Source of the DNA: Flavobacterium album | GTDB taxonomy: Bacteria > Bacteroidota > Bacteroidia > Flavobacteriales > Flavobacteriaceae | Direction: 5' to 3' | Assembly: GCF_003096035.1 (NCBI RefSeq) | Contig: NZ_CP029186.1 | Span: 3,392,001 to 3,456,000 of the forward strand | DNA length: 64,000 bases | Part shown: positions 1 through 64,000 of the stretch, in pieces | Layout: the number at the start of each line of letters is the position of its first letter | Position numbering within the stretch: the stretch's first letter is position 1 | Made by a program: the position numbers and the translations under genes | Notes under the pieces: model-generated | What the model saw: the letters and a program-made list of their open reading frames with translations, nothing else | The model's database searches: none | What the model was told of the DNA's origin: nothing

Positions 1-62
1 TCAAATGTAGTTTAAATTCTTATATCAAAATATTTTTTGAATAGAATTTTACGGTGAAGGGA

Positions 63-92
63 CTTAAAAACAACCGATTCCGTTAGGCGGTT
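63..92 (-). terminator. Possible terminator after the TonB receptor gene
   Basis: Read on the minus strand, a short stem (AACCG at 72-76 pairing with CGGTT at 88-92) directly follows the stop codon and is followed by a T-rich run. The stem is only five base pairs plus weak internal pairing, so this is tentative. Confidence 0.35.
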
Positions 93-2531
93 CTAAATCT
101 TTATCTGCAATGTAGTATATATCGTACGCGGGTCGCTTGGCAGTATGCCCGGCCCCGGATAACCCGTAGCCCTTCGTGTAAAATAATAATTGTTGGTGAA
201 GTTATTAACGCCTGCCTCCAGCTTAAAGTTCTTCCAGGTATAGGAAGCTGAAACGTCAGCCACATAATACGAAGGTACCTGCCCGAATATCCCGAAGGTG
301 TTATCGTTAGGATCGGTTTTGGTATTCCCGCTGTCGGTATATTGTTCTGATAAATAAGTAAGCTGCAAGGATGCTTTAAAGTTGCCCAGCCCAACCGTAG
401 TACCTGCTTTCAGGTTAATAAGCGGGACAAATTCAACCGAATTGCCTTTTGTATTCGGTACGTCGGTCTTTAAATATTGGCTACCGGTAATAGCATTATT
501 TATAAAGGCGGTCCATAAGAAGCTTTCGTTCTCTTTAAAGAACGTATTGCTGATATTCCAGTCGGCCATCACTTCCCAGCCATAAGTAATCGCTGTGCCC
601 ACATTGCTCCGGTAGCGCACCACAGCGCCGCTGCCATTGGGGTTTGGCGCCATATACTCGCCTATCTTATCATTATAATAAAGTGCATAGATATTGGTGT
701 CGTAACTAAACCTGTCATCGGTTTTGCCACGAAGGCCAAAGTCGAAAGTGAAGCCCTTCTCATCCGTAATCGATGGGTCGATAGCAAGGCCGGGGCTGGC
801 GGTGCGGATATCGTTGAACGTTACCGAGCGGTAGTTCTGCGATATATTGGCATACCATTCTGCTTTTACCGAAGGCTTATAGCTAAACCCTATCCCGGCA
901 AGGATAAAGTTACGGTTCTTGACCACGTTCTCATTTTCCCGCTGGTCAAGGATAATGTTCCCCGCCTGGTCGGTATTGATGCGGCGCCAGTAGCCATCGG
1001 CACGTGTCTTAATATTCTCAAACCTGATGCCCGGCGTGATGGTGAATTTATCCGACAGCCTGAAAATATTTTCGGCAAAGAACGCAAGGTTTAAATTGGG
1101 ATATACATAACTGCTCTGGTTCGTATAGTATGGAAATTCGGCGTTGGCATAATTAAAATCGGGCCCGCTGCAGCTGCTTCCCGGCCCCTGTTTGGCGGTA
1201 TTACGCGCCTGGTAGTATTTCATACCGACCATAAAGGCGCTTTTTTGGTTTTTAAGCGAATACTGCTGGAGGAATTTCACTTCGGTGCCCCAGTTTACAA
1301 AGTCGCCTTTTATAAGGTCGCGTACCGAGCCGGGGGTATCGGCGTTGCTCACACGGTTGCTAAGATACCCAAGCGCGCTGCGTGAGGCATTGAGCCCAAA
1401 AAGCTGCACATTCAGTCGGGCATCATCTGTAAAGGCGTGCTCAAAACGCAGGCTGTAAAGGTTCCAGTTTACATCGAACCAGTTGCGGGTACGGTAGCTT
1501 TGGAACATATCCTTGTTAAACATCTGGTCGGTAAGGCCGCCCGGCTGTTTGGCAAGGTAATCGAACAGCGTATAGTCAAAATGAAGCGAGGTTTTCGGGG
1601 TAAAGTCGTAATTCAGGTTGATGAAAAAATTACGGCTGTTAAATTGGGAATTAGGCCTGAAGCCATCACCTTGCTTGTAATTAAATAAAGTGTAAAAACT
1701 AAATTTCCCCTCGGTAACACTCAGGCTTGTAAAGTTGGTATACAGTCCATAAGACCCGCCGGTATTCCTTACCAAAACCTCCATAGGTTTTGGCGACGGC
1801 TTGTGCATTATAAAATTCACCAACCCTCCAAACTGCGTACCATATTGGAGCGATGCCGCCCCGCGCACCACCTGTATGCGCTCCACGCCTTCTGATGGCG
1901 GGGTGTAATAGCTTTCAGGATAACCCAGTACGTCGGCGCTTATATCGTAACCGTTCTGGCGCGTATTGAAATTGCTGGTACGGTTCGGGTTAAGCCCCCT
2001 CCCGCCAATGTTGAGCTGCAATCCGCCATCCGAATTTTCGCCAAAGGTAAGCCCTACTATCTGGGCATAGATCTGTCTTGTGTTGTTAGTGGCTTTATTT
2101 ACGGTAAGCCTGTCAACCTCTATCACTTCGGTCTTTTTTCCGGCATAAATCGAGGTGCCTTCTATATCCTTAAGGTGCGTAAGGGCAAAAAGGCGTTCCT
2201 TGTTACGCTCAATCACCACCTCGTTGAGCTCAGTAATTTTTTGAAGCATTATAGTGGCCTGCTTCCCGGCGATAACGTCTTCTTCCAAAAGTGCGTAACC
2301 TTCCTTATAAAATGCAAGGTGCAATTGTTCTTTTGAAGCATGTATCGAAAATGAACCGTCAGTACCAGTAACTACAGTAGTGCCGTTTTCGGTATCGATG
2401 ACCTGTACGCCACTAACTGCATTGCTGCTTTCGTCAACTACGATACCCGTATGGGAATACTGTTGTGCCATAAGCTTGTATGGAAATAATGCAATAAGCA
2501 ATATAAAGCTAAAACCCAGTGATCGTATCAT
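93..2531 (-). CDS. TonB-dependent outer-membrane receptor, FecA-like, with N-terminal carboxypeptidase-regulatory-like domain
   Basis: A 22-stranded barrel-type receptor of about 812 residues for TonB/ExbBD-driven uptake across the outer membrane. After a signal peptide ending near LMAQQYS there is a carboxypeptidase-regulatory-like domain (about residues 25-105), a plug with VERIQVVRGAASLQYG, and a long barrel ending in an aromatic-poor ILQIKI-type strand. I chose the ATG at 2531 because it gives a clean signal peptide; a longer frame reaches 2591 but would start inside the upstream HTTM gene. It overlaps that gene by 23 bp and is the last gene of a three-gene minus-strand run with imelysin and HTTM genes. 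That company, and similarity to ferric-citrate type receptors, suggests an iron or metal chelate substrate, which is inference. Confidence 0.9.
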   Translation of the reverse strand: MIRSLGFSFILLIALFPYKLMAQQYSHTGIVVDESSNAVSGVQVIDTENGTTVVTGTDGSFSIHASKEQLHLAFYKEGYALLEEDVIAGKQATIMLQKITELNEVVIERNKERLFALTHLKDIEGTSIYAGKKTEVIEVDRLTVNKATNNTRQIYAQIVGLTFGENSDGGLQLNIGGRGLNPNRTSNFNTRQNGYDISADVLGYPESYYTPPSEGVERIQVVRGAASLQYGTQFGGLVNFIMHKPSPKPMEVLVRNTGGSYGLYTNFTSLSVTEGKFSFYTLFNYKQGDGFRPNSQFNSRNFFINLNYDFTPKTSLHFDYTLFDYLAKQPGGLTDQMFNKDMFQSYRTRNWFDVNWNLYSLRFEHAFTDDARLNVQLFGLNASRSALGYLSNRVSNADTPGSVRDLIKGDFVNWGTEVKFLQQYSLKNQKSAFMVGMKYYQARNTAKQGPGSSCSGPDFNYANAEFPYYTNQSSYVYPNLNLAFFAENIFRLSDKFTITPGIRFENIKTRADGYWRRINTDQAGNIILDQRENENVVKNRNFILAGIGFSYKPSVKAEWYANISQNYRSVTFNDIRTASPGLAIDPSITDEKGFTFDFGLRGKTDDRFSYDTNIYALYYNDKIGEYMAPNPNGSGAVVRYRSNVGTAITYGWEVMADWNISNTFFKENESFLWTAFINNAITGSQYLKTDVPNTKGNSVEFVPLINLKAGTTVGLGNFKASLQLTYLSEQYTDSGNTKTDPNDNTFGIFGQVPSYYVADVSASYTWKNFKLEAGVNNFTNNYYFTRRATGYPGPGILPSDPRTIYTTLQIKI

Positions 2532-3870
2532 TAAATGGCAGTATCCAGGTTTTGTGGGCAAATGATTCATCTTCTTTCGCAAGGTTAACATCAGGATTAA
2601 TATAGAGGGTGCTCAGGCGGCCATTGAGGGCCACATAGCTTTCGGCATACACTTTTGGGTCGGCCATCCCTTTGCGGGCGTAAAGGTCGTGCAGAAAATG
2701 CGCATATTCCAAAATAAAATCGGGCTGGAACGACATTTGTTTTTCCTGAAAGGCCGTAAGGTAGTCGCGGTTGTTTACATATACCGTTTTCCCGGTGGTG
2801 CTGTCGGTTACTTTAAACTGAATGTACCCGGCTTTTTCCATAAGCATTACGCGCCACGAAAACCGGAAGCCTTCCTCCGTCCAGAAGAGCTCGCCCGGAT
2901 ACAGCAGGTAGCGGAATGGGAATAAAAGCTGTATCAATATAAATAATGACAGGAATAATGCTAGGGGTTTATTGGCTACTGCCCTGTGTTGTAAGTTTTC
3001 TGTTGGCTGAAGTTTTCCTTTTGAAAATAATTTTGCGATGAAAGCCAGTACCTTTCGGTGGAACTGCGGGCTGAAGAATACCAGCGACGAAATGATCATT
3101 ACATACGGGAAAACGCCTATGGGGAAAAGGATACGCGTAAGCAAATGGAATACCACGACCAATGTGAAGCCGAAAAGACGGGTGCGTCGGTTGAGCAGCA
3201 GGAAAACGATAAAAAGGTCATATACAGCGCCAATATAGCTAAACGCATAGGCTACCCATTCCCTGCCCAGCCACGGCCCGATAATGGGTAAATGCGTATT
3301 GCCGGTAAGCCATATTTTTAATGGCATGGCAGCCACAAGCCAGTCGGAGTTTAGTTTTGCCAGCCCGGCATAAAAGTAAACGATGGCGAGCAATACCTTA
3401 AGTATATCTACCGTGTAGCGCGGTACGGTATTACTGAAAAGCGAAGGTTTTCTTTTGGCATCCGCCGAAAAAAACACATTGGCAGGCAAAAAGATCAGGA
3501 CAAAGCTGATAACCGATATGAAATAATAATGGTTGAGATAGGTGGTCTTATCCATCAGCTCTATGTAGGTAAAGCTCAGGAAGAACAGCACGATACCCAG
3601 CCGGTAACGGTAACCAAATGCCACCATTAATGCTGAAATGCCGCAAACTATAAAGACCAGATAGGTATATATGCCTATCGGCTTTACCCATTCAAAGCCA
3701 TAATAGGTAAAATGAAATCCGGGGGTAATATAAAACTTATTGATCCAGCCGTTCATTGCGAAGCGCACAACGCTAAAAAACATCATCAACCCAAAGGCTA
3801 TCCGGTAAAAAGCCAGGGTAGCGGCATCGGTATAGGTGTTTAAATAGGTATGGAAACGCTGCTGCAACAT
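2509..3870 (-). CDS. HTTM domain integral membrane protein
   Basis: A 453-residue multi-pass membrane protein. The N-terminal two thirds contain repeated hydrophobic helices and match the HTTM (horizontally transferred transmembrane) fold related to vitamin K-dependent gamma-carboxylase, for instance the stretch FYRIAFGLMMFFSVVRF near residues 22-38 and YFYAGLAKLNSDWL near 165-178. The C-terminal 120 residues are soluble-looking. The molecular function of bacterial HTTM proteins is not established. It lies 3 bp downstream of the imelysin-like lipoprotein gene and overlaps the TonB receptor gene, so the three are probably translated from one transcript. The association of imelysin, HTTM, TonB receptor and di-heme cytochrome suggests a joint role in iron handling (inference). 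Confidence 0.85.
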   Translation of the reverse strand: MLQQRFHTYLNTYTDAATLAFYRIAFGLMMFFSVVRFAMNGWINKFYITPGFHFTYYGFEWVKPIGIYTYLVFIVCGISALMVAFGYRYRLGIVLFFLSFTYIELMDKTTYLNHYYFISVISFVLIFLPANVFFSADAKRKPSLFSNTVPRYTVDILKVLLAIVYFYAGLAKLNSDWLVAAMPLKIWLTGNTHLPIIGPWLGREWVAYAFSYIGAVYDLFIVFLLLNRRTRLFGFTLVVVFHLLTRILFPIGVFPYVMIISSLVFFSPQFHRKVLAFIAKLFSKGKLQPTENLQHRAVANKPLALFLSLFILIQLLFPFRYLLYPGELFWTEEGFRFSWRVMLMEKAGYIQFKVTDSTTGKTVYVNNRDYLTAFQEKQMSFQPDFILEYAHFLHDLYARKGMADPKVYAESYVALNGRLSTLYINPDVNLAKEDESFAHKTWILPFNDTITGF

Positions 3871-3873
3871 GGC

Positions 3874-4974
3874 TTAATCCCCGTCACCGTCTACATAATC
3901 GATGCTTATGTTGAGTGCCTGGAGCATATCCAGCTTTTCATAAACGGTCAGTTGCTGCATCGCCTGGTAGGCTGCAAGCATTTTGCTGTTATCGTTAGTG
4001 ATCTGGTTGCTGAAGCTGTTGTCAAGCTGGGCAACAGCGGCAAGGGCAGCATCGTATTTCGCATTGATAACAGCGCTGAGGTTTTGCCCGTCGCGAACGG
4101 CATTAATAGCGTCAAGGTAGCCTTTGAGGCCCGGGCCTGTGGTTTCGGAACCAAAATATTTTCCGTTGAAGAAATCGCGTGAAGCAGTGATCGCCTCGGT
4201 AAGCAGCTGGTGGCTCACGTTGTTCCTGTAATAGGCCTCAACTTTATTAGGAAATGTAGTCCCGTTGCTGAAAAGCCCCGCAGGTATGCCAAGTTTAGGC
4301 GTACGCACATCTTTCTCAAGGTTCTTTACAAAATTATTTACCGTCTGGTTTATCGGGGCGCTGACCGCTGTACCCGTACCGGCGATAAAAGTAGCACGGT
4401 AACCGCCATTCCAGTCGGCAAGGATGCTATCGGCTACAGTTTTAATGTGGGAAGCAAGGTCGGCCACATAGGTACGTGCATTACTATTCCCGCTGTAATA
4501 ATCGATGATGGCCGCATCATCATTGCCAACGCCATACAGCATATAATCCAGTGCAGGAAAGCCTTCGCGCGCATAGTTTACCGGCTGCGAAAGGTTGTAA
4601 GTGCCTGACGCGATATTGCTGTTGATGCCTGCTACATCGGCAGGATACGTATTGCTGCCTTCTATCAGATGGAGCTCAAATGCTTTTGGGTCGTCAAAGA
4701 TACCCACATGCTGGAAAGCAAGATAGGCTTCGAGCCAGGCAGCGCGTAGCTCATCAAGGCCCTGCTGTGACGGGGCTGCAGAAAAAGCCGTTGCCTTAGC
4801 ACTGAGGACATTTGCCTTAGCCTGGTAATTTTCGAATGATGGTACTATTATATTATCGGCCCAGCTGGTCATCAGCGCTGTACGGTCATAGTTTCCTGTA
4901 TTTACATTACTATTGTCGGAAGACGAACATGCAGCAGCCAATACTGCAAGGCTAAGAACAAGTATCTTTTTCAT
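3874..4974 (-). CDS. Imelysin-family lipoprotein, divergent motif
   Basis: A predicted lipoprotein of 366 residues: MKKILVLSLAVLAAAC is a signal peptide with the lipobox cysteine at residue 16. A longer in-frame start at 5004 exists but the ATG at 4974 gives the proper signal. The mature part fits the imelysin (peptidase M75/IrpA-like) helical fold seen in bacterial iron-uptake lipoproteins. Where IrpA-type members have GxHxxE, this one has REGFPALDYMLYG, so the histidine is absent. The paralogue encoded divergently at 5122 keeps GYHAIE. The pair thus looks like one canonical and one divergent subunit. First gene of the minus-strand run ending in the TonB receptor. Ligand unknown; iron is likely from family knowledge. 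Confidence 0.85.
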   Translation of the reverse strand: MKKILVLSLAVLAAACSSSDNSNVNTGNYDRTALMTSWADNIIVPSFENYQAKANVLSAKATAFSAAPSQQGLDELRAAWLEAYLAFQHVGIFDDPKAFELHLIEGSNTYPADVAGINSNIASGTYNLSQPVNYAREGFPALDYMLYGVGNDDAAIIDYYSGNSNARTYVADLASHIKTVADSILADWNGGYRATFIAGTGTAVSAPINQTVNNFVKNLEKDVRTPKLGIPAGLFSNGTTFPNKVEAYYRNNVSHQLLTEAITASRDFFNGKYFGSETTGPGLKGYLDAINAVRDGQNLSAVINAKYDAALAAVAQLDNSFSNQITNDNSKMLAAYQAMQQLTVYEKLDMLQALNISIDYVDGDGD

Positions 4975-5121
4975 CTCAAAAAATTTGTGCAAAGGTATGA
5001 ACATAGGTTATTTATTTATAACTATTCCAAATAATTTTTACATTTCTTCGAAAATTATTTTTATCTAATATAAAACTTCCTATTTTTGCGCTGTTTTTAA
5101 TCAATCTAAATAAAATCAGGG
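4975..5121. promoter_or_regulatory. Divergent promoter region of the imelysin locus
   Basis: This AT-rich 147-bp gap separates the two divergent arms. A Bacteroidetes -7 element match, TATTTTTG, lies on the plus strand at 5081-5088, 33 bp before the ATG at 5122. I found no clear TTG -33 element at the expected distance and no convincing Fur-box palindrome by eye. Confidence 0.5.
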
Positions 5122-6318
5122 ATGAAAAAAATAACTTTCAGCTTACTTCTGCTCGCGGCTTCGGGCCTTGTTATAACCGCGTGTAATAATGATGATGATA
5201 ATTCCGGCAACAGCAATGTTACCAAAAGGCAGGTCATAGAAAACTACGCCGATATCGTTGCACAAAATTACCAGGATGCCCTTGATGATGCCAACGACCT
5301 TGAGGCAGCCATCAACGATTTTACAGCCAACCCTACGCAGGCAAAATTCGATACTGCCAAAGCTGCATGGAAAACCGCACGTGAAAGCTATGGTACTACC
5401 GAGGCATTCCGTTTTGCAAACGGCCCGATAGACAACGACCAGGACTTTGATGCCCCTGAGCCACTAATGAACGCCTGGCCGCTTGACGAAGCTTATATTG
5501 ATTATGTGAATGATAGCAACTCTCCTGATTACGGAGGTGGTATCATCAACAAACCGGCAATTTACCCTACGATAACAAAACAACTCTTGGTTGACCTTAA
5601 CGAAGGTGCAGATGAAAAGAGCATCTCTACAGGCTACCACGCCATTGAATTTTTACTATGGGGCCAGGACCTTACTGCTCCTGCGGCCAACCAGCCGGGA
5701 TTAAGGCCTTATACCGATTATGTTGACGGCGGCACTAATAGCAACCAGGACAGGAGAAGAGCCTACCTTAATGCGGCTGCCGACCTGCTTACCGACCACC
5801 TGACCTATCTTGTAAACCTTTGGAAAGTGGGCGGATCGTACAGGAATACTTTCCTTGCTTTACCTGAGGGAACAGCGCTACAGAACATTTACCTTGGCAT
5901 CATTACGCTTGCGGCATCTGAATTGCCTGTAGAGCGTATGTCGGTTGCCCTCGAGAATGCCGACCAGGAAGATGAGCACTCCTGCTTTAGCGATAACACG
6001 CACCGTGACATCCACCTGAACCTACAAGGCATTATAAATGTGTATGAAGGCAAATACGGCAACATTGACGGCGCATCATTGGCCGACCTGGTAAGGCAGG
6101 CGAACAACACACAATACCAGGCTATCGAAATGGCTATCAGTTCAGCTACTAATGATATTGCGGCTATTTCTATCCCTTTCGACCGTGCGATAAGCGGTGG
6201 CCCTACAAGCACTGAAGGCGCTAAAGTAAAAACTGCGTACCTCCAGATCATTTCCCTTTCGCAGGAACTTCTTGCAGGCGCGACAGCCTCGGGAGTTGTG
6301 GTAAACGGCATTGACTAA
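5122..6318 (+). CDS. Imelysin family lipoprotein (IrpA-like) with GxHxxE motif
   Basis: A predicted outer-membrane or periplasmic lipoprotein of 398 residues with lipobox LVITAC (Cys21). It shows the imelysin hallmark GYHAIEFLLWGQD with G171, H173 and E176 of the GxHxxE motif, plus the usual acidic, helix-rich body. Imelysin proteins are linked to iron uptake in many bacteria, but the exact chemistry is not settled. It heads the plus-strand arm of the locus and is followed after 70 bp by the di-heme cytochrome gene. A terminator-like hairpin lies in between, so expression of the two may be uncoupled in part. Confidence 0.92.
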   Translation: MKKITFSLLLLAASGLVITACNNDDDNSGNSNVTKRQVIENYADIVAQNYQDALDDANDLEAAINDFTANPTQAKFDTAKAAWKTARESYGTTEAFRFANGPIDNDQDFDAPEPLMNAWPLDEAYIDYVNDSNSPDYGGGIINKPAIYPTITKQLLVDLNEGADEKSISTGYHAIEFLLWGQDLTAPAANQPGLRPYTDYVDGGTNSNQDRRRAYLNAAADLLTDHLTYLVNLWKVGGSYRNTFLALPEGTALQNIYLGIITLAASELPVERMSVALENADQEDEHSCFSDNTHRDIHLNLQGIINVYEGKYGNIDGASLADLVRQANNTQYQAIEMAISSATNDIAAISIPFDRAISGGPTSTEGAKVKTAYLQIISLSQELLAGATASGVVVNGID

Positions 6319-6345
6319 TATTTGTTCCGATATAGAATAATTTAT

Positions 6346-6377
6346 AAAGAGTGCCGTAATTTTGCGGCGCTCTTTTT
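6346..6377 (+). terminator. Hairpin terminator or attenuator between imelysin and di-heme cytochrome genes
   Basis: AAGAG-t-GCCG pairs with CGGC-g-CTCTT and is followed by TTTTT. The loop contains TAATTTTG (6357-6364), a match to the TAnnTTTG promoter element 25 bp before the next ATG, so the same bases may also serve as a promoter. Confidence 0.7.
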
Positions 6378-6388
6378 ACAGTTTATAA

Positions 6389-7789
6389 ATGAAAACGTTA
6401 CAACTTTCCGTCCTTATATTATCCTGCCTCCTTGCAATATCATGCAATGACGAGCAGGGCGGCTACCAAACCCTTACTGCCGAAGATGGCGAACAGTTCA
6501 GCGGCGGTACATCTACAGTGATCAATGCTACCGAAGAAGCCTTTGGTTTTGCCTCGGCTACCCTGACACCGGACCAATCGGTTGATTTTGGCGTGGGGAA
6601 CTCGCTTTTCAGGCAAAGCTGGGTAACGGCACCGTCGTCTACTACGGCGCGTGACGGGTTAGGCCCGTTTTTCAATGCGATATCCTGCAGCTCCTGCCAC
6701 TTTAAGGACGGACGCGGACGTCCGCCTGCCTTTGATGGCGAAATGGGTAAAGGATTGCTTTTAAGGCTGAACATACCTGGAATGGATGAATGGGGTGCCG
6801 GGCTGCCCGACCCTATCTACGGACACCAGCTACAGGACAATGCATTGCTGGGCATTACCCCGAAAGGGAATTACACTATCACGTACCAAAATATTAATGA
6901 AACACTCGCGGACGGAACGGTGGTAACACTACAATCGCCAACCTACCACATCAATGCACCGGGCTACGGGCCCTTGGGGGCCGGCCTGCTTGTATCGCCC
7001 CGCGTGGCTAACCAGGTTATTGGGCTTGGCCTGCTTGAAGCTGTGCCGCACACTACCTACCTTAACTTTGCAGACGAAGCCGATACCAACGGCGATGGCA
7101 TTTCGGGCAGGGCAAATTATGTATACGACAAAGAAAGCAACAGCATCAAAATGGGGCTTTTCGGGTGGAAGGCCAACCAGCCGAGCATAAAGCAGCAGAT
7201 AGCAGCCGCATTCCTGAACGATATGGGCATTACCTCGCCTGTATTCCCTGACGAATATGCCCCGACAGGCTTTGACATCAGCGTCATACCTAACGGCGGC
7301 ACGCCTGAAATACCCGATGTAGCCTTCAACCGTGTGCTACTGTATTCGCAAACACTATCGGTTCCCGTAAGGCGCAACTACGATGCGCAAAACGTGCTTC
7401 GTGGAAAGCAATTGTTTACCGACCTTAAATGTGCTTCCTGCCACATCCCTAAGATGCAGACAGGTAATGACTACCCTATCGCAGGCCTTCGCAACCAGAC
7501 GATACGCCCATATACCGATATGCTCCTGCACGATATGGGACCCGGCCTTGCTGACGGAACCCCGGACTTTCTTGCCACGGGAAGCGAATGGCGTACCCAG
7601 CCGCTTTGGGGCATAGGGCTCATCAACACCGTGAACGGGCATACGCAACTGCTCCACGACGGGCGGGCGCGCAATGTTACCGAAGCCATACTTTGGCATG
7701 GCGGCGAGGCACAGCAATCGAAAGAGATGTTTATGGAACTCAGCACACAGGAACGGCAGGACCTGCTGGATTTTATAAATTCGCTTTAA
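6389..7789 (+). CDS. Di-heme c-type cytochrome lipoprotein (DHOR/DUF1111 'thiol oxidoreductase' family)
   Basis: A 466-residue predicted lipoprotein (lipobox LLAISC, Cys19) with two CxxCH haem-c sites: CSSCH at residues 100-104, followed by FKDGRGRPP, and CASCH at 348-352. The architecture matches the di-heme oxidoreductase family (DUF1111), distantly related to di-heme peroxidases and often found next to imelysin genes. A redox role in handling iron outside the cytoplasm is plausible but inferred. It ends 33 bp before a strong terminator. An internal acidic segment ADTNGDGISGRANYV (about 231-245) resembles a calcium-binding DxNxDG loop. Confidence 0.92.
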   Translation: MKTLQLSVLILSCLLAISCNDEQGGYQTLTAEDGEQFSGGTSTVINATEEAFGFASATLTPDQSVDFGVGNSLFRQSWVTAPSSTTARDGLGPFFNAISCSSCHFKDGRGRPPAFDGEMGKGLLLRLNIPGMDEWGAGLPDPIYGHQLQDNALLGITPKGNYTITYQNINETLADGTVVTLQSPTYHINAPGYGPLGAGLLVSPRVANQVIGLGLLEAVPHTTYLNFADEADTNGDGISGRANYVYDKESNSIKMGLFGWKANQPSIKQQIAAAFLNDMGITSPVFPDEYAPTGFDISVIPNGGTPEIPDVAFNRVLLYSQTLSVPVRRNYDAQNVLRGKQLFTDLKCASCHIPKMQTGNDYPIAGLRNQTIRPYTDMLLHDMGPGLADGTPDFLATGSEWRTQPLWGIGLINTVNGHTQLLHDGRARNVTEAILWHGGEAQQSKEMFMELSTQERQDLLDFINSL

Positions 7790-7821
7790 TACTGTTATTC
7801 ATTGACACAATAAATAAAATT

Positions 7822-7852
7822 AACCGGGCACATCAAATTGTCCGGTTTTTTT
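7822..7852 (+). terminator. Rho-independent terminator after the di-heme cytochrome gene
   Basis: AACCGG-g-CA pairs with TG-t-CCGGTT and is followed by seven T residues. It separates the imelysin locus from the low-oxygen locus. Confidence 0.85.
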
Positions 7853-7872
7853 ATGCTTCAAATTCCGGTTTG

Positions 7873-7915
7873 TGACACAGGTCATTTACCGGATCGGCCA
7901 TCTGTCATAGTTTTG
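7873..7915 (+). promoter_or_regulatory. TGAC-N4-GTCA operator and -7 element of the PEP-synthase-like gene
   Basis: TGACACAGGTCA at 7873-7884 is a perfect TGAC-N4-GTCA palindrome. TAGTTTTG at 7908-7915 matches TAnnTTTG. The palindrome starts 35 bp before the -7 element, the same distance as at five other promoters in this window. No TTG -33 element is visible, as expected for an activator-dependent (class II) promoter. Confidence 0.8.
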
Positions 7916-7964
7916 CCGTTGTTGCGGATAGTGCCTTATACCGCCGCGACTTAAAAATGATGTG

Positions 7965-9017
7965 ATGGAACGATCTGTAATAAAATTCAATGAGGCCGGA
8001 ATAGAGGATGTTACGGAAGTCGGAAGTAAAAATGCGGCTTTGGGCGACCTTTACACTAATGGTGCCACTTCAGGCCTGCATATTCCCGATGGCTTTGCGG
8101 TAACGGTTGGCGTTTTTAAGCAATTCATGGATCATAACAATCTTGAGGGATCGTTGCAACAGCTTATGGAACGGCTGGACAGGACGGATTTTTCAAACCT
8201 TAGTGAAACCGGTAATGCCGCCCGCAGGCTTATCATGGATGCTAAATTCCCAAGGGCACAGGAACAGGAGGTTACAAATGCCTACGCCGCCCTTTTCCCT
8301 TTAAAAAATGGCGATGTGGCAGTACGCAGCAGTGTATTTGCAAAAGGGCATCAATATTTTTTCCCTGAAGGGCTGCATGAGTCGCACCTCAATATCAGGG
8401 GGCCGCTTGCACTCATTTATGCCATAAAATGTTGCTATGCCTCGCTATACAGTAACAGGGCCATCAAATTCAGGGAAATGCACGGCATACCGCATGGTTC
8501 CGTACAGCTTTCTATAGGTATACAGTGCATGGTACGCGCCGGTACAGGATGTTCCGGCATTGGCTACACATCGCATACTGTTCCCCGTTTTCCAGATGCA
8601 GTGCGCCTTACTGCCAACTGGGGGCTTGGCCAAAACACCCTGCCGGAAACCTGGGACGAATACATTATCCCTAAGACATTACAGAATGCAGGATACGGTA
8701 TACTGAAAACCATAGGCACCAAAAGCAGGATGACGGTGTATAAAGATATCTCTGCCGGTACCAACTCTATACTGACCGTTATTACCCCTCCTGAACTGCG
8801 CGAAAAAGCCGTGCTTGATGATGCAGGGATATTGGAACTCGCACGGATGGCAATATTGCTGGAAGCGCACTACAGTTATCCTGTAGTATTTGAATGGGCC
8901 AACGATGGGGAGGAAAACCTGTTTTATATTACCGGCATACGACCTGCTGTAACGGGCAGCTGCGACAGTAACAACATGAACGCTGCACCGCTTCCGGAAA
9001 GACGGGATATTGCTTAA
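7965..9017 (+). CDS. Free-standing PEP synthase / pyruvate phosphate dikinase N-terminal (ATP-grasp) domain protein
   Basis: A 350-residue protein homologous only to the nucleotide-binding N-terminal part of PEP synthase. It keeps VGSKNAALGD (about 19-28), VRSS (120-123), HLNIRG, SGIGYT (197-202) and the closing FEWANDGEENLFYITGIRP. The stretch that normally reads AEDLPDASFAGQQ is strongly altered (KGHQYFFPEGLHE). The phosphohistidine swivel domain and the PEP-binding barrel are missing, so it cannot be a complete PEP synthase. The ATG at 7965 is preferred to a GTG at 7962. It carries the TGAC-N4-GTCA operator in its promoter and lies 64 bp upstream of the FixL-like kinase with no terminator between, so kinase and regulator are likely autoregulated through it. 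Biochemical role unknown. Confidence 0.85.
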   Translation: MERSVIKFNEAGIEDVTEVGSKNAALGDLYTNGATSGLHIPDGFAVTVGVFKQFMDHNNLEGSLQQLMERLDRTDFSNLSETGNAARRLIMDAKFPRAQEQEVTNAYAALFPLKNGDVAVRSSVFAKGHQYFFPEGLHESHLNIRGPLALIYAIKCCYASLYSNRAIKFREMHGIPHGSVQLSIGIQCMVRAGTGCSGIGYTSHTVPRFPDAVRLTANWGLGQNTLPETWDEYIIPKTLQNAGYGILKTIGTKSRMTVYKDISAGTNSILTVITPPELREKAVLDDAGILELARMAILLEAHYSYPVVFEWANDGEENLFYITGIRPAVTGSCDSNNMNAAPLPERRDIA

Positions 9018-9081
9018 GCATTTATTTATATGATAACACTACAGATTTTTCCCGATATTTGTTCTTAGTAAAAGACACCTA

Positions 9082-10269
9082 ATGAAAAATGAGGCGCTGC
9101 TGAACTCTATCGTAGAGAATGCCATTGACGGTATCATTACCATCAACGAACATGGCATTGTCGAAACCATCAATCCCGCGGCCTGCAGGCTGTTCCTTTA
9201 TACGCCCGAAGAGGTTGTAGGCAGGAACGTCTCCATGCTTATGCCGCAGCCTGATAAAGAACGGCACGATGATTACATCCATAAATACCGCCAGACCGGC
9301 CAGGCACACATTATAGGGTTTGGCCGTGATGTGATGGGCCTGAAAAAAGACGGCAGCATTTTTCCCTTCCGCCTTGGTGTGACCGAAGTGAAGTATGAAG
9401 GAGTACGGATGTTTGCCGGGTTCATACACGACTTGAGCCACCAGAAGGAAGCCGAGAACCGCCTGATGGAATATACCCAGCACCTTGAGGATGTGGTAAA
9501 GGAGCGCACCACTTCGCTGAACGAAACTATTGAAGAACTTACCAAAGCTAAGGAGGAAGTGAGCCAGTCGCTCGAAAAAGAAAAAGAACTGGGCAAGCTG
9601 AAAAGCCGCCTGCTCTCGATGGCATCGCATGAGTTCCGCACGCCGCTGAGTTCCATACAGCTGTCGGCATCCCTGATAGAGCGCTATACGGCATCTTTTG
9701 AAAATGCCAATGTAGCCAAGCACCTGTACAAGGTAAAAGGTGCCGTGAACAACCTAACCACCATACTGGACGACTTCCTGCATGTAGAAAAAGCCGAAGC
9801 CGGCAAGGTAGAAGTAAAATGGGGCACTTTCGACGTGGAGCATTTCTGCAGGGAAATCGTGGATGAGATACAGCTGCTTGCCAAAAAAGACCAGAACATT
9901 ATCTACAACCATAATGGTGGAAAGACCCATGTGTACCTGGACCGCAACCTGTTGCGCAACTGTATCTTCAACCTGATGTCTAACGCTATCAAATATTCGG
10001 GTGAAAACACCACCATTCACCTAACCACGATCATTACTGCCGACAGCTTTACCATTACCGTGGAGGACAACGGCATCGGCATACCCCAAGAAGAGCACAA
10101 GCATTTATTCGAAGCCTTTTTCAGGGCACAGAACACAGGCAATATACCCGGCACCGGGCTGGGCCTCAATATCGTGCTGCGCTATGTAACGCTGATGAAC
10201 GGCACCATCGAATTTAAAAGCGCTACCAACGAAGGAACCTTATTTACAATTACATTCCCCATACAATGA
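9082..10269 (+). CDS. fixL: FixL-like haem-PAS oxygen-sensing histidine kinase
   Basis: A soluble 395-residue kinase: PAS domain (about 5-125), coiled coil (about 125-175), HisKA with phospho-accepting H183 in ASHEFRTPLS, and an HATPase domain with NLMSNAIKYS, DNGIGI and GTGLGL boxes. The PAS domain follows the rhizobial FixL haem pocket closely. RHDDY supplies a histidine (H62) at the haem-ligand position (His200 of Bradyrhizobium FixL). AHIIGFGR supplies H76 and R82 at the positions of His214 and the oxygen-sensing Arg220. K68 replaces Arg206 and F80 replaces Ile218. Its stop overlaps the start of the response regulator by 4 bp, implying coupled translation. There are no membrane segments. 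Oxygen sensing is inferred from these residues. Confidence 0.92.
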   Translation: MKNEALLNSIVENAIDGIITINEHGIVETINPAACRLFLYTPEEVVGRNVSMLMPQPDKERHDDYIHKYRQTGQAHIIGFGRDVMGLKKDGSIFPFRLGVTEVKYEGVRMFAGFIHDLSHQKEAENRLMEYTQHLEDVVKERTTSLNETIEELTKAKEEVSQSLEKEKELGKLKSRLLSMASHEFRTPLSSIQLSASLIERYTASFENANVAKHLYKVKGAVNNLTTILDDFLHVEKAEAGKVEVKWGTFDVEHFCREIVDEIQLLAKKDQNIIYNHNGGKTHVYLDRNLLRNCIFNLMSNAIKYSGENTTIHLTTIITADSFTITVEDNGIGIPQEEHKHLFEAFFRAQNTGNIPGTGLGLNIVLRYVTLMNGTIEFKSATNEGTLFTITFPIQ

Positions 10270-11315
10270 CCAGAGTACTTATAATAGAGGACAATGACGA
10301 TATCCGCGAAAATATTGTAGAAATACTGGAGCTTTCGGGCTATACGGTATACGCCGCACCCAATGGGAAAGTTGGCGTTGAGCTGGCCATAAAGCAAGTT
10401 CCCGATATCATACTGTGCGATATCATGATGCCCGAAATGGATGGCTATGGCGTGATAGAGGCACTGAACAAGGATGCGGAAACGAGGGCAACGCCTTTTA
10501 TTTTCCTTACGGCAAAAGCAGAACGCACCGACGTGCGCAGGGGAATGGAACTGGGCGCCGACGATTACCTCACCAAGCCATTTGACGATACCGAACTGCT
10601 GAATGCCATAGAAAGCCGCCTTAAGAAAAAAGAAGCGCAACAGCTTTTTTATGGCAAAACAGCCGAAAAGCTGGACAGCATCATCAGCAGGAAAGATGGC
10701 CTGGAGGAACTGAAAAAGGTAATGCAGGAACGCGACACCCGTATGTTTAAAAAGAGTCAGGTCATACACCATGAAGGCGACCGCGTTATTGGCATTTACT
10801 TTGTGATCAGCGGCAAGGTAAAAACAGTGCAGCTTACACGCGATGGGCGGGAACTTATAACCGGGATGTATGCCGCTAACGATTACCTGGACCTGAATAT
10901 TATACTGTCGAACGACACCTATATAGACACGGCTGTAGCCTTAGAGCCAACAGAACTAAGCTTCCTGCCGGGCGAACAGCTGGACAAGCTGCTGTTCCTG
11001 CATCCGGACATTGGCGCTAAATTCATAAAAATACTGGCTAACAACATACGCGACAAAGAAACCAGGCTGCTGCAGATTGCATACTTATCGGTGCGGAAAC
11101 GGATTGCACAATCCATCATACGCCTTCTGGACCAGCAGGGCGATGGCTCCGGGAGTATTAAAATAAGCAGGGACGACCTCGCGGCAATATGCGGTACAGC
11201 GCCGGAAACTGTGAGCCGTACCTTAAGCGATTTTAAAGAGGAAGGCCTCATTGAAAAAAGCGGCAGCACTATACAAGTGATAAACCGCGATAAGCTGGAC
11301 AAGCTGAAGAATTAA
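10266..11315 (+). CDS. Response regulator with fused CRP/FNR DNA-binding module (REC-cNMP-HTH_Crp)
   Basis: A 349-residue regulator. The receiver domain (1-125) has acidic pocket E8/D9, phospho-acceptor D52 in LCDIMMPEMDG, T82 and K104. A cyclic-nucleotide-binding-like beta-barrel spans about 155-265, and a CRP-type helix-turn-helix about 275-335. The recognition helix TAPETVSRTLSDF carries E314, S317 and R318, the ExxSR pattern that FNR uses to read its TTGAT half-site. There are no cysteines arranged for an iron-sulfur cluster, so redox input must come from the kinase. In rhizobia FixJ and FixK are separate proteins; here both roles appear merged. Likely binds the TGAY-N4-RTCA palindromes found at six promoters in this window (inference). 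Confidence 0.93.
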   Translation: MTRVLIIEDNDDIRENIVEILELSGYTVYAAPNGKVGVELAIKQVPDIILCDIMMPEMDGYGVIEALNKDAETRATPFIFLTAKAERTDVRRGMELGADDYLTKPFDDTELLNAIESRLKKKEAQQLFYGKTAEKLDSIISRKDGLEELKKVMQERDTRMFKKSQVIHHEGDRVIGIYFVISGKVKTVQLTRDGRELITGMYAANDYLDLNIILSNDTYIDTAVALEPTELSFLPGEQLDKLLFLHPDIGAKFIKILANNIRDKETRLLQIAYLSVRKRIAQSIIRLLDQQGDGSGSIKISRDDLAAICGTAPETVSRTLSDFKEEGLIEKSGSTIQVINRDKLDKLKN

Positions 11316-11340
11316 TTGCTTTACAGGTTTCGCCAATGCG

Positions 11341-11383
11341 TGACAGGCATCATTTTATAAGCCGGGGGATTAAAATATTTTTA
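11341..11383 (+). promoter_or_regulatory. TGAY-N4-RTCA operator and -7 element of uspA-like gene
   Basis: TGACAGGCATCA at 11341-11352 and TATTTTTA at 11376-11383 (TAnnTTTG with the final G as A). Spacing from palindrome start to -7 start is 35 bp, as at the other five promoters. Confidence 0.75.
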
Positions 11384-11407
11384 CAGGGTAATTAAAACCA
11401 ACCTGAC

Positions 11408-12241
11408 ATGAAAAAAATTTTGTTCCCCACAGATTTCTCTGCAACATCCCTTAATGCATTTGTGTATGCACTGCATCTCGCAAAAAACATTGATGCAGAA
11501 ATCATTACGCTCCATGTATATGAATATCCCATAGGCTTGTCTGTTGACAACGATGATTTCCTGATGGAAAATTATAATGTGGGTGACTGGGGCGCTTTTG
11601 AGAATTTTAAAAGTGAAGTCCCAAAACTGCGTGAAATAGCAGAAAGAGAGGGAATGACGCATGTACCTGTGAGCCATATGATGGAAAGAGGCATTGCGGT
11701 TGACGGAATTGTAAATACGGCCGCCAATGAGCAGGCCGACATTATAATAATGGGCACAAAAGGTGCCACCGGGTTGAAAGAGATCTTTTTAGGCACCATA
11801 ACTGAAAAAGTAATAAAACAGGCAAAATCATTTGTAATTGCCGTACCGGAAGGTTATCGCTTTGAGCCTATCCGAAAAATACTTTTCCTGGCCGAATACG
11901 AAAAGCTGGAAATGGATCTCCTGAAAAAAGTAAAGGATTTTGCCGTCATATTTAAAGCAGATATCCACGTTTTGGAAGTAAAGAAACGTAATGACGATGC
12001 CATTGATATTCTGATGGCTAAATGGAAAGACACCTTCAAAAGCGACACTATCTCCTTTTCCTTTATAAATACCGATGCCACCGAAGACCTGATATTAGAA
12101 TTTATAGATTATCAGAAGATTAATATGGCCGTGATGTCCATACATCACAAAAACCTGTTTGAGCGGTTGTTCCTGTTTAGCCTGTCCAGGCAAATGGCCT
12201 TCCATTCAACCATCCCGGTTTTAGGTATTCCCGCTTTATAA
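11408..12241 (+). CDS. Universal stress protein, tandem UspA domains
   Basis: A 277-residue cytoplasmic protein with a complete N-terminal Usp domain (KKILFPTDFSATSLNAF start and the nucleotide-binding signature GTKGATGLKEIFLGT near residue 117) and a second, weaker Usp half from about 155 onward that begins IRKILFLAEYE. Usp proteins of this double type often accompany low-oxygen regulons in other bacteria. Here the gene follows the receiver-CRP regulator and has its own TGAY-N4-RTCA promoter site 56 bp upstream, so induction under oxygen limitation is likely. Ends just before a strong bidirectional terminator. Confidence 0.92.
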   Translation: MKKILFPTDFSATSLNAFVYALHLAKNIDAEIITLHVYEYPIGLSVDNDDFLMENYNVGDWGAFENFKSEVPKLREIAEREGMTHVPVSHMMERGIAVDGIVNTAANEQADIIIMGTKGATGLKEIFLGTITEKVIKQAKSFVIAVPEGYRFEPIRKILFLAEYEKLEMDLLKKVKDFAVIFKADIHVLEVKKRNDDAIDILMAKWKDTFKSDTISFSFINTDATEDLILEFIDYQKINMAVMSIHHKNLFERLFLFSLSRQMAFHSTIPVLGIPAL

Positions 12242-12246
12242 AAGAA

Positions 12247-12279
12247 AGCGGCTGCCGATTTGTGGCAGCCTCGCTTTTT
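12247..12279. terminator. Terminator between uspA and a convergent hypothetical gene
   Basis: GGCTGCC (12250-12256) pairs with GGCAGCC (12264-12270), with outer GCG/CGC pairing, then CTTTTTC. An A-rich 5' flank means it could also act on the minus-strand transcript. Confidence 0.85.
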
Positions 12280-12292
12280 CAAAATACCAGGT

Positions 12293-12751
12293 TTATTGTA
12301 CTTTTTCCATTTCACTGAGGGTCTCCTTCAGCTTTGCTTCTTTTTCACGGTAACTTTCCATAAAATTCTCCATCCTTTTGATAACGGATGCATCTATTTC
12401 AAGGGAATCTGCCTTTTCCTCAAATCGTTCGCCCCGCAACAACTTTTCACTAAGCTGTTCCAGCTGGCCTTCGGCATCGATAATTGCATTGCGCAGCTTC
12501 AGCTTATGATGCCTGTTAGGATCGTCAAGCTTATCGGTTGCCTTTGAAATCCGAACCTTTGCAGCTATAATATTACTCTCCGATTCTTTCTTAAACAGTT
12601 TCCATTCGGCAACGGCATTGCGTACACGGTAATCCATTTCTTCATAATCGGCTTGTTCGGTAGTTTCATACACGCTTTTTTCGTCTACATCTTCCTCGCA
12701 TCCTTTCGGGGCCAGCGCCAGCAATACTGCGGCAAGCATAAATACTTTCAT
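12293..12751 (-). CDS. Hypothetical exported helical protein
   Basis: I do not recognise this 152-residue protein. It has a short hydrophobic N-terminus (MKVFMLAAVLLALAPKGC) that may be a lipoprotein signal with Cys18, followed by a highly charged, almost entirely helical body likely to form coiled coils (for example RVRNAVAEWKLFKKESE and the C-terminal SYREKEAKLKETLSEMEK). It is convergent with uspA and divergent from hemN. No operator in the hemN promoter region has the correct spacing for this strand, so there is no evidence it belongs to the low-oxygen regulon. Confidence 0.7.
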   Translation of the reverse strand: MKVFMLAAVLLALAPKGCEEDVDEKSVYETTEQADYEEMDYRVRNAVAEWKLFKKESESNIIAAKVRISKATDKLDDPNRHHKLKLRNAIIDAEGQLEQLSEKLLRGERFEEKADSLEIDASVIKRMENFMESYREKEAKLKETLSEMEKVQ

Positions 12752-12842
12752 ATCGGGTTGATTTTATACTGCAAATCTCATTCATCTTTATACTGTGTAA
12801 AATGATGGCTGTCACTATGTGAGCAGGTACACATACCATTGG

Positions 12843-12885
12843 TGACCTATGTCATTTTTTAGCCGTGCACCGCCCTGTATTTTTG
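12843..12885 (+). promoter_or_regulatory. TGAC-N4-GTCA operator and -7 element of hemN
   Basis: TGACCTATGTCA at 12843-12854 is a perfect palindrome; TATTTTTG at 12878-12885 matches TAnnTTTG exactly. Spacing is 35 bp start to start. Transcription would begin close to 12890, giving a very short leader. Confidence 0.85.
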
Positions 12886-12904
12886 CTTTATAAAAATGAT
12901 GCAG

Positions 12905-14269
12905 ATGGAAAGTTCTATTTTACAGAAATACAATGTACCGGGGCCGCGCTATACTAGCTACCCTACGGTTCCCTACTGGGACAATTCAGGATTTACCGAA
13001 GGCTTGTGGCAGGACAGTGTGGTACAGTCGTTTGGCGAAAGCAATGCCACACAGGGCATCAGCCTGTACATCCACCTTCCGTTCTGCGAAAGCATGTGTA
13101 CCTTTTGCGGGTGCAACAAGCGTATTACAAAAAACCACGCCGTGGAGGCAGCTTACATCAGCGCCATACTGAAAGAATGGGCCATGTACCGCGACCTGTT
13201 CAGGCAGCGGCCGCGCATTAAGGAACTGCACCTTGGCGGGGGTACCCCTACTTTCTTTAGCCCGGAAAACCTCGAAAAGCTGGTAAAAGGCATTTTTGAG
13301 CTTGCCGATGCCGCTCCGGGATACGAATTCAGCTTTGAGGGCCACCCGAACAATACTACGCGGGAACATCTGCAAACATTATACGACCTGGGCTTCAGGA
13401 GGGTGAGCTTTGGCGTGCAGGACTATAGCGAAACCGTGCAGAAAGCCATCAACCGCATACAGCCGTTTGAGAATGTTGCTAAAGTAACATTAATGGCAAG
13501 GGAAATTGGGTACACATCTATCAGCCACGACCTTGTATTCGGCCTTCCTTACCAAACGGTTGAGAACATTGTAGATACCATAGAGAAAACCAATGCCCTG
13601 AGGCCCGACCGCATCTCTTTTTACAGCTATGCCCATGTGCCCTGGATAAAAGGTACCGGCCAGCGCGGCTTTGATGATACCTCCCTGCCAAAAGACAATG
13701 AAAAGCGGCGGTTGTACGAAATAGGAAAAAAAATACTGTGCGACAAGGGCTATCACGAGATAGGCATGGATCATTTTGCACTTGAGTCTGACAGTATGTA
13801 TACGTCTTTTAAAAATGGTACGCTGCATCGCAACTTTATGGGGTACAGCTCATCGGCCACACAGCTGATGATAGGCCTCGGCGTTTCGTCTATAAGCGAC
13901 AGCTGGTACAGCTTTGCCCAAAACGAAAAGACGCTGGAAGATTATTACCACAGGATAGAACAGAACGAGCTGCCGGTATTCCGTGGCCATATACTTAATG
14001 ATGAAGACCTCATCATACGAAAGCACATACTGAACCTGATGTGCCGTTTTACCACCTCATGGGATAACGATGATGACTATTTTAACGAACTGCCCGAAGT
14101 ACTTTGGGACCTTCGTGAAATGGAAAGGGATGGTTTGCTTGCGATAGAAGACACATTCATTGAAGTTACAGAAAAAGGGCTTCCCTTCGTACGCAACATC
14201 TGTATGGCGTTCGACCTGAGGCTGAAAAGGAAAGCGCCGGAAACAAAGCTGTTTTCGATGACGATATAA
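12905..14269 (+). CDS. hemN: Oxygen-independent coproporphyrinogen III oxidase
   Basis: A radical-SAM enzyme that decarboxylates coproporphyrinogen III to protoporphyrinogen IX without oxygen, allowing haem synthesis when oxygen is scarce. The N-terminus reads KYNVPGPRYTSYPTVPYW, typical of true HemN. It is followed by the iron-sulfur motif CESMCTFCGC (CxxxCxxC) near residues 61-70, then LHLGGGTPTFF and the HemN C-terminal domain; length is normal at 454. The ATG at 12905 fits homologues (MESSILQKYN). ATGs at 12896 and 12899 are in frame but would leave a leader of only a few bases from the predicted promoter. The TGAC-N4-GTCA operator directly upstream ties it to the FixL/REC-CRP system. Confidence 0.95.
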   Translation: MESSILQKYNVPGPRYTSYPTVPYWDNSGFTEGLWQDSVVQSFGESNATQGISLYIHLPFCESMCTFCGCNKRITKNHAVEAAYISAILKEWAMYRDLFRQRPRIKELHLGGGTPTFFSPENLEKLVKGIFELADAAPGYEFSFEGHPNNTTREHLQTLYDLGFRRVSFGVQDYSETVQKAINRIQPFENVAKVTLMAREIGYTSISHDLVFGLPYQTVENIVDTIEKTNALRPDRISFYSYAHVPWIKGTGQRGFDDTSLPKDNEKRRLYEIGKKILCDKGYHEIGMDHFALESDSMYTSFKNGTLHRNFMGYSSSATQLMIGLGVSSISDSWYSFAQNEKTLEDYYHRIEQNELPVFRGHILNDEDLIIRKHILNLMCRFTTSWDNDDDYFNELPEVLWDLREMERDGLLAIEDTFIEVTEKGLPFVRNICMAFDLRLKRKAPETKLFSMTI

Positions 14270-14293
14270 TTTTTTAGGTTTTGTTTAGTAGAT

Positions 14294-14326
14294 AAAAACC
14301 GGTGTCGTTGCGATGCCGGTTTTTTT
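14294..14326. terminator. Bidirectional terminator between hemN and HxlR-type regulator
   Basis: AAAAACCGG and CCGGTTTTTT form the outer stem around a partly paired centre. A-run and T-run on opposite sides make it usable by both convergent genes. Confidence 0.8.
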
Positions 14327-14332
14327 ATGGGT

Positions 14333-14701
14333 TTACTCTTCTGCAAACTTCCCATCTGCCATTTGTAATGCCCATCCTGCCATGGCACTGATAACAGGTA
14401 TCAGTCCCTTTCCCGCGTTCGTCAGGCGGTAGGTTACAAATGGGGGCACTACAGGCTTTGCTTCCCTTATAACGATCTCATCGGCCTCCAGCTGCTTCAG
14501 GTGCTGTATGAGCATCTTTTCTGTGATGGCCGGTATAGCCCTCTTGAGTTCGCTATAGCGCTTATCGCCCTGCGAAAGATGGTAAAGGATTATAGGTTTC
14601 CAGTATCCGCCTATCTTTTCCATCGTAAAGGTAACCGGGCAGGTTTCGAGCGCATAGGCTTTATTTTCCTGGATGGTCGAAGTTTCTTTTATCGCTGTCA
14701 T
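14333..14701 (-). CDS. HxlR-family winged-helix transcriptional regulator
   Basis: A 122-residue DNA-binding protein with the HxlR signature: CPVTFTMEKIGGYWKPIILYHL near the N-terminus, with the cysteine that acts as redox or electrophile sensor in several members, then a winged helix with KRAIPAITEKMLIQHLKQLE. The frame extends to 14782, but the ATG at 14701 fits the family; the longer version would run through the promoter region. It is divergent from the NmrA-like oxidoreductase it probably controls, as is common for HxlR/oxidoreductase pairs. Confidence 0.9.
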   Translation of the reverse strand: MTAIKETSTIQENKAYALETCPVTFTMEKIGGYWKPIILYHLSQGDKRYSELKRAIPAITEKMLIQHLKQLEADEIVIREAKPVVPPFVTYRLTNAGKGLIPVISAMAGWALQMADGKFAEE

Positions 14702-14710
14702 TATACATAC

Positions 14711-14755
14711 TTTAGGGTAAGTACTTGTAAAAAAGTAAGTAAAGGTATAATTTTG
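14711..14755 (+). promoter_or_regulatory. Promoter and candidate HxlR operator upstream of the NmrA-like gene
   Basis: TTG at 14725-14727 and TAATTTTG at 14748-14755 are 20 bp apart, a good Bacteroidetes promoter. The palindrome AAGTACTT (14718-14725) and the neighbouring AAGTAAGT overlap the -33 region and are a plausible HxlR binding site. Confidence 0.65.
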
Positions 14756-14780
14756 TTTCATAATAATAAAATATTTAACC

Positions 14781-15659
14781 ATGAAAATAGCAATTACAGG
14801 CTCGCTCGGAAATGTAGCAAGGCCATTAGTTAAACAATTACTGTCTGAAGGCCATCAACTTAATGTGATAAGCAGCCATGACGAACGCAAAAACGATATT
14901 GAGGCTTTAGGGGCAACTGCCGCTATAGGCCCAATAACAGACACATCATTTTTAGCGGAAGCTTTTTCGGGTGCTGATGCCGTTTTCGCCATGACACCGC
15001 CAAGCCTTGCACTGCAAAACGTTGTAGCAGCCAATACAGCAGCCGGGAAGGCTATTGTTGACGCAGTGAAACAAGCGAATGTAAAGAGGGTTGTACTCCT
15101 GAGCAGCATCGGCGCCGAGCTTGACGGCGGCACAGGCCCTATTGCCGCCCTGAACGCAATTGAAAACGCCTATAACAAACTGGAAAATGTTACGGTTACG
15201 TTCCTCAGGGCAGGATATTTCTACATCAACTTCAATAACAGCATCCCTATGATACAGCATTCGGGAATACTGGGAAGCAACCTGGCAGCCGATACCCCTG
15301 TCCCATTGGTACACCCACGGGATATTGCAACGGCAGCGGCAGGGGAACTAACGAGGGGCAATGCAGAAAGCGGCGTGCGCTATATTGTAAGTGATGTGAA
15401 AACCCCTGCCGAGATCACAGCGGCATTCGGGAATGCTATCGGCAAGCCCGGATTGCCATGGGTAACCTTCAGCGATGAAGACAATGAGCAGGGCATGGTA
15501 CAGGCAGGCGTTCCCGCTGAAATAGCCGCACTGTATACCGAAATGGGGCGCGGACTTCGTGAAGGCAGCATACAGGCTGATTTTTTAAACGGAGGGCATT
15601 CTGTGGACGGAAAAATAAAACTTGAAGATTTTGCAAAGGAATTCGCTTCGGCATTCTAA
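14781..15659 (+). CDS. NmrA-like NAD(P)-binding oxidoreductase
   Basis: A 292-residue atypical short-chain dehydrogenase. The N-terminal beta-alpha-beta fold is MKIAITGSLGNVARPLVKQLL, with the dinucleotide motif GSLGNVA in place of GxxGxxG. It continues with AVFAMTPP (about 66-73), RVVLLSSIGAELDGG and a substrate-lid region typical of NmrA / NAD(P)H azoreductase-like proteins. Substrate unknown; members reduce quinones or sense NADP. Likely induced through the divergent HxlR regulator by electrophiles. Ends 6 bp before a strong terminator. Confidence 0.9.
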   Translation: MKIAITGSLGNVARPLVKQLLSEGHQLNVISSHDERKNDIEALGATAAIGPITDTSFLAEAFSGADAVFAMTPPSLALQNVVAANTAAGKAIVDAVKQANVKRVVLLSSIGAELDGGTGPIAALNAIENAYNKLENVTVTFLRAGYFYINFNNSIPMIQHSGILGSNLAADTPVPLVHPRDIATAAAGELTRGNAESGVRYIVSDVKTPAEITAAFGNAIGKPGLPWVTFSDEDNEQGMVQAGVPAEIAALYTEMGRGLREGSIQADFLNGGHSVDGKIKLEDFAKEFASAF

Positions 15660-15664
15660 ATGAA

Positions 15665-15693
15665 GAACGGCAGGTACTCCCTGCCGTTTTTTA
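15665..15693. terminator. Terminator between NmrA-like gene and the cbb3 locus
   Basis: AACGGCAGG (15666-15674) pairs with CCTGCCGTT (15680-15688), loop TACTC, followed by six T residues. It separates convergent genes and may serve the end of the cbb3 transcript too. Confidence 0.9.
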
Positions 15694-16395
15694 TTATTTG
15701 CATTGTGGTGCCCCGGTTACATAAAGGCTTATGTTGGAAGGCGAAAGGTAGGGAATACCCAGCCCAAGCCCGCGCACGATAAACAGCATACCAATAGCAA
15801 CCGCCGCGTAAGGCACAATTTTGCTGAATGAATTGCGCAGTGGGTTCTTAAGAAATCCTGAGGCGTAGACCACCAGGCTCATAAGCGGGATCGTACCGGC
15901 ACCGAACAGCACCATGTACATTATTCCGTAGGGCACGCTTTGCATGGCAATTGCCCCAAACAGCGCCGCATAGACCAGGCCGCACGGCAGAAATCCGTTA
16001 AGCAATCCGGCTGTATACAACGACCTGTATCCTTTTTGCCTGAACCTGCTGCCCAGGCCTGATTTTACTTTGGAGATTAGCCTGTATACCGGCTTGCTGA
16101 AGTTGTAGCGCGCAAATATTCTTTGGGGAATCATTACAATGGCGATCATCAGTATGCCGGTGATGATAGAGAATTGCTGCTGGATCCCTGCAAGGTAGAT
16201 ACCCCTTCCCACAATCCCGAACACAAGGCCCATTGCTCCGTAGGCCGTCAGCCTTCCTGCATGGTAAGTAAATATCTGCAGGGTTTTCCTGGCGGGATTG
16301 CTCCTGTCTACCGGCAGCATCATGGCTATTGGCCCGCACATGCCAATGCAGTGCAGGCTGGAAATAAGGCCGAGTATGAGTGCAGAGTAGAGCAT
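15694..16395 (-). CDS. UreH-like / sulfite exporter TauE-SafE family membrane protein of cbb3 locus
   Basis: A 233-residue protein with about six membrane segments. The first helix carries LHCIGMCGP (residues 15-23), the conserved cysteine motif of the UreH_2/TauE-like family related to cytochrome-c biogenesis transmembrane proteins; a second helix pair has LLNGFLPCGLVYAALFGA. Members coded next to cbb3 oxidase genes are thought to take part in metal (copper) delivery or oxidase maturation, but this is not proven. Last gene on the minus strand of the cco locus, 131 bp downstream of ccoH across a 19-bp inverted repeat. Confidence 0.88.
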   Translation of the reverse strand: MLYSALILGLISSLHCIGMCGPIAMMLPVDRSNPARKTLQIFTYHAGRLTAYGAMGLVFGIVGRGIYLAGIQQQFSIITGILMIAIVMIPQRIFARYNFSKPVYRLISKVKSGLGSRFRQKGYRSLYTAGLLNGFLPCGLVYAALFGAIAMQSVPYGIMYMVLFGAGTIPLMSLVVYASGFLKNPLRNSFSKIVPYAAVAIGMLFIVRGLGLGIPYLSPSNISLYVTGAPQCK

Positions 16396-16438
16396 TTTTT
16401 TTAGATTGTTGGATTTTGGATCTTTGGATTTTTAGATG

Positions 16439-16504
16439 AGAGATAATAGATGATAGATATTGGATTACTTTAATTTATCTATTTGTCTATCATCTATTAT
16501 CTCT
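16439..16504. repeat. 19-bp perfect inverted repeat between ccoH and the UreH-like gene
   Basis: AGAGATAATAGATGATAGA at 16439-16457 is the exact reverse complement of 16486-16504, with a 28-bp AT-rich loop. The flank contains short GGATTTTGGATCTTTGGATTT repeats. It may be a small non-autonomous element or an RNA hairpin at the operon end. Confidence 0.75.
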
Positions 16505-16526
16505 TTATCTATTATCACTATCTCTT

Positions 16527-16973
16527 TTACAGCATCAGCATCTCTTGCGTGAAATAGCCTTTGCCGTTATATTGCCAGTCTATGATAATGTCCCATCGGC
16601 CGCCTGCCAGGTCACTTTTAGGTATGAGCAAATGATGGCCTGATAATGAAAAGGGTACTTCATGATCAAGTTTTTGGTCAGACGGCCTGTAGAGGGACAC
16701 TTTCCCTGTAATTTTTTTATCGTCGAATTCTTCGGGGAACGTAATTTTGATGTCTTTCCCCTCATTTATTATCTGTACTTTATGTTCAAGGGCAGCAGCA
16801 TTTTGCTCCCTGTCCAGCTGTGCCTGCAGTGTGCGTTCCTGCTTGTAGTACTCCTCTACCACAAGCTCATTATCGTATTTGCTGTCGCTTTGCACCCGGA
16901 AGACAAAAAACAATATGAATCCCATAAACAGTGCAAAAGCAGTTACTATTCCCGTACCCCAGTTAAATTTCAT
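16527..16973 (-). CDS. ccoH: cbb3 oxidase assembly protein CcoH (FixH family)
   Basis: A 148-residue membrane-anchored protein: one N-terminal transmembrane helix (about 6-26), a charged linker and a FixH-type beta domain ending GRWDIIIDWQYNGKGYF. CcoH/FixH stabilises the cbb3 oxidase during assembly. The frame reaches 17114 but those extra codons fall within the repeat element at 17001-17145, and MKFNWGTGIVTAF at 16973 is the natural start. It lies 183 bp from ccoG, unusually far for this gene order, because of the repeat. Confidence 0.88.
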   Translation of the reverse strand: MKFNWGTGIVTAFALFMGFILFFVFRVQSDSKYDNELVVEEYYKQERTLQAQLDREQNAAALEHKVQIINEGKDIKITFPEEFDDKKITGKVSLYRPSDQKLDHEVPFSLSGHHLLIPKSDLAGGRWDIIIDWQYNGKGYFTQEMLML

Positions 16974-17000
16974 GTCATTTATAGTTTTAGTTTGTTTATT

Positions 17001-17145
17001 TTTAACCACATAGATACATAGCAAATCAGTATCTTTTATTTGATGTCTTAGGATGTTGAAGCCCACATAGTGAAGCAAAGCTTCAACCTTTGTGTTGCTA
17101 TGACTATAGAGCATTATAAAAAACCTATGTACCTATGTGGTTAAA
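17001..17145. repeat. Inverted-repeat element copy A, between ccoG and ccoH
   Basis: The ends TTTAACCACATAGATACATAG (17001-17021) and its inverted match CTATGTACCTATGTGGTTAAA (17125-17145) enclose about 100 bp with a central GAAGCAAAGCTTC (17072-17084). Related copies lie at 32398-32547 and near 54868-55075. There is no coding capacity; it looks like a small mobile or REP/MITE-like element sitting inside the cco operon. Confidence 0.85.
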
Positions 17146-17156
17146 TATTTAAACTG

Positions 17157-18575
17157 TTAGTTAAACGTCCTCGGCCCCAAAAAGTTGGTAGTTTCGGTAT
17201 CTATGCGCTTATCGCCGTTATACACCTCAAGGGTTATTTTTGTTTTGTCGCCCTTTAGCCAGGCGGGGTTTATCTCTACGAACAGCGTTCCCGAAACCAT
17301 ACCTTCCTTCGGCACTTTAAACCTTGGCGCACCTACGGTCTTTACAGTACCTTTAGGATTAGCTAAAACAAAGTAGACATCGTTAAAATCCCTTCCTGTT
17401 TTATTAATTACCTTGTAGGTGAACACATTGCTTATATTCTCGCCCTTGTGCTCAAAAAGCTGCCCGGGCAAGCGAAGCACTGTAGCCTCTGCATCGTTGC
17501 GCAAAAAGAGCATTCCTGTAAAAACGCCTGTCAGGATTAGCAGTACCGCTGCGTAGCCTTTCATACGGGTCGTGAAGACGAACTTTTCCTTTTTGGTTAT
17601 CTCATCCTCGCTGGCATAGCGTATCAGCCCCTGCGGGAAACCTACCTTGTCCATGATGGTATTACACTCGTCTATACAGGCAGTACAATTGGTGCATTCC
17701 AGTTGGGTCCCATTACGGATATCGATACCCATAGGGCAAACGCTAACGCAAAGCTTGCAGTCAATACAGTCGCCTTTGCCGGAAAGCAGGCGGTCCTCAT
17801 TCTTCACGATCCTGCCGCGGCCTTTCTCGGCCTCACCGCGCACATGGTCGTAGGCCACCACGATGGTCTTGTTATCCAGTAACGCCCCCTGCAGCCTGCC
17901 GTACGGGCAAACGATGATGCATACCTGTTCCCTGAACCACACGTAGATATAAAAGAACACGGCTGTAAATATCAGCAGGGCGATAAGGGTACCCATGTTG
18001 CCTGCTGGCCCCTCCTCTACCATTTCTATCAGCTCATCGCTTCCGGTAAGGTAGGCCAGGAATACATTGGCAATAAGGAATGAGATGACAAAGAACACAA
18101 ACCATTTAAACACTTTTTTTCGGATCTTCTCACCATTCCATTCCTGCTTGTCGAGCTTTATCTGTGCGTTCCGGTCGCCTTCGATCCAATACTCAATCCT
18201 GCGGAAAACCATTTCCATGAAGATCGTCTGTGGGCATATCCATCCGCAAAAAATCCTCCCGAAAGCTACCGTAAACAGCGCTACGAACACCACGCCAATA
18301 ATCATGGAAATGACAAATAGGTGGAAATCCTGAGGCCAGAAAGGGAATCCGAAAATATTAAACCTACGCTCCAGCACATTGAACATAAGAAACTGGTTAC
18401 CATGTATCTTAACAAATGGTGCCGCAAACAAAAATGCAAGCAGGAACCATGTTAGCGTCTTGCGGTATTTATAGAGTTTCCCATTAGGCTTTTTGGGGTA
18501 AACCCATACCCTCTTTCCTTCTTCATCTACGGTACCCAGCCGGTCCCGGAACTCATCATCATGCAGGTCGTCCAT
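17157..18575 (-). CDS. ccoG: cbb3 oxidase accessory iron-sulfur membrane protein CcoG (FixG)
   Basis: A 472-residue polyferredoxin-like membrane protein. It has several transmembrane helices, CGWICP at 110-115 in the NapH-like region, and two 4Fe-4S sets: C270/C273/C276/C280 (CIDCKLCVSVCP) and C294/C297/C300/C304. These precede a C-terminal Ig-like periplasmic domain. In other bacteria CcoG reduces copper(II) during cbb3 copper-site assembly. It follows ccoP after 79 bp containing a perfect 13-bp palindrome. Length and motifs are normal for the family. Confidence 0.95.
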   Translation of the reverse strand: MDDLHDDEFRDRLGTVDEEGKRVWVYPKKPNGKLYKYRKTLTWFLLAFLFAAPFVKIHGNQFLMFNVLERRFNIFGFPFWPQDFHLFVISMIIGVVFVALFTVAFGRIFCGWICPQTIFMEMVFRRIEYWIEGDRNAQIKLDKQEWNGEKIRKKVFKWFVFFVISFLIANVFLAYLTGSDELIEMVEEGPAGNMGTLIALLIFTAVFFYIYVWFREQVCIIVCPYGRLQGALLDNKTIVVAYDHVRGEAEKGRGRIVKNEDRLLSGKGDCIDCKLCVSVCPMGIDIRNGTQLECTNCTACIDECNTIMDKVGFPQGLIRYASEDEITKKEKFVFTTRMKGYAAVLLILTGVFTGMLFLRNDAEATVLRLPGQLFEHKGENISNVFTYKVINKTGRDFNDVYFVLANPKGTVKTVGAPRFKVPKEGMVSGTLFVEINPAWLKGDKTKITLEVYNGDKRIDTETTNFLGPRTFN

Positions 18576-18630
18576 ATTACTTTTTATTTATCCTGAATCC
18601 GCGGAGTATTCACTAGGGATTCAAAGGCTT

Positions 18631-18643
18631 TACGATAATCGTA
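18631..18643. repeat. 13-bp perfect palindrome between ccoP and ccoG
   Basis: TACGATAATCGTA lies in the 79-bp gap upstream of ccoG on the minus strand. It has no T-run, so it is not a terminator. It may be a protein-binding site or chance. Confidence 0.45.
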
Positions 18644-18654
18644 CTAAATCAGGG

Positions 18655-19569
18655 TTATTTTCCGTTAGTTGCCACTTCAGGCGCTTTTCCGGCTTCTTCT
18701 TTCCATATCTCGCCATCCGGCGCTTTCGGGTCTTTAGGGTTAGAACCCTGTAGTGAAAGCACATAGCTCGCTACTTTTTGTATCTCAGATGGTTTGAGGG
18801 TACCCTTCCATGGCACCATCCCCTTGCCGTCGCGGCCACCTTCTGTTATGGTATGGAAAACATTCTTGATACCGCCACCCAGCAACCAGTATTCATCCGT
18901 AAGGTTAGGCCCTATCGCGCCCCCTGCATCAGACCGGTGGCATGGAATGCAGTTGGTCTCGAATATTTTCTTCCCTTCCGCAAGTTCTGCAGGATCGGTC
19001 AGCAGCGTTACAGTGTTGGCATCTATAAGGTCTTTGGCAGTCTTGCGGTATTCCTCAACTGCCACGCGCGCCTCTTCCATTTCGGTATCAAATTCAGCTT
19101 TCTGGTCTTTGCCGTCCATGATATGGAAACGCACCAGGTAAATCGCTGCAAAGGCTATCGTTACATAAAAGAGCTTTACCCACCACGGCGGCAGCACGTT
19201 ATCAAGCTCATGGATACCATCATAATCATGATTCATCAGGATGGTGCCTTCTTCTTCTATCGGCCTGCTCTTTACAAAGAAAGCCTTCAGCTTTTTAAAC
19301 CATTTGCTGTCTTTGTAATCAATCGCATCGGCTTCGTCCAGCTTCCTTTTCTGCTCCTCTGTAAGCAGGCTGTAGGTTACCTTGTCTACCGCAGCGATCA
19401 CGATCTCTATTGCTACCTGCAAAAACAGGAATACGAAGAGGAATACCGATACTAACGGGTATTTGATAAATGCCGGGCGGTCGCCGGAGTCGATAAAATA
19501 TTCGAGGGCCATGAATACCATTGCAAAAAGCAATGGTACCCGTACGTATACTGGAATAAACTTTTTCAT
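18655..19569 (-). CDS. ccoP: cbb3 oxidase subunit CcoP with a single haem-c site
   Basis: A 304-residue membrane-anchored cytochrome c that feeds electrons to CcoNO. It has two N-terminal transmembrane segments and a charged cytoplasmic stretch. The CcoP N-domain anchor follows (LDNVLPPWWVKLFYVTIAFA, about 122-141), then one cytochrome c domain with CIPCH and the axial-ligand region GMVPWKGTLKPSEIQ. Proteobacterial CcoP has two CxxCH sites; only one is present here. The start at 19569 lies 10 bp after ccoQ; a longer frame to 19617 would overlap ccoQ. The C-terminal tail is rich in Pro, Lys and Glu. Confidence 0.94.
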   Translation of the reverse strand: MKKFIPVYVRVPLLFAMVFMALEYFIDSGDRPAFIKYPLVSVFLFVFLFLQVAIEIVIAAVDKVTYSLLTEEQKRKLDEADAIDYKDSKWFKKLKAFFVKSRPIEEEGTILMNHDYDGIHELDNVLPPWWVKLFYVTIAFAAIYLVRFHIMDGKDQKAEFDTEMEEARVAVEEYRKTAKDLIDANTVTLLTDPAELAEGKKIFETNCIPCHRSDAGGAIGPNLTDEYWLLGGGIKNVFHTITEGGRDGKGMVPWKGTLKPSEIQKVASYVLSLQGSNPKDPKAPDGEIWKEEAGKAPEVATNGK

Positions 19570-19579
19570 AATGTAGAGG

Positions 19580-19774
19580 CTATTGGTTTTCGGTTCCGTT
19601 TTCTTCCTCCCCTGCAAAAGGGAGGTTGCTCAGTTCGTTAATCTTTTCTTTGCGGTAGGTATACACCCAGGTATAGAGCACAATGAAAAAGATAAAGAAG
19701 ATAAGCAGCGAAATGATGGGATAAATCTCAATTCCCGCAATGGATTCCAGGTTGTGCTTTACAAACTTTAGCAT
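19580..19774 (-). CDS. ccoQ: cbb3 oxidase small subunit CcoQ
   Basis: A 64-residue single-span membrane protein (hydrophobic segment about residues 17-38) with a polar C-terminal tail RKEKINELSNLPF. Its position between ccoNO (6 bp) and ccoP (10 bp) and its size identify it as CcoQ, which protects or stabilises the oxidase. Sequence conservation is low in this family, so the call rests on context. Confidence 0.88.
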   Translation of the reverse strand: MLKFVKHNLESIAGIEIYPIISLLIFFIFFIVLYTWVYTYRKEKINELSNLPFAGEEENGTENQ

Positions 19775-19780
19775 GGCTTA

Positions 19781-21973
19781 TTATTTTGAAGGTTTGTTGT
19801 CTTTTATTTTGATATCGGTGCCAAGGCGCTGCAGGTAAGCAATAAGCGCTATGATCTCGCGGTCTTTCATCGGTACGAATTCTTCGCCCCGTGCCTGCGC
19901 TGCCTTACGGCTTTCTTCGTAGCTCTTCACAAAGTCAGGATCGGCATGCAGGCTTTTCTCGATCTTTGCTGCCTGCTCATTAATGCTGGACTGTGCATTG
20001 GCAATGTCTTCTGTAGTATACGGAACCCCAAGCTGCTCCATCACCTCCATTTTTTTCTTCGTATAGGAGTAATCCATCTTCTTGTTATCGAACAGCCACT
20101 TATACGCAGGCATGATCGAGCCTTCGGAGGTACTTTGCGGGTCCCACAGGTGGTTGAAGTGCCAGTTGTCGCTGTATTTTCCGCCAACCCTCATCAGGTC
20201 CGGGCCGGTGCGCTTAGAGCCCCAAAGGAATGGGTGGTCGTATACATATTCACCCGACTTCGAATATTCGCCATAACGTTCTACCTCACTGCGGAAAGGG
20301 CGTATCATTTGAGAGTGGCAGCCCACGCAGCCTTCGCGGATGTAGAGGTCGCGGCCTTCAAGCTCCAGCGGTGTATAAGGTTTCACCGTAGATATCGTAG
20401 GTATGTTCGATTTAACCATTATGGTAGGGACAATCTGTATAATTCCGCCTATCAATACGGCAATGGTAGCAAGAATGGCAAGCTGTATCGGCTTCCTTTC
20501 CAGCCATGGGTGGAATTTCTCACCTTTAAGCCTTTTGCTGCTTATCTTTTGCAATTCAGGCGCTTCGGCAAGTTCATCCTCGATTTTCTGGCCCTGCCTT
20601 ACGGTCATTATGATATTGTATACCAGTACCAGCAAACCAATTACGAATAGTGTGCCGCCAATAGCCCTCATCCAGTACATCGGCATGATCTGCTTCACGG
20701 TCTCAAGGAAGTTACCGTATTTTAATGTTCCGTCAGGGTTGAATTCTTTCCACATAGATGCCTGCGTAAACCCGGCCACATACATTGGCAAAGAATACAT
20801 AATGATACCTAATGTACCGATCCAGAAATGGAAGTTGGCCAGCTTAACAGAGTACAATGTTGTTTTGGTCATGCGCGGTATCAGCCAGTAGATCATACCA
20901 AAAGTGAGGAAGCCGTTCCAGGCCAGCGCACCAACGTGTACGTGAGCCACGATCCAGTCGGTAAAGTGGGCAATGGCGTTTACGTTTTTCAATGACAGCA
21001 TCGGGCCTTCAAACGTTGCCATACCATAGCCGGTAATGGCTACTACAAAGAACTTAAGTACCGGGCTGGTGCGCACTTTATCCCATGCGCCACGCAGTGT
21101 GAGCAATCCGTTGATCATACCACCCCATGACGGCGCAATAAGCATTATAGAGAATACCACACCAAGATTCTGTGCCCAGTCGGGCAATGCAGAATACAGC
21201 AGGTGGTGCGGCCCAGCCCAGATATAGATGAAGATAAGCGACCAAAAGTGGATGATGGACAGCTTGTATGAATATACAGGGCGGTTGGCAGCTTTAGGTA
21301 CAAAGTAGTACATGAGCCCCAGGAATGGTGTGGTAAGGAAAAAGGCCACGGCGTTATGCCCATACCACCATTGCACCAAAGCATCCTGTACACCGGCGTA
21401 TGCGGAGTAGCTTTTCATCCCGCTTACCGGAATGGCAATACTGTTGAAAATGTGCAGAATGGCAACGGTTATGAATGTAGCAAGGTAAAACCAGATGGCA
21501 ACATACATGTGGCGTTCCCTCCTTTTTATGATTGTACCTATCATATTGATACCAAACACGACCCATATCAGCGCGATGGCGATATCTATAGGCCATTCCA
21601 GTTCGGCATATTCTTTAGATGAAGTATAGCCCAATGGCAATGATATAGCTGCTGCAACTATGATAAGCTGCCAGCCCCAAAAGTGGATGTTGCTCAAAAC
21701 ATTCGAGAACATACGGGCTTTAAGCAGCCTCTGCATAGAATAATAAATACCGGCAAACATGGCGTTGCCCACAAAGGCGAAGATCACCGCGTTGGTGTGC
21801 AGAGGCCTTAGCCTTCCGTAGCTAAGCCAGGATACACCGTCGGTAAGATTAGGGAACAGGTACAGCGAGGCTATCAGCAGCCCCACGAGCATTCCCACTA
21901 CCCCGAAAACTATAGTGGCGTAGAGAAACTTTTTGACTATCTTATTGTCGTAATAAAATTGTTGCATTTCCAT
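19781..21973 (-). CDS. ccoN: cbb3 cytochrome c oxidase, fused CcoN-CcoO subunit
   Basis: A 730-residue fusion of the catalytic subunit CcoN (about 1-455) and the mono-haem cytochrome CcoO (about 490-730). CcoN features: H60 in RPLHTN as low-spin haem ligand candidate, H206 in WWYGHNAVAFF and H256/H257 in GPHHLLY as CuB ligands, H344/H346 in AHVHVGA as haem ligands. CcoO features: CVGCH at 549-553 in a GCVGCHSQMIRPF context and M621 in GSIMPAY as probable axial ligand. High-affinity terminal oxidase that reduces oxygen and pumps protons at low oxygen. The CcoNO fusion is usual for Bacteroidetes. Starts 2 bp after ccoS. Confidence 0.97.
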   Translation of the reverse strand: MEMQQFYYDNKIVKKFLYATIVFGVVGMLVGLLIASLYLFPNLTDGVSWLSYGRLRPLHTNAVIFAFVGNAMFAGIYYSMQRLLKARMFSNVLSNIHFWGWQLIIVAAAISLPLGYTSSKEYAELEWPIDIAIALIWVVFGINMIGTIIKRRERHMYVAIWFYLATFITVAILHIFNSIAIPVSGMKSYSAYAGVQDALVQWWYGHNAVAFFLTTPFLGLMYYFVPKAANRPVYSYKLSIIHFWSLIFIYIWAGPHHLLYSALPDWAQNLGVVFSIMLIAPSWGGMINGLLTLRGAWDKVRTSPVLKFFVVAITGYGMATFEGPMLSLKNVNAIAHFTDWIVAHVHVGALAWNGFLTFGMIYWLIPRMTKTTLYSVKLANFHFWIGTLGIIMYSLPMYVAGFTQASMWKEFNPDGTLKYGNFLETVKQIMPMYWMRAIGGTLFVIGLLVLVYNIIMTVRQGQKIEDELAEAPELQKISSKRLKGEKFHPWLERKPIQLAILATIAVLIGGIIQIVPTIMVKSNIPTISTVKPYTPLELEGRDLYIREGCVGCHSQMIRPFRSEVERYGEYSKSGEYVYDHPFLWGSKRTGPDLMRVGGKYSDNWHFNHLWDPQSTSEGSIMPAYKWLFDNKKMDYSYTKKKMEVMEQLGVPYTTEDIANAQSSINEQAAKIEKSLHADPDFVKSYEESRKAAQARGEEFVPMKDREIIALIAYLQRLGTDIKIKDNKPSK

Positions 21974-21975
21974 GG

Positions 21976-22158
21976 TCAGGCGTTATTTTGATTTTGTGGT
22001 TTGTTTTCTTGCTTCTTTAGCTCGTCGTCAAACAAAACCCTGACAGACGGCGTGTAACTGTCGTCAAACTGTCCCTGCCTTACCGCCTTTATAAAGGCGT
22101 ACAGGAAGAGGACCGCGACAATGATACTGATGGTGATCAATAAATAGATTACGCTCAT
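21976..22158 (-). CDS. ccoS: cbb3 oxidase assembly protein CcoS
   Basis: A 60-residue single-span membrane protein: MSVIYLLITISIIVAVLFLYAF helix followed by AVRQGQFDDSYTPSVRVLFDDE, the typical CcoS tail. CcoS is needed to insert haem and copper into cbb3 oxidase. It is the first gene of the structural operon and has its own promoter with a TGAC-N4-GTCA site, separate from that of ccoI. Confidence 0.92.
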   Translation of the reverse strand: MSVIYLLITISIIVAVLFLYAFIKAVRQGQFDDSYTPSVRVLFDDELKKQENKPQNQNNA

Positions 22159-22178
22159 GGTTCTTAAATTTATGTTAA

Positions 22179-22221
22179 CAAAATTAGGGTGTCCGGATAT
22201 CTTAAAATATGACGGTGGTCA
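22179..22221 (-). promoter_or_regulatory. TGAC-N4-GTCA operator and -7 element of ccoS-ccoNOQP
   Basis: On the minus strand TGACCACCGTCA (22221-22210) is a perfect palindrome and TAATTTTG (22186-22179) matches TAnnTTTG exactly. Spacing is 35 bp start to start. It lies in the 81-bp gap between ccoI and ccoS. Confidence 0.85.
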
Positions 22222-22239
22222 TACTCCCGGCTTTTTTCG

Positions 22240-24612
22240 CTATTTCCTTCGTGCATAATAATTGCTCATCAGCGTTACAAAGCTTATAATGGTTATGGTG
22301 CTCAGCGGCATGATGATAGCGGCAGTAAGCGGCATCAGCCTGCCTGTAACCGCAAAGGACAATCCCACCACATTGTAGAGCAACGATAGCCCAAAGCTCA
22401 TCCGGATAGTCCTTATCGTACGTTTGGAAAGCCGCATAAAATAGCCAAGCCTCCGGAATTGTGACGCGTCCAGGATACCATCGCAGGCGGGCGAGAATAC
22501 ATTCACATTTTCTGATATGGCAATGCCTACGTTACTTTGAGCCAGTGCCCCGGCATCGTTAAGCCCGTCGCCTATCATCATTACACTGCTTCCCTTTTTC
22601 TGGAGGTTTTCAATAAAGGCCAGCTTCTGCTCCGGTTTTTGGTTGAAATGGAATTCGGTACCTTCCGGCAGTAGCTGTTCAAGCACATGCCTTTCGCCGG
22701 CATTATCGCCAGAGAGTATCTTCAGCGAATATTTTTTCTGCAATTCGGCAAAAAGCTCCTTGAGCCCTTCGCGGTATTGGTTGTCAAAAACATATTTGCC
22801 CATATAATTGCGGTTGATCGCAATATGTACATTGGTCTGCATCAGGTTATCTTCCTCATAGCCTACAAAAGATACCGAGCCAATCCTGATATGGATGCCG
22901 TCAACAACACCGCTAATACCTTTTCCGGTCACTTCCTCAAAATCTTCAACAGGGAGCGTGCGTGTCATAGGCAGCGCATCATACAGCATCCTGCTAAGCG
23001 GGTGGTTGGAGCCGCGCAGTACATTCCTTATATACATAAGCTGCTTATCATCGGGCGCGTTACCCTCAAAATAGATCTCCGATTTCTTATTGGTAGTTAT
23101 CGTCCCGGTTTTGTCAAATACTATGGTGTCTATTTTTGCCATCTGCTCTACCACGGTGGCGTTTTTGAGGTACAGCTTGCGGTTGCCCATTATCCTGAGC
23201 ACATTACCCAGTGTAAAAGGCGCGCTGAGGGCAAGTGCGCACGGACAGGCCACAATGAGCACAGCGGTAAACACATTAAATGCGGTTTGTGTATCTATAA
23301 ATATCCAGGTACTGAAGGACATCACCGCTATGAGCAGCAGCAGCGGCGTAAAATACCGGCTGATCGTATCGGTCATTGTTTTATAATCCCTGTCGCCTTT
23401 TCGGGAAAACACATCGTTGCTCCACAGCTGTGTAAGGTAGCTTTGCGATACCGACCGCAATACCTCCATCTCCACCACGGGGCCTATCTGCTTGCCGCCG
23501 GCATAGACCTTATCGCCTGAATGCTTGGTTACAGGCACCGATTCGCCGGTTACAAAGCTGTAATCGATCAGGGCGCTTTCACTCATTAGTATACCGTCTA
23601 CAGGAATAAGCTCGCTATTGCGTATCAGCAGCCTGTCACCCGCCAACACATCATAAACCGGGATGGAAGTTTCACTCCTGTCAGCCAGTATTTTGGTTAC
23701 TGCGATCGGAAAATAGGATTTAAAATCACGCTCGAACGAGAGAAAATTATAGGTTTTTTGCTGAAAGAGTTTACCTAAAAGCATAAAGAATACCAATCCT
23801 GTAAGGCTGTCGAAAAAGCCCTGTCCGTAGCCGAAGATGATATCCACCGTACTGCGGACAAACATGACTATAATCCCCAATGCAATGGGTACTTCTATAT
23901 TAAGCATTCCCGCCCTGATGCTCTTCCAGGCCGATACATAATACCCGCTCGCCGAATACAGGAAGGAGGGCAGCGCCAGCGCAAAAACCAGCCAACGGAA
24001 AAAACCGCGATAATTATCGAGCCAGTATTCTTCCATCTCAAAATATTCCGGGAAGGACAACAGCATGATATTACCAAAACAAAAGAACGCTACGCCCAGC
24101 TTGTAAACAAGGTCACGGCTTATGCTTTTGGGTTTATTATCGTAATTATCAAGACTGATGTATGGCTCATAGCCAATAGAATTGAGCAGGTACACTAGTT
24201 CCCTCAGGCTGGCAACGGACGGGTCGAAGATGATGCGTACCCGTTTTTCGTGGAAATTGACCTGCGAGCTGCTCACCGCCCTGTTGAGCTTATTGAGGTT
24301 TTCCAGTATCCAGATGCAGGAACTGCAATGGATGTGGGGAATGTAAAGGCTTATTATATGTACATTTTCTTCCTCAAACTCCAGCAGTCTTTTTACGATA
24401 TCCTCGTTATCCAAAAAGTCATATTTCCCTTTGATGTCCTGCGGAGTAGCTCCGGGCGAACGCTCAAAGCTGTAATAATCTGTAAGCCCGTTGAGGCTGA
24501 AAATCTCATATACGGTCTTACAGCCGTTGCAGCAAAAAGATTTCCCGTCAAAGACGATCTCCTCTTTTTTTACAACGTCCAGTCCGCAATGAAAACAGTG
24601 TTGCGTATCCAT
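22240..24612 (-). CDS. ccoI: Copper-translocating P-type ATPase CcoI (FixI) for cbb3 oxidase assembly
   Basis: A 790-residue P1B ATPase that moves copper out of the cytoplasm for the oxidase. In order: an N-terminal cysteine-rich region (CFHCG at 6-10, CCNGC at 27-31) typical of FixI, a heavy-metal-associated domain with CSSC at 96-99, transmembrane helices, TGES near 355, the ion-path motif CPC at 456-458, the phosphorylation site DKTGT with D500, and GDGLNDAGAL near the C-terminus. It is the first gene of the minus-strand cbb3 locus, with its own TGAY-N4-RTCA promoter site. Placing ccoI ahead of ccoS and ccoNO is common in Flavobacteria. Confidence 0.96.
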   Translation of the reverse strand: MDTQHCFHCGLDVVKKEEIVFDGKSFCCNGCKTVYEIFSLNGLTDYYSFERSPGATPQDIKGKYDFLDNEDIVKRLLEFEEENVHIISLYIPHIHCSSCIWILENLNKLNRAVSSSQVNFHEKRVRIIFDPSVASLRELVYLLNSIGYEPYISLDNYDNKPKSISRDLVYKLGVAFFCFGNIMLLSFPEYFEMEEYWLDNYRGFFRWLVFALALPSFLYSASGYYVSAWKSIRAGMLNIEVPIALGIIVMFVRSTVDIIFGYGQGFFDSLTGLVFFMLLGKLFQQKTYNFLSFERDFKSYFPIAVTKILADRSETSIPVYDVLAGDRLLIRNSELIPVDGILMSESALIDYSFVTGESVPVTKHSGDKVYAGGKQIGPVVEMEVLRSVSQSYLTQLWSNDVFSRKGDRDYKTMTDTISRYFTPLLLLIAVMSFSTWIFIDTQTAFNVFTAVLIVACPCALALSAPFTLGNVLRIMGNRKLYLKNATVVEQMAKIDTIVFDKTGTITTNKKSEIYFEGNAPDDKQLMYIRNVLRGSNHPLSRMLYDALPMTRTLPVEDFEEVTGKGISGVVDGIHIRIGSVSFVGYEEDNLMQTNVHIAINRNYMGKYVFDNQYREGLKELFAELQKKYSLKILSGDNAGERHVLEQLLPEGTEFHFNQKPEQKLAFIENLQKKGSSVMMIGDGLNDAGALAQSNVGIAISENVNVFSPACDGILDASQFRRLGYFMRLSKRTIRTIRMSFGLSLLYNVVGLSFAVTGRLMPLTAAIIMPLSTITIISFVTLMSNYYARRK

Positions 24613-24634
24613 TATTTGCTCATTTTACCTGTGG

Positions 24635-24677
24635 CAAAATTGGCTTTTAAGGAAAAAAGGGGAAATGATACGCATCA
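24635..24677 (-). promoter_or_regulatory. TGAT-N4-ATCA operator and -7 element of ccoI
   Basis: On the minus strand TGATGCGTATCA (24677-24666) is a perfect FNR-like palindrome and CAATTTTG (24642-24635) matches TAnnTTTG at seven of eight bases allowing C for the first T. Spacing is 35 bp. Confidence 0.75.
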
Positions 24678-24707
24678 TTAAAGCTGCAGGGGGCCAAATG
24701 TTAAATG

Positions 24708-24750
24708 TGACCGCTATCATATTTGCCGCAGCGGGACGGGTGTAATTTTA
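24708..24750 (+). promoter_or_regulatory. TGAC-N4-ATCA operator and -7 element of the CoA hydrolase gene
   Basis: TGACCGCTATCA at 24708-24719 and TAATTTTA at 24743-24750 (final G replaced by A). Spacing is 35 bp. The divergent ccoI promoter has its own site 30 bp away, so each direction has a dedicated operator. Confidence 0.78.
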
Positions 24751-24767
24751 CCGAAAATTTCAATCCC

Positions 24768-26063
24768 ATGCCACGATATACTACAGCGGAAGAAGCCGTT
24801 AAAATAATACAATCCAACCAAAGGGTGTATGTACAGGCCGCTGCCGCAACACCCTACTTCCTTACCAAAGCGCTTAGTGAAAGAGCACCGGAGCTGCGCA
24901 ATGTAGAGCTGTGCCACCTGCACACCGAGGGTGAAGCCCACTATGCCGACCCTGCACTTTCCGATAGCTTTCATGTCAATTCATTTTTCATAGGAAAGAA
25001 TGTACGCCATACACTGGCAGCAGGAAACGGCTCCTATACCCCGGTATTCCTTAGCGAATTGCCCAACCTGTTCCGCCGCAATATTATCAGCCTGGATGTG
25101 GCCTTTATACACGTATCGCCACCCGATGCCCACGGCTACTGTTCTTTGGGTGTATCTGTAGAAGCAACGCTTGCCGCCATACAGAATGCCAAAACAGTCA
25201 TCGCACAGGTTAATCCGCAGATGCCAAGAACCTTTGGCGATGGCATAATCCATGTATCGCAAATGGATTACCTTGTGGAAGTGGACACGCCTGTATTTTC
25301 GCACGGCCAGGATGCAATTTCCGAAACCGAGAACAGGATCGGGCAGTATGTAGCCTCGCTCATCGATGACCGGAGCACACTGCAAATGGGTATTGGTTCC
25401 ATACCCAATGCTGCGCTGTCCAACCTAAAAAACCACAAAGACCTTGGCCTGCATACCGAAATGTTCTCTGATGGGGTGATCGACCTTATTGAGCAGGGTG
25501 TTATCAACTGCAAATACAAAGGCGTAATAAAAGGCCGGGCATTAGCAACATTCCTTATCGGGTCGCAAAGGCTGTACGATTTCGTAAACGACAACCCCTT
25601 TGTGGAGATGCGGGAATCATCTTTCGTAAATGATACTGCACAAATCCGCCGCAACCCAAAAATGGTTGCCATCAATTCGGCCATTGAGGTGGATATGACA
25701 GGACAGGTGTGCGCCGATTCCATTGGTATGAAAATGTATTCCGGTGTGGGGGGCCAGATGGACTTTATCAGAGGTGCATCGTTAAGCGAAGGCGGAAAAG
25801 CTATCATTGCGTTGCCTTCGGTAACTAAAAACGGGGCCAGCAGGATCGTGCCTTTCCTCAAGCAGGGTGCCGGGGTAGTTACAACGCGCGCCCACGCACA
25901 CTATATCATTACCGAATACGGCATTGCCGACCTGTACGGAAAAACCCTCAAGCAGCGCAACAAGGCGTTGGTAGAAATTGCGCATCCTGACCATAGGGAA
26001 ACCATCGAAAGAAGTTTTCATGAAGGTGCAAAAGCGGGAATTAAGAGAGTGATTTTACCATAA
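24768..26063 (+). CDS. Acetyl-CoA hydrolase / CoA-transferase family protein
   Basis: A 431-residue class I CoA-transferase of the acetyl-CoA hydrolase / 4-hydroxybutyrate CoA-transferase group. It has the conserved MGIGSIPNAAL (207-217), the catalytic glutamate E231 in GLHTEMFSDG, and the C-terminal GVGGQMDFIRGA and ITEYGIADLYG motifs. It moves CoA between carboxylates such as acetate, succinate or butyrate, or hydrolyses acyl-CoA; the specific substrate cannot be told. The ATG at 24768 is preferred to the frame start at 24723, which lies inside the predicted promoter. Divergent from ccoI and with a matching operator, so probably induced by low oxygen, where it could help acetate formation or CoA recycling (inference). 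Confidence 0.92.
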   Translation: MPRYTTAEEAVKIIQSNQRVYVQAAAATPYFLTKALSERAPELRNVELCHLHTEGEAHYADPALSDSFHVNSFFIGKNVRHTLAAGNGSYTPVFLSELPNLFRRNIISLDVAFIHVSPPDAHGYCSLGVSVEATLAAIQNAKTVIAQVNPQMPRTFGDGIIHVSQMDYLVEVDTPVFSHGQDAISETENRIGQYVASLIDDRSTLQMGIGSIPNAALSNLKNHKDLGLHTEMFSDGVIDLIEQGVINCKYKGVIKGRALATFLIGSQRLYDFVNDNPFVEMRESSFVNDTAQIRRNPKMVAINSAIEVDMTGQVCADSIGMKMYSGVGGQMDFIRGASLSEGGKAIIALPSVTKNGASRIVPFLKQGAGVVTTRAHAHYIITEYGIADLYGKTLKQRNKALVEIAHPDHRETIERSFHEGAKAGIKRVILP

Positions 26064-26090
26064 AAAAAGCCGGTACTTTACGGTACCGGC
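26062..26090 (-). terminator. Rho-independent terminator on the minus strand after the T9SS gene
   Basis: GCCGGTAC (26069-26076) pairs with GTACCGGC (26083-26090). Seven T residues follow on the minus strand, none on the plus strand, so it mainly ends transcription coming from 26161-27000. Confidence 0.8.
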
Positions 26091-26160
26091 CAGACAAAAT
26101 AAACTCAACTAAATAATAAAACACACATTGCCGCGGCCCTTGTGGGAATAGCCGACAGCA

Positions 26161-27000
26161 TTATTTTTTATATACTTTCATTTTTTCAACACGGCTGCCA
26201 GAATAGATGTGGAGCATGTACATTCCGGATGAAAGGCTGCTCATATCTATTGTGTGGTTCATAGCGTTTACAGCTTCACTGCACAGCATTTGGCCGGTAA
26301 GGGTGTACATTTCAATCTTGTCTATTTGGGTTGGATTGCTTACGGACAGCCTGTCCGATACAGGATTTGGAAAAGCCGATACCGCGGAAAGCAGGTTCTC
26401 CCCCACTCCCATGCTGCCTTGCACAGTCAGGCTGATATCATCAATATAAAATAACCCCTGGTTTTCGAAAGACTGCACATCGAAATGTATCCAATAATCA
26501 CCCGTTTCAGGTACCGTAAAAGCCTCGGTAGTATGGGTTACAGGTGTTGCGCCGGTAATGCTTAGGTGGGTAGCGAGGTCGTCATAATAACTGGCGCCCG
26601 GCTGCTGCAGCTGCACCCCAAAACGGCCAATGGTTTTTGTCGCATCGCTGTTACCATACCGATAAGAAACTACATACTGGACACCCTGTACCAAATGTAC
26701 CTCGTTGGTATAGAGATCCGCACCAATGGTTGGCTGCATCGCGCCGCCTCCCTGCGAACCTGTGTAGGTATCATAGGCCAGAAGCTTGCCACTGAAACCG
26801 GAAACCGGCCCTGCAATACTTTCGAACACTTCGCTTGAGGCAAAGGCAAAATAGGTAGTGGTCATACAATCCGGCAAGGCGGGAACTGTCGCATTTTCAA
26901 ATGTGCTTGTATAAGGCACCGTAAAAGCCTGGTCGCACTGGGCGATCCCCAGTTGCGAAAGGCATGCAAGAAATAAGGGTAAAGTAATTCTTTTCATCAT
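26161..27000 (-). CDS. Secreted protein with jelly-roll module and T9SS type A sorting domain
   Basis: A 279-residue secreted protein. Signal peptide ending near LGIAQ, then one beta-rich module that opens CDQAFTVPYTSTFENATVPALPDC and includes DYWIHFDVQSFENQGLFYIDDISL, followed by a C-terminal sorting domain (AFPNPVSDRLSVSN ... LSSGMYMLHIYSGSRVEKMKVYKK) that directs export by the type IX system and surface anchoring or release. The module is homologous to the two modules of the larger protein at 57455-59317. Function unknown; such modules resemble carbohydrate- or adhesion-type jelly rolls. Either of two adjacent methionines could be the start. Confidence 0.88.
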   Translation of the reverse strand: MMKRITLPLFLACLSQLGIAQCDQAFTVPYTSTFENATVPALPDCMTTTYFAFASSEVFESIAGPVSGFSGKLLAYDTYTGSQGGGAMQPTIGADLYTNEVHLVQGVQYVVSYRYGNSDATKTIGRFGVQLQQPGASYYDDLATHLSITGATPVTHTTEAFTVPETGDYWIHFDVQSFENQGLFYIDDISLTVQGSMGVGENLLSAVSAFPNPVSDRLSVSNPTQIDKIEMYTLTGQMLCSEAVNAMNHTIDMSSLSSGMYMLHIYSGSRVEKMKVYKK

Positions 27001-27052
27001 TATAAGTTTTTAATATTAGTAATTGAGTTTGGGTTCTTTATTTATTTGTTGA

Positions 27053-29113
27053 TCAATGCTCTTCCCTGTTTATGTATACCCATCCGGTTTTCGGCTGACC
27101 GGCAACTGTCTTTATAACATAATAATAAGTACCGTCGGGAAGCGCTTCGCCGTTGTCCGACTGGCCTGACCATTCTGTAGTATAATGCTTCCTGTTGTAT
27201 ACTTTAAGCCCGTAACGGTTAAAAACGCTTAGCTCTTCTATATCGAAACCTGCCAGGTCGAAATAATCGTTCCTCCCATCAAGGTTCGGCGATATTCCCC
27301 TCTGGATATTGCAATTGGCCGAAACCACATTATAAACCATACTGCCGCGGCATCCTTCTTGTGTTTCAACAGCTACACTGTATTCACCGGGCTTAGCAAT
27401 AAAAACTTTTCCTGCATTTGCAGCAAAACTATCAGGACCTTCCCATGAAAAAGCAGCTGTGGCCGGGTCAAAAGATCCTTCCAACGGCAACGCCTCCAGA
27501 GTGAAACTCCCATTATTGCAGGACTCAGCAACAGTAACACCAAAAGCAGGCTTTTCTATTATATGGATGGTGCGGGTGTTTTCACAGCCATTTACGGCCA
27601 CGGTTACTTTATAAACCCCAAAACCTGAAGGCTGCAATGTTGGTGTGATTGCCTCAAGCGGGGCATCGTTAAAAAACCATTGGAACGATGCCGCCGATAT
27701 GTCAAAATTTTCGGGTGTTAATTGGATCACCTCGTTTTGGGGATCGCAGGTGGCAAGCACTTCTGGCAACGAAAATTGGGGAATGGCGTTAATGATAACC
27801 TGTTTTTCTATTTCCCAGGTGAAGCCGTTGCGTTTGAGGGTAACTTTTACAGTATAAGTACCCGCAGCTGTATAAGTATGTACCGCAGTATTACCTGCAG
27901 ACGAGGTACCGTCGCCAAAATCCCAGTTGGCTTCCTGAGGGCTTCGGTTCCACACTACTGAAAAAGCGGTTTCGGAGCCTGCACAAAAATGCTGTGCTTC
28001 AATATCAGGGCCTACAAAATAAGAAGCTATTGCGGTGGGCAGGCCAAGCTCGGCAAACCGTTGGCTGCCAAGGTATACGCTGCCCCATTCGAAATTGCAC
28101 CCGGTGCCTAAAACCTCAGGGTTGTGGATAACGCTAAGGCTTTCCGAAAGGCCATCGGGTTTATAGATCTTTCCATTACTTGCTAATTGCAGTGCACCAA
28201 GCGTAAAATAAGGATCTTCGTATACAACCGTTCCCGATGTGGCAATATCGGCAGCAAGCAGGTTGTACTGCCGGAGCTTGCCCGTACGTGCCGTATATAA
28301 TACATTGCCCGAAAGCGAAAATTCAACACCATAAGGCCCTTCCATTGCTCCATTTTCCAGTTGCAGGGCGTTTGTTGCTTCTCCTGTAACCTTATCATAA
28401 TCACATAGGAACACGCCCCCTGCCTGGCTTGCAACCGCCAGCCTTGAGCCGTCTGCCGATAGCTTCATTGCGCCCGGCTCAAAATACGGATCGTTCCAAT
28501 GCAGCGTATTTTGAAAAAAGGGTCCTACATTGCTCACAACAGGCTCATTGATACCATTTTCGGTTAGCAGGAACGAGTAAACAACATCACCCGGATACCC
28601 GTGGACCACTATCCATATATCTTCGCCGTTTTCATGCAAAGTCGCCGTGATGCCCTCGGTAGTGCTATCCAGGAGGTTTATGTTCTTGTTTGCCGTCACC
28701 GCACCCAGCCCGCCGTTCGCAGCCATGTTCACTTCCGAATAGTTTAGCCCGACAGGATTTTCTACAGCGCCTACTGTGAAAATATAGTATTTTGTCGCAC
28801 TGCCCGGGCCGCCTGTTATCAGTACTCCCTGCGTGCTGGAGGTGTTTCCCATAAGGCCGGTGCCGTTTTCCATAACCTGGTGCTGCCTGTTATAAACCGT
28901 TACCCCATCGGTATAGAACAGCAGGTTGCCCTGTGCGTCGGCAATGCAGGAGGAGCCTTCGCTGGTATCAATCTGCCCATCGTATAAAGCTACCGGTTCC
29001 CCACTATTAAAATCTACCCCTGCAAATAGCCCAAAATACCATATATTAGTTTCTTTCTGGGCAAAGACAGCCTGGGTAAGAATGGCCAGCATTAGCACAT
29101 ATATCTTTTTCAT
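27053..29113 (-). CDS. Secreted PKD-domain protein with gliding-motility-type (T9SS type B) C-terminus
   Basis: A 686-residue surface protein. Signal peptide (MKKIYVLMLAILTQAVFAQ); a long beta-propeller-like N-terminal half with repeated DG/NL patterns (about 20-375); one PKD domain with NWDFGDGTSSAGNTAVHTY near 400; an Ig-like stretch; and the C-terminal gliding-motility-associated domain with GISPNLDGRNDYFDLAGF, VFNRYGLKVYNR and PDGTYYYVIK. The last is the type B sorting signal that requires PorP/SprF-like partners for anchoring. It is the middle of three consecutive T9SS cargo genes. Probably an adhesin-like surface protein; ligand unknown. Confidence 0.9.
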   Translation of the reverse strand: MKKIYVLMLAILTQAVFAQKETNIWYFGLFAGVDFNSGEPVALYDGQIDTSEGSSCIADAQGNLLFYTDGVTVYNRQHQVMENGTGLMGNTSSTQGVLITGGPGSATKYYIFTVGAVENPVGLNYSEVNMAANGGLGAVTANKNINLLDSTTEGITATLHENGEDIWIVVHGYPGDVVYSFLLTENGINEPVVSNVGPFFQNTLHWNDPYFEPGAMKLSADGSRLAVASQAGGVFLCDYDKVTGEATNALQLENGAMEGPYGVEFSLSGNVLYTARTGKLRQYNLLAADIATSGTVVYEDPYFTLGALQLASNGKIYKPDGLSESLSVIHNPEVLGTGCNFEWGSVYLGSQRFAELGLPTAIASYFVGPDIEAQHFCAGSETAFSVVWNRSPQEANWDFGDGTSSAGNTAVHTYTAAGTYTVKVTLKRNGFTWEIEKQVIINAIPQFSLPEVLATCDPQNEVIQLTPENFDISAASFQWFFNDAPLEAITPTLQPSGFGVYKVTVAVNGCENTRTIHIIEKPAFGVTVAESCNNGSFTLEALPLEGSFDPATAAFSWEGPDSFAANAGKVFIAKPGEYSVAVETQEGCRGSMVYNVVSANCNIQRGISPNLDGRNDYFDLAGFDIEELSVFNRYGLKVYNRKHYTTEWSGQSDNGEALPDGTYYYVIKTVAGQPKTGWVYINREEH

Positions 29114-29154
29114 AGCAACAATTTTTAGTGCATTGGTTGGGAAGGTATGACTGC

Positions 29155-30627
29155 CTAGTTAACCACGATTTTTTCATTACTCTCGCCGCTTTCGCCTTTA
29201 ATACGTGCGATATACATTCCCTTTTGCAGCGAACTGAGATTTATGGTATTGCCGTTGTTAATATCCTTAGCAGTGAAAACCGTTTTTCCGGTGAGGTCGA
29301 TTATACTGATATCTACGGCTTCGGTGGTCATAACATTTAAAATGCCTGTAGTTGGATTGGGATATAATTTAAATTGTGCCGCTTCCTGTTTTGGATTGCT
29401 TAGTATTCCATTGGTCTTGAAGGCTGCGGGCGTTACCAGAGCCGAACCGAAATTGGCAACACGCTGGCTGAATATCACCTCTCCGCCGGATACAATGTCT
29501 ATGCCGTGCGGGGTCTCGCCAATCATCCAGCCGTAACCATTAGCCGAATAAAACTCGACAGAATAGCATTCCGTATCATTACCCGGAAGTGTGATCTGGT
29601 GTACCTTGGTCGTGTTGGCATCAACTCCGCCGCCGCCAAAAAAGTCTTCATTGCCATGTTCATAGGGCCCGCCGGAGCCTACCACTGTACCCGCACTGTT
29701 CTTTATGGCCCAGGAGATCTCGCCTGCATAAAAGTTAGTAAACACATTTACAGTGATGTTGTTATACCCTTCGCCGGTCTCAGTAACATTAAAGGTATCC
29801 GTTGCAGTTTGCGCATTGCCGGGCACTGCACCATTGATGCTTGTGATCACCGCCTGATAGTCAGCTCCCGGATCGATGACAACAGGATCGAAAGTTATCA
29901 TGGCATCATCAAACGTGCCAATATTCCCCGTGTAATTTTTTGTTGCCAATACATCCGATCCGTTCCGCAATTCAATAGTAGCAGCGGTGATGTTTTGTGT
30001 ACCGTAATTTGTTACCGATATCTGCGGTGATCCTGCTCCGCCATCACATACCATAAAGTCGGCCATTACAGCTTTGCCGTGGTTCGGAAGGTCGGTTAGC
30101 GTGCCGCAGTTTGCACTGATGTCCTCTTTAAGCCCTTCAAAATTAAGCTGCTGTATCTCGCTCACAATCCCGTTAGGGCATATCCTGAAAATGGTAGGGA
30201 AATAATTGATCTGGTAAAGGCTCGATATATTGTCGTTATTAATGACCGGATAGGGCGAATGCTCCATCCAGTTGCCCATGGTTACGCCGCTGTCTCCCGG
30301 CATGTTCGTACCATAAAGCGATTCGATGGAGGTGTAGCCATCCCCTTCCACAAAAAGCACGACCACATCTCCTGAGCCGGCCTGCCCGTAGGTATAATAC
30401 AGGTCTTCCAATGCGCCGGACTCATGGTAATACCAGCAGTAGTGGCACCATGTTGCCGAAATATCCATAATGACGGTCTTGCCCTGTGCGAGGTATTCGG
30501 AAAGGGAATGTGTGTTGCCGTCGAGGTCGGTAACCATAAAGTCCGGCGCCACGCTCCCCGGGGCGATCTGTGCCCGGGATACCAGGCCGGTGATAGTAAA
30601 CAGGGTAATGAATAGTAGTTTTTTCAT
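29155..30627 (-). CDS. Secreted thioredoxin-fold protein with T9SS type A sorting domain
   Basis: A 490-residue secreted protein. Signal peptide to about residue 20; a TlpA/AhpC-like thioredoxin domain beginning APGSVAPDFMVTDLDGN with active site WCHYC (C61, C64); a beta-rich middle (about 200-400) resembling domains of the Omp28 or CARDB kind; and a C-terminal sorting domain (KLYPNPTTGILNVMTT ... LQKGMYIARIKGES). A CxxC thioredoxin exported to the cell surface or medium could act on disulfides outside the cell, but may equally have a binding role. Lies 41 bp upstream of the PKD protein gene on the same strand. Confidence 0.88.
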   Translation of the reverse strand: MKKLLFITLFTITGLVSRAQIAPGSVAPDFMVTDLDGNTHSLSEYLAQGKTVIMDISATWCHYCWYYHESGALEDLYYTYGQAGSGDVVVLFVEGDGYTSIESLYGTNMPGDSGVTMGNWMEHSPYPVINNDNISSLYQINYFPTIFRICPNGIVSEIQQLNFEGLKEDISANCGTLTDLPNHGKAVMADFMVCDGGAGSPQISVTNYGTQNITAATIELRNGSDVLATKNYTGNIGTFDDAMITFDPVVIDPGADYQAVITSINGAVPGNAQTATDTFNVTETGEGYNNITVNVFTNFYAGEISWAIKNSAGTVVGSGGPYEHGNEDFFGGGGVDANTTKVHQITLPGNDTECYSVEFYSANGYGWMIGETPHGIDIVSGGEVIFSQRVANFGSALVTPAAFKTNGILSNPKQEAAQFKLYPNPTTGILNVMTTEAVDISIIDLTGKTVFTAKDINNGNTINLSSLQKGMYIARIKGESGESNEKIVVN

Positions 30628-30728
30628 AGTAACATTATTAAGTTAGTGCGTTAAAAAAAGGCAATAGCTATCCTGCCGGCGTCAAATAGTGCTTTGGCCT
30701 GGCAATGGTATTCCAATAAAATTTTTAT

Positions 30729-31739
30729 TTAGTTTTTATGCAGCGATAAGAACTTTTCAGGATCGACTCCTGTAGCATCCCTGTGCATTTTTATGAGTGT
30801 TTGCGTTACATTAGTAATTGTCCATATCCCCTGGAGAGCTTCCAGCCCTGACCCGTCAAATGCAAGCTGCATCTCGGTGTTGCTTCCGGAAACAGCCCAT
30901 GTCCCGCTAACCGGGCTCCCGCCTGATATAGTGATCGTTCCGTTAGCATTAAAAATAAAATCGTAATACCCATAGGTTATGGTCTGGTCGGTAAAACTGA
31001 AATAATATGATACATACCATGATCCCTGTACAAGCACATCGCCCGGCAGCGGATTGGGGTTAGGTTCCGGATTGAGGAGCGCCAGGCATTCATCGGTATA
31101 ACTGTCTATGGCAGCTTCTAGTGCATTGTTATCTATCAGCGTCAGCACGGTGCCGTCGGGAGCATTAAAATGTATTGGGTAATCAAAGGCCAACCCGTCA
31201 TACGTTACATCATTCAGTATTTCGAAGAGCGCCCTTTTATTGCCCAGATCGAAAGATTCTGCCAATTGGTTCTGGCTGTTGTACGTGTTTATTTCAAGCG
31301 GGTACACAAGGTCCATGCAGGATAATTCTACATATCCGGTACAGCTACCCACTGCGGCATCAAACTCTGTCTGATCGTTAAAAGCCGCTTCGGTATAATC
31401 AGCGTAAACAACGTTTACCGGAAAGTTTATCGTTACCTCATCAGTTCCTGTTGCCGAAGCTTCCAGTATATCCCGCACCTGCTGGTAACCGGCCTCCGAT
31501 GCTAAATTCACCGTTTCCCCATTGGCAACAACCGAATACGGAAACGCAATGGCAAAACAGCTTGTCCCATCGATAAAATCGTCTATTGCCGACGGGCTTT
31601 GTGTTACCCTGCGCAGCTTTCCGGCAAGGGCAGCATTGCTCAGGATATTGTTTTCCGGCGCGAGGTTTATGGCCCGCTCTTCGGTCTCGCAGGACAGCGA
31701 TAAAATGCTAAAAGCGGCAATGGTTAGTATTCGTTTCAT
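30729..31739 (-). CDS. Hypothetical lipoprotein
   Basis: A 336-residue predicted lipoprotein (lipobox SILSLSC, Cys17). I do not recognise a named domain with certainty. The C-terminal 100 residues (VQGSWYVSYYFSFTDQT ... NGTITISGGSPVSGTWAVSG) look like a lipocalin-like beta-barrel repeat, and the N-terminal part contains duplicated segments (TINFPVNVVYADYTEAAFND and YPIHFNAPDGTVLTLIDNN) suggesting two related domains. It is divergent from the ECF sigma factor gene at 31841, so it may be linked to that signalling set. Confidence 0.75.
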   Translation of the reverse strand: MKRILTIAAFSILSLSCETEERAINLAPENNILSNAALAGKLRRVTQSPSAIDDFIDGTSCFAIAFPYSVVANGETVNLASEAGYQQVRDILEASATGTDEVTINFPVNVVYADYTEAAFNDQTEFDAAVGSCTGYVELSCMDLVYPLEINTYNSQNQLAESFDLGNKRALFEILNDVTYDGLAFDYPIHFNAPDGTVLTLIDNNALEAAIDSYTDECLALLNPEPNPNPLPGDVLVQGSWYVSYYFSFTDQTITYGYYDFIFNANGTITISGGSPVSGTWAVSGSNTEMQLAFDGSGLEALQGIWTITNVTQTLIKMHRDATGVDPEKFLSLHKN

Positions 31740-31840
31740 TTTCCCTGTGGTTACGATGTTAAGACAAAAAATTTCCGGGCTACCCTACTTGACTATTAAT
31801 TTTTTTTTACCTTGGCCCCCAAAATAATACATGCAAACCT

Positions 31841-32356
31841 ATGGAAAAGCCTGAAAAACAAGACATTTGTGACAAAATATTTTTTTCGGCTTTTTTTAAG
31901 GCGCAGGCACAAGCCTTGCGGAATTTCCTTTACTTCAGGTTTGGCGATAAGGACCTCGCCGAAGATATCACACAGGAAGCGTTCATAAAATTGTGGCAAA
32001 ACTGTGCCGAGGTGCGCTACCCAAAATCGTTTTTATATACCGTTGCAAAAAACAGTGCCATTAACCATACGGCCTACCAGAAAGTTGTTTTTAATTATGC
32101 CGAAAACAATCCGGGGAGGACTACCGATAACCAGAGCCCGGAATACCTGATGGAGGAAAATGAATTCCGCCAAAAGTTTGAAAATGCCATTGCAGGTCTC
32201 ACAGAAGGCCAGCGCACTGCCCTGCTGCTGAACCGGATAGAAGGTAAAAAATATAAAGAAATAGCCGAAATGCTGGGTATAAGCGTAAAAGCCGTTGAAA
32301 AGCGGATACACGGTGCATTGGTAGCATTAAGCGAAAAAATTGAGAATTTCAGGTAG
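31841..32356 (+). CDS. ECF sigma-70 factor (FecI-type)
   Basis: A 171-residue extracytoplasmic-function sigma factor. Region 2 includes FGDKDLAEDITQEAFIKLWQN and SFLYTVAKNSAINH; region 4 includes LTEGQRTALLLNRIEGKKYKEIAE and LGISVKAVEKRIHGALVALSEK, the DNA-recognition helix. The sigma / FecR anti-sigma / TonB-receptor gene order downstream is that of a cell-surface signalling system. A 7-codon reading frame (31831-31854) overlaps its start in another frame. The gap to the anti-sigma gene is unusually long because a repeat element occupies it. Confidence 0.93.
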   Translation: MEKPEKQDICDKIFFSAFFKAQAQALRNFLYFRFGDKDLAEDITQEAFIKLWQNCAEVRYPKSFLYTVAKNSAINHTAYQKVVFNYAENNPGRTTDNQSPEYLMEENEFRQKFENAIAGLTEGQRTALLLNRIEGKKYKEIAEMLGISVKAVEKRIHGALVALSEKIENFR

Positions 32357-32397
32357 GGTTTTGCCCTGCATCATTGTCAAATTAAAAGATAGTTCAA

Positions 32398-32547
32398 TTT
32401 AACCACATAGGCACATAGTACCATTATGATAAAAAGTGAAGGTAACATATTAGCACACAGTTTTTTGAAGCTTTGCTTCAAACTATGAGCTCCTTTGAAA
32501 AGGCATGTTGTTGCATCAAACAATTAAACTATGTGCCTATGTGTTAA
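32398..32547. repeat. Inverted-repeat element copy B, between sigma factor and FecR genes
   Basis: Ends TTTAACCACATAGGCACATAG (32398-32418) and CTATGTGCCTATGTG-TTAAA (32529-32547, one base missing) enclose a 150-bp element with a central GAAGCTTTGCTTC (32467-32479). Homologous to the element at 17001-17145. Confidence 0.87.
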
Positions 32548-32574
32548 ATTTTGAACTGTTATAAAAACTGGTTT

Positions 32575-33477
32575 ATGAAAGACGACACACTACTTGCCCG
32601 TTGGCTTGCCGGTGAACTTGAAGCTGAGGAACTTGCCGCTTTGGAGAACGATCCGAGGTATGCTACTTTTTTGCGCATAAAAAATAATTTTGAGCAAATT
32701 GAAAGACCCCGGTTTGAAGGCGGACCCATGCTTGAAGATATCCTGCAGCTGGAGAAAAACCCTGCAAGGGTGGTGCCATTGTACCGCAAAAGCTGGTTCC
32801 AGACGGTGGCCGCATCTATAGTCCTGATTTTGGGGTTTGCTTTTATATTTACCAGGCCGGATAAGATGGAGACCGCCAATGGCAAAACCCTGGCTTTCAC
32901 ACTCCCTGATAATTCGGCTGTAGTGCTCAATTCCGGTTCTGAATCAAGTTATAGCAGTTGGAACTGGGATAACAACCGCAACATCAGCCTTGACGGTGAA
33001 GCGTATTTCAGGGTAGCCAAAGGGAAGAAGTTCACCGTAAATACACCCCTTGGCACAGTAACGGTAATGGGTACGCAATTCAATGTAAAAGCTCGGGAAG
33101 GCCGGCTCGACGTAGTTTGCTACGAAGGGAAAGTGCGCGTGGGATATAATGGAAAAGAGACCATACTTACCCCGCACCATTCGGTTACCGTTGAAGGCGC
33201 GTCAGTAAAAGACGGCGTTGTAAGCGCAGGCAAGCCTAAGTGGATAGATGGTGAGCTTGAATTTGAATATGAAAAACTGTCGGCCGTGTTAGGAGAGATC
33301 GAAAGGAAATATGATGTGGAGATCAGGACAGACCTCAACTCAGGCAAGACCTTCTCGGGCACCCTTCCGGGCAATGATATAGACGGGGCGCTGCAAACCC
33401 TTTCCCGCCTGTACCGCCTGACGATAGAAAAACAGGGTAAAACGATCATACTAAAGTCCATGGATGGCAAAAAATAA
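32575..33477 (+). CDS. FecR-family anti-sigma factor
   Basis: A 300-residue inner-membrane anti-sigma regulator: short cytoplasmic N-terminus (MKDDTLLARWLAGELEAEE), one transmembrane helix (about residues 79-98), then the periplasmic FecR domain with LPDNSAVVLNSGSESSY and GEAYFRVAKGKKFTVNTPLGTV-type motifs, and a C-terminal DUF4974 domain that contacts the receptor signalling domain (FSGTLPGNDIDGALQTLSRLYRL). The ATG at 32575 is preferred over a TTG at 32551 that abuts the repeat element. Overlaps the TonB receptor gene by 14 bp, implying coupled expression. Confidence 0.92.
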   Translation: MKDDTLLARWLAGELEAEELAALENDPRYATFLRIKNNFEQIERPRFEGGPMLEDILQLEKNPARVVPLYRKSWFQTVAASIVLILGFAFIFTRPDKMETANGKTLAFTLPDNSAVVLNSGSESSYSSWNWDNNRNISLDGEAYFRVAKGKKFTVNTPLGTVTVMGTQFNVKAREGRLDVVCYEGKVRVGYNGKETILTPHHSVTVEGASVKDGVVSAGKPKWIDGELEFEYEKLSAVLGEIERKYDVEIRTDLNSGKTFSGTLPGNDIDGALQTLSRLYRLTIEKQGKTIILKSMDGKK

Positions 33478-35980
33478 AATTATTGCGTTCTTTTTTAGCA
33501 TAATTCCCGTGTGTTGTTTAGCCCAAACGAATAACACAATACCCCTGCGCGCCCTGTTGGAGGAAATATCCAAAACGCATAAGGTAAAATTCAGCATGAT
33601 TGATGAGGACATTGCGATGTACAACTTTGCTCCTCCTGACAAAAAAATAAGCCTTCAGGAAAAACTCGACTATATAGCTGGCAGGACAAGGTTACGCTTT
33701 GAGGCGGCGGGCATCGGTAAATATACCGTTTACAATGACATAAGTCCTGAAAACCCATTGTGTGGCTATCTCATTGACAGCAAAACCGGAAAAGGCATCG
33801 ACGGAGCCCTGATCTACTTTGGAAGTACTACTGTAAGTTCCGGTGCCGATGGCTATTTTAGCATGTCGCTATCTGCCAAAGGAACCATAACTATTTCGCA
33901 CATTGGCTATAGCCAAAAGATAGTAGCGCTTTCGGAATTCTATGTTCCCGGCTGCCTCAACATTACTCTTGAGGAAGAGGTTACGGAACTGAAAGAAGTA
34001 ATTGCCGAACGTTACCTCGCCGCGGGCATATCTCGGAAAGAAAATGGCGAACTCGTAGTAAAGCCACGCAAATTCGGCATTCTGCCCGGCCTTACCGAAC
34101 CGGACGTACTGCAAACCATGCAGCAGCTGCCGGGGGTTATCAGCATTGACGAGACGGTATCCAACATCAATGTGCGCGGCGGCACACATGACCAGAACCT
34201 GTTTTTGTGGAATGGCATCCGCATGTTCCAGACCAGCCATTTTTTTGGGCTGCTCTCGGCCTTCAACCCGTTGCAGGCAACGACTATTTCTATTTTTAAA
34301 AACGGCAGCCCCTCTTATTATGGGGAAAGCGTGTCGTCGGCAGTAGATATTTCTACGCATACTCCAAATCCAGAAAATAAAAATATTGTGGCGGTCGACA
34401 TGATCAATGCTGCCTTCCTGGCCTCGGTAAACCTTACTACAAAGGACTTTTTACAAGTTTCGGGAAGGCGGACGTATTCCGACCTGTGGGCTACTCCTAC
34501 TTTTGGTGAATACCGGAACAGGATATTACAGAATACTACAATTACCAATGTACTGCAGGACCAGCAGGTTAAGGTAGCAAGCGATGAGAAGTTCTATTTT
34601 TACGATCTTTCCCTTTCCTACCGCCACACACTTAACGAAAAGCACGCCTTATTTGTAGACGGTATAGCGATGAGTAATAACCTAGATATTTTCCAGCATA
34701 CCGAAACAGCAGATAAAAACGGGAACCTTTCTCAGGGTACCGTTGGCGGCAGTGCAACCCTGAAGTCAAAATGGGATGAGAACAATACATCGGAAGTGCA
34801 GGTTTATGTATCTTCCCATGACATGGATGCTTCCAATGAGTCTATTGAAAATGAACAGGCCACGCGCCAAAGTAATACGATATTCGATAAGGGCATACGG
34901 CTGAACTATGGGCGGTTGCTTTCGCAAAATCTCCATATCAGCGCAGGTTATCAGTTCAATGAGGTCAGCGTTCGGAATTTTGATGAAGTGAATATCCCGG
35001 CTTTTTCTAAGAACGAAAAGTTGGTTTCCGTTTCACATGCGGTTACAGGGCAGGGAAATTATGCTTCCGCAGACGGCAAGACAAAAATCAGTCTCGGAAT
35101 ACGCGGCAATTATTTCGACAAATACCGCTTGTTCATGGCAGAGCCGCGTGTTGTATTCAGCCGATTGCTTAAAGAAGGCCTTACGCTTGAAGTATCGGCC
35201 GAACGAAAAAGCCAGGCCATTTCACAGGTTATCGACCAGCAGCAGGATTTTCTGGGGATAGAAAAAAGGCGCTGGGTACTTGCGGACGGGAATAACATCC
35301 CTGTCCAGAAAAGCACACAGGCATCTCTGGGACTTACCTATTCAAAAAGAGGATGGCTTGCCACAATAGAAGGGTTTTACAAAAAAGTGGCCGGCATAAC
35401 CAGCGACAGCCAGGATTTCCAGAACCAGTTTGAGTTTGATAACAGCACGGGATCTTACAGGGTCTTAGGCTACGAAGTACTGCTGCAAAAAAAGTTCAGC
35501 CGTTTTTATACCTGGATCTCCTATACCTATAATGATAACCGGTATAAATTTGACAGCTTTGTGCCTCCGGGGTTTGCGAACAACTTTGCCGTTTCGCATG
35601 CGGTTACTTCAGCGGGTATCTATGAATGGGATAACTTCCGTTTTGCATTGGGTACGAAGTGGCGTACCGGCAGCCCGCAAACCGAACCGTTATCATTTTC
35701 CATCGACCCTAATAACCCGGCCAATTCGCAGATCATCTACAAAGCGCCGAACAGTTCCAGGCTTAGTGATAACCTGCAAGTAAATTTATCGGCATCCAAA
35801 ACATGGAGCCTTGGCAAAAAAACGCTTTTCACTGCAAGCTGTTCGGTACTTAACATCCTGGACAGGCACAATGTGATCAGCCGCTATTACCGCATAAACA
35901 AATCAAGTAATGCTGTTGAAAGCGTAAATACCTACGGGCTTGGCAGGACACCCAATCTGAGTGTTAAGCTGGCTTTTTAA
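33464..35980 (+). CDS. TonB-dependent receptor with N-terminal signalling (STN) domain
   Basis: An 838-residue outer-membrane receptor. After a signal peptide (to about residue 21, CCLAQ) comes an STN-like domain (TIPLRALLEEISKTHKVKF ... ISLQEKLDYIAGRT), which in FecA-type systems touches the FecR protein. It is followed by a carboxypeptidase-regulatory-like domain (about 98-175), the plug with MQQLPGVISIDETVSNINVRGG, and the barrel. No SusD-like partner follows. Together with the sigma and FecR genes it should sense and import a ligand that is not identifiable from sequence. Confidence 0.92.
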   Translation: MAKNKIIAFFFSIIPVCCLAQTNNTIPLRALLEEISKTHKVKFSMIDEDIAMYNFAPPDKKISLQEKLDYIAGRTRLRFEAAGIGKYTVYNDISPENPLCGYLIDSKTGKGIDGALIYFGSTTVSSGADGYFSMSLSAKGTITISHIGYSQKIVALSEFYVPGCLNITLEEEVTELKEVIAERYLAAGISRKENGELVVKPRKFGILPGLTEPDVLQTMQQLPGVISIDETVSNINVRGGTHDQNLFLWNGIRMFQTSHFFGLLSAFNPLQATTISIFKNGSPSYYGESVSSAVDISTHTPNPENKNIVAVDMINAAFLASVNLTTKDFLQVSGRRTYSDLWATPTFGEYRNRILQNTTITNVLQDQQVKVASDEKFYFYDLSLSYRHTLNEKHALFVDGIAMSNNLDIFQHTETADKNGNLSQGTVGGSATLKSKWDENNTSEVQVYVSSHDMDASNESIENEQATRQSNTIFDKGIRLNYGRLLSQNLHISAGYQFNEVSVRNFDEVNIPAFSKNEKLVSVSHAVTGQGNYASADGKTKISLGIRGNYFDKYRLFMAEPRVVFSRLLKEGLTLEVSAERKSQAISQVIDQQQDFLGIEKRRWVLADGNNIPVQKSTQASLGLTYSKRGWLATIEGFYKKVAGITSDSQDFQNQFEFDNSTGSYRVLGYEVLLQKKFSRFYTWISYTYNDNRYKFDSFVPPGFANNFAVSHAVTSAGIYEWDNFRFALGTKWRTGSPQTEPLSFSIDPNNPANSQIIYKAPNSSRLSDNLQVNLSASKTWSLGKKTLFTASCSVLNILDRHNVISRYYRINKSSNAVESVNTYGLGRTPNLSVKLAF

Positions 35981-36127
35981 TTGCTTTATCATCTTATCTA
36001 CATATAATACTACGTTAACATAGGCTTTACACGAGGCCAGTACATTTGTTTTAGGATAGTTTTACCTTTTATTTAACTATTCCCGGCTAAATGAATTGTT
36101 ACATTTGGTTTAATCATTTATATAATT

Positions 36128-36322
36128 ATGATCGAGTTAGCCAGGCCACATAGAATTGAAATTCCTGCCGAAAAACCAAAGGCAGCAATTGCATCGCGCG
36201 TTAATTATACTAAAGTTATCTTTAAAATAGCATTGGTTAGTATAGCTTCGTTTTTGGTTATAGGCGCTGTTATCTTCTTTGCCGACATTGCGAATATGCT
36301 CGTACTAACGCATCGCGAATAG
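36128..36322 (+). CDS. Small single-span membrane protein, unknown
   Basis: I do not recognise this 64-residue protein. Residues 30-57 (VIFKIALVSIASFLVIGAVIFFADIANM) form one hydrophobic helix after a basic, proline-containing N-terminus. It stands alone 147 bp downstream of the TonB receptor gene. Coding status is likely but not certain. Confidence 0.55.
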   Translation: MIELARPHRIEIPAEKPKAAIASRVNYTKVIFKIALVSIASFLVIGAVIFFADIANMLVLTHRE

Positions 36323-36640
36323 CCTCTATATATTTTTAAACAAAATATCTTCGCCGATTTAGCGGTTCGACTTAACGCTTTGACTAATCTTATACTTCAG
36401 TTTTAAAGAATCAGAACCTACCCGGACCAAAAAAGGCAACGGCCTTTGCCTGGACAATCTTTGGCCTTATTTTTTAAGAAAATTTTTATCTTAATTTATA
36501 CTATATTGCCGGCTGTTACCCACCACCTTTTGATAAATGAAAGTATCTCAACGCTATTGTTTTGGGCGTGATGAGTCATTGAAGGCGTGGGTAGAGAAAG
36601 GATAGTATAAGAAGTTTGGATCAAAATTTTTGCAGTAACT
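36323..36640. other. Intergenic region with a hairpin, no gene seen
   Basis: This 318-bp AT-rich gap holds a stem AAAGGC/GCCTTT (36432-36447) with a nearby second GGCCTT copy and only very short reading frames. I see no RNA gene signature. Confidence 0.5.
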
Positions 36641-37021
36641 ATGGGGATGTTTGTAATTAGCAAGCGGTATAACGGGGATTATAAATTTACTTTTGCTTCG
36701 CGCAAGGGAAAGACCATTTTCACGAGTATTGCCTGTAAGCAAAAAACGGATTGCGAACGGATGATCGAGGGCATCAGGGAAAATATCGCATCTTTTGCTT
36801 TTACAAAGAACAGGACAGCCGCCGGCAAATATTTTTTCAGGCTGTCGAAAGATGGCCTGGTACTGGCTACCAGCCGGAAATATTCATCGGAATACAGCTT
36901 TTCTAAAGGCATCAACGAGATCCTTAAATATGTCCCTGTTTCGGAAACACTGGATTTTTCTGAAAACGAATTTGTATTCCCCGATGCCGATACGGTTTTT
37001 GAAGAAGCAGAACAGGATTAA
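36641..37021 (+). CDS. DUF1508 (YegP-like) protein
   Basis: A 126-residue soluble protein built from two copies of the roughly 45-residue DUF1508 fold: MFVISKRYNGDYKFTFASRKGKTIFTS and GKYFFRLSKDGLVLATSRKYSSEYSFSKGINEI. The family (YegP in Escherichia coli) has a small alpha/beta fold and no proven function; a stress-related role has been proposed. Stands alone upstream of the sugar-utilisation regulator. A few extra C-terminal acidic residues follow the second repeat. Confidence 0.82.
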   Translation: MGMFVISKRYNGDYKFTFASRKGKTIFTSIACKQKTDCERMIEGIRENIASFAFTKNRTAAGKYFFRLSKDGLVLATSRKYSSEYSFSKGINEILKYVPVSETLDFSENEFVFPDADTVFEEAEQD

Positions 37022-37159
37022 CAGCAATCTTTGCGATTCAGTTAAAAAATCCTCCGTTTTTTAAATTACGTTGTATGATATGCATTTTTTAAATAACATT
37101 TGATTAACTTGGCGTACGTAAGGCTACAGCTTTCCCGGCTAAAGTTAAAAAAACACCCA

Positions 37160-40100
37160 TTGAAACGCAGTATTTTAATTATCAGCTTCTTATTCCTGTT
37201 TATTGCATGCAATAAGAAGGAAGGGGCTGTTGCATTAAATGCTGCACCTGCAAGCCAAAATACTGATGGTAACCATGCGAGGCACACTGCTGCTAACAGG
37301 CCACAGGACCTGAAATATTCCCTGGAGCAGCTGGATAATACCAGGGGATTGTCTAACAGTTCGGTCAACTGCATTTTCCAGGATTCCCAGAACTTGCTTT
37401 GGATAGGGACCTGGGACGGGCTCAACCGGTATGACGGCCATGATTTTAAGATCTTCAGGCCCGAGCCCGACAATAAGAATTCACTCAGCAACCAGGTTAT
37501 CCTTAAAATTGCCGAAGACAATTCGGGAGCAATATGGGTACTTACCATGCATGGCATCAACCGCTACGATAAAAAAACAGATGCTTTCCAACAGTTCTAT
37601 TTTTCTACTGAGAACAAGCCCCCCTCATCGGAATCGCAGTTCAATATGGCGCTTGACAGATCGGGACAGGTATTTTGCGCGGTAAAAGACTGGGGGATCG
37701 GATATTTTGAAGGAAGCGCTTTCCAGCCGTTTCCCGCCAACAGCGTTACTGGTAAAACCGTAAAAAAAATAGAATTTTCGGCAACAGGCGAATTGCTGGT
37801 GCTTTTTGAAGATAATGAGTTGCATGCCTTAACAATAAAAACCCTTGCTAACGGTAAAAAAACGATAGCAAAGTCTGCGCTGGTTGTTGGTAATATACGG
37901 ACTTTTGACGTATTGCCTGATAAAGGCATCTGTACGGTTTCTGTCACTGGCGAGGCTGCCCTGTTTTCACTGGCCGATAAGCAACGCAATATACTTTCCC
38001 AAAAGAACATTATCAACATCATTGGGCATACCCCGGAAGGGCTTGTACTGTCAGGCAAGGCAGGTTATTTTATGATCGATACTGCAGGGAACACCATTAC
38101 CATGCCCTGGTCGAAATACCTGAAAAACCAAAAAATAACAACCCTGATACAGGGAAGCGAGCATGTAATTTGGACAGGCACCGATGGCGACGGGGTATTC
38201 AAGATGTACCCGCTTAAAAAATCGTTCAACCTGGTATCCAAAGCACAGCTGCCGGAGCTCGATGGCGGTATCGTGCGTACCTTCCTGAAAGACGGGGAAA
38301 ATTCTTTTTGGATAGGCACAAAAGGGAAAGGCCTCTTCCGGCTGCCTGCCAATTTTTATGAAAATCCCGATAAGGCGTTGGCTTTCGCGAATTTCAATGA
38401 AGATAACAGCCCTATAAATAATGCAGTATATGCCCTGAGCAAAGGAAATGATAATATTGTATTGATTGGTACAGATGGCGACGGCATAACGGTATATGAT
38501 CTCAATGTATCAAGGCTTATCAGTTGGAAAGACATTTTGGGAAATGAAAAATGCGGGCACTTTAAGTCGGTTTATGCCATCTATCAGGACAACGATGGCT
38601 TTATCTGGCTGGGGACAAACGGCTACGGGATGATACGCTTCAAAATAGAACGGGCGGACGGCAAGTTACAGGTCACTGATTTTAAAAAATACATGGCGGG
38701 TAATGGTGATAGTATGCTGAGCAGCAACATTATATTCTCGATCATTCCCGGAAATGAGGGTCAGCTATGGGTAGGCACGCGGCTAGGCGGCCTCAACCTT
38801 TTTGATAAACGGACTGAGCATTTCCGGACTTACAAAAATGTGCCAAACGATCCTAAAAGCCTTTCCAACAACGACATACTATGCCTGGTTACCGATGCGG
38901 ATAATAAACTGTGGATAGGAACCAGTTTTGGCCTGAACGCATTGGAAGAAATGAAGAGTGACGGCAGCGCAGTATTTAAAAATTTCACCGTTAAAGACGG
39001 ACTGCCCAACAACACCATCCATGGTATCGTGCCGGATAAAAAGTCGAACCTGTGGATAAGCACCAATTTCGGGCTGTCTAACTTTACCATTAACCCGGCG
39101 AAGTTTACCAACTATTCGAAGAACGAAGGCCTGCAAAACAATGAGTTTGCCGATGGAGCCTTTTACAGTGACCCCGAATCAGGACTTATTTTTATGGGTG
39201 GGATAAAGGGATTCAATTATTTCCTGCCGGAAAAGATAAAGGAGTCACCGACCGTACCCGACCTGCTTATTGACAGGATAAGCGGGCAGAACCAGGCTAC
39301 CCCCTACTATCAGGGATTGGTAATTTCGCCTGATTCGAAAACAAATCCGTCAATCGTATTAAATCATAACCAGAATTTTTTCGATATCCATCTTACTGCG
39401 CTAACCTATACGAACAATGAAAAATGCCAGTATGCCTACCAGCTAAGGGGATTTGACAAGAATTGGAATTCTATCGGCAACCGTAAGATCATTTCCTTTA
39501 CGAACGTGCCAAGAGGCAATTATTCGCTATGGGTGAAGTGGTCGAACATTGACGGGGTATGGAGCCGGCCTGTGCACGCCATAGATATCAGGGTAAGGCC
39601 CGTGTGGTGGCAATCAAACCTGGCGACTGCTATCTATCTGGTACTGGGAGCGCTATTCCTCCTATTTGTACGAAGCTACTACCTGAAACGCCAGTCGCTT
39701 CAGCAAAATATCCTTTTCAGGAAAAAGGAAGAAGAATTACATGAAAACAGGCTGTCGTTCTTTACTAATATCGCGCACGAATTCTTAACACCCCTTACGC
39801 TGATCGTGGGGCCTGTACAGAAATTATCGGAAGCCACACACCTTGATGAACGCAACCGTAAGTTTACGCTGATGATACAAAAAAATGTATCGCGGCTGCT
39901 GTTCCTTACCCAGCAATTGCTGGAGTTCCGAAAGGCAGAATATGATTACCTCGAAGTCACGGTAAAGAAATTCGACCTTATAAGCCTAATCGAACAGATC
40001 GCTGAATTGTTTGACGACTGGGCACTGGACAAGAACATCAATTATCAGTTGGAAGTCCCGTCTGAACTGCCGGGCTGGTTTGATAAAGACAAGCTTGAAA

Positions 40101-41356
40101 AAATAGTGTTCAACCTGATGTCCAATGCTTTTAAGTATACGCCCAGGGACGGGTCTATTGCATTGAAATGCAGCATTGAGAAAGGCAGGCTGAACATCAC
40201 GATAACCAATACCGGGGAAGGCATCCCAAAAGAAAAGCTCGAATCGCTGTTTGACCGTTTCTTCCTCTCGGATGCCAACCGGAAGCCCGACCCCGAAATG
40301 TTCAGGACAGGCATTGGCCTTGCGTATATCAAAAGGCTGGTAACGGTGCTGCGCGGTGAGATCCTGGTATCGAGCGTTGCAAATGCCGAAACGGTTTTTA
40401 CTATCCTGATCCCATGCGAAAAAGAAGCATTCAGCGATAAGGAAATAGATACCGAGATAGCGCCGGTGCTGATATCCCACCACCTTAAAAATATCCTTGA
40501 AGACACTACTACAGAGCAATGGAACGTTGTGCCTGATAAGATCTCGGCGGTAGAAAGGGTTGAGGACGACAGGAAAAAGATACTGATTGTTGAGGACGAG
40601 AAGGAGATACAGCTTTACCTGAGGGATTTGCTGGCGCAGAAATATACCATCATAAGCGCCTACAACGGTGTTGAAGCGTTAGAGATGATTGAGGAAGAAA
40701 TTCCCGATATCATCATCAGTGATGTGATGATGCCATTGATGGATGGTGTGGAACTCTGCAAAAGAATAAAAACCGACATCAGGACCTGCCATGTTCCGTT
40801 TATCATGCTTACTGCTAAAAATTCTGTGCTGCACAGGATAGAAGGTTTGGAGAGTGGTGCCAACTCCTATATACCGAAGCCTTTTTACCCCGACCACCTG
40901 CTGGTACGCATCCAGAAGCTGCTTGAGGAAAAAGCGATGATAGTAAAGCATTTTACACAGGATACACTCGTTGAAAACCTTTCGGGGATGCCGATACATA
41001 GTGATGAGAAGGCTTTCATAAAATCGCTGATCGACCTTATCCGTAAAAATATCGATAACGAAAACCTCCAGAGCGCGTTCATAGAAAAGGCCCTTGGGAT
41101 AAGCACATCGCAACTATACCGGAAGACAAAAGAGATTTTTGACCTCTCTCCCGGCGACCTGATACGCACCATACGCCTGAAGCATGCTGCGGAACTTTTG
41201 CGCAAAAACGTTTTGACAGTGTCGGAAATATGCTATAAATCGGGGTTCAATAACCGCTCCTACTTCTACAGGGAGTTTAAAAAGATGTACGATACAACGC
41301 CGAAAAATTACCAGCTTCAGTATAAGGCGCGGAGTGCATCTTTTTCAAATAACTGA
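37160..41356 (+). CDS. Hybrid two-component system regulator (HTCS) of the polysaccharide utilisation locus
   Basis: A roughly 1398-residue one-protein two-component system. In order: membrane-targeting N-terminus, two-component propeller repeats (WIGTWDGLNRYDG, WIGTKGKGLFR, WLGTNGYGMIRF, WVGTRLGGLNLF, WIGTSFGLNAL), Y_Y_Y domain, one transmembrane helix (ATAIYLVLGALFLLFV), HisKA (FFTNIAHEFLTPLTLIVGP), HATPase, receiver (ILIVEDEKEIQLYL, phospho-Asp in IIISDVMMPLMDG) and AraC-type helix-turn-helix (ELLRKNVLTVSEICYKSGF). It senses a sugar in the periplasm and activates the following susC operon. The start is probably TTG at 37160 (MKRSILIISFLFLFIAC), since no ATG fits; a TTG at 37100 is also open. 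The N-terminus ends in a lipobox-like FIAC. Confidence 0.93.
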   Translation: MKRSILIISFLFLFIACNKKEGAVALNAAPASQNTDGNHARHTAANRPQDLKYSLEQLDNTRGLSNSSVNCIFQDSQNLLWIGTWDGLNRYDGHDFKIFRPEPDNKNSLSNQVILKIAEDNSGAIWVLTMHGINRYDKKTDAFQQFYFSTENKPPSSESQFNMALDRSGQVFCAVKDWGIGYFEGSAFQPFPANSVTGKTVKKIEFSATGELLVLFEDNELHALTIKTLANGKKTIAKSALVVGNIRTFDVLPDKGICTVSVTGEAALFSLADKQRNILSQKNIINIIGHTPEGLVLSGKAGYFMIDTAGNTITMPWSKYLKNQKITTLIQGSEHVIWTGTDGDGVFKMYPLKKSFNLVSKAQLPELDGGIVRTFLKDGENSFWIGTKGKGLFRLPANFYENPDKALAFANFNEDNSPINNAVYALSKGNDNIVLIGTDGDGITVYDLNVSRLISWKDILGNEKCGHFKSVYAIYQDNDGFIWLGTNGYGMIRFKIERADGKLQVTDFKKYMAGNGDSMLSSNIIFSIIPGNEGQLWVGTRLGGLNLFDKRTEHFRTYKNVPNDPKSLSNNDILCLVTDADNKLWIGTSFGLNALEEMKSDGSAVFKNFTVKDGLPNNTIHGIVPDKKSNLWISTNFGLSNFTINPAKFTNYSKNEGLQNNEFADGAFYSDPESGLIFMGGIKGFNYFLPEKIKESPTVPDLLIDRISGQNQATPYYQGLVISPDSKTNPSIVLNHNQNFFDIHLTALTYTNNEKCQYAYQLRGFDKNWNSIGNRKIISFTNVPRGNYSLWVKWSNIDGVWSRPVHAIDIRVRPVWWQSNLATAIYLVLGALFLLFVRSYYLKRQSLQQNILFRKKEEELHENRLSFFTNIAHEFLTPLTLIVGPVQKLSEATHLDERNRKFTLMIQKNVSRLLFLTQQLLEFRKAEYDYLEVTVKKFDLISLIEQIAELFDDWALDKNINYQLEVPSELPGWFDKDKLEKIVFNLMSNAFKYTPRDGSIALKCSIEKGRLNITITNTGEGIPKEKLESLFDRFFLSDANRKPDPEMFRTGIGLAYIKRLVTVLRGEILVSSVANAETVFTILIPCEKEAFSDKEIDTEIAPVLISHHLKNILEDTTTEQWNVVPDKISAVERVEDDRKKILIVEDEKEIQLYLRDLLAQKYTIISAYNGVEALEMIEEEIPDIIISDVMMPLMDGVELCKRIKTDIRTCHVPFIMLTAKNSVLHRIEGLESGANSYIPKPFYPDHLLVRIQKLLEEKAMIVKHFTQDTLVENLSGMPIHSDEKAFIKSLIDLIRKNIDNENLQSAFIEKALGISTSQLYRKTKEIFDLSPGDLIRTIRLKHAAELLRKNVLTVSEICYKSGFNNRSYFYREFKKMYDTTPKNYQLQYKARSASFSNN

Positions 41357-41376
41357 CAATCAATATGTTTATAATC

Positions 41377-41407
41377 AGTGTACACTTTTGAAAAAATAGT
41401 GTACACA
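41377..41407 (+). promoter_or_regulatory. Two AGTGTACAC palindromes 21 bp apart, candidate HTCS operator
   Basis: AGTGTACACT at 41377-41386 and AGTGTACACA at 41398-41407 repeat with a 21-bp period, two turns of the helix, 124 bp before susC. AraC-type regulators bind direct repeats on one face of DNA, and the HTCS gene ends just upstream. Confidence 0.7.
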
Positions 41408-41486
41408 CTTTTTTATGCTTAAATTTTACATTTATAACGTTTTCGTAAAATCATTATTACACTTAAACTAACCATTTATTATTAAC

Positions 41487-41534
41487 ATGAGAAAAATTTA
41501 CCAATTATTAACAACTCAACCTTTTTTAATATGA
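41487..41534 (+). CDS. Possible 15-residue leader peptide overlapping susC
   Basis: The frame MRKIYQLLTTQPFLI ends with TGA at 41532-41534, which overlaps the susC ATG at 41531-41533 as ATGA. Translation of the short frame would bring ribosomes to the susC start. Too short to prove by sequence alone; listed because the overlap is exact and the start context is A-rich. Confidence 0.4.
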   Translation: MRKIYQLLTTQPFLI

Positions 41535-44500
41535 ATCGGAAAATTATCTACACTTTGCTCCTTTTATGGACAATGTTATCAGGAGGTGTTATTTATGCGC
41601 AAACGGTTACCGGGACCGTTTCGGATGCGAACGGCCCTTTGCCCGGCGCAGATGTTATTGTTAAAGGTACTACCATAAGCACCATGACGGATATTGATGG
41701 TAAATATACAATCAGCAATATCGGGACAGATGCTGTACTGGTGTTTAATTATGTAGGGTATATCCCGCAGGAAGTTGCCGTGACCGGCGACAGCACCGTG
41801 AACATTACTTTAATGGAGGATACCCAGTCCCTGAACGAGGTAGTGCTTACAGGTTATGTAGGACAGCGGAAAAACTCCATAACCGGTGCCGTAGGACAGG
41901 TAAATGTTGAGAACACCTTAAAAACAAGGGTTCCCGATGTGTCCCAGTCCTTACAGGGGCAGATAGCAGGTGTATTTGTTGCGGCAAGTACCGGTGCTCC
42001 CGGCGATGGCATCAAGATCAGGATACGCGGTGAGGGCACCTTGGGCAACAATGATGTATTATATGTGATCGATGGTGTACCAACACGCGATATTTCATTC
42101 CTTAACGGAAACGACATTCAGTCCATCAACGTCTTGAAGGATGCCGCTGCTGCTGCGATATATGGTTCCAGGGCTGCGGGTGGTGTTTTGGTTATAACAA
42201 CAAAAAAAGGCGTTGAAGGCAAGCCTACACTTGAAGTGAATATGTTTACAGGAGTGCATTTTGCGCAAAACCTCCCTGATATGCTGAACACGGACCAGTA
42301 CCTTACGGTTAAAGACCAGGCATGGCACAATACCCTTGGCAATGCTGCCGGTGCCGAAAGCCCGTATGCTTTTGACAGGAGGACCAGGACCGACCTTGCC
42401 AATACCAACTGGCAGGATGAGCTTTTTACAACAGGTGTTTCTAACAACCTGCATATATCTGCAAGCGGAGCTACAGACAAAGTGAAATACTTTATTTCCG
42501 GCGGTTACTATGGCATGGATGGTATTGTAACGGAAAAGAATGACCGTTTTAAAAGGGTCAACTTCAGGTCGAATGTAAATGCAGCTGTAAGCGATCGTTT
42601 TGATGTAGGCACGAACTTGCAAATGAGCTTTGCCAAGCAGGACAGGTTGTCGTCAAGCGGCGACTCGCCGGGTGTTATCCGCCATGCGCTTATACGTCCG
42701 CCGGTTATTCCTGTATACAAAGACCCGAGCGACCCTACCTGGTCGGCGGCAAATCCTTATACTGACCTTCCGTTTTATGTAGGTCCCGGCGATTACAGCA
42801 GGAACTATGAATACAGCTCTAACCCTTTGGCCATCGTACATTTTACAGATGATATAAGGGAGGTTTTCCAGACTTTTGGCAATGTGTATGCACAATATGC
42901 TTTCCTGGGCGACAAATCGCTTAAATTTAAAAGCAACTTTGGCGCAGACGTAAAATTCCTGCATGGTAAAACTTTTGGCGAGAACTTCGGGGACGCTGAT
43001 ATCACAGACACAGGCAATGTGTACTATGGATTAGGAAGGAACAACAGGCCGAACAGCCTTAATGAAAGCAGGACACAGGATGTGACTTTTACATGGTCTA
43101 ACACGCTTAATTATGTAAAGACATTTAATGGTGTACACGACGTAAACGTACTTTTAGGCCAGGAGTTCATAACTAACAACTCTTCTGCATTAGGTGGTGC
43201 AAGGTCGAATTTTGATAATACTACAGATCCTTTCAGGTACCTCGATTACGGAGGGCTTGGAAGCGCCAATACACCATACCCGTACAGCTCAGGATCAGAA
43301 ACCAGCTGGAGTTTGCTATCCTATTTTGCATCAGGTTCATACGGATATAAGGATAAGTATTTTGCAACAGCAACCATGAGGGCCGATGCTTCTTCAAGGT
43401 TTGGCCCGAACAACAAATGGGGGTATTTCCCTTCTGTCGGCGCTAACTGGATTATTTCTAACGAAAACTTCCTTACCGATGTAAACTGGCTTTCTTACCT
43501 TAGATTAAGGGCAAGCTGGGGCCAGTTAGGAAACCAGGAAATACCTAATAATGCCTATCAGACGTTGATCACTACAACCGGAGGAGTTGTGAATTATACA
43601 CGCTTTGGTAACCCTGACATTAAATGGGAAACTACGACACAAACCAACGTAGGTCTTGATTTTGGGTTCTTTAAAGATAAGCTGACGTTCTCTGCCGATT
43701 ATTTTAACAAAACCACCGATGATATCCTGTTGACCGTACAACTTCCCGCTGTATCTGTAGGGGTTATCGACCGAACTTATGTTAATGCAGGCCAGGTGGA
43801 GAACAAAGGCTTCGAGTTTGGAGTAAAATACCAAAATAACGACCACGACTTCAAATATGGTGTAAATGCCAACCTTTCTACACTTACAAGCAATGTAAAC
43901 CGTCTTCAGCAATTTGTGAAGAATATACAAAATGATTCTGACCACACAAGGATAGAAGCTGGACAGCCGGCATATTCTTACTATGGTTATGTGTTTGACG
44001 GAATTTACCAGAATGCTGCTGAGGTGAGCTCTTACCTATATACCAATGCAAACGGTGCCCAACCGGGTGATATGAAATTCAGGGATCTTAACCACGATGG
44101 GCAGATCAATGCGGATGACCGTACTTTTATCGGTAACCCGAACCCAAAAATGATGTATGGTTTCACGTTTAATGCATCGTACAAGAACTTTGATATCTCG
44201 TTCCTTTTCCAGGGTGTGCAGGGCGTTGACCGTTATAATGACCTGAAGCAGATACTTGATTATGACAGCCGTCCGTTCAACTCTACAACTGCAGTATTGG
44301 GCGCTTGGCATGGTGAAGGTACAAGTAATACGACTCCAAGGGTTACGTTCAATAATAATGGCGGCGGGTTTGTATCAAGCAAATTTGTGGAAGATGCTTC
44401 TTACCTAAGGCTGAAGAACATAGAACTTGGCTATACGCTAAATAATGTGGTACCGGGCATCAGCGGTTTACGTATATATGTTTCGGGGCAGAACCTGCTC

Positions 44501-44608
44501 ACATTCACAAAGTATACAGGCCTGGATCCTGAATCAACATCATACATTGATAAAGGAACGTACCCACAATCTGCTGCAATTATCTTTGGTGCGAAAGTAA
44601 AAATCTAG
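41531..44608 (+). CDS. SusC/RagA-family TonB-linked outer-membrane protein
   Basis: A 1025-residue outer-membrane transporter for oligosaccharides. Signal peptide to GVIYAQ (about 24), carboxypeptidase-regulatory-like domain (TVTGTVSDANGPLPGADVIVKGT, about 25-100), TonB plug with SQSLQGQIAGVFV, RIRGEGTLGNNDVLYVIDGVP and AAAAIYGSRAAGGVLVITTKKG (the SusC signature), and a C-terminal barrel. Works as a lidded pair with the SusD lipoprotein encoded next. Likely controlled by the upstream HTCS. The exact glycan cannot be read from the sequence. Confidence 0.96.
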   Translation: MNRKIIYTLLLLWTMLSGGVIYAQTVTGTVSDANGPLPGADVIVKGTTISTMTDIDGKYTISNIGTDAVLVFNYVGYIPQEVAVTGDSTVNITLMEDTQSLNEVVLTGYVGQRKNSITGAVGQVNVENTLKTRVPDVSQSLQGQIAGVFVAASTGAPGDGIKIRIRGEGTLGNNDVLYVIDGVPTRDISFLNGNDIQSINVLKDAAAAAIYGSRAAGGVLVITTKKGVEGKPTLEVNMFTGVHFAQNLPDMLNTDQYLTVKDQAWHNTLGNAAGAESPYAFDRRTRTDLANTNWQDELFTTGVSNNLHISASGATDKVKYFISGGYYGMDGIVTEKNDRFKRVNFRSNVNAAVSDRFDVGTNLQMSFAKQDRLSSSGDSPGVIRHALIRPPVIPVYKDPSDPTWSAANPYTDLPFYVGPGDYSRNYEYSSNPLAIVHFTDDIREVFQTFGNVYAQYAFLGDKSLKFKSNFGADVKFLHGKTFGENFGDADITDTGNVYYGLGRNNRPNSLNESRTQDVTFTWSNTLNYVKTFNGVHDVNVLLGQEFITNNSSALGGARSNFDNTTDPFRYLDYGGLGSANTPYPYSSGSETSWSLLSYFASGSYGYKDKYFATATMRADASSRFGPNNKWGYFPSVGANWIISNENFLTDVNWLSYLRLRASWGQLGNQEIPNNAYQTLITTTGGVVNYTRFGNPDIKWETTTQTNVGLDFGFFKDKLTFSADYFNKTTDDILLTVQLPAVSVGVIDRTYVNAGQVENKGFEFGVKYQNNDHDFKYGVNANLSTLTSNVNRLQQFVKNIQNDSDHTRIEAGQPAYSYYGYVFDGIYQNAAEVSSYLYTNANGAQPGDMKFRDLNHDGQINADDRTFIGNPNPKMMYGFTFNASYKNFDISFLFQGVQGVDRYNDLKQILDYDSRPFNSTTAVLGAWHGEGTSNTTPRVTFNNNGGGFVSSKFVEDASYLRLKNIELGYTLNNVVPGISGLRIYVSGQNLLTFTKYTGLDPESTSYIDKGTYPQSAAIIFGAKVKI

Positions 44609-44621
44609 AAAAAAATTGATC

Positions 44622-46100
44622 ATGAAAAATTATATTAAAATTGGACTGCTATGTGGCATCATCACACTTGCCGGCTGCGAGGATGAGCTAACGAAGGACC
44701 CTGTAGGGCTAACAACTTTAGAGCAAGCTAACACTACCCCAACGCTTGCAACGATAGAAACGTCTGTGCGCTCTTCTTATGACCTGCTGTCGAACAGGCT
44801 TAATATCCTTGCCCAATGGGATTGGGGCGGAGGACTTGTATTCCAGAACGATTACGTGATGCAGGATGTGGCATCGGATGATATGGAAAAGAAATGGAAT
44901 CCTGATGGCGACCAGCCCTGGATCGACGACCTGAACAACTTCACTTTCACCTCGACAAACGGTGGCCCGAACGGCTTATGGAAGTATGATTATGAGGGTA
45001 TCAAGAGGATCAATATCGCAATATTCCACCTCACAAATCCGGATATCGAAGCTATTACCGGAATTACCCCTGAAAGAAAGAACCAATTATTGGGTGAAGC
45101 CTATTTCCTGAGGTCTTACTACTATTTTTCACTTGTAACAAACTTTGGGGATGTTCCTCTTATCTTAAGGCCGGTACAAACCTACCAGGAAGCCTTTGAG
45201 GTAGCTGTAAGGGAAGACAAAGCAGTAGTGTGGAACCAGATAAAAGGAGACCTTGCCCTGGCGAAAGGCTTGCTGCCAAACAGTAAATTCTCATCGGATA
45301 CCGAAAAATGGAGAGTGTCTAAAGGCGCAGTTATTGCACTGCAGGCAAAAGCCGAATTGTATACCGAAAATTGGAGCGCTGTTCCATCATTGGTTGACGA
45401 ACTGGCTCCACTTGGGTTTAGCCTGAATGCTAATTATTTTGACAGTTTCAGCACTGAATTTACCGATAACGAAGTGATTTTTGCTTTTGACCACCAGACC
45501 AATGCCACGCCTACAAAAAGAGGTAACGGCATCTGTGCGCCGCTGGGATGGGGATTCTTCGCGCCAAGCGCCGATTTCCTGGCTTCTTTTGAACCGAACG
45601 ACCCAAGGTTATTGTATACGGTGGATGTTGCTCACCAAAACGTGAATAAAATGCTTGGAAGCCTTGACGGTACTAATAAAGGTAATGACGATGCGCCGAA
45701 CAACAAGATCTACATTCGCTATGCCGATGCCCTGCTTTGGAAAGCCGAAGCTTTGAACGAGCAGGGAGACCACGCCGGCGCTATTGCTATCATTAACCAG
45801 ATCAGGAGCAGGGCAAGGAATACGGTTACCGCTACAGGTGACTTTGCTCCTGCAGGAACATTGCCGGACAGGCCTGCATCTACTGACGGGGCTACTGTAA
45901 AAGGCTGGCTGATATCGGAACGCAGGGCCGAACTTGGCTTTGAGAACCAGAGGATGCTTGACCTGAAACGCTGGGGCATTGCAAAACAGGTGATGACGGC
46001 CCACGGAAAAAACTTCCAGGACAGGCACTACCTATACCCTATTCCACAATCTGAGATTGACGCTTCTGCCGGAACGCTTACGCAAAACGAAGGCTATTAA
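44622..46100 (+). CDS. SusD/RagB-family nutrient-binding lipoprotein
   Basis: A 492-residue surface lipoprotein (lipobox TLAGC, Cys19 from the ATG) that captures oligosaccharides over the SusC barrel. Family marks include the helical TPR scaffold (LGEAYFLRSYYYFSLVTNFGDVPLI), KWRVSKGAVIALQAKAELYTENW, and the C-terminal RYADALLWKAEALNEQGDH and ERRAELGFENQRMLDLKRW. The ATG at 44622 is chosen over a TTG at 44616. 13 bp after susC. Confidence 0.95.
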   Translation: MKNYIKIGLLCGIITLAGCEDELTKDPVGLTTLEQANTTPTLATIETSVRSSYDLLSNRLNILAQWDWGGGLVFQNDYVMQDVASDDMEKKWNPDGDQPWIDDLNNFTFTSTNGGPNGLWKYDYEGIKRINIAIFHLTNPDIEAITGITPERKNQLLGEAYFLRSYYYFSLVTNFGDVPLILRPVQTYQEAFEVAVREDKAVVWNQIKGDLALAKGLLPNSKFSSDTEKWRVSKGAVIALQAKAELYTENWSAVPSLVDELAPLGFSLNANYFDSFSTEFTDNEVIFAFDHQTNATPTKRGNGICAPLGWGFFAPSADFLASFEPNDPRLLYTVDVAHQNVNKMLGSLDGTNKGNDDAPNNKIYIRYADALLWKAEALNEQGDHAGAIAIINQIRSRARNTVTATGDFAPAGTLPDRPASTDGATVKGWLISERRAELGFENQRMLDLKRWGIAKQVMTAHGKNFQDRHYLYPIPQSEIDASAGTLTQNEGY

Positions 46101-46111
46101 AATAAAAGTTT

Positions 46112-46152
46112 GGGTTAGCTCAGGTACTGTTAAAGCAGGCCTGGGTTAACCC
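46112..46152 (+). repeat. Stem-loop between susD and GH130 gene
   Basis: GGGTTAGCTCAGG (46112-46124) pairs with CCTGGGTTAACCC (46140-46152) at 11 of 13 positions. There is no T-run, so it is more like a transcript-stabilising or processing hairpin than a terminator. Confidence 0.5.
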
Positions 46153-46174
46153 TTAATTATTCAATACAACTATT

Positions 46175-47227
46175 ATGAAAGACATTGCAAAACGCTTTGT
46201 TGAGAATCCCCTATTGTCTCCACAGGACCTGGCGCCAAGTACAGAAGGGCTTGAAATTACCTGCCTGTTAAATCCGGGCGCATTTACCTTCCAGGGAAAG
46301 ACCTGGCTAATCGTGCGGGTCGCAGAGAGGCCCAAACAAAAAGACGGTATCATTTCCTTTCCGGTACTTACCAATACAGGAGGAATTGAGATCATGGAAA
46401 TAGAAACATCGCACCCTGAGCTCATTGCTACTGATGCCAGGGTAATCAATTATATAGGAAACGACTACCTCACTACCCTCTCGCACCTGCGCCTGCTTTG
46501 CAGTGACGACGGCATCAATTTTTATGAGCCTGAAGGTTACCCGGCACTGGTTGGCGAAGGCATTATGGAAACATTCGGTATCGAGGATTGCCGTGTAGCT
46601 GAGATAGACGGTACGTATTACCTGACGTTTACTTCTGTTTCTCCGAATGGCGTTGGCGTTGGCCTGCGCACTACAAAAGACTGGAAAAATTTTGAAAAGC
46701 ACGGGCTTATATTCCCCGCACACAATAAAGACTGTGCCATATTTGAAGAGAAGATAAATGGTCTGTTTTATGCAATCCACCGCCCGAGCAGCGTGGATAT
46801 CGGCGGTAACTATATATGGATCGCTTCTTCACCCGACGGTATCCATTGGGGCGACCACAAATGCATTATTAAAACACGAAAAGGCCACTGGGACAGCAAA
46901 AGGGTTGGCGGTGGCGCTGCGCCTATCAAAACCGAAAAAGGCTGGCTCGAAATATACCATGGCGCCAACGAACACCACCAGTACTGCCTGGGTGCTTTCT
47001 TAATGGATTTGAATGACCCTTCAAAAGTGATTTCAAGAACCGAAGACCCTATAATGATGCCACTGGAAGAATATGAGCTGAAAGGCTTCTTTGGGCATGT
47101 GGTATTTACCAACGGCCATATCGTTGAGCCGGATGGCGACACGGTAAACGTTTATTATGGTGCGGCCGACGAATTTGTATGTGCAGCGAAATTTTCTATC
47201 AAAGAAATACTCTCACTTTTAAAATAG
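46175..47227 (+). CDS. Glycoside hydrolase family 130 protein (beta-mannoside phosphorylase or hydrolase)
   Basis: A 350-residue five-bladed beta-propeller enzyme of family GH130, which splits beta-mannosides, often by phosphorolysis. Motifs: ITCLLNPGAFTFQGKTWLIVR near the N-terminus, FGIEDCRVAEIDGTYYLTFTS with the catalytic aspartate D138, KDCAIFEEKINGLFYAIHRP, GGGAAPIKTEKGWLEIYHGA, and YYGAADEFVCAAKFS at the end. No signal peptide, so cytoplasmic; products imported by SusCD and the MFS carrier would be its substrate. Whether it is a phosphorylase or hydrolase depends on phosphate-binding residues I cannot judge without alignment. 5 bp before the transporter gene. Confidence 0.92.
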   Translation: MKDIAKRFVENPLLSPQDLAPSTEGLEITCLLNPGAFTFQGKTWLIVRVAERPKQKDGIISFPVLTNTGGIEIMEIETSHPELIATDARVINYIGNDYLTTLSHLRLLCSDDGINFYEPEGYPALVGEGIMETFGIEDCRVAEIDGTYYLTFTSVSPNGVGVGLRTTKDWKNFEKHGLIFPAHNKDCAIFEEKINGLFYAIHRPSSVDIGGNYIWIASSPDGIHWGDHKCIIKTRKGHWDSKRVGGGAAPIKTEKGWLEIYHGANEHHQYCLGAFLMDLNDPSKVISRTEDPIMMPLEEYELKGFFGHVVFTNGHIVEPDGDTVNVYYGAADEFVCAAKFSIKEILSLLK

Positions 47228-47232
47228 AAGTA

Positions 47233-48525
47233 ATGCTAAAGAAACTTAGTTCGGAGTTCAGCCATTTTAGAAGCCAGAGCCATAATTTCAAAATACTGGT
47301 TCTCACCAACATGGTCTATGCGCTGGTACAGCCGGTGATCGATATTTTTGTGGCGGCTTATATCATGAGAAATTCTGATGATACGTCGAAGGTCGTTATT
47401 TACCAGTTGGCTATCTATACAGGCATCCCGCTTACTTTCCTGCTGAACGGATTTTTGCTGAAATATTTTAATATACGCAAGCTATATTCTACAGGGATGA
47501 TGCTCAGCGGTGTTTCGATGGTCATAATGATGTCACTGAAGACCCTTGACCTGACCGGGATAGCCATTGCGGGCATTACCATGGGGCTGTCATTCGGGTT
47601 GTACTGGGCTAACAGGGATTACCTTGCGATCTCGATCACCAATGATGAGAACCGCAACTATTATTATGGGCTCGAGACTTTCATTTACACGATTATTGCC
47701 ATAGCCGTGCCTGCCACGATCGGGTGGTTCATCCAGTCGAAAACAGGCGAATCTGAAAAGCACAATGCCTATCTTATCATTACTGGGGTTGTATTTATCA
47801 TTACCATGATCGCCTCTATGGTTTGCTTCAGGGGCAAGTTTGAAAACCCTGTCCAGAAAAAGTATATTTTCTTTAAGTTCCATCCGCTTTGGTACAAATT
47901 ATTGTCGCTTGCCATGTTCAAGGGCCTTGCACAGGGCTTTTTGGTGACAGCGCCGGCAATGCTTATCTTTAAGATTTTAGGTGAGGAAGGCGCTCTTGGC
48001 AATGCGCAGTCGATTGGTGCCATCCTTGCCGCCATTATTATTTATTTTATCGGGCGTTTCTCCAAGCCGTCCGACAGGATCAAGACGTTTTCGGCAGGGC
48101 TAATCCTGTTTGCATTGGGCGCATGCCTTAATGGCGCATTGTTCGACCAGACCAGCGTTATAATATTCCTGCTGCTGCTGCTTATCGCAAAACCACTGAT
48201 GGACCTGGCCTACTACCCTATCCAGCTTCGTGTTATCGATATCGTATCGCACATCGAAAAAAGGGGCGAGTTTGCTTACATACTGAATCATGAGTCGGGC
48301 TTATACCTTGGCAGGCTTTTGGGCGCTGGCACGTTTTTGGTTTTGTACTTTGTGATCTCCGAAGATTTTGCGCTTCGTTATGCCATCGGTATCATTGCAT
48401 TGCTCCAGTTATGCTCTATATTTATAAGCAAAAAGATAATTGCACAGGGCAACAGCATAGCTCCTGAAAAAAACGACATAGAAGAGCCGAAAGTACTGGA
48501 AGAAACTGCTGCCAACCTTGTTTAA
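47233..48525 (+). CDS. MFS transporter of the polysaccharide utilisation locus
   Basis: A 430-residue inner-membrane carrier with about twelve hydrophobic segments. It has a basic, cytoplasmic start (MLKKLSSEFSHFRSQSHNFKILVLTNMVYAL), a central charged loop near residue 210 (FRGKFENPVQKKYIFFKF) and an acidic soluble C-terminus. The family is the major facilitator superfamily; it probably brings oligosaccharide into the cytoplasm for the GH130 enzyme. The ATG at 47233 lies 5 bp after the GH130 stop with an A/G-rich ribosome-binding stretch; an earlier frame start at 47179 would overlap GH130. Confidence 0.88.
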   Translation: MLKKLSSEFSHFRSQSHNFKILVLTNMVYALVQPVIDIFVAAYIMRNSDDTSKVVIYQLAIYTGIPLTFLLNGFLLKYFNIRKLYSTGMMLSGVSMVIMMSLKTLDLTGIAIAGITMGLSFGLYWANRDYLAISITNDENRNYYYGLETFIYTIIAIAVPATIGWFIQSKTGESEKHNAYLIITGVVFIITMIASMVCFRGKFENPVQKKYIFFKFHPLWYKLLSLAMFKGLAQGFLVTAPAMLIFKILGEEGALGNAQSIGAILAAIIIYFIGRFSKPSDRIKTFSAGLILFALGACLNGALFDQTSVIIFLLLLLIAKPLMDLAYYPIQLRVIDIVSHIEKRGEFAYILNHESGLYLGRLLGAGTFLVLYFVISEDFALRYAIGIIALLQLCSIFISKKIIAQGNSIAPEKNDIEEPKVLEETAANLV

Positions 48526-48545
48526 CATTAACATCAATCAATCAC

Positions 48546-50270
48546 ATGAACATTTTATATAAAGCTACGGCAGTCTGTTTATTACTATCGGGAATTGGCG
48601 CGGCCGCGCAGGTAAAGCAGCAGCCTATACCGCGTGTGGACCAGATGGCCGATTTCCCGAAGCCTTTTGAGATCATCGATTACACGAAGCTGTCGCACGA
48701 TTTTGATCGTACAGTGTATGACTTTAATGCTAAAGGCGACTTTTGGCCGTTGGTTTGGGTGGATACCTCACAAAAAAACTTCCCGCAGGACGTCGTGGGC
48801 CTGTATACTGCCATAGGTGATGTACGTCAGGGGCCTCGCAACAACAAAGGCATGTTCCATGAAGCGCTCGCTACTATGGGCGCAACACTAGGCGGGACCC
48901 TTGTCGGTATTGATAAGACCAACCAGGACAGCCGTAACTATGTTGCCATGCTGAAAAACTATTACAACAGCGAAACCGGATGGAACATCATGATGAACAA
49001 TACCTGTCCCGAAGTAGCGCTCCTTGGTGGAGGTTACGGGCGCGACTGGTGGTATGATGTGTACCCCAACCTGCTGTTCTATGCTATTTATGACAAATAC
49101 CCGGATGAGCCCGGACTTGAAGAAATGGCAAGGACAATTGCCGATAAATTCTACGATGCGGATGTAATCCTGAATGGCAATTATGACTATTCGTATTTCG
49201 ATTATGGGAAAATGATGCCCATGAAAAATAACATCTGCGCGCAGCCCGATGCAGCCGCAGGGCATGCCTGGGTTCTATATGCCGCTTACAAAAAGTTTGG
49301 CGATACCAGATACCTGAAAGGCGCTTTGTCTGCCCTCAGTGCACTGGAATCGCAAAAGCTGAACCCTACGTATGAATTGCTGATGCCTTTCGGGGCCTAC
49401 CTGGCTGCAAGGATAAATGCCGAGCAAAATAAAGCCTACGACATCAACAAGATGTTGCACTGGAGTTTTGATGGTACACCGCTGTGCCGTGAGGGCTGGG
49501 GAGTATTGGTGGGCAACTGGAATGGGTATGATATATCGGGAATCGTAGGCAGTACGGTAGACCGTGGCGGCTATGGCTTCCTTATGAATACCTATGATGC
49601 CGCATGGCCTTTAGTGCCCATGGTGCGCTATAACCAGTCGTATGCCAATGCGATAGGCAAATGGATGCTGAATGCCGCTAATGCCTCAAAATTCTTTTAC
49701 CCGCAATACATGCCGGATGAGCACGAAACCATCCCGGAACTTGCAAGCGCAGGCAAAAATGTCATTGCTTACGAAGGGATCATCAAAAAATCGAACATGG
49801 ACCAGTATCAAAACGTTCAGGCTCCTGTTGCACAGGGCGATGGGCCGCTTTGGGTATTGGGGCAAAACCCTCCGCAGTCGCAGTTGAGCGTTTACGGCAG
49901 CGGGCACGTGGGGATCTTTGGGAGCATCATCAAAAAAACGAATGTGGAAGGCGTTTTGCAGCTAGACCTGCTAGCCACCGACTTCTTCCACGACAAGGCC
50001 TACCCTTCTTATTTGTATTACAACCCTTATACGGAAGGAAAGACGGTTAATGTAAAGGTTGCAAAAGGTAAAAAGGTCAATCTGTATGACACCGTATCGG
50101 GGACTTTTGTAGCGAAAAATGTATCGTCTACGGCAAAATTAAAGCTATCACCTAAAAACTCCGCCATCATCGTAATGGTCCCTGCAAAAGGCCAAATAAC
50201 CATTGAAGGCTCAAAGATGCTGGTAGACGGCGTTGTTGTAGATTATAATTACCAACCGAAAAATAAATAA
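48546..50270 (+). CDS. Unrecognised secreted protein in polysaccharide utilisation locus, possible glycosidase
   Basis: A 574-residue protein with a signal peptide (MNILYKATAVCLLLSGIGAAAQ). I do not recognise its family. The central part (about 90-430) is rich in aromatic and Gly/Asp motifs (GGGYGRDWWYDVYPNLLFYAIYDKYPDEPG, WVLYAAYKKFGDTRYLKGALSALSALE, CREGWGVLVGNWNGYDISG) with helix-turn-helix periodicity, as in (alpha/alpha)6-barrel glycosidases. The last 100 residues (KGKKVNLYDTVSGTFVAKN) look like a beta-sandwich. The conserved acidic residues around RDWWYD and the DxxG motifs are catalytic candidates. Sandwiched between the MFS and GH13 genes (20 and 2 bp), so surely part of the locus. 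Could represent an uncharacterised carbohydrate-active enzyme. Confidence 0.8.
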   Translation: MNILYKATAVCLLLSGIGAAAQVKQQPIPRVDQMADFPKPFEIIDYTKLSHDFDRTVYDFNAKGDFWPLVWVDTSQKNFPQDVVGLYTAIGDVRQGPRNNKGMFHEALATMGATLGGTLVGIDKTNQDSRNYVAMLKNYYNSETGWNIMMNNTCPEVALLGGGYGRDWWYDVYPNLLFYAIYDKYPDEPGLEEMARTIADKFYDADVILNGNYDYSYFDYGKMMPMKNNICAQPDAAAGHAWVLYAAYKKFGDTRYLKGALSALSALESQKLNPTYELLMPFGAYLAARINAEQNKAYDINKMLHWSFDGTPLCREGWGVLVGNWNGYDISGIVGSTVDRGGYGFLMNTYDAAWPLVPMVRYNQSYANAIGKWMLNAANASKFFYPQYMPDEHETIPELASAGKNVIAYEGIIKKSNMDQYQNVQAPVAQGDGPLWVLGQNPPQSQLSVYGSGHVGIFGSIIKKTNVEGVLQLDLLATDFFHDKAYPSYLYYNPYTEGKTVNVKVAKGKKVNLYDTVSGTFVAKNVSSTAKLKLSPKNSAIIVMVPAKGQITIEGSKMLVDGVVVDYNYQPKNK

Positions 50271-50272
50271 CA

Positions 50273-51907
50273 TTGAAAGGCAGGAGTATATTTTTAATTA
50301 TAACCGCCTGCTTTTTCAGTTGTATGGCTATGCGCGGACAGGACTTGGGGAATGAAAAAAAATGGTGGAAAGAAAGCGTATTTTACCAGATTTATATGCC
50401 CAGCTTTGCAGACAGCGGTGGGGACGGCTATGGTGATTTCAAAGGAATCACCGGCAAACTGGGCTATTTGCAGGAAATGGGGATCGGAAGTGTTTGGCTG
50501 ACCCCATTCCTGTCTTCTCCTAAGGTAGATAACGGCTATGACGTTGCCGATTATTATGCCATCGACCCTGCCTACGGGACTATGGCCGACTTTAAAACTT
50601 TTCTGGAAGAAGCTCATAGAAAGGATATCAAAGTAATCATGGATCTGGTACTGAACCACACCTCAACACAATGCAAATGGTTTCAGGAAGCGAAGAAATC
50701 TAAAGACAATCCGTATCGCGATTATTATATCTGGAAAGATAAGCCCAACAATTGGGAGTCGTTCTTTGGAGGGCCTGCATGGGAATTGGATCCTGTTACC
50801 AACCAATATTATTACCACAAGTTTGATGTTACGATGGCCGACCTCAACTGGTCGAACCCTAAGGTTATAGTCGAAGTACAAAATATACTGAAGTTCTGGC
50901 TTGATGCCGGTGTCGACGGCTTCCGGCTCGATGTGATAAACTTCCTGAACACGGATGGCATCACGCAGGATAACCCGGTAAAAGACGGAAAGCAGCAGCA
51001 CCTGTACGACATTGACCAGGAGGGCGTAAAAAATGCCATGCGGGTTATAAAATCGACAGTGAATGCATACGGTAACCGTTTTATTGTAGGTGAAATTGGC
51101 AGTGACAAGATCGAAGTGTTGAAACAATACCAGGCGGAAGACCTGCTCGATGTGGTTTTCAATTTTAATTTCGGGAGCATTCCCTCTTTTTCTGCGGAAA
51201 GGATTTTTAACGAGCTTCAAAGCATGGAAAAGGAAATGAGCAGCTACCCTACCCTGTTTTTCGGGAGCCACGACATGCCGCGGATGATCGACAGGTTAGC
51301 GGGTGGAGACCCTGAAAAAGCAACCGCGCTTGCTGCACTGATGCTTACAGCAAAGGGAGTTCCTTTTATTTATTATGGCGAAGAGATTGGGATGCATAAT
51401 ATCATTGCCAAAAACTTTGAGGAAATAGCAGATATACAAGCGAAAACGGCTTACAGGCTAGCTGTTGAAAAAGGGAAGACACCCGCTGAAGCATTGGTTG
51501 AAGCCAATGCCCAAAACCGCGACAAATCCCGCAGCCCGATGCAATGGAATGCACAGGAGTTTGCCGGATTCTCAACCGCGAAAAGCTGGATAAAGATAAA
51601 TCCTGATTATAAGGAAGTCAATGTAGAAATTCTGTCAAAGAAGAAAAACTCAATATTTTCTGAATACAAAAAACTAATTGCTTTACGAAATTCTGAAAAA
51701 GCACTGCAATACGGGCAATACAAAAAACTGGAATATAAAGAGAATCGGATCTTTTTTACACGAAGTTTTGAAAATGAAGAGGTTACCGTGATCCTTAACT
51801 TTGGGACAAAAACTACAGTAAAGCTTCCGGCAGGCGCCAGATTATTGATTGGAAATACTGACCTGAAACCGAATGGGTATATCATTTATAAGACTACACG
51901 ACATTAA
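50273..51907 (+). CDS. GH13 alpha-glucosidase / oligo-1,6-glucosidase-like enzyme, exported
   Basis: A 544-residue alpha-amylase-family enzyme. It shows the GH13 set: DLVLNHT (124-130), GFRLDVINF with nucleophile D220, IVGEIGS with acid/base E274, FGSHDMPRM with D334, and RDKSRSPMQWN, typical of oligo-1,6-glucosidase and trehalose/sucrose-type subfamilies. The N-terminus is hydrophobic with a possible lipobox (FFSC, Cys17), so it is probably periplasmic or a lipoprotein. The start is TTG at 50273; ATGs downstream would remove the signal peptide. Starts 2 bp after the preceding stop and ends the operon. It implies alpha-glucosidic linkages in the target glycan, next to the GH130 beta-mannoside enzyme. 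Confidence 0.9.
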   Translation: MKGRSIFLIITACFFSCMAMRGQDLGNEKKWWKESVFYQIYMPSFADSGGDGYGDFKGITGKLGYLQEMGIGSVWLTPFLSSPKVDNGYDVADYYAIDPAYGTMADFKTFLEEAHRKDIKVIMDLVLNHTSTQCKWFQEAKKSKDNPYRDYYIWKDKPNNWESFFGGPAWELDPVTNQYYYHKFDVTMADLNWSNPKVIVEVQNILKFWLDAGVDGFRLDVINFLNTDGITQDNPVKDGKQQHLYDIDQEGVKNAMRVIKSTVNAYGNRFIVGEIGSDKIEVLKQYQAEDLLDVVFNFNFGSIPSFSAERIFNELQSMEKEMSSYPTLFFGSHDMPRMIDRLAGGDPEKATALAALMLTAKGVPFIYYGEEIGMHNIIAKNFEEIADIQAKTAYRLAVEKGKTPAEALVEANAQNRDKSRSPMQWNAQEFAGFSTAKSWIKINPDYKEVNVEILSKKKNSIFSEYKKLIALRNSEKALQYGQYKKLEYKENRIFFTRSFENEEVTVILNFGTKTTVKLPAGARLLIGNTDLKPNGYIIYKTTRH

Positions 51908-51929
51908 AAGGTTACTGCCAAGACCAAAT

Positions 51930-52433
51930 CTAATAGATCACGTGCGCTAAATACACAATACTATAGCATACTATACAGCTGACGCTTTGTGTATCAAATG
52001 ACCGGAAGATGGGCTCTTCTGATAAATGATTCCTTGTCCGCAATAACGCCAGCAACCAGAACCCGGTTGAAAAAGCAATATCCATAAGATCGAAACGGCC
52101 GTTTAAAAAATGTACCAACTGTAACAATTCCATTCCCACGGCTATAAGTATCGGGATGAATACCAACCTTAGCTTATAATTTTTCAACCGGATATAAAAT
52201 GGCCCGGAAGTCAGCGTAATGCAAAATACCCACAGGCCTTCGGGCAAGGAATAAACAATACAGTCCCTTAGCGGTAGTGCTGAAATTATGGCTGTTTTTA
52301 AACTGTGATAGCGTCCTCTGGAGATCAATGCTATGACAACTTGGTTGACCAATGTTTTCTCTGTCCGGTAAAATACGTAGATAAACAGGCATACCAGTAA
52401 AGCGACGGCTAATAGTGGGATGTACTTTTTCAA
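51930..52433 (-). CDS. VanZ-like membrane protein
   Basis: A 167-residue protein with about four membrane segments. VGMELLQLVHFLNGRFDLMDIAFSTGFWLLALL (about 103-135) matches the conserved ExxQ...R.xDxxDxxxNxxG core of VanZ-like proteins. Function unknown in Bacteroidetes. Its start overlaps the stop of the methyltransferase gene by 4 bp (ATGA), so the two are coupled. It converges on the GH13 gene with only 22 bp and no terminator between. Confidence 0.75.
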   Translation of the reverse strand: MKKYIPLLAVALLVCLFIYVFYRTEKTLVNQVVIALISRGRYHSLKTAIISALPLRDCIVYSLPEGLWVFCITLTSGPFYIRLKNYKLRLVFIPILIAVGMELLQLVHFLNGRFDLMDIAFSTGFWLLALLRTRNHLSEEPIFRSFDTQSVSCIVCYSIVYLAHVIY

Positions 52434-53017
52434 GGCCTGGAAAAAATAAGGAGTTTATAATAAGAGCCGGTCCCCAGCCCTGTTTGTTTTACCAGAGAAA
52501 ATTGCTGCAGCCCTTCAATTTCCCGCCAACGGAACAGTGACTTAAAATGAAAGAGTGAAGATACCGGATGAAAAGCCCTGTCGATATATTGCAATCCGTT
52601 ATCCGGCGTAAAATGATTCAGGATGAACAACTTTCCGCCGGGCTTCAGTACCCTGTGTACTTGTTCCAATAGCCTGTCGGGATCTTTGGCAACAGCCAGT
52701 ACATGCGACATCACCACATATTCGAAAGAAGCATCGGGGAACGAAAGATCCTCACCATCCATAACCATAAGCTTAATAGTGCTGCTTTCAAAACGTTTTC
52801 CCCTATTCAGCATGGCTTCAGAAATATCGATGCCTGTAATATCGTGGCAAACATACATAGGCAGGTGCGAACCGGTACCCACACCTATTTCCAGCAGGGT
52901 ACCGGGAGGACATTTGTTCACTTCACGGATCAGGACTTTTCTCTGGCCTGCTAAAAAAACGTTTATCACAGGGTATAGAAAAGTTATGCGGTTATAAAAG
53001 CTACGTGCCGTTTGCAT
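52430..53017 (-). CDS. Class I SAM-dependent methyltransferase
   Basis: A 195-residue enzyme with the Methyltransf_11/25 core: LLEIGVGTGSHLPMY (motif I, SAM binding), ITGIDISEAMLNRG (motif II with acidic residue), VMDGEDLSFPDASFEYVVMSHVLA, and KPGGKLFILNHF. Similar to phosphatidylethanolamine or ubiquinone-type methyltransferases, but substrate not determinable. The ATG at 53017 lies 1 bp after the stop of the MpaB-like gene; a longer frame to 53068 would overlap it. Middle of a three-gene set (MpaB-like, methyltransferase, VanZ-like). Confidence 0.88.
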   Translation of the reverse strand: MQTARSFYNRITFLYPVINVFLAGQRKVLIREVNKCPPGTLLEIGVGTGSHLPMYVCHDITGIDISEAMLNRGKRFESSTIKLMVMDGEDLSFPDASFEYVVMSHVLAVAKDPDRLLEQVHRVLKPGGKLFILNHFTPDNGLQYIDRAFHPVSSLFHFKSLFRWREIEGLQQFSLVKQTGLGTGSYYKLLIFSRP

Positions 53018-53018
53018 T

Positions 53019-53822
53019 TTAAGAAAGTTTAAAGTGAAAAGGACACTTGCGCCCTCTTGGTTCAACATCCAGCGCTTTCAGGTCGTTCTTATATTTCGAA
53101 GGCTGGATCATGGCTTTCAATATCCCGTCGGCTTTCAGGTATCTCGCCAGCTTATAAGTACCAATAAAAGGCCTCAGCAGCGACATTCTTCTAAAGCCAA
53201 GGAACTCACGTACTATTTGCGGCGCTATCAGCGATTGTGACTCTAATAGTATACGATAACGCACAAGCCCAAGATGCTTGCGGTATTGTCGGAACAGGTC
53301 GTCCGTATAAATGCTGTGCTGCATGTCATGGTCCATGTGATGCAGGCGCATTATTTGCCATTCTTGGAAAGTTTCCGGCAGGCCTTTCAATCCCATCCGG
53401 TCCCCTACCCTGTAAAACACATCGAAAACTTCCTGCTTTTCGTCTTTATTTAATTTGCGCTCGAGCACTTCAAACGACCTCACTGAATAATCGATTAGCA
53501 TAAACAGCACATCCCTGTAAGCCCAGTCAGGAATGCCCATACCTCGCTTTGCCTCTACTGCGGCATGTATTGCCGCAATGGTGTCGATAGCTTTCAGGGC
53601 GGCCTGTTTATCGGAAAAAATTATTGACCGGGCGTAGGAAACCGTAGAGAAAAGTCTCCCCAGCGGATCGGCAGGCAGCTTGCCGGTAAAGTACAGCCAG
53701 TCGACCGCCTTGTTGAGCGCAAACTCTGCCGAAGCGCCTGCGAATATAAAGAGGATATTATCGCTGTTGCCCCATATCTGCCGTACTATCGAATCCTTTT
53801 GTACAAAATATTCCGTTTCCAT
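53019..53822 (-). CDS. MpaB/rubber-oxygenase-like (DUF2236) protein
   Basis: A 267-residue protein of the DUF2236 / oxygenase MpaB family, which includes latex-clearing protein and fungal MpaB. Marks are DNILFIFAGASAEFALNKAVDWLYFTGKLP near the N-terminus, DPLGRLFSTVSYARSIIFSD and VHAAVEAKRG-like AIHAAVEAKRGMG, plus histidines in MRLHHMDHDMQHS that may bind haem b as in the family. No signal peptide is evident. With a methyltransferase and a VanZ-like protein coupled downstream, a role in lipid or isoprenoid modification is possible (inference). Confidence 0.85.
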   Translation of the reverse strand: METEYFVQKDSIVRQIWGNSDNILFIFAGASAEFALNKAVDWLYFTGKLPADPLGRLFSTVSYARSIIFSDKQAALKAIDTIAAIHAAVEAKRGMGIPDWAYRDVLFMLIDYSVRSFEVLERKLNKDEKQEVFDVFYRVGDRMGLKGLPETFQEWQIMRLHHMDHDMQHSIYTDDLFRQYRKHLGLVRYRILLESQSLIAPQIVREFLGFRRMSLLRPFIGTYKLARYLKADGILKAMIQPSKYKNDLKALDVEPRGRKCPFHFKLS

Positions 53823-53879
53823 ATTTCTTTATTATTATTTAAAAGAACTTTGAAATACAAAGTTTTATTGCAAATTTTT

Positions 53880-54179
53880 TTATTTATGTGACTTCACTAA
53901 ATTTTCAAGTATCCTCAGGTGCTCCAGGAATGCCGTCCTGCCCTCTTTGGTCATAACATATTTGGTATTGGGCTTCCTGCCTACGAATGATTTTTCTACA
54001 GCAATGAATTCTTCTTTTTCCAACGCTTTCAGGTGGCTGGCAAGGTTGCCGTCGGTCACATCCAGGTATTCCTTAAGGGCATTGAAGTCGAGGGCATCAT
54101 TAACAGCCAGCGCTGACATGATTCCCAGCCTGATGCGGCTCTCGAATGCCTTATGTAATCCATTTACTGAAATTTTCAC
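53880..54179 (-). CDS. Small winged-helix transcriptional regulator
   Basis: A 99-residue winged-helix protein (MarR/ArsR-like, 'winged helix DNA-binding domain' group): FESRIRLGIMSALAVND, FNALKEYLDVTDGNLASHLKALEKEEFI (recognition helix) and the wing FVGRKPNTKYVMTKEGR. Its start overlaps the stop of the upstream membrane protein gene by 4 bp, a pairing seen widely in Bacteroidetes where the regulator controls the membrane gene. Ligand unknown. Confidence 0.87.
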   Translation of the reverse strand: MKISVNGLHKAFESRIRLGIMSALAVNDALDFNALKEYLDVTDGNLASHLKALEKEEFIAVEKSFVGRKPNTKYVMTKEGRTAFLEHLRILENLVKSHK

Positions 54180-54802
54180 CTGTCGTATTTAACGTGTATA
54201 TATATGCCATAAACTATGTGGGCAACCCCAAAACCAAGCGCCCAGAAAATCAGGCCATAGCCAATAAAATAGGAGCTTGCCAACCCGAGGGCTACCTGTA
54301 CCAGGCCCAATATCTTTATATCCTCATAAGTGTACCTGCTTGCGACAAATAATGAAAGTCCGTAGAATATCAGTGTTATAGGCGCGATAAGCCCTACCAG
54401 TCCTTTTGATAGCATTACCAGGGCAAGCAAACCGCCGGTGATCAGTGGTACGCTCATATTGATAAGCAACCGCCTTGAAGTAGCATTCCACATCGTTTCA
54501 TTTCGTTTCTGCGCCTTCCTGTTGGAAAAATAGAATGCGGTGCCAATAGCCAAAACCAATATGGCAACCGCCAATAAAAACACTTTCACCAAAACTGTTG
54601 CGACCTCACCTCTTGAAGACGAGGAATAGACAATTTCGTCAGGGTTAAAATCAAATACTTTATAGGCTGTAAACGCTCCTGCCAGGGCATATACACCGGC
54701 CATGATGCCTGCCCAACCGGACAGGGAAAGAAATTTGGTAGACCGTTCCATCATCGAACGAATCTCGGATATGTCCCGGATAAGATCCTGCTGTTCTTTC
54801 AT
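54176..54802 (-). CDS. Hypothetical multi-span membrane protein paired with wHTH regulator
   Basis: A 208-residue protein with about six hydrophobic segments after a soluble N-terminal helix (MKEQQDLIRDISEIRSMMERS). No named family is certain. Tight overlap with the winged-helix gene suggests a shared regulatory unit; the promoter would lie in the AT-rich region upstream of 54802. Confidence 0.75.
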   Translation of the reverse strand: MKEQQDLIRDISEIRSMMERSTKFLSLSGWAGIMAGVYALAGAFTAYKVFDFNPDEIVYSSSSRGEVATVLVKVFLLAVAILVLAIGTAFYFSNRKAQKRNETMWNATSRRLLINMSVPLITGGLLALVMLSKGLVGLIAPITLIFYGLSLFVASRYTYEDIKILGLVQVALGLASSYFIGYGLIFWALGFGVAHIVYGIYIHVKYDR

Positions 54803-55334
54803 ATAAAAGTACTTTTCAATACAAAGTTAAGCATTTCGGTCAAAAATCTACCACAGGGTAATATTTTTTTACCACAAGGTGCAGGAAGGTTTTTATAAAG
54901 GCACAAAGCATTGTAAAAAACTTATACTCTATAAATTTATTTAATAAAATAGAACCATAGCTCTTTATTGATGCTAAAGCGAATATATTTAAACATAGTG
55001 AAGCGTAGCTTCAGGCTCTGTGTCACTTTATTGAACTTTAAAGCTTATTTATGGCTATGTGCCTATGTGGTTAAATAAAATTTACACAGTCCTGAAATAT
55101 GAAATTGCACAATATCGCCTTAAAACACATACAGAGGTGTAAAATCTGCCTTTTAAATTGTTAAAACCCAAAATGCCAATCATAGTTTGTTTTTCAAAAA
55201 ATAATGTCGCAGACGAACAATTTCAGGCCTTAGATTAAGGCGTTTTTTCACATTTAATTAACAAAAATGTCAATAGTTAAAATCCTAATTTATCTGAAAA
55301 CCGCCTTGTAATTTTGTAGTCTAATTTTTATAAT
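54803..55334. other. 532-bp intergenic region with repeat copy C and SPFH promoter
   Basis: This gap holds the divergent promoters of the membrane protein and SPFH genes and a copy of the dispersed repeat. TAATTTTG at 55309-55316 matches the -7 element for the SPFH gene, 19 bp before its ATG. I see no gene or RNA signature. Confidence 0.6.
54868..55075. repeat. Inverted-repeat element copy C (left end unclear)
   Basis: The right end CTATGTGCCTATGTGGTTAAA (55055-55075) is the exact reverse complement of the left end of copy B, and the centre ACATAGTGAAGCGTAGCTTCA (around 54993-55013) parallels copy A. The left end begins with ACCACAAGGTGCAGG rather than the standard terminus, so it is diverged or a hybrid. 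Confidence 0.65.
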
Positions 55335-57251
55335 ATGACAACAATTATTCTAAATTACTGGTGGGCAATTCCGGTAATTTTATGTGTTTTAGGGTACAAA
55401 TTCGTACTACGTGTTTTTTTCGGAATGGTAATAGTGCCTGAAGATAAGATCGGGCTGGTTACCAAAAAGTTCGTTTTGTTCGGGGAAGGAAAGTCCATGC
55501 CCGACAGCCGCATTGTGGCAACCAAGGGAGAAGCAGGTTTCCAGGCGCAAACGCTCGCTCCCGGCCTGTACTGGATGAAATGGATATGGCAGTACAGCAT
55601 TGACATGACACCGTTCACCATTATCCCGGAAGGCAAGATAGGCCTTATCCTGAGCAAGGACGGTAAAGAGATACCTACAGGCCGCATTTTGGCACGAAGG
55701 GTGGAATGCGATAACTTCCAGGATGCCGCGGCATTTTTGGATAACGGCGGGCAAAAAGGCCGACAGACAGCTTTTGTCACCACAGGTTCCTACAGGATTA
55801 ATACCTTTTTGTTTGAAGTCGTAATTACAGAACAGATAAAAATATGGGAAAATATGGTGGGTGTGGTTACCGCCCTTGACGGTGAGCCGATACCTATCGG
55901 GCAGATAGCAGGTAAATTTATTGAGGGGCACAACAACTTCCAGGATTTAAACGAATTCCTTGATAAAGGCGGCAACAGGGGTTTGCAGCCACAGGTGATG
56001 CTGGCCGGTTCCTACTACCTTAATACATGGGGTGTGCAGATCGAGCAGATACCAATGACGGATGTGCCGATAGGTTATGTGGGCGTTGTGATATCTTATA
56101 TAGGAGAAGACGGCATAGACGTTACCGGCGAGACCTTTAAGCACGGCAACATTGTTTCTAAAGGCGACCGCGGTGTGTGGGTAGAACCGCTTGGACCCGG
56201 CAAGTATGCGATAAATACTTATACTACCAAACTGGAACCGGTACCTACCACCAACCTGGTGCTGAACTGGGCCAATGCACGCAGCGAATCGCACAACCTC
56301 GATAAGAACCTGTCGACCATTACGGTACGCTCTAAAGATGGTTTCCCTTTCAACCTGGATGTGGCACAGATCATACACGTGCCTGCCAATGAAGCACCTA
56401 AGGTGATTGCGCGTTTCGGCAGTATGACCAATCTGGTATCGCAGGTACTGGAACCTACCATAGGTAACTACTTCCGTAACTCGGCGCAGGACAGTGATGT
56501 CATTTCGTTCCTGAGCACAAGGAAAGAGCGCCAGGAATCGGCCAAGAACCACATCAAGGCGGTATTAGACGAATATAACGTGAATGCTGTTGATACACTG
56601 ATCGGGGACATTGTACCTCCGGAATCGCTGATGAAAACGCTGACCGACCGTAAGATTGCGGAAGAAGAGCAGAAAACCTACCAAACCCAAAGAATGGCAC
56701 AGGAACAGCGCCAGGGTGTGGAAAAAGAAACTGCGATTGCAGACATGCAGAAAGAGATCGTGCGTGCCTCACAGAGCGTTGAGATAGCACAGCGTACTGC
56801 CGATGCTACCGTGAAAAAGGCGGAAGGTGACGCCACAAGCCTTAAGCTGAATGTAAATGCCGAAGCCGAAGCTACCAAGATGAGGGCCAATGCCGAAGCG
56901 GAAGCCACAAAAGCAAGGGCCGGCGCACAGGCAGAGGCTACCAAACTTACTGCAAGCGCCGAAGCAGAGCGCATCTCTAAAACAGGTTTGGCTGAAGCCG
57001 AGAAGATCATGGCGATAGGTAAATCGACTGCGGAAGCTTACCAACTTCAGGTTTCGGCGATGGGCGGCGATAACTTTACCCGTTATAAAATTACCGAAGA
57101 GATAGGCAAAGGCAATATTAAAGTGATTCCTGATGTGATGATATCCGGTAATGGCGGCGCCGATAATCCCCTTAGCGGAATGCTCGGCCTTAAGCTTATG
57201 GAAATGATGGATAATGGTAAAAAAGACAAACCCGATCCTGAGATGAATTAG
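55335..57251 (+). CDS. SPFH/band-7 (flotillin-like) membrane protein
   Basis: A 638-residue membrane-anchored scaffold protein. One N-terminal membrane segment (about 6-30) is followed by four related repeats of about 60-75 residues (35-97, 98-170, 171-246, 247-305). They are marked by xIGxV near the start, NFQDxxxFLDxGGxxG in the middle two, and GxYxxNT. Then come the SPFH domain (about 300-430) and a helical tail (about 440-570) with 11-residue repeats such as NAEAEATKMRA from residue 508, then a Gly/Asn-rich end. Flotillins organise membrane microdomains and oligomerise via this tail. No NfeD partner gene is nearby. Strong terminator follows at 57329. Confidence 0.92.
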   Translation: MTTIILNYWWAIPVILCVLGYKFVLRVFFGMVIVPEDKIGLVTKKFVLFGEGKSMPDSRIVATKGEAGFQAQTLAPGLYWMKWIWQYSIDMTPFTIIPEGKIGLILSKDGKEIPTGRILARRVECDNFQDAAAFLDNGGQKGRQTAFVTTGSYRINTFLFEVVITEQIKIWENMVGVVTALDGEPIPIGQIAGKFIEGHNNFQDLNEFLDKGGNRGLQPQVMLAGSYYLNTWGVQIEQIPMTDVPIGYVGVVISYIGEDGIDVTGETFKHGNIVSKGDRGVWVEPLGPGKYAINTYTTKLEPVPTTNLVLNWANARSESHNLDKNLSTITVRSKDGFPFNLDVAQIIHVPANEAPKVIARFGSMTNLVSQVLEPTIGNYFRNSAQDSDVISFLSTRKERQESAKNHIKAVLDEYNVNAVDTLIGDIVPPESLMKTLTDRKIAEEEQKTYQTQRMAQEQRQGVEKETAIADMQKEIVRASQSVEIAQRTADATVKKAEGDATSLKLNVNAEAEATKMRANAEAEATKARAGAQAEATKLTASAEAERISKTGLAEAEKIMAIGKSTAEAYQLQVSAMGGDNFTRYKITEEIGKGNIKVIPDVMISGNGGADNPLSGMLGLKLMEMMDNGKKDKPDPEMN

Positions 57252-57267
57252 ATCATCTAAAAGGGAA

Positions 57268-57307
57268 CGCGGATAACGCGGATTTTGGCGGATTCACACG
57301 GATTTTT
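57268..57307. repeat. Short degenerate repeats of (C)GCGGATT
   Basis: Four close copies (CGCGGAT, CGCGGAT, GGCGGATT, ACACGGATTT) lie in 40 bp between the SPFH stop codon and the terminator. They resemble intergenic repeat elements common in Flavobacterium-type genomes; no function is implied. Confidence 0.5.
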
Positions 57308-57328
57308 CACAAAATCCCAATATGCTCC

Positions 57329-57352
57329 AAAACAGCCTTCGGGCTGTTTTTT
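57329..57352 (+). terminator. Rho-independent terminator after the SPFH gene
   Basis: AACAGCC (57331-57337), tetraloop TTCG, GGCTGTT (57342-57348), then a T-run. Confidence 0.93.
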
Positions 57353-57372
57353 TGTGCGTTCATATTATCAAC

Positions 57373-57406
57373 AAAAAAAGCCGGAGAACCCCTGTGGCAC
57401 TCCGGC
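57373..57406 (-). terminator. Terminator for the minus-strand T9SS gene
   Basis: GCCGGAG (57380-57386) pairs with CTCCGGC (57400-57406); on the minus strand seven T residues follow. Confidence 0.85.
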
Positions 57407-57454
57407 AAAATATAAAAAATAAACAGGCTCTTTTTTATATGACAGTGAATAATA

Positions 57455-59317
57455 CTACTGTTTAAGTATTTTCACTGTTTTCTTTTCACCCATAGCATAT
57501 ACTTTCAACAGATACAGGCCGGAAGAAAGCTTTTCGAGGTTGATAACGGCATCTGTGTTTTCCACTAACTGATCGTGTACCAACTGGCCGGTAATATTGT
57601 AAACCTCAACCTTATCAATATTATCAGTATTTTTTATCCTTACAACATCCTTAGCCGGGTTGGGATACACTTCCATTTTTGCGAAGGCAGCACCGCCGGT
57701 TCCCATGATATCGGTAGTAGTAAACGGTACCATAGTCCATTCTCCATTGACAGGCCCGCAGAAACTTTTTATGTAGAAATAATAAGTTGTCCCCGGCTCA
57801 AGATCGTTCAGTTCCAATGAAGGTGTCATTGTCATGGTCCCGGTACCCTCCGGCGCTATTTCCGTTGTGTTGTAGTCATAGAAATAGCCCAGACTGGTAT
57901 TCTCTTGATTCGCCATCCATGATATTGTGGCAGTGGTATTTGTAATAGGAGAAACTACAACGTTTTGAGGAGGGTTGCAGGGCCATTCCTGCAATACAAT
58001 ATTGTCAACATATAAGTGCCCCTCAAAAGCATCGCTATATACTTTAAACCCGATATAATAGATACCGCTTTCAGTAACCGTAATAGGGTTTTCAAAAGCA
58101 TAGTGGACGGGCTCACCACCCGTAACGTTATCATGCACGCCTATCGCGTTTGCTGAAGCGGGATTTGGGCTGGTCGCAAGATATGATGCCAATTTTTCGG
58201 TACCTGTCGCGCTGTTATTGCCATAAGTATAGGACAGCCTATACGGCGTACCTGCTTCGAGATAAATCCCTTTTTCAAAATACCATGCATCCGCCTGCTC
58301 ATCGCTACCGGTGTAATGAAGTGCATTATCTGTAAAACCATTTCCGGGGTTGTTTACCGTTGTCCATGGGTTTCCGGTATCGCCTGTAACCAAAAGCGCA
58401 CATTCCGGTACAGCCGGAACGCTGGCAGATTCAAAGTCCTGCAAAAAGGGTACTGTAGCTACTTCTTCGCATAAGGCGGTGGTAAACAGTACCGGCTCGC
58501 TCCATTCGGTAAACGAACCCTGGCAGAACGACCGTACATAGGCCGAATAGGTTTCGCCCGGGGTCAGCGGATAGTAACTGTTGAGCGTAAGAATATCAGC
58601 CGTGGCCGTTGTGAGTCCCGCTACCGGATCGCCCGTTCCCGAAACTATAGATATCTGGTAAAAAAATCCGGGTTCCAGTACGTTGGCAAAATTCCAGCTA
58701 AGGGTCGCAGCTGTATTGCTAACATTGGTAACCTTAAGGTTTTGGGGCGGCTGGTACGTCCATTCCTTCACTATGATATTATCGAGAAACAGGTTGCCCT
58801 GGTTAGCATCAGAAGCAGCGTTAAACCCAAAATAATATACCCCGCTGGCCTCAACATTTATCCTAAGCGATATCAGTTGTTCGGAGGCTGTAATCTCCAC
58901 GTTTGCAGGATAAGTGATATTTGTGAGCATAGAAGCGGCATCAGCAGCGGTTCCATAATATACGTTCAGCCTCTCAACAGCGGCATCGTTACTGTTGCCG
59001 CAGCTGTAAAACACCCTGTAATCAACACCTGCGGTAAGGTTGATGCCGCGTGTAAAAAACCAGGCATCGGCGGCATTGTCAGGACTGGCAATATATTCCA
59101 GGGTGTTGGTAGTAAAGTCGGGATCGGGATTATTCGCGGTGATCCAGTTATTGCCTGCACCGCCATTCTGGAACGAAGTGCAGTCAGGCGCTGCCGGTAG
59201 TACTGCTGACTCAAAGTTTTCAGTGTAGGGAGTGTTGACCGGTTCGCAATCCTGCGCCAGCGCGATGTACGGCCAAAACAGGCTCGCGAATAAAATAAAA
59301 TAGATAGTTTTTTTCAT
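57455..59317 (-). CDS. Secreted multi-module protein with fibronectin III domains and T9SS type A sorting domain
   Basis: A 620-residue secreted protein. Signal peptide (MKKTIYFILFASLFWPYIALAQ), a jelly-roll module opening CEPVNTPYTENFESAVLPAAPDC, a fibronectin type III domain (PPQNLKVTNVSNTAATLSWNF), a second module opening CEEVATVPFLQDFESASVPAVPEC, a second fibronectin III domain (PPQNVVVSPITNTTATISWMA), and a C-terminal sorting domain (VYPNPAKDVVRIKN ... SSGLYLLKVYAMGEKKTVKILKQ). The duplicate layout suggests tandem duplication of a module-Fn3 unit. The ATG at 59317 gives the signal peptide; the longer frame to 59392 has none. Confidence 0.9.
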   Translation of the reverse strand: MKKTIYFILFASLFWPYIALAQDCEPVNTPYTENFESAVLPAAPDCTSFQNGGAGNNWITANNPDPDFTTNTLEYIASPDNAADAWFFTRGINLTAGVDYRVFYSCGNSNDAAVERLNVYYGTAADAASMLTNITYPANVEITASEQLISLRINVEASGVYYFGFNAASDANQGNLFLDNIIVKEWTYQPPQNLKVTNVSNTAATLSWNFANVLEPGFFYQISIVSGTGDPVAGLTTATADILTLNSYYPLTPGETYSAYVRSFCQGSFTEWSEPVLFTTALCEEVATVPFLQDFESASVPAVPECALLVTGDTGNPWTTVNNPGNGFTDNALHYTGSDEQADAWYFEKGIYLEAGTPYRLSYTYGNNSATGTEKLASYLATSPNPASANAIGVHDNVTGGEPVHYAFENPITVTESGIYYIGFKVYSDAFEGHLYVDNIVLQEWPCNPPQNVVVSPITNTTATISWMANQENTSLGYFYDYNTTEIAPEGTGTMTMTPSLELNDLEPGTTYYFYIKSFCGPVNGEWTMVPFTTTDIMGTGGAAFAKMEVYPNPAKDVVRIKNTDNIDKVEVYNITGQLVHDQLVENTDAVINLEKLSSGLYLLKVYAMGEKKTVKILKQ

Positions 59318-59992
59318 GATCTTTCTTTTTGTTAAGTAATTTATATAGCAATTTATTTTGAAGACAAAGTTTAAAAGTAACCGGAGCGCCAACCGGCTCC
59401 CCGCCTACATAAAGAAAAACCTACCGATCTGCTTTTTAGCAGTATTAATGCCTGATCTGTTTCACCCAAATGGTGCTTGCTAAAGTTGGAGAGCCACCCT
59501 GATCGGCTCCCCAACAATAAGTAACAAAAACAAATCAAAATCCAACCGTAGAATAGACAGCCACACACAGCTTCTACCCTACTATTCGCACATAAAAAAT
59601 AAAATACTTTAATAATCTTCTGATAATTAAGATATTTAATAAATTTTTATCCCGACAAACATACATCATTAGGCAAATGCAATGTGATACTATTTAATCA
59701 TTTACATTAAATATATCTACACTTAACAGTAAAAAAATTAATACAAAAAGCGGTTATTAGTATCGTATTACAAAATGAATTAAAGCATAGGGGATTGTTT
59801 TCTGTCAGATGAAAATAAAAAAGCTGTCCATTTTGCAGGGACAGCCTTTTCCAATTAATGCTAAAGAAAGTATACTTAGGTATAATTATTTATAATTTCA
59901 CGCAAAGCCGCAAGCCGCAAAGACTGATGCCGAAACAATCTCTCTTAAACCGCAAAAATATTGCTTCGCAATAACTTAAGGATCATGCAATA
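59318..59992. other. 675-bp intergenic region with hairpins, no gene seen
   Basis: Besides the GH92 terminator, this gap contains two hairpin-forming segments sharing GGAG(C/A)GCCA and CGGCTCCCC (59382-59402 and 59488-59512), a CTGCTTTTTAGCAG hairpin (59430-59443), and a repeat-like stretch near 59892-59975 with GCAAAGCCGCAAGCCGCAAAG and ATTGCTTCGCAAT. The hairpins could lie in the 5' leader of the T9SS gene on the minus strand. Confidence 0.45.
59816..59845 (-). terminator. Terminator downstream of the GH92 gene
   Basis: GCTGTCC (59823-59829) pairs with GGACAGC (59839-59845); on the minus strand it is followed by TTTTTTATTTT. Confidence 0.8.
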
Positions 59993-62296
59993 TTATTTCT
60001 TTGGTTTGGCAGTCATGTAATAGATCAACTCGCCGCCGCCCATAAGCTCTTCATGCGTTATAAAAGGCCTGTCCAACATTTTACCGTTAAGCTCGACTTT
60101 AGAGACATAGACGTTCTTGTCACTTTGGTTTTTAGCTGTTATCACCAGTGACCTGCCGTTTTCGAAGTGTAAAACCGCCTTTTTCACCTTCGGGCTGCCC
60201 AGTGCATATTGATCAGATCCCGGTGTTACCGGATAGAACCCAAGCGACGAAAAAATGTACCACGCGCTCATCTGGCCGGTATCGTCATTACCTCCCAGCC
60301 CGTCAGGTGCCGGATGGTACATCGCATCGAGTATCATCCTCACGCGGCTTTGGGCTTTCCACGGGTAGCCGGTCCAGTTGTAGAGATAGGCCACATGGTG
60401 CGAAGGCTCGTTGCCGTGAACATAGTTACCTATGATTCCATCGCGTGTAATATCTTCGGTCTTTTCAAAATACTTATCCGGAAGCTGCATCGCAAACAGC
60501 GAGTCGAGGTGCTGCGTGAATTTTTCCTTACCTCCATTCAACGCCACCAGCGCTTCGGGGTCGTGCTGTATGCTGAGGCTGTAGTTCCATGCATTGCCTT
60601 CTATAAAGCCCTGCCCATGGGTATCGAGCGGATCGAATTCTTTTTTAAAACTGCCATCCGTAAGCCTTGGGCGCATAAAGCCGGTACTTTTATTGAATAC
60701 GTTCCGATAATTTTGAGAACGCCTCATATACGTATCATAGACATCAGGCTTATTCAGCTTTTTAGCAATCTGGGCAATACACCAGTCATCATAGGCATAT
60801 TCGAGGGTTTTGGATACCGATGACCCATTCTTATCTTCGGGCACATAGCCATATTGCAGGTAATACTCAATTCCGTCATAATACCTTAGGTTCGATGAGC
60901 TGATGCAGGCCCCAAGCGCTTTCTCCATATCAAAACCGGTGTTGCCTTTTGCAATGGCATCAGCGATGAGCGAAACGGAATGGTAGCCTATCATGCACCA
61001 GTTCTCGTTGGCGTAGTGCGACCATACCGGCAACGCCTTGTGTACACTCTGGTCGTAATGCGCCAGCATTGATTTTATCATATCTGTATTGCGCTGCGGC
61101 TGAATAATGTTGAATAGCGGGTGCAGCGCCCTGTAAGTATCCCAAAGAGAAAAAGTGGTGTAATTGGTAAATCCGTCTGCCTTATGGATGTTCTGGTCGA
61201 GCCCTTTGTAACTGCCGTCACCATCCATATATATTGTGGGGTTGATGAAAGCATGGTACATTGCCGTATAAAAGTTGACCTTATCTTCCTCGTGGATTGT
61301 TTCAATATTTATTTTGTTCAATTCTTTTTCCCAAAGCAGCTCACCTTCGTGCATCGTTTTATAGAAATCCCAATGCGGTATTTCTTTTTTCATGTTCTCC
61401 AAAGCGCCAATAGTGCTTACGGGAGAAATGGCAACCTTTATTTTTACCTGTTCGTTTTCTGCAGTTTCAAAATCAAAATGCATCCTGATGTTTTTGCCTG
61501 CTGCTTCAGGGAAATTTTTCGTCTCATCAAATTTCCGCCAGAACCCTTTGTAGATGTTGCCTTCATCATACTTGCGTGCTCCGTACTGCCTAAACGGTTT
61601 TGAGAACGCGATCGCAAAATAGACTGTCCTTGTGCGTGCCCAGCCTTGTGTCTGCCGGTAGCCCGTAATGAGGGTGTCATTCTCTACGCGTACAAATGTC
61701 CAGACATTTTTTTCATTGTGATTGTAGATTCCTGCTATAAGGTCGAGGATAATATGGGCATCATTAGCTTTCGGGAAAGTGTACTGGTGGAAGCCCACAC
61801 GCTGGCTTGTGGTAAGTTCGGCAGTAATGTTATGGTCATCGAGCTTTACCTTATAATAATTGGCGCGGGCAGTTTCGTTTGCATGCGAATAGGCCGAGCG
61901 ATAGCCCGTCTTAGGATTCGACGCTGTTCCCGGATTGAGCTGTAATGCCCCGGTAGTGGGCATGATAAGCAGGTCGCCAAGGTCGGAATGGCCCGTACCG
62001 CTGAAATGCGTGTGGCTGAATCCGGCAATGGTTCTGTCTTCATACTGGTAGCCTGCACAGTATTCGTAGACCTTTCCGTTGTATTTTTTATTCAGTTCGT
62101 AAGGGATAGTATCAGTATCCGGGCTCAGCTGCACCGACCCGAACGGCACTGTCGCCCCGGGATACGTATGCCCCATGCGCTGCGTCCCGATAAGGGGATT
62201 GATATAGCTGTAACTTTTCTTAACGGCACTAGCCTGCGACCAAGCCATTGCCGAAAAAAGCAGGCAGGCGAAAAGGAGTTGCGATCTGGTTCTCAT
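59993..62296 (-). CDS. GH92 alpha-mannosidase
   Basis: A 767-residue exported glycosidase of family GH92, calcium-dependent exo-alpha-mannosidases. Signal peptide to about residue 22. N-terminal beta-sandwich with YINPLIGTQRMGHTYPGATVPFGSVQLSPDT, then FSHTHFSGTGHSDLGDLLIMP. The (alpha/alpha)6 catalytic part includes GFIEGNAWNYSLSIQHD, whose glutamate is the probable general acid, and the signature GGNDDTGQMSAWYIFSSLGFYPVTPG. It probably trims alpha-linked mannose from glycans or glycoproteins outside the cytoplasm. A single gene, not attached to a SusCD pair. Confidence 0.96.
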   Translation of the reverse strand: MRTRSQLLFACLLFSAMAWSQASAVKKSYSYINPLIGTQRMGHTYPGATVPFGSVQLSPDTDTIPYELNKKYNGKVYEYCAGYQYEDRTIAGFSHTHFSGTGHSDLGDLLIMPTTGALQLNPGTASNPKTGYRSAYSHANETARANYYKVKLDDHNITAELTTSQRVGFHQYTFPKANDAHIILDLIAGIYNHNEKNVWTFVRVENDTLITGYRQTQGWARTRTVYFAIAFSKPFRQYGARKYDEGNIYKGFWRKFDETKNFPEAAGKNIRMHFDFETAENEQVKIKVAISPVSTIGALENMKKEIPHWDFYKTMHEGELLWEKELNKINIETIHEEDKVNFYTAMYHAFINPTIYMDGDGSYKGLDQNIHKADGFTNYTTFSLWDTYRALHPLFNIIQPQRNTDMIKSMLAHYDQSVHKALPVWSHYANENWCMIGYHSVSLIADAIAKGNTGFDMEKALGACISSSNLRYYDGIEYYLQYGYVPEDKNGSSVSKTLEYAYDDWCIAQIAKKLNKPDVYDTYMRRSQNYRNVFNKSTGFMRPRLTDGSFKKEFDPLDTHGQGFIEGNAWNYSLSIQHDPEALVALNGGKEKFTQHLDSLFAMQLPDKYFEKTEDITRDGIIGNYVHGNEPSHHVAYLYNWTGYPWKAQSRVRMILDAMYHPAPDGLGGNDDTGQMSAWYIFSSLGFYPVTPGSDQYALGSPKVKKAVLHFENGRSLVITAKNQSDKNVYVSKVELNGKMLDRPFITHEELMGGGELIYYMTAKPKK

Positions 62297-62359
62297 TATA
62301 ATTGATTAGTTGTATGTTTAAAGGCATACATAGATAAGTATTTATTTCTATACCCGAAA

Positions 62360-62383
62360 ACAAAAACGGGCCATAAGCCCGTT
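62360..62383 (-). terminator. Terminator after the DUF4397 gene
   Basis: AAAACGGGC (62361-62369) pairs with GCCCGTTTT (62375-62383), loop CATAA; T-rich on the minus strand. Confidence 0.85.
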
Positions 62384-62419
62384 TTACCCCCAAAAAATTA
62401 AAAACATCACTAAAGCTGG

Positions 62420-63406
62420 TTAATGATTTACTATGATCTTTTTTACAAAAGATTTTCCGTCAGCGGTTGCGTTGAGCATAAATATCCCATTTGCCAGGCC
62501 AGACACATCAAGTTTATTTCCTAACACAGGCAGCACTTCCCTTCCCGACATATCATACAGGCTTCCCTCTACCGCTGTACCGGCAGGTACATCAAGCATT
62601 ACTATGCCCGATGCAGGGTTAGGATAAGCATTTATAGCAGCTGTCCCGTAGGCCTCCCTGCCCATTGTTGACTGTAGCGGGATAAAGCTGCCGCCCAGGG
62701 TGCTCACCATGAATAACCCGAACGCGGGCCCATTACTGTTGTTCTCCGGATGGGCAAATCCGCTGGAGAGAATAAGAGCTGCTTTATTGTCCATGCCCAT
62801 AGTAGCAAGTGGCACTTCATAAGAGCATAATACTACATTGCCAGTAGTAGTACTTGCCTGGATTACGTAATCCATTACAGGCATGCTATGGTATCCTGCC
62901 GTAAAAACGGGATAAGGCATATCGTATATAAAGACCCCAAGCGGAATACTGGTTTCCGAAATGTTGATATTGCCTGAATCTGTGCAGCCCTGGTTCATCA
63001 AAATACCTGCATAGCCGGGCATATAGTCGTTAGCGAATGCACCATAAAAAACATTCAGCTGAAATGGTGGCGCAGGTGAATAACCTGTCTGGCTGTGAAT
63101 GCCATTGGCTACAATTACATAAGTACCGTTGAATGTTTCAGTCATGCTGTAAAAGCCATCTGCTACAGAGGTACTGTTGCCGGGCGCAATGGTAAACGTT
63201 AGGGGAATTCCTGCCGGCAATTCCAGGAAAGGTGTCGCCTCACGGAATCCCATATCGTCGATGATCCTGATATCGCCCATGTAAATATCAATGTGGCTTA
63301 AAGCCGCATCGGGCGAATTGTGCACTGCCTGTATCTTTGCCTGCGAAAGGGCATTTTGGCTTACGAGTAAAATGGCTGCTGCCACGAGAAATGTAATTTT
63401 TTTCAT
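62420..63406 (-). CDS. Secreted DUF4397 protein with T9SS type A sorting domain
   Basis: A 328-residue secreted protein. Signal peptide MKKITFLVAAAILLVSQNALSQ; a DUF4397 domain beginning AKIQAVHNSPDAALSHIDIYMGD and including FTIAPGNSTSVADGFYSMTETFNGTYVIVANG, typical of this two-Ig-like cell-surface family; then a linker and a C-terminal sorting domain (AINAYPNPASGIVMLDVPAGT ... LANGIFMLNATADGKSFVKKIIVNH). Cargo of the type IX secretion system. Function unknown. Confidence 0.92.
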   Translation of the reverse strand: MKKITFLVAAAILLVSQNALSQAKIQAVHNSPDAALSHIDIYMGDIRIIDDMGFREATPFLELPAGIPLTFTIAPGNSTSVADGFYSMTETFNGTYVIVANGIHSQTGYSPAPPFQLNVFYGAFANDYMPGYAGILMNQGCTDSGNINISETSIPLGVFIYDMPYPVFTAGYHSMPVMDYVIQASTTTGNVVLCSYEVPLATMGMDNKAALILSSGFAHPENNSNGPAFGLFMVSTLGGSFIPLQSTMGREAYGTAAINAYPNPASGIVMLDVPAGTAVEGSLYDMSGREVLPVLGNKLDVSGLANGIFMLNATADGKSFVKKIIVNH

Positions 63407-63598
63407 TTTGCTTTAGGTTAAAATTGATAGGGCAAATGTACTTTTGCCAGTTCAAAACACCTGAAAAACATGGTGAGCAATTCGGTAATCAATGTGATAA
63501 ATCCATGATTTAAAGCAAATTAAACATCCACCCCATAAGCCTTTGATTTAATTTTATATTTATTAAATTCGCCGTCAGGCTTAAGCACAACTATTAAA

Positions 63599-64000
63599 AT
63601 GAGCGATATTGTAAGGTCCTGTTTTTTTATTCTTTGCTTTCTCTGGATTCCTGCTGCGGGCTTATGCCAGGCCGGTACCAAAAATGATGCTTTGCTGCGC
63701 GAACTGGAACTGCAGGCTAAAAAATATGAGGGGGACACAACAAGCAAAGGAAAGGCCGCGATCATGGAGGCATATAAACAGCTGCTTGACGATGCCGAAG
63801 ATACAAATGATCACCGCAACGTTGCCGCCGCAGCGCTGGCTGCCGGCATATCTATGTATGAGGCCCGGAATACCGATGAAGCACGCACCTTCTTTAACGA
63901 ATCAATTAAGCATGAAAAAGATTCGCGCCACAAGGACAGCCACATCCACAGCGCCCGTGCAAGGCGTTTTCTGGGGGATGTATTCCTTCTTACCAATGAT
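63599..64000 (+). CDS. Exported TPR-type protein, truncated by window end
   Basis: An open frame of 134 codons from ATG at 63599 runs off the window. N-terminal signal peptide (MSDIVRSCFFILCFLWIPAAGLCQ) followed by helical repeats such as AAALAAGISMYEARNTDEARTFFNESIKH, typical of tetratricopeptides. In this family TPR repeats often precede a histidine kinase or LuxR/AraC domain, but the C-terminal part is not visible. Starts 192 bp upstream-divergent from the DUF4397 gene. Confidence 0.75.
   Translation, partial: MSDIVRSCFFILCFLWIPAAGLCQAGTKNDALLRELELQAKKYEGDTTSKGKAAIMEAYKQLLDDAEDTNDHRNVAAAALAAGISMYEARNTDEARTFFNESIKHEKDSRHKDSHIHSARARRFLGDVFLLTND

Follow-up and report, generated by a model that had tools for sequence, protein, structure and literature searches.

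In Flavobacterium album, genes in and around the cbb3 oxidase cluster share a 12-bp palindrome, TGAY-N4-RTCA, set at one distance from a TAnnTTTG promoter box, and the question raised by this locus is which regulator reads these sites and in response to which signal. The genome is a single contig of 3,983,546 bp (99.98% complete), and the 64-kb stretch of it that was analysed is referred to as the window. We consider it probable that the seven sites in the window are FNR/FixK-type operators, lying 35 bp before the box, whose promoters are activated at low oxygen by a FixL-like kinase and a receiver-CRP protein that would dock at position -41.5. The genes concerned are as follows.

7962-9017, plus strand: PPDK_N-domain-only protein, 351 aa, like the N-terminal part of PEP synthase
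9082-10269, plus strand: FixL-like PAS sensor histidine kinase, 395 aa
10266-11315, plus strand: receiver-CRP fusion, 349 aa (receiver, cNMP-type domain, CRP winged HTH)
11408-12241, plus strand: universal stress protein Usp
12293-12751, minus strand: 152-aa protein without Pfam match, behind the seventh site
12896-14269, plus strand: hemN, oxygen-independent coproporphyrinogen III oxidase (TIGR00538 over cut-off)
15694-19617, minus strand: DsbD_2-type biogenesis protein, fixH, fixG and ccoP
19781-21973, minus strand: ccoNO fusion
21976-22158, minus strand: small ccoS-like ORF, read by eye
22240-24612, minus strand: ccoI-type heavy-metal P-type ATPase
24723-26063, plus strand: acetyl-CoA hydrolase/transferase family gene (ORF as listed, TTG start)

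Nine TGAY-N4-RTCA palindromes were found in the window, and seven start exactly 35 bp before a TAnnTTTG-like box, with a spacer of 23 bp between palindrome and box (N23). Three of the seven boxes are exact and four carry one substitution.

7873-7884, plus strand: operator TGACACAGGTCA, with exact box TAGTTTTG at 7908-7915; 5' of the PPDK_N-like, FixL-like kinase and receiver-CRP genes
11341-11383, plus strand: operator TGACAGGCATCA, box TATTTTTA at 11376, one substitution; 5' of usp
12772-12814, minus strand: seventh site, operator TGACAGCCATCA at 12803-12814, box GAGATTTG at 12779-12772, one substitution; before the ORF at 12293-12751 (minus strand)
12843-12885, plus strand: operator TGACCTATGTCA, exact box TATTTTTG at 12878; 5' of hemN
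22179-22221, minus strand: operator TGACCACCGTCA, exact box TAATTTTG at 22186; before the ccoS-like ORF and ccoNO
24635-24677, minus strand: operator TGATGCGTATCA, box CAATTTTG at 24642, one substitution; before ccoI
24708-24750, plus strand: operator TGACCGCTATCA, box TAATTTTA at 24743, one substitution; before the CoA hydrolase gene

The other two palindromes, at 22128 (inside ccoS) and 48818, have no TAnnTTTG-like box at the 35-bp spacing. Six of the seven sites had been described in the first-pass annotation and all six were confirmed, each 35 bp before a box, but the minus-strand site at 12803-12814 had been overlooked. The boxes of those six, given there as four exact or close and two with one substitution, are in fact three exact and three with one change. 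The CoA hydrolase gene more likely starts at an ATG located 17 bp past the box than at the listed TTG. The kinase and receiver-CRP genes overlap by four bases, and together with the PPDK_N-like gene they likely form one operon; as this operon lies behind the operator at 7873, autoregulation is likely. Among 11 same-genus receiver-CRP loci, 7 have the PPDK_N-like gene next to FixL/receiver-CRP, and an N23 site lies 5' of it in 6 of those 7.

The TAnnTTTG box of F. psychrophilum promoters is placed at -12 to -5 in PMC9723704. Applied here with the fixed 35-bp distance, this box position would put the palindrome at -47 to -36 and its centre at -41.5, start sites in the present genome being deduced from the box. 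CRP and FNR acting as class II activators are centred at -41.5, and the operators would accordingly be placed as in class II CRP/FNR promoters, in agreement with the value of about -41 first proposed. Under oxygen limitation, F. psychrophilum is reported to increase its cbb3 oxidase strongly and its haem-synthesis enzymes as well (PMC9723704). The low-oxygen theme originally suggested for the genes sharing the site stands. The words Crp, Fnr and palindrom are absent from the main text of that paper. The operator, judged by its bases, has an FNR/FixK-type core and is not private to this genome.

The spacing is far from evenly distributed. In 100 shuffles of the window the mean number of palindromes was 3.06, and none of the shuffles reached the 9 observed. 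Spacer 23 accounts for seven hits, and the remaining 60 spacings tested total 10; the binomial P for N=23, before correction for 61 spacings, is ~4e-12 if the box rate of the whole window is used and 2.5e-11 if the local one is. A genome-wide search at the 35-bp spacing, recommended in the first-pass annotation, was also non-random: across spacers N=8-38 (31 spacings) there were 16 exact hits, compared with 3 for the reversed-pattern control; N=23 took 7 of the 16 and N=22 another 2, the other 7 being scattered. When one mismatch was allowed at N=23, there were 29 hits versus 3 with the reversed pattern, and 19 of the 29 have an intact palindrome. Base counts were taken from 17 of these 19 sites, L028 and L029 being dropped for want of a plausible start codon. 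T is present at -35 in 15/17, at -33 in 15/17 and at -32 in 13/17, and these positions played no part in site selection. For 16 of the 17, the distance to the next start codon is at most 59 bp, though the ORF at L033 has 14 codons only; the exception is L009, with its start codon 175 bp away. Outside the window, genes behind such sites include those for an OmpW-family protein, a pyridine nucleotide-disulphide oxidoreductase, a BON-domain protein, an L,D-transpeptidase, an MlaE permease, a PLP decarboxylase and a serine-hydrolase family protein, and a cation P-type ATPase gene has a site with spacer 22. E. coli ompW belongs to the FNR regulon (PMC4886647).

The same spacing is widespread in relatives. 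Over 80 named receiver-CRP loci (1.48 Mb), spacer 23 gave 20 exact and 135 one-mismatch sites, compared with 0-5 exact and 3-19 one-mismatch sites for each of the other 20 spacings. In these loci, N=23 sites were found upstream of usp (10/44), ccoNO (8/23), hemN (2/29), ccoI (2/12), PPDK_N (1/6) and receiver-CRP (2/78), and upstream of none of the ccoP (0/23), fixG (0/28), fixH (0/21) or DsbD_2 (0/23) genes. Spacer 23 is not exclusive 5' of the FixL-like ORFs (n=77), where N=20 (9), N=22 (6) and N=24 (4) occur as well as N=23 (8). At least one exact N23 site is present in 84 of 198 Bacteroidota genomes, including 46 of 49 from the same class. Counted per genome, the median is 4 exact sites both in the 32 same-class genomes with a receiver-CRP ortholog (201 sites in all, against 7 for the reversed control) and in the 17 without it (73 sites, against 4). 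The possibility that the motif marks receiver-CRP genomes was rejected on these equal medians, which indicate that the class as a whole commonly follows this spacing. Three genomes do not fit a one-to-one rule of regulator and site: G122 has the receiver-CRP as its only HTH_Crp_2 hit and no exact N23 site (15 one-mismatch sites, control 3), G115 has neither an HTH_Crp_2 hit nor an exact site (7 one-mismatch sites, control 1), and G138 has three exact sites and a 193-aa protein as the only CRP-like protein found.

Since N23 spacing is common to same-genus and same-class genomes without a receiver-CRP ortholog, the motif alone cannot name the regulator. Assignment to the receiver-CRP is founded on gene content and location, this being the sole protein in the genome over the HTH_Crp_2 cut-off and being encoded inside the regulated cluster. 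The receiver retains D9, D52, T82 and K104, which are kept in 20 aligned sequences, and the recognition helix is ETVSR, the FNR/FixK pattern. With a cNMP-type domain, a CRP winged HTH and an E-x-x-S-R helix, the protein can be classed from its domains as FixK/FNR-type, and its PDB matches at E of 0.001 or below number 67 and include FixK2 and FNR. An FNR-type N-terminal cysteine cluster was not found in its sequence, the N-terminus being the receiver domain, and separate FixJ and FixK proteins are replaced by a receiver fused directly to the CRP part.

The view that the receiver-CRP is the only CRP-like protein had to be softened, as eight proteins in the genome have a cNMP-type domain, namely the receiver-CRP, one CBS-type protein (672-aa open frame) and six short CRP-like proteins of ~190-208 aa in which the HTH is truncated and ends at the recognition helix. 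That the sites are real class II operators read instead by one or more of these six is rather unlikely. Some of the six end in an ExLSR motif, and the gene of one (L166, at 3066698) has an N23 site beside it, at 3067178; against this, all six fall below the HTH_Crp_2 cut-off, the regulated cluster was not found to encode any of them, and the sequence data analysed here tie none to an oxygen sensor.

The receiver-CRP is encoded with a kinase that has HisKA and HATPase_c domains, H183 as phospho-acceptor and FixL as its best PDB matches (E 1e-31). Kinase residues H62, H76 and R82 are counterparts of H200, H214 and R220 in B. japonicum FixL. It scores 173 bits against the 850 cut-off of the NCBIfam FixL equivalog, which covers rhizobial full-length FixL. 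With the proximal His and distal Arg of a haem-PAS domain, joined to a kinase core, it belongs among putative FixL-type kinases, and haem binding and inhibition of the kinase by O2 are predicted from the residues. Of the 80 named loci, 63 have a FixL-like ORF on the same strand and no more than 60 bp from the receiver-CRP. In the 68 with a kinase ORF near enough for comparison, the partner kinase has both FixL haem-pocket residues, the His and the Arg, in 33 of 34 ExxSR fusions, compared with 11 of 34 ExxIR fusions.

The preferred reading, in which the kinase and receiver-CRP respond to low oxygen, would run as follows. Loss of O2 from the haem would lead the kinase to phosphorylate the receiver of the receiver-CRP, and the CRP part of the phosphorylated protein would then bind the operators and contact RNA polymerase as a class II activator. 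This would raise expression of the genes for the cbb3 oxidase and for its assembly, of hemN, usp and the CoA hydrolase gene and, through the operator at 7873, of the kinase and receiver-CRP genes themselves. It is unlikely that the receiver-CRP reads the operators while the kinase senses NO, CO or redox, or while phosphorylation represses. Haem-PAS proteins can bind other gases, and the residue matching FixL R206 is K in this kinase in an alignment read by eye, but low oxygen suits the target genes, those for the cbb3 oxidase and hemN, and a centre at -41.5 suits activation.

The remaining question is how operators of FNR type could have come to be served by such a pair. A stand-alone FNR-like gene (E <= 1e-40) is present in 91 of 101 same-genus genomes and the receiver-CRP (E <= 1e-60) in 14, so that 10 genomes have both, 81 the FNR-like gene only, 4 the receiver-CRP only and 6 neither. 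The present genome, which is complete, gave no match at E <= 1e-40 to the 226-aa same-genus FNR-like protein. It is one of the four receiver-CRP-only genomes (G000), together with G218, G234 and G268; G218 and G234 are <90% complete. The association between FNR loss and the receiver-CRP is weak, with P of 0.03 over the 101 genomes and 0.20 over 85 well-assembled ones, kinship being ignored. A tblastn search for remains of an FNR gene, covering the window and two stretches next to it, returned the receiver-CRP itself and otherwise matches at E above 4 only. A weak HTH hit at 3372268 was considered as FNR and rejected, being closest to the C-terminus of a receiver-CRP (58.6% over 70 residues) and containing internal stops.

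Gene layout says more about replacement than the genome counts. In nine FNR-linked same-genus loci, the FNR-like gene is divergent to ccoI in 9/9, and N23 sites (one mismatch allowed) precede the ccoNO block in 9/9 and ccoI in 7/9, with one more ambiguous. The present ccoI shares 69-71% identity with the ccoI genes of these nine loci, and the CoA hydrolase gene occupies the divergent position where these relatives hold the FNR-like gene; in G268 that position is held by a usp gene, and each of the two genes has its own N23 operator. The kinase/receiver-CRP pair adjoins hemN-cco in both one-contig FNR-less genomes, this one and G268, and the sites persist. Near the 10 receiver-CRP loci of FNR-bearing genomes, ccoNO, ccoP and fixG were not found, 4 of these stretches ending at contig ends. 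Hits to ccoI of 21-22% near the same loci were taken as other P-type ATPases.

The receiver-CRP tree comprised the best 80 named hits of one scan, the window protein and 11 same-genus sequences; G268, G218, G234 and G292 were outside it and were placed in an added FastTree tree. Flavobacterium receiver-CRPs (16 rows, support 100/99) nest in a clade otherwise made up of Sphingobacteriaceae or an unplaced bin (100/99), which is consistent with transfer. This genome and G268 have receiver-CRPs that belong to separate subclades, the nearest grouping of G268 having support of 0.42, and this placement would fit two replacement events. The chances seem to us about even that a FixL-like kinase and a one-protein equivalent of FixJ and FixK, which Flavobacterium apparently acquired from Sphingobacteriaceae, came to lie beside the cbb3 cluster, read the FNR operators at an unchanged -41.5 and in this way displaced the resident FNR, perhaps on two occasions.

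That the operators are instead unused leftovers of a lost FNR-like regulator, their spacing kept by descent, is very unlikely. The ccoI and ccoNO sites do sit where FNR-bearing relatives have theirs; however, the four inner bases have drifted (TGACCACCGTCA here versus TGATAATTATCA or similar in relatives) while TGAY, RTCA and the spacing were kept, and sites are also present elsewhere, including before the kinase/receiver-CRP transcription unit. That a common palindrome and a common box merely coincide by chance can be dismissed, since, frequent as one-mismatch boxes are (0.7% of positions), spacer 23 is conspicuous in the window, in the genome and in the relatives, and the spacing controls for window, genome and named loci bear out the first-pass judgement that the match is unlikely by chance.

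The takeover of FNR operators by the kinase/receiver-CRP pair would leave the regulator as the new part, the operator type itself being already FNR/FixK-type. In the open-licence PMC literature, no class II operator rule was found described for Bacteroidota promoters, which use an unusual -7 box, and no description of a receiver-CRP with FixL in Bacteroidota was recognised. If one fixed 35-bp rule held throughout the class, the low-oxygen regulons of abundant Bacteroidota could be predicted from sequence. As one genus holds genomes with FNR only, with both and with the receiver-CRP only, replacement of a regulator under a constant operator is directly testable there.

Compared with class II CRP/FNR promoters of E. 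coli, the sites share the FNR-like core TGAT-N4-ATCA and the centre at -41.5, but differ in the Bacteroidota TAnnTTTG box and a T-rich stretch at -35 to -31. The same-genus FNR-like protein (226-228 aa) is encoded next to the same cco genes and N23 sites and has an N-terminal CxxC and a VCFIP cysteine that, by eye, resembles the fourth of FNR; unlike the receiver-CRP, it has no receiver and mostly an ESCIR or ESAIR helix in place of ETVSR. Another close likeness is to FixL-FixJ-FixK of Alphaproteobacteria, which likewise combines a FixL-type haem-PAS kinase, a phospho-receiver and a CRP-family protein without FNR-like N-terminal cysteines, with cco and hemN as targets, and in which FixK and FnrN share sites (PMC4999443). 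The present system differs in phylum and promoter box, and the outer T and A of TTGA...TCAA are not conserved here. Receiver and CRP are fused in one protein, which removes the transcription step from FixJ to fixK, and the system is likely FixL-FixJ-FixK collapsed into two proteins and working on the operators of FNR. For Caulobacterales, the same source infers that FnrN was lost and that a transferred FixLJ-FixK took over its sites (PMC4999443); by analogy, the replacement proposed here would parallel that event in a different phylum, one protein combining the functions of FixJ and FixK.

The low-oxygen region probably reaches past the window, since a further cluster of sites, with spacers of 22 or 23 bp between the TGAY-N4-RTCA palindrome and the TAnnTTTG-like box, lies just upstream of it on the same contig (stretch L051). 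Features noted outside the regulated cluster:

G000:C1:3371965-3383053 (L051), additional sites with spacers of 22 or 23 bp, grouped just outside the window on its upstream side
G000:C1:3372268-3372471 (L051:6268-6471), decayed receiver-CRP-like fragment, ~20 kb upstream of the window
5122-7789, imelysin-family and di-haem oxidoreductase genes, in that order, immediately upstream of the regulated genes

Behind the additional sites lie genes of the BON-domain, ATP-cone/Mrr-like, P-type ATPase, L,D-transpeptidase and MlaE types. The fragment contains internal stops and is flanked by two divergent spacer-23 sites; at 58.6% to P0086, it looks like the last 70 residues of another receiver-CRP. The imelysin-family and di-haem oxidoreductase genes are not preceded by any of the window's nine palindromes.

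The gene at 7962-9017 encodes a PPDK_N domain without the remainder of PEP synthase. Of the 11 receiver-CRP loci from the same genus, 7 have such a gene next to the FixL-like kinase and receiver-CRP genes. Upstream of the 77 FixL-like ORFs in loci L053-L132, a spacer of 20 bp was found in 9 cases versus 8 for 23 bp, possibly reflecting an alternative arrangement or common descent.

Compared by eye, the receiver parts of two same-genus proteins (L210 from G292, L211 from G234) look degenerate; the acidic pair near the receiver start is changed in both, and L210 carries E at the D52 position. Among distant receiver-CRPs (L084-L132), fusions with an ExxIR recognition helix are mostly paired with a different PAS kinase, with M, L or another residue at the haem-pocket R220 position. 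These kinases perhaps sense another signal.
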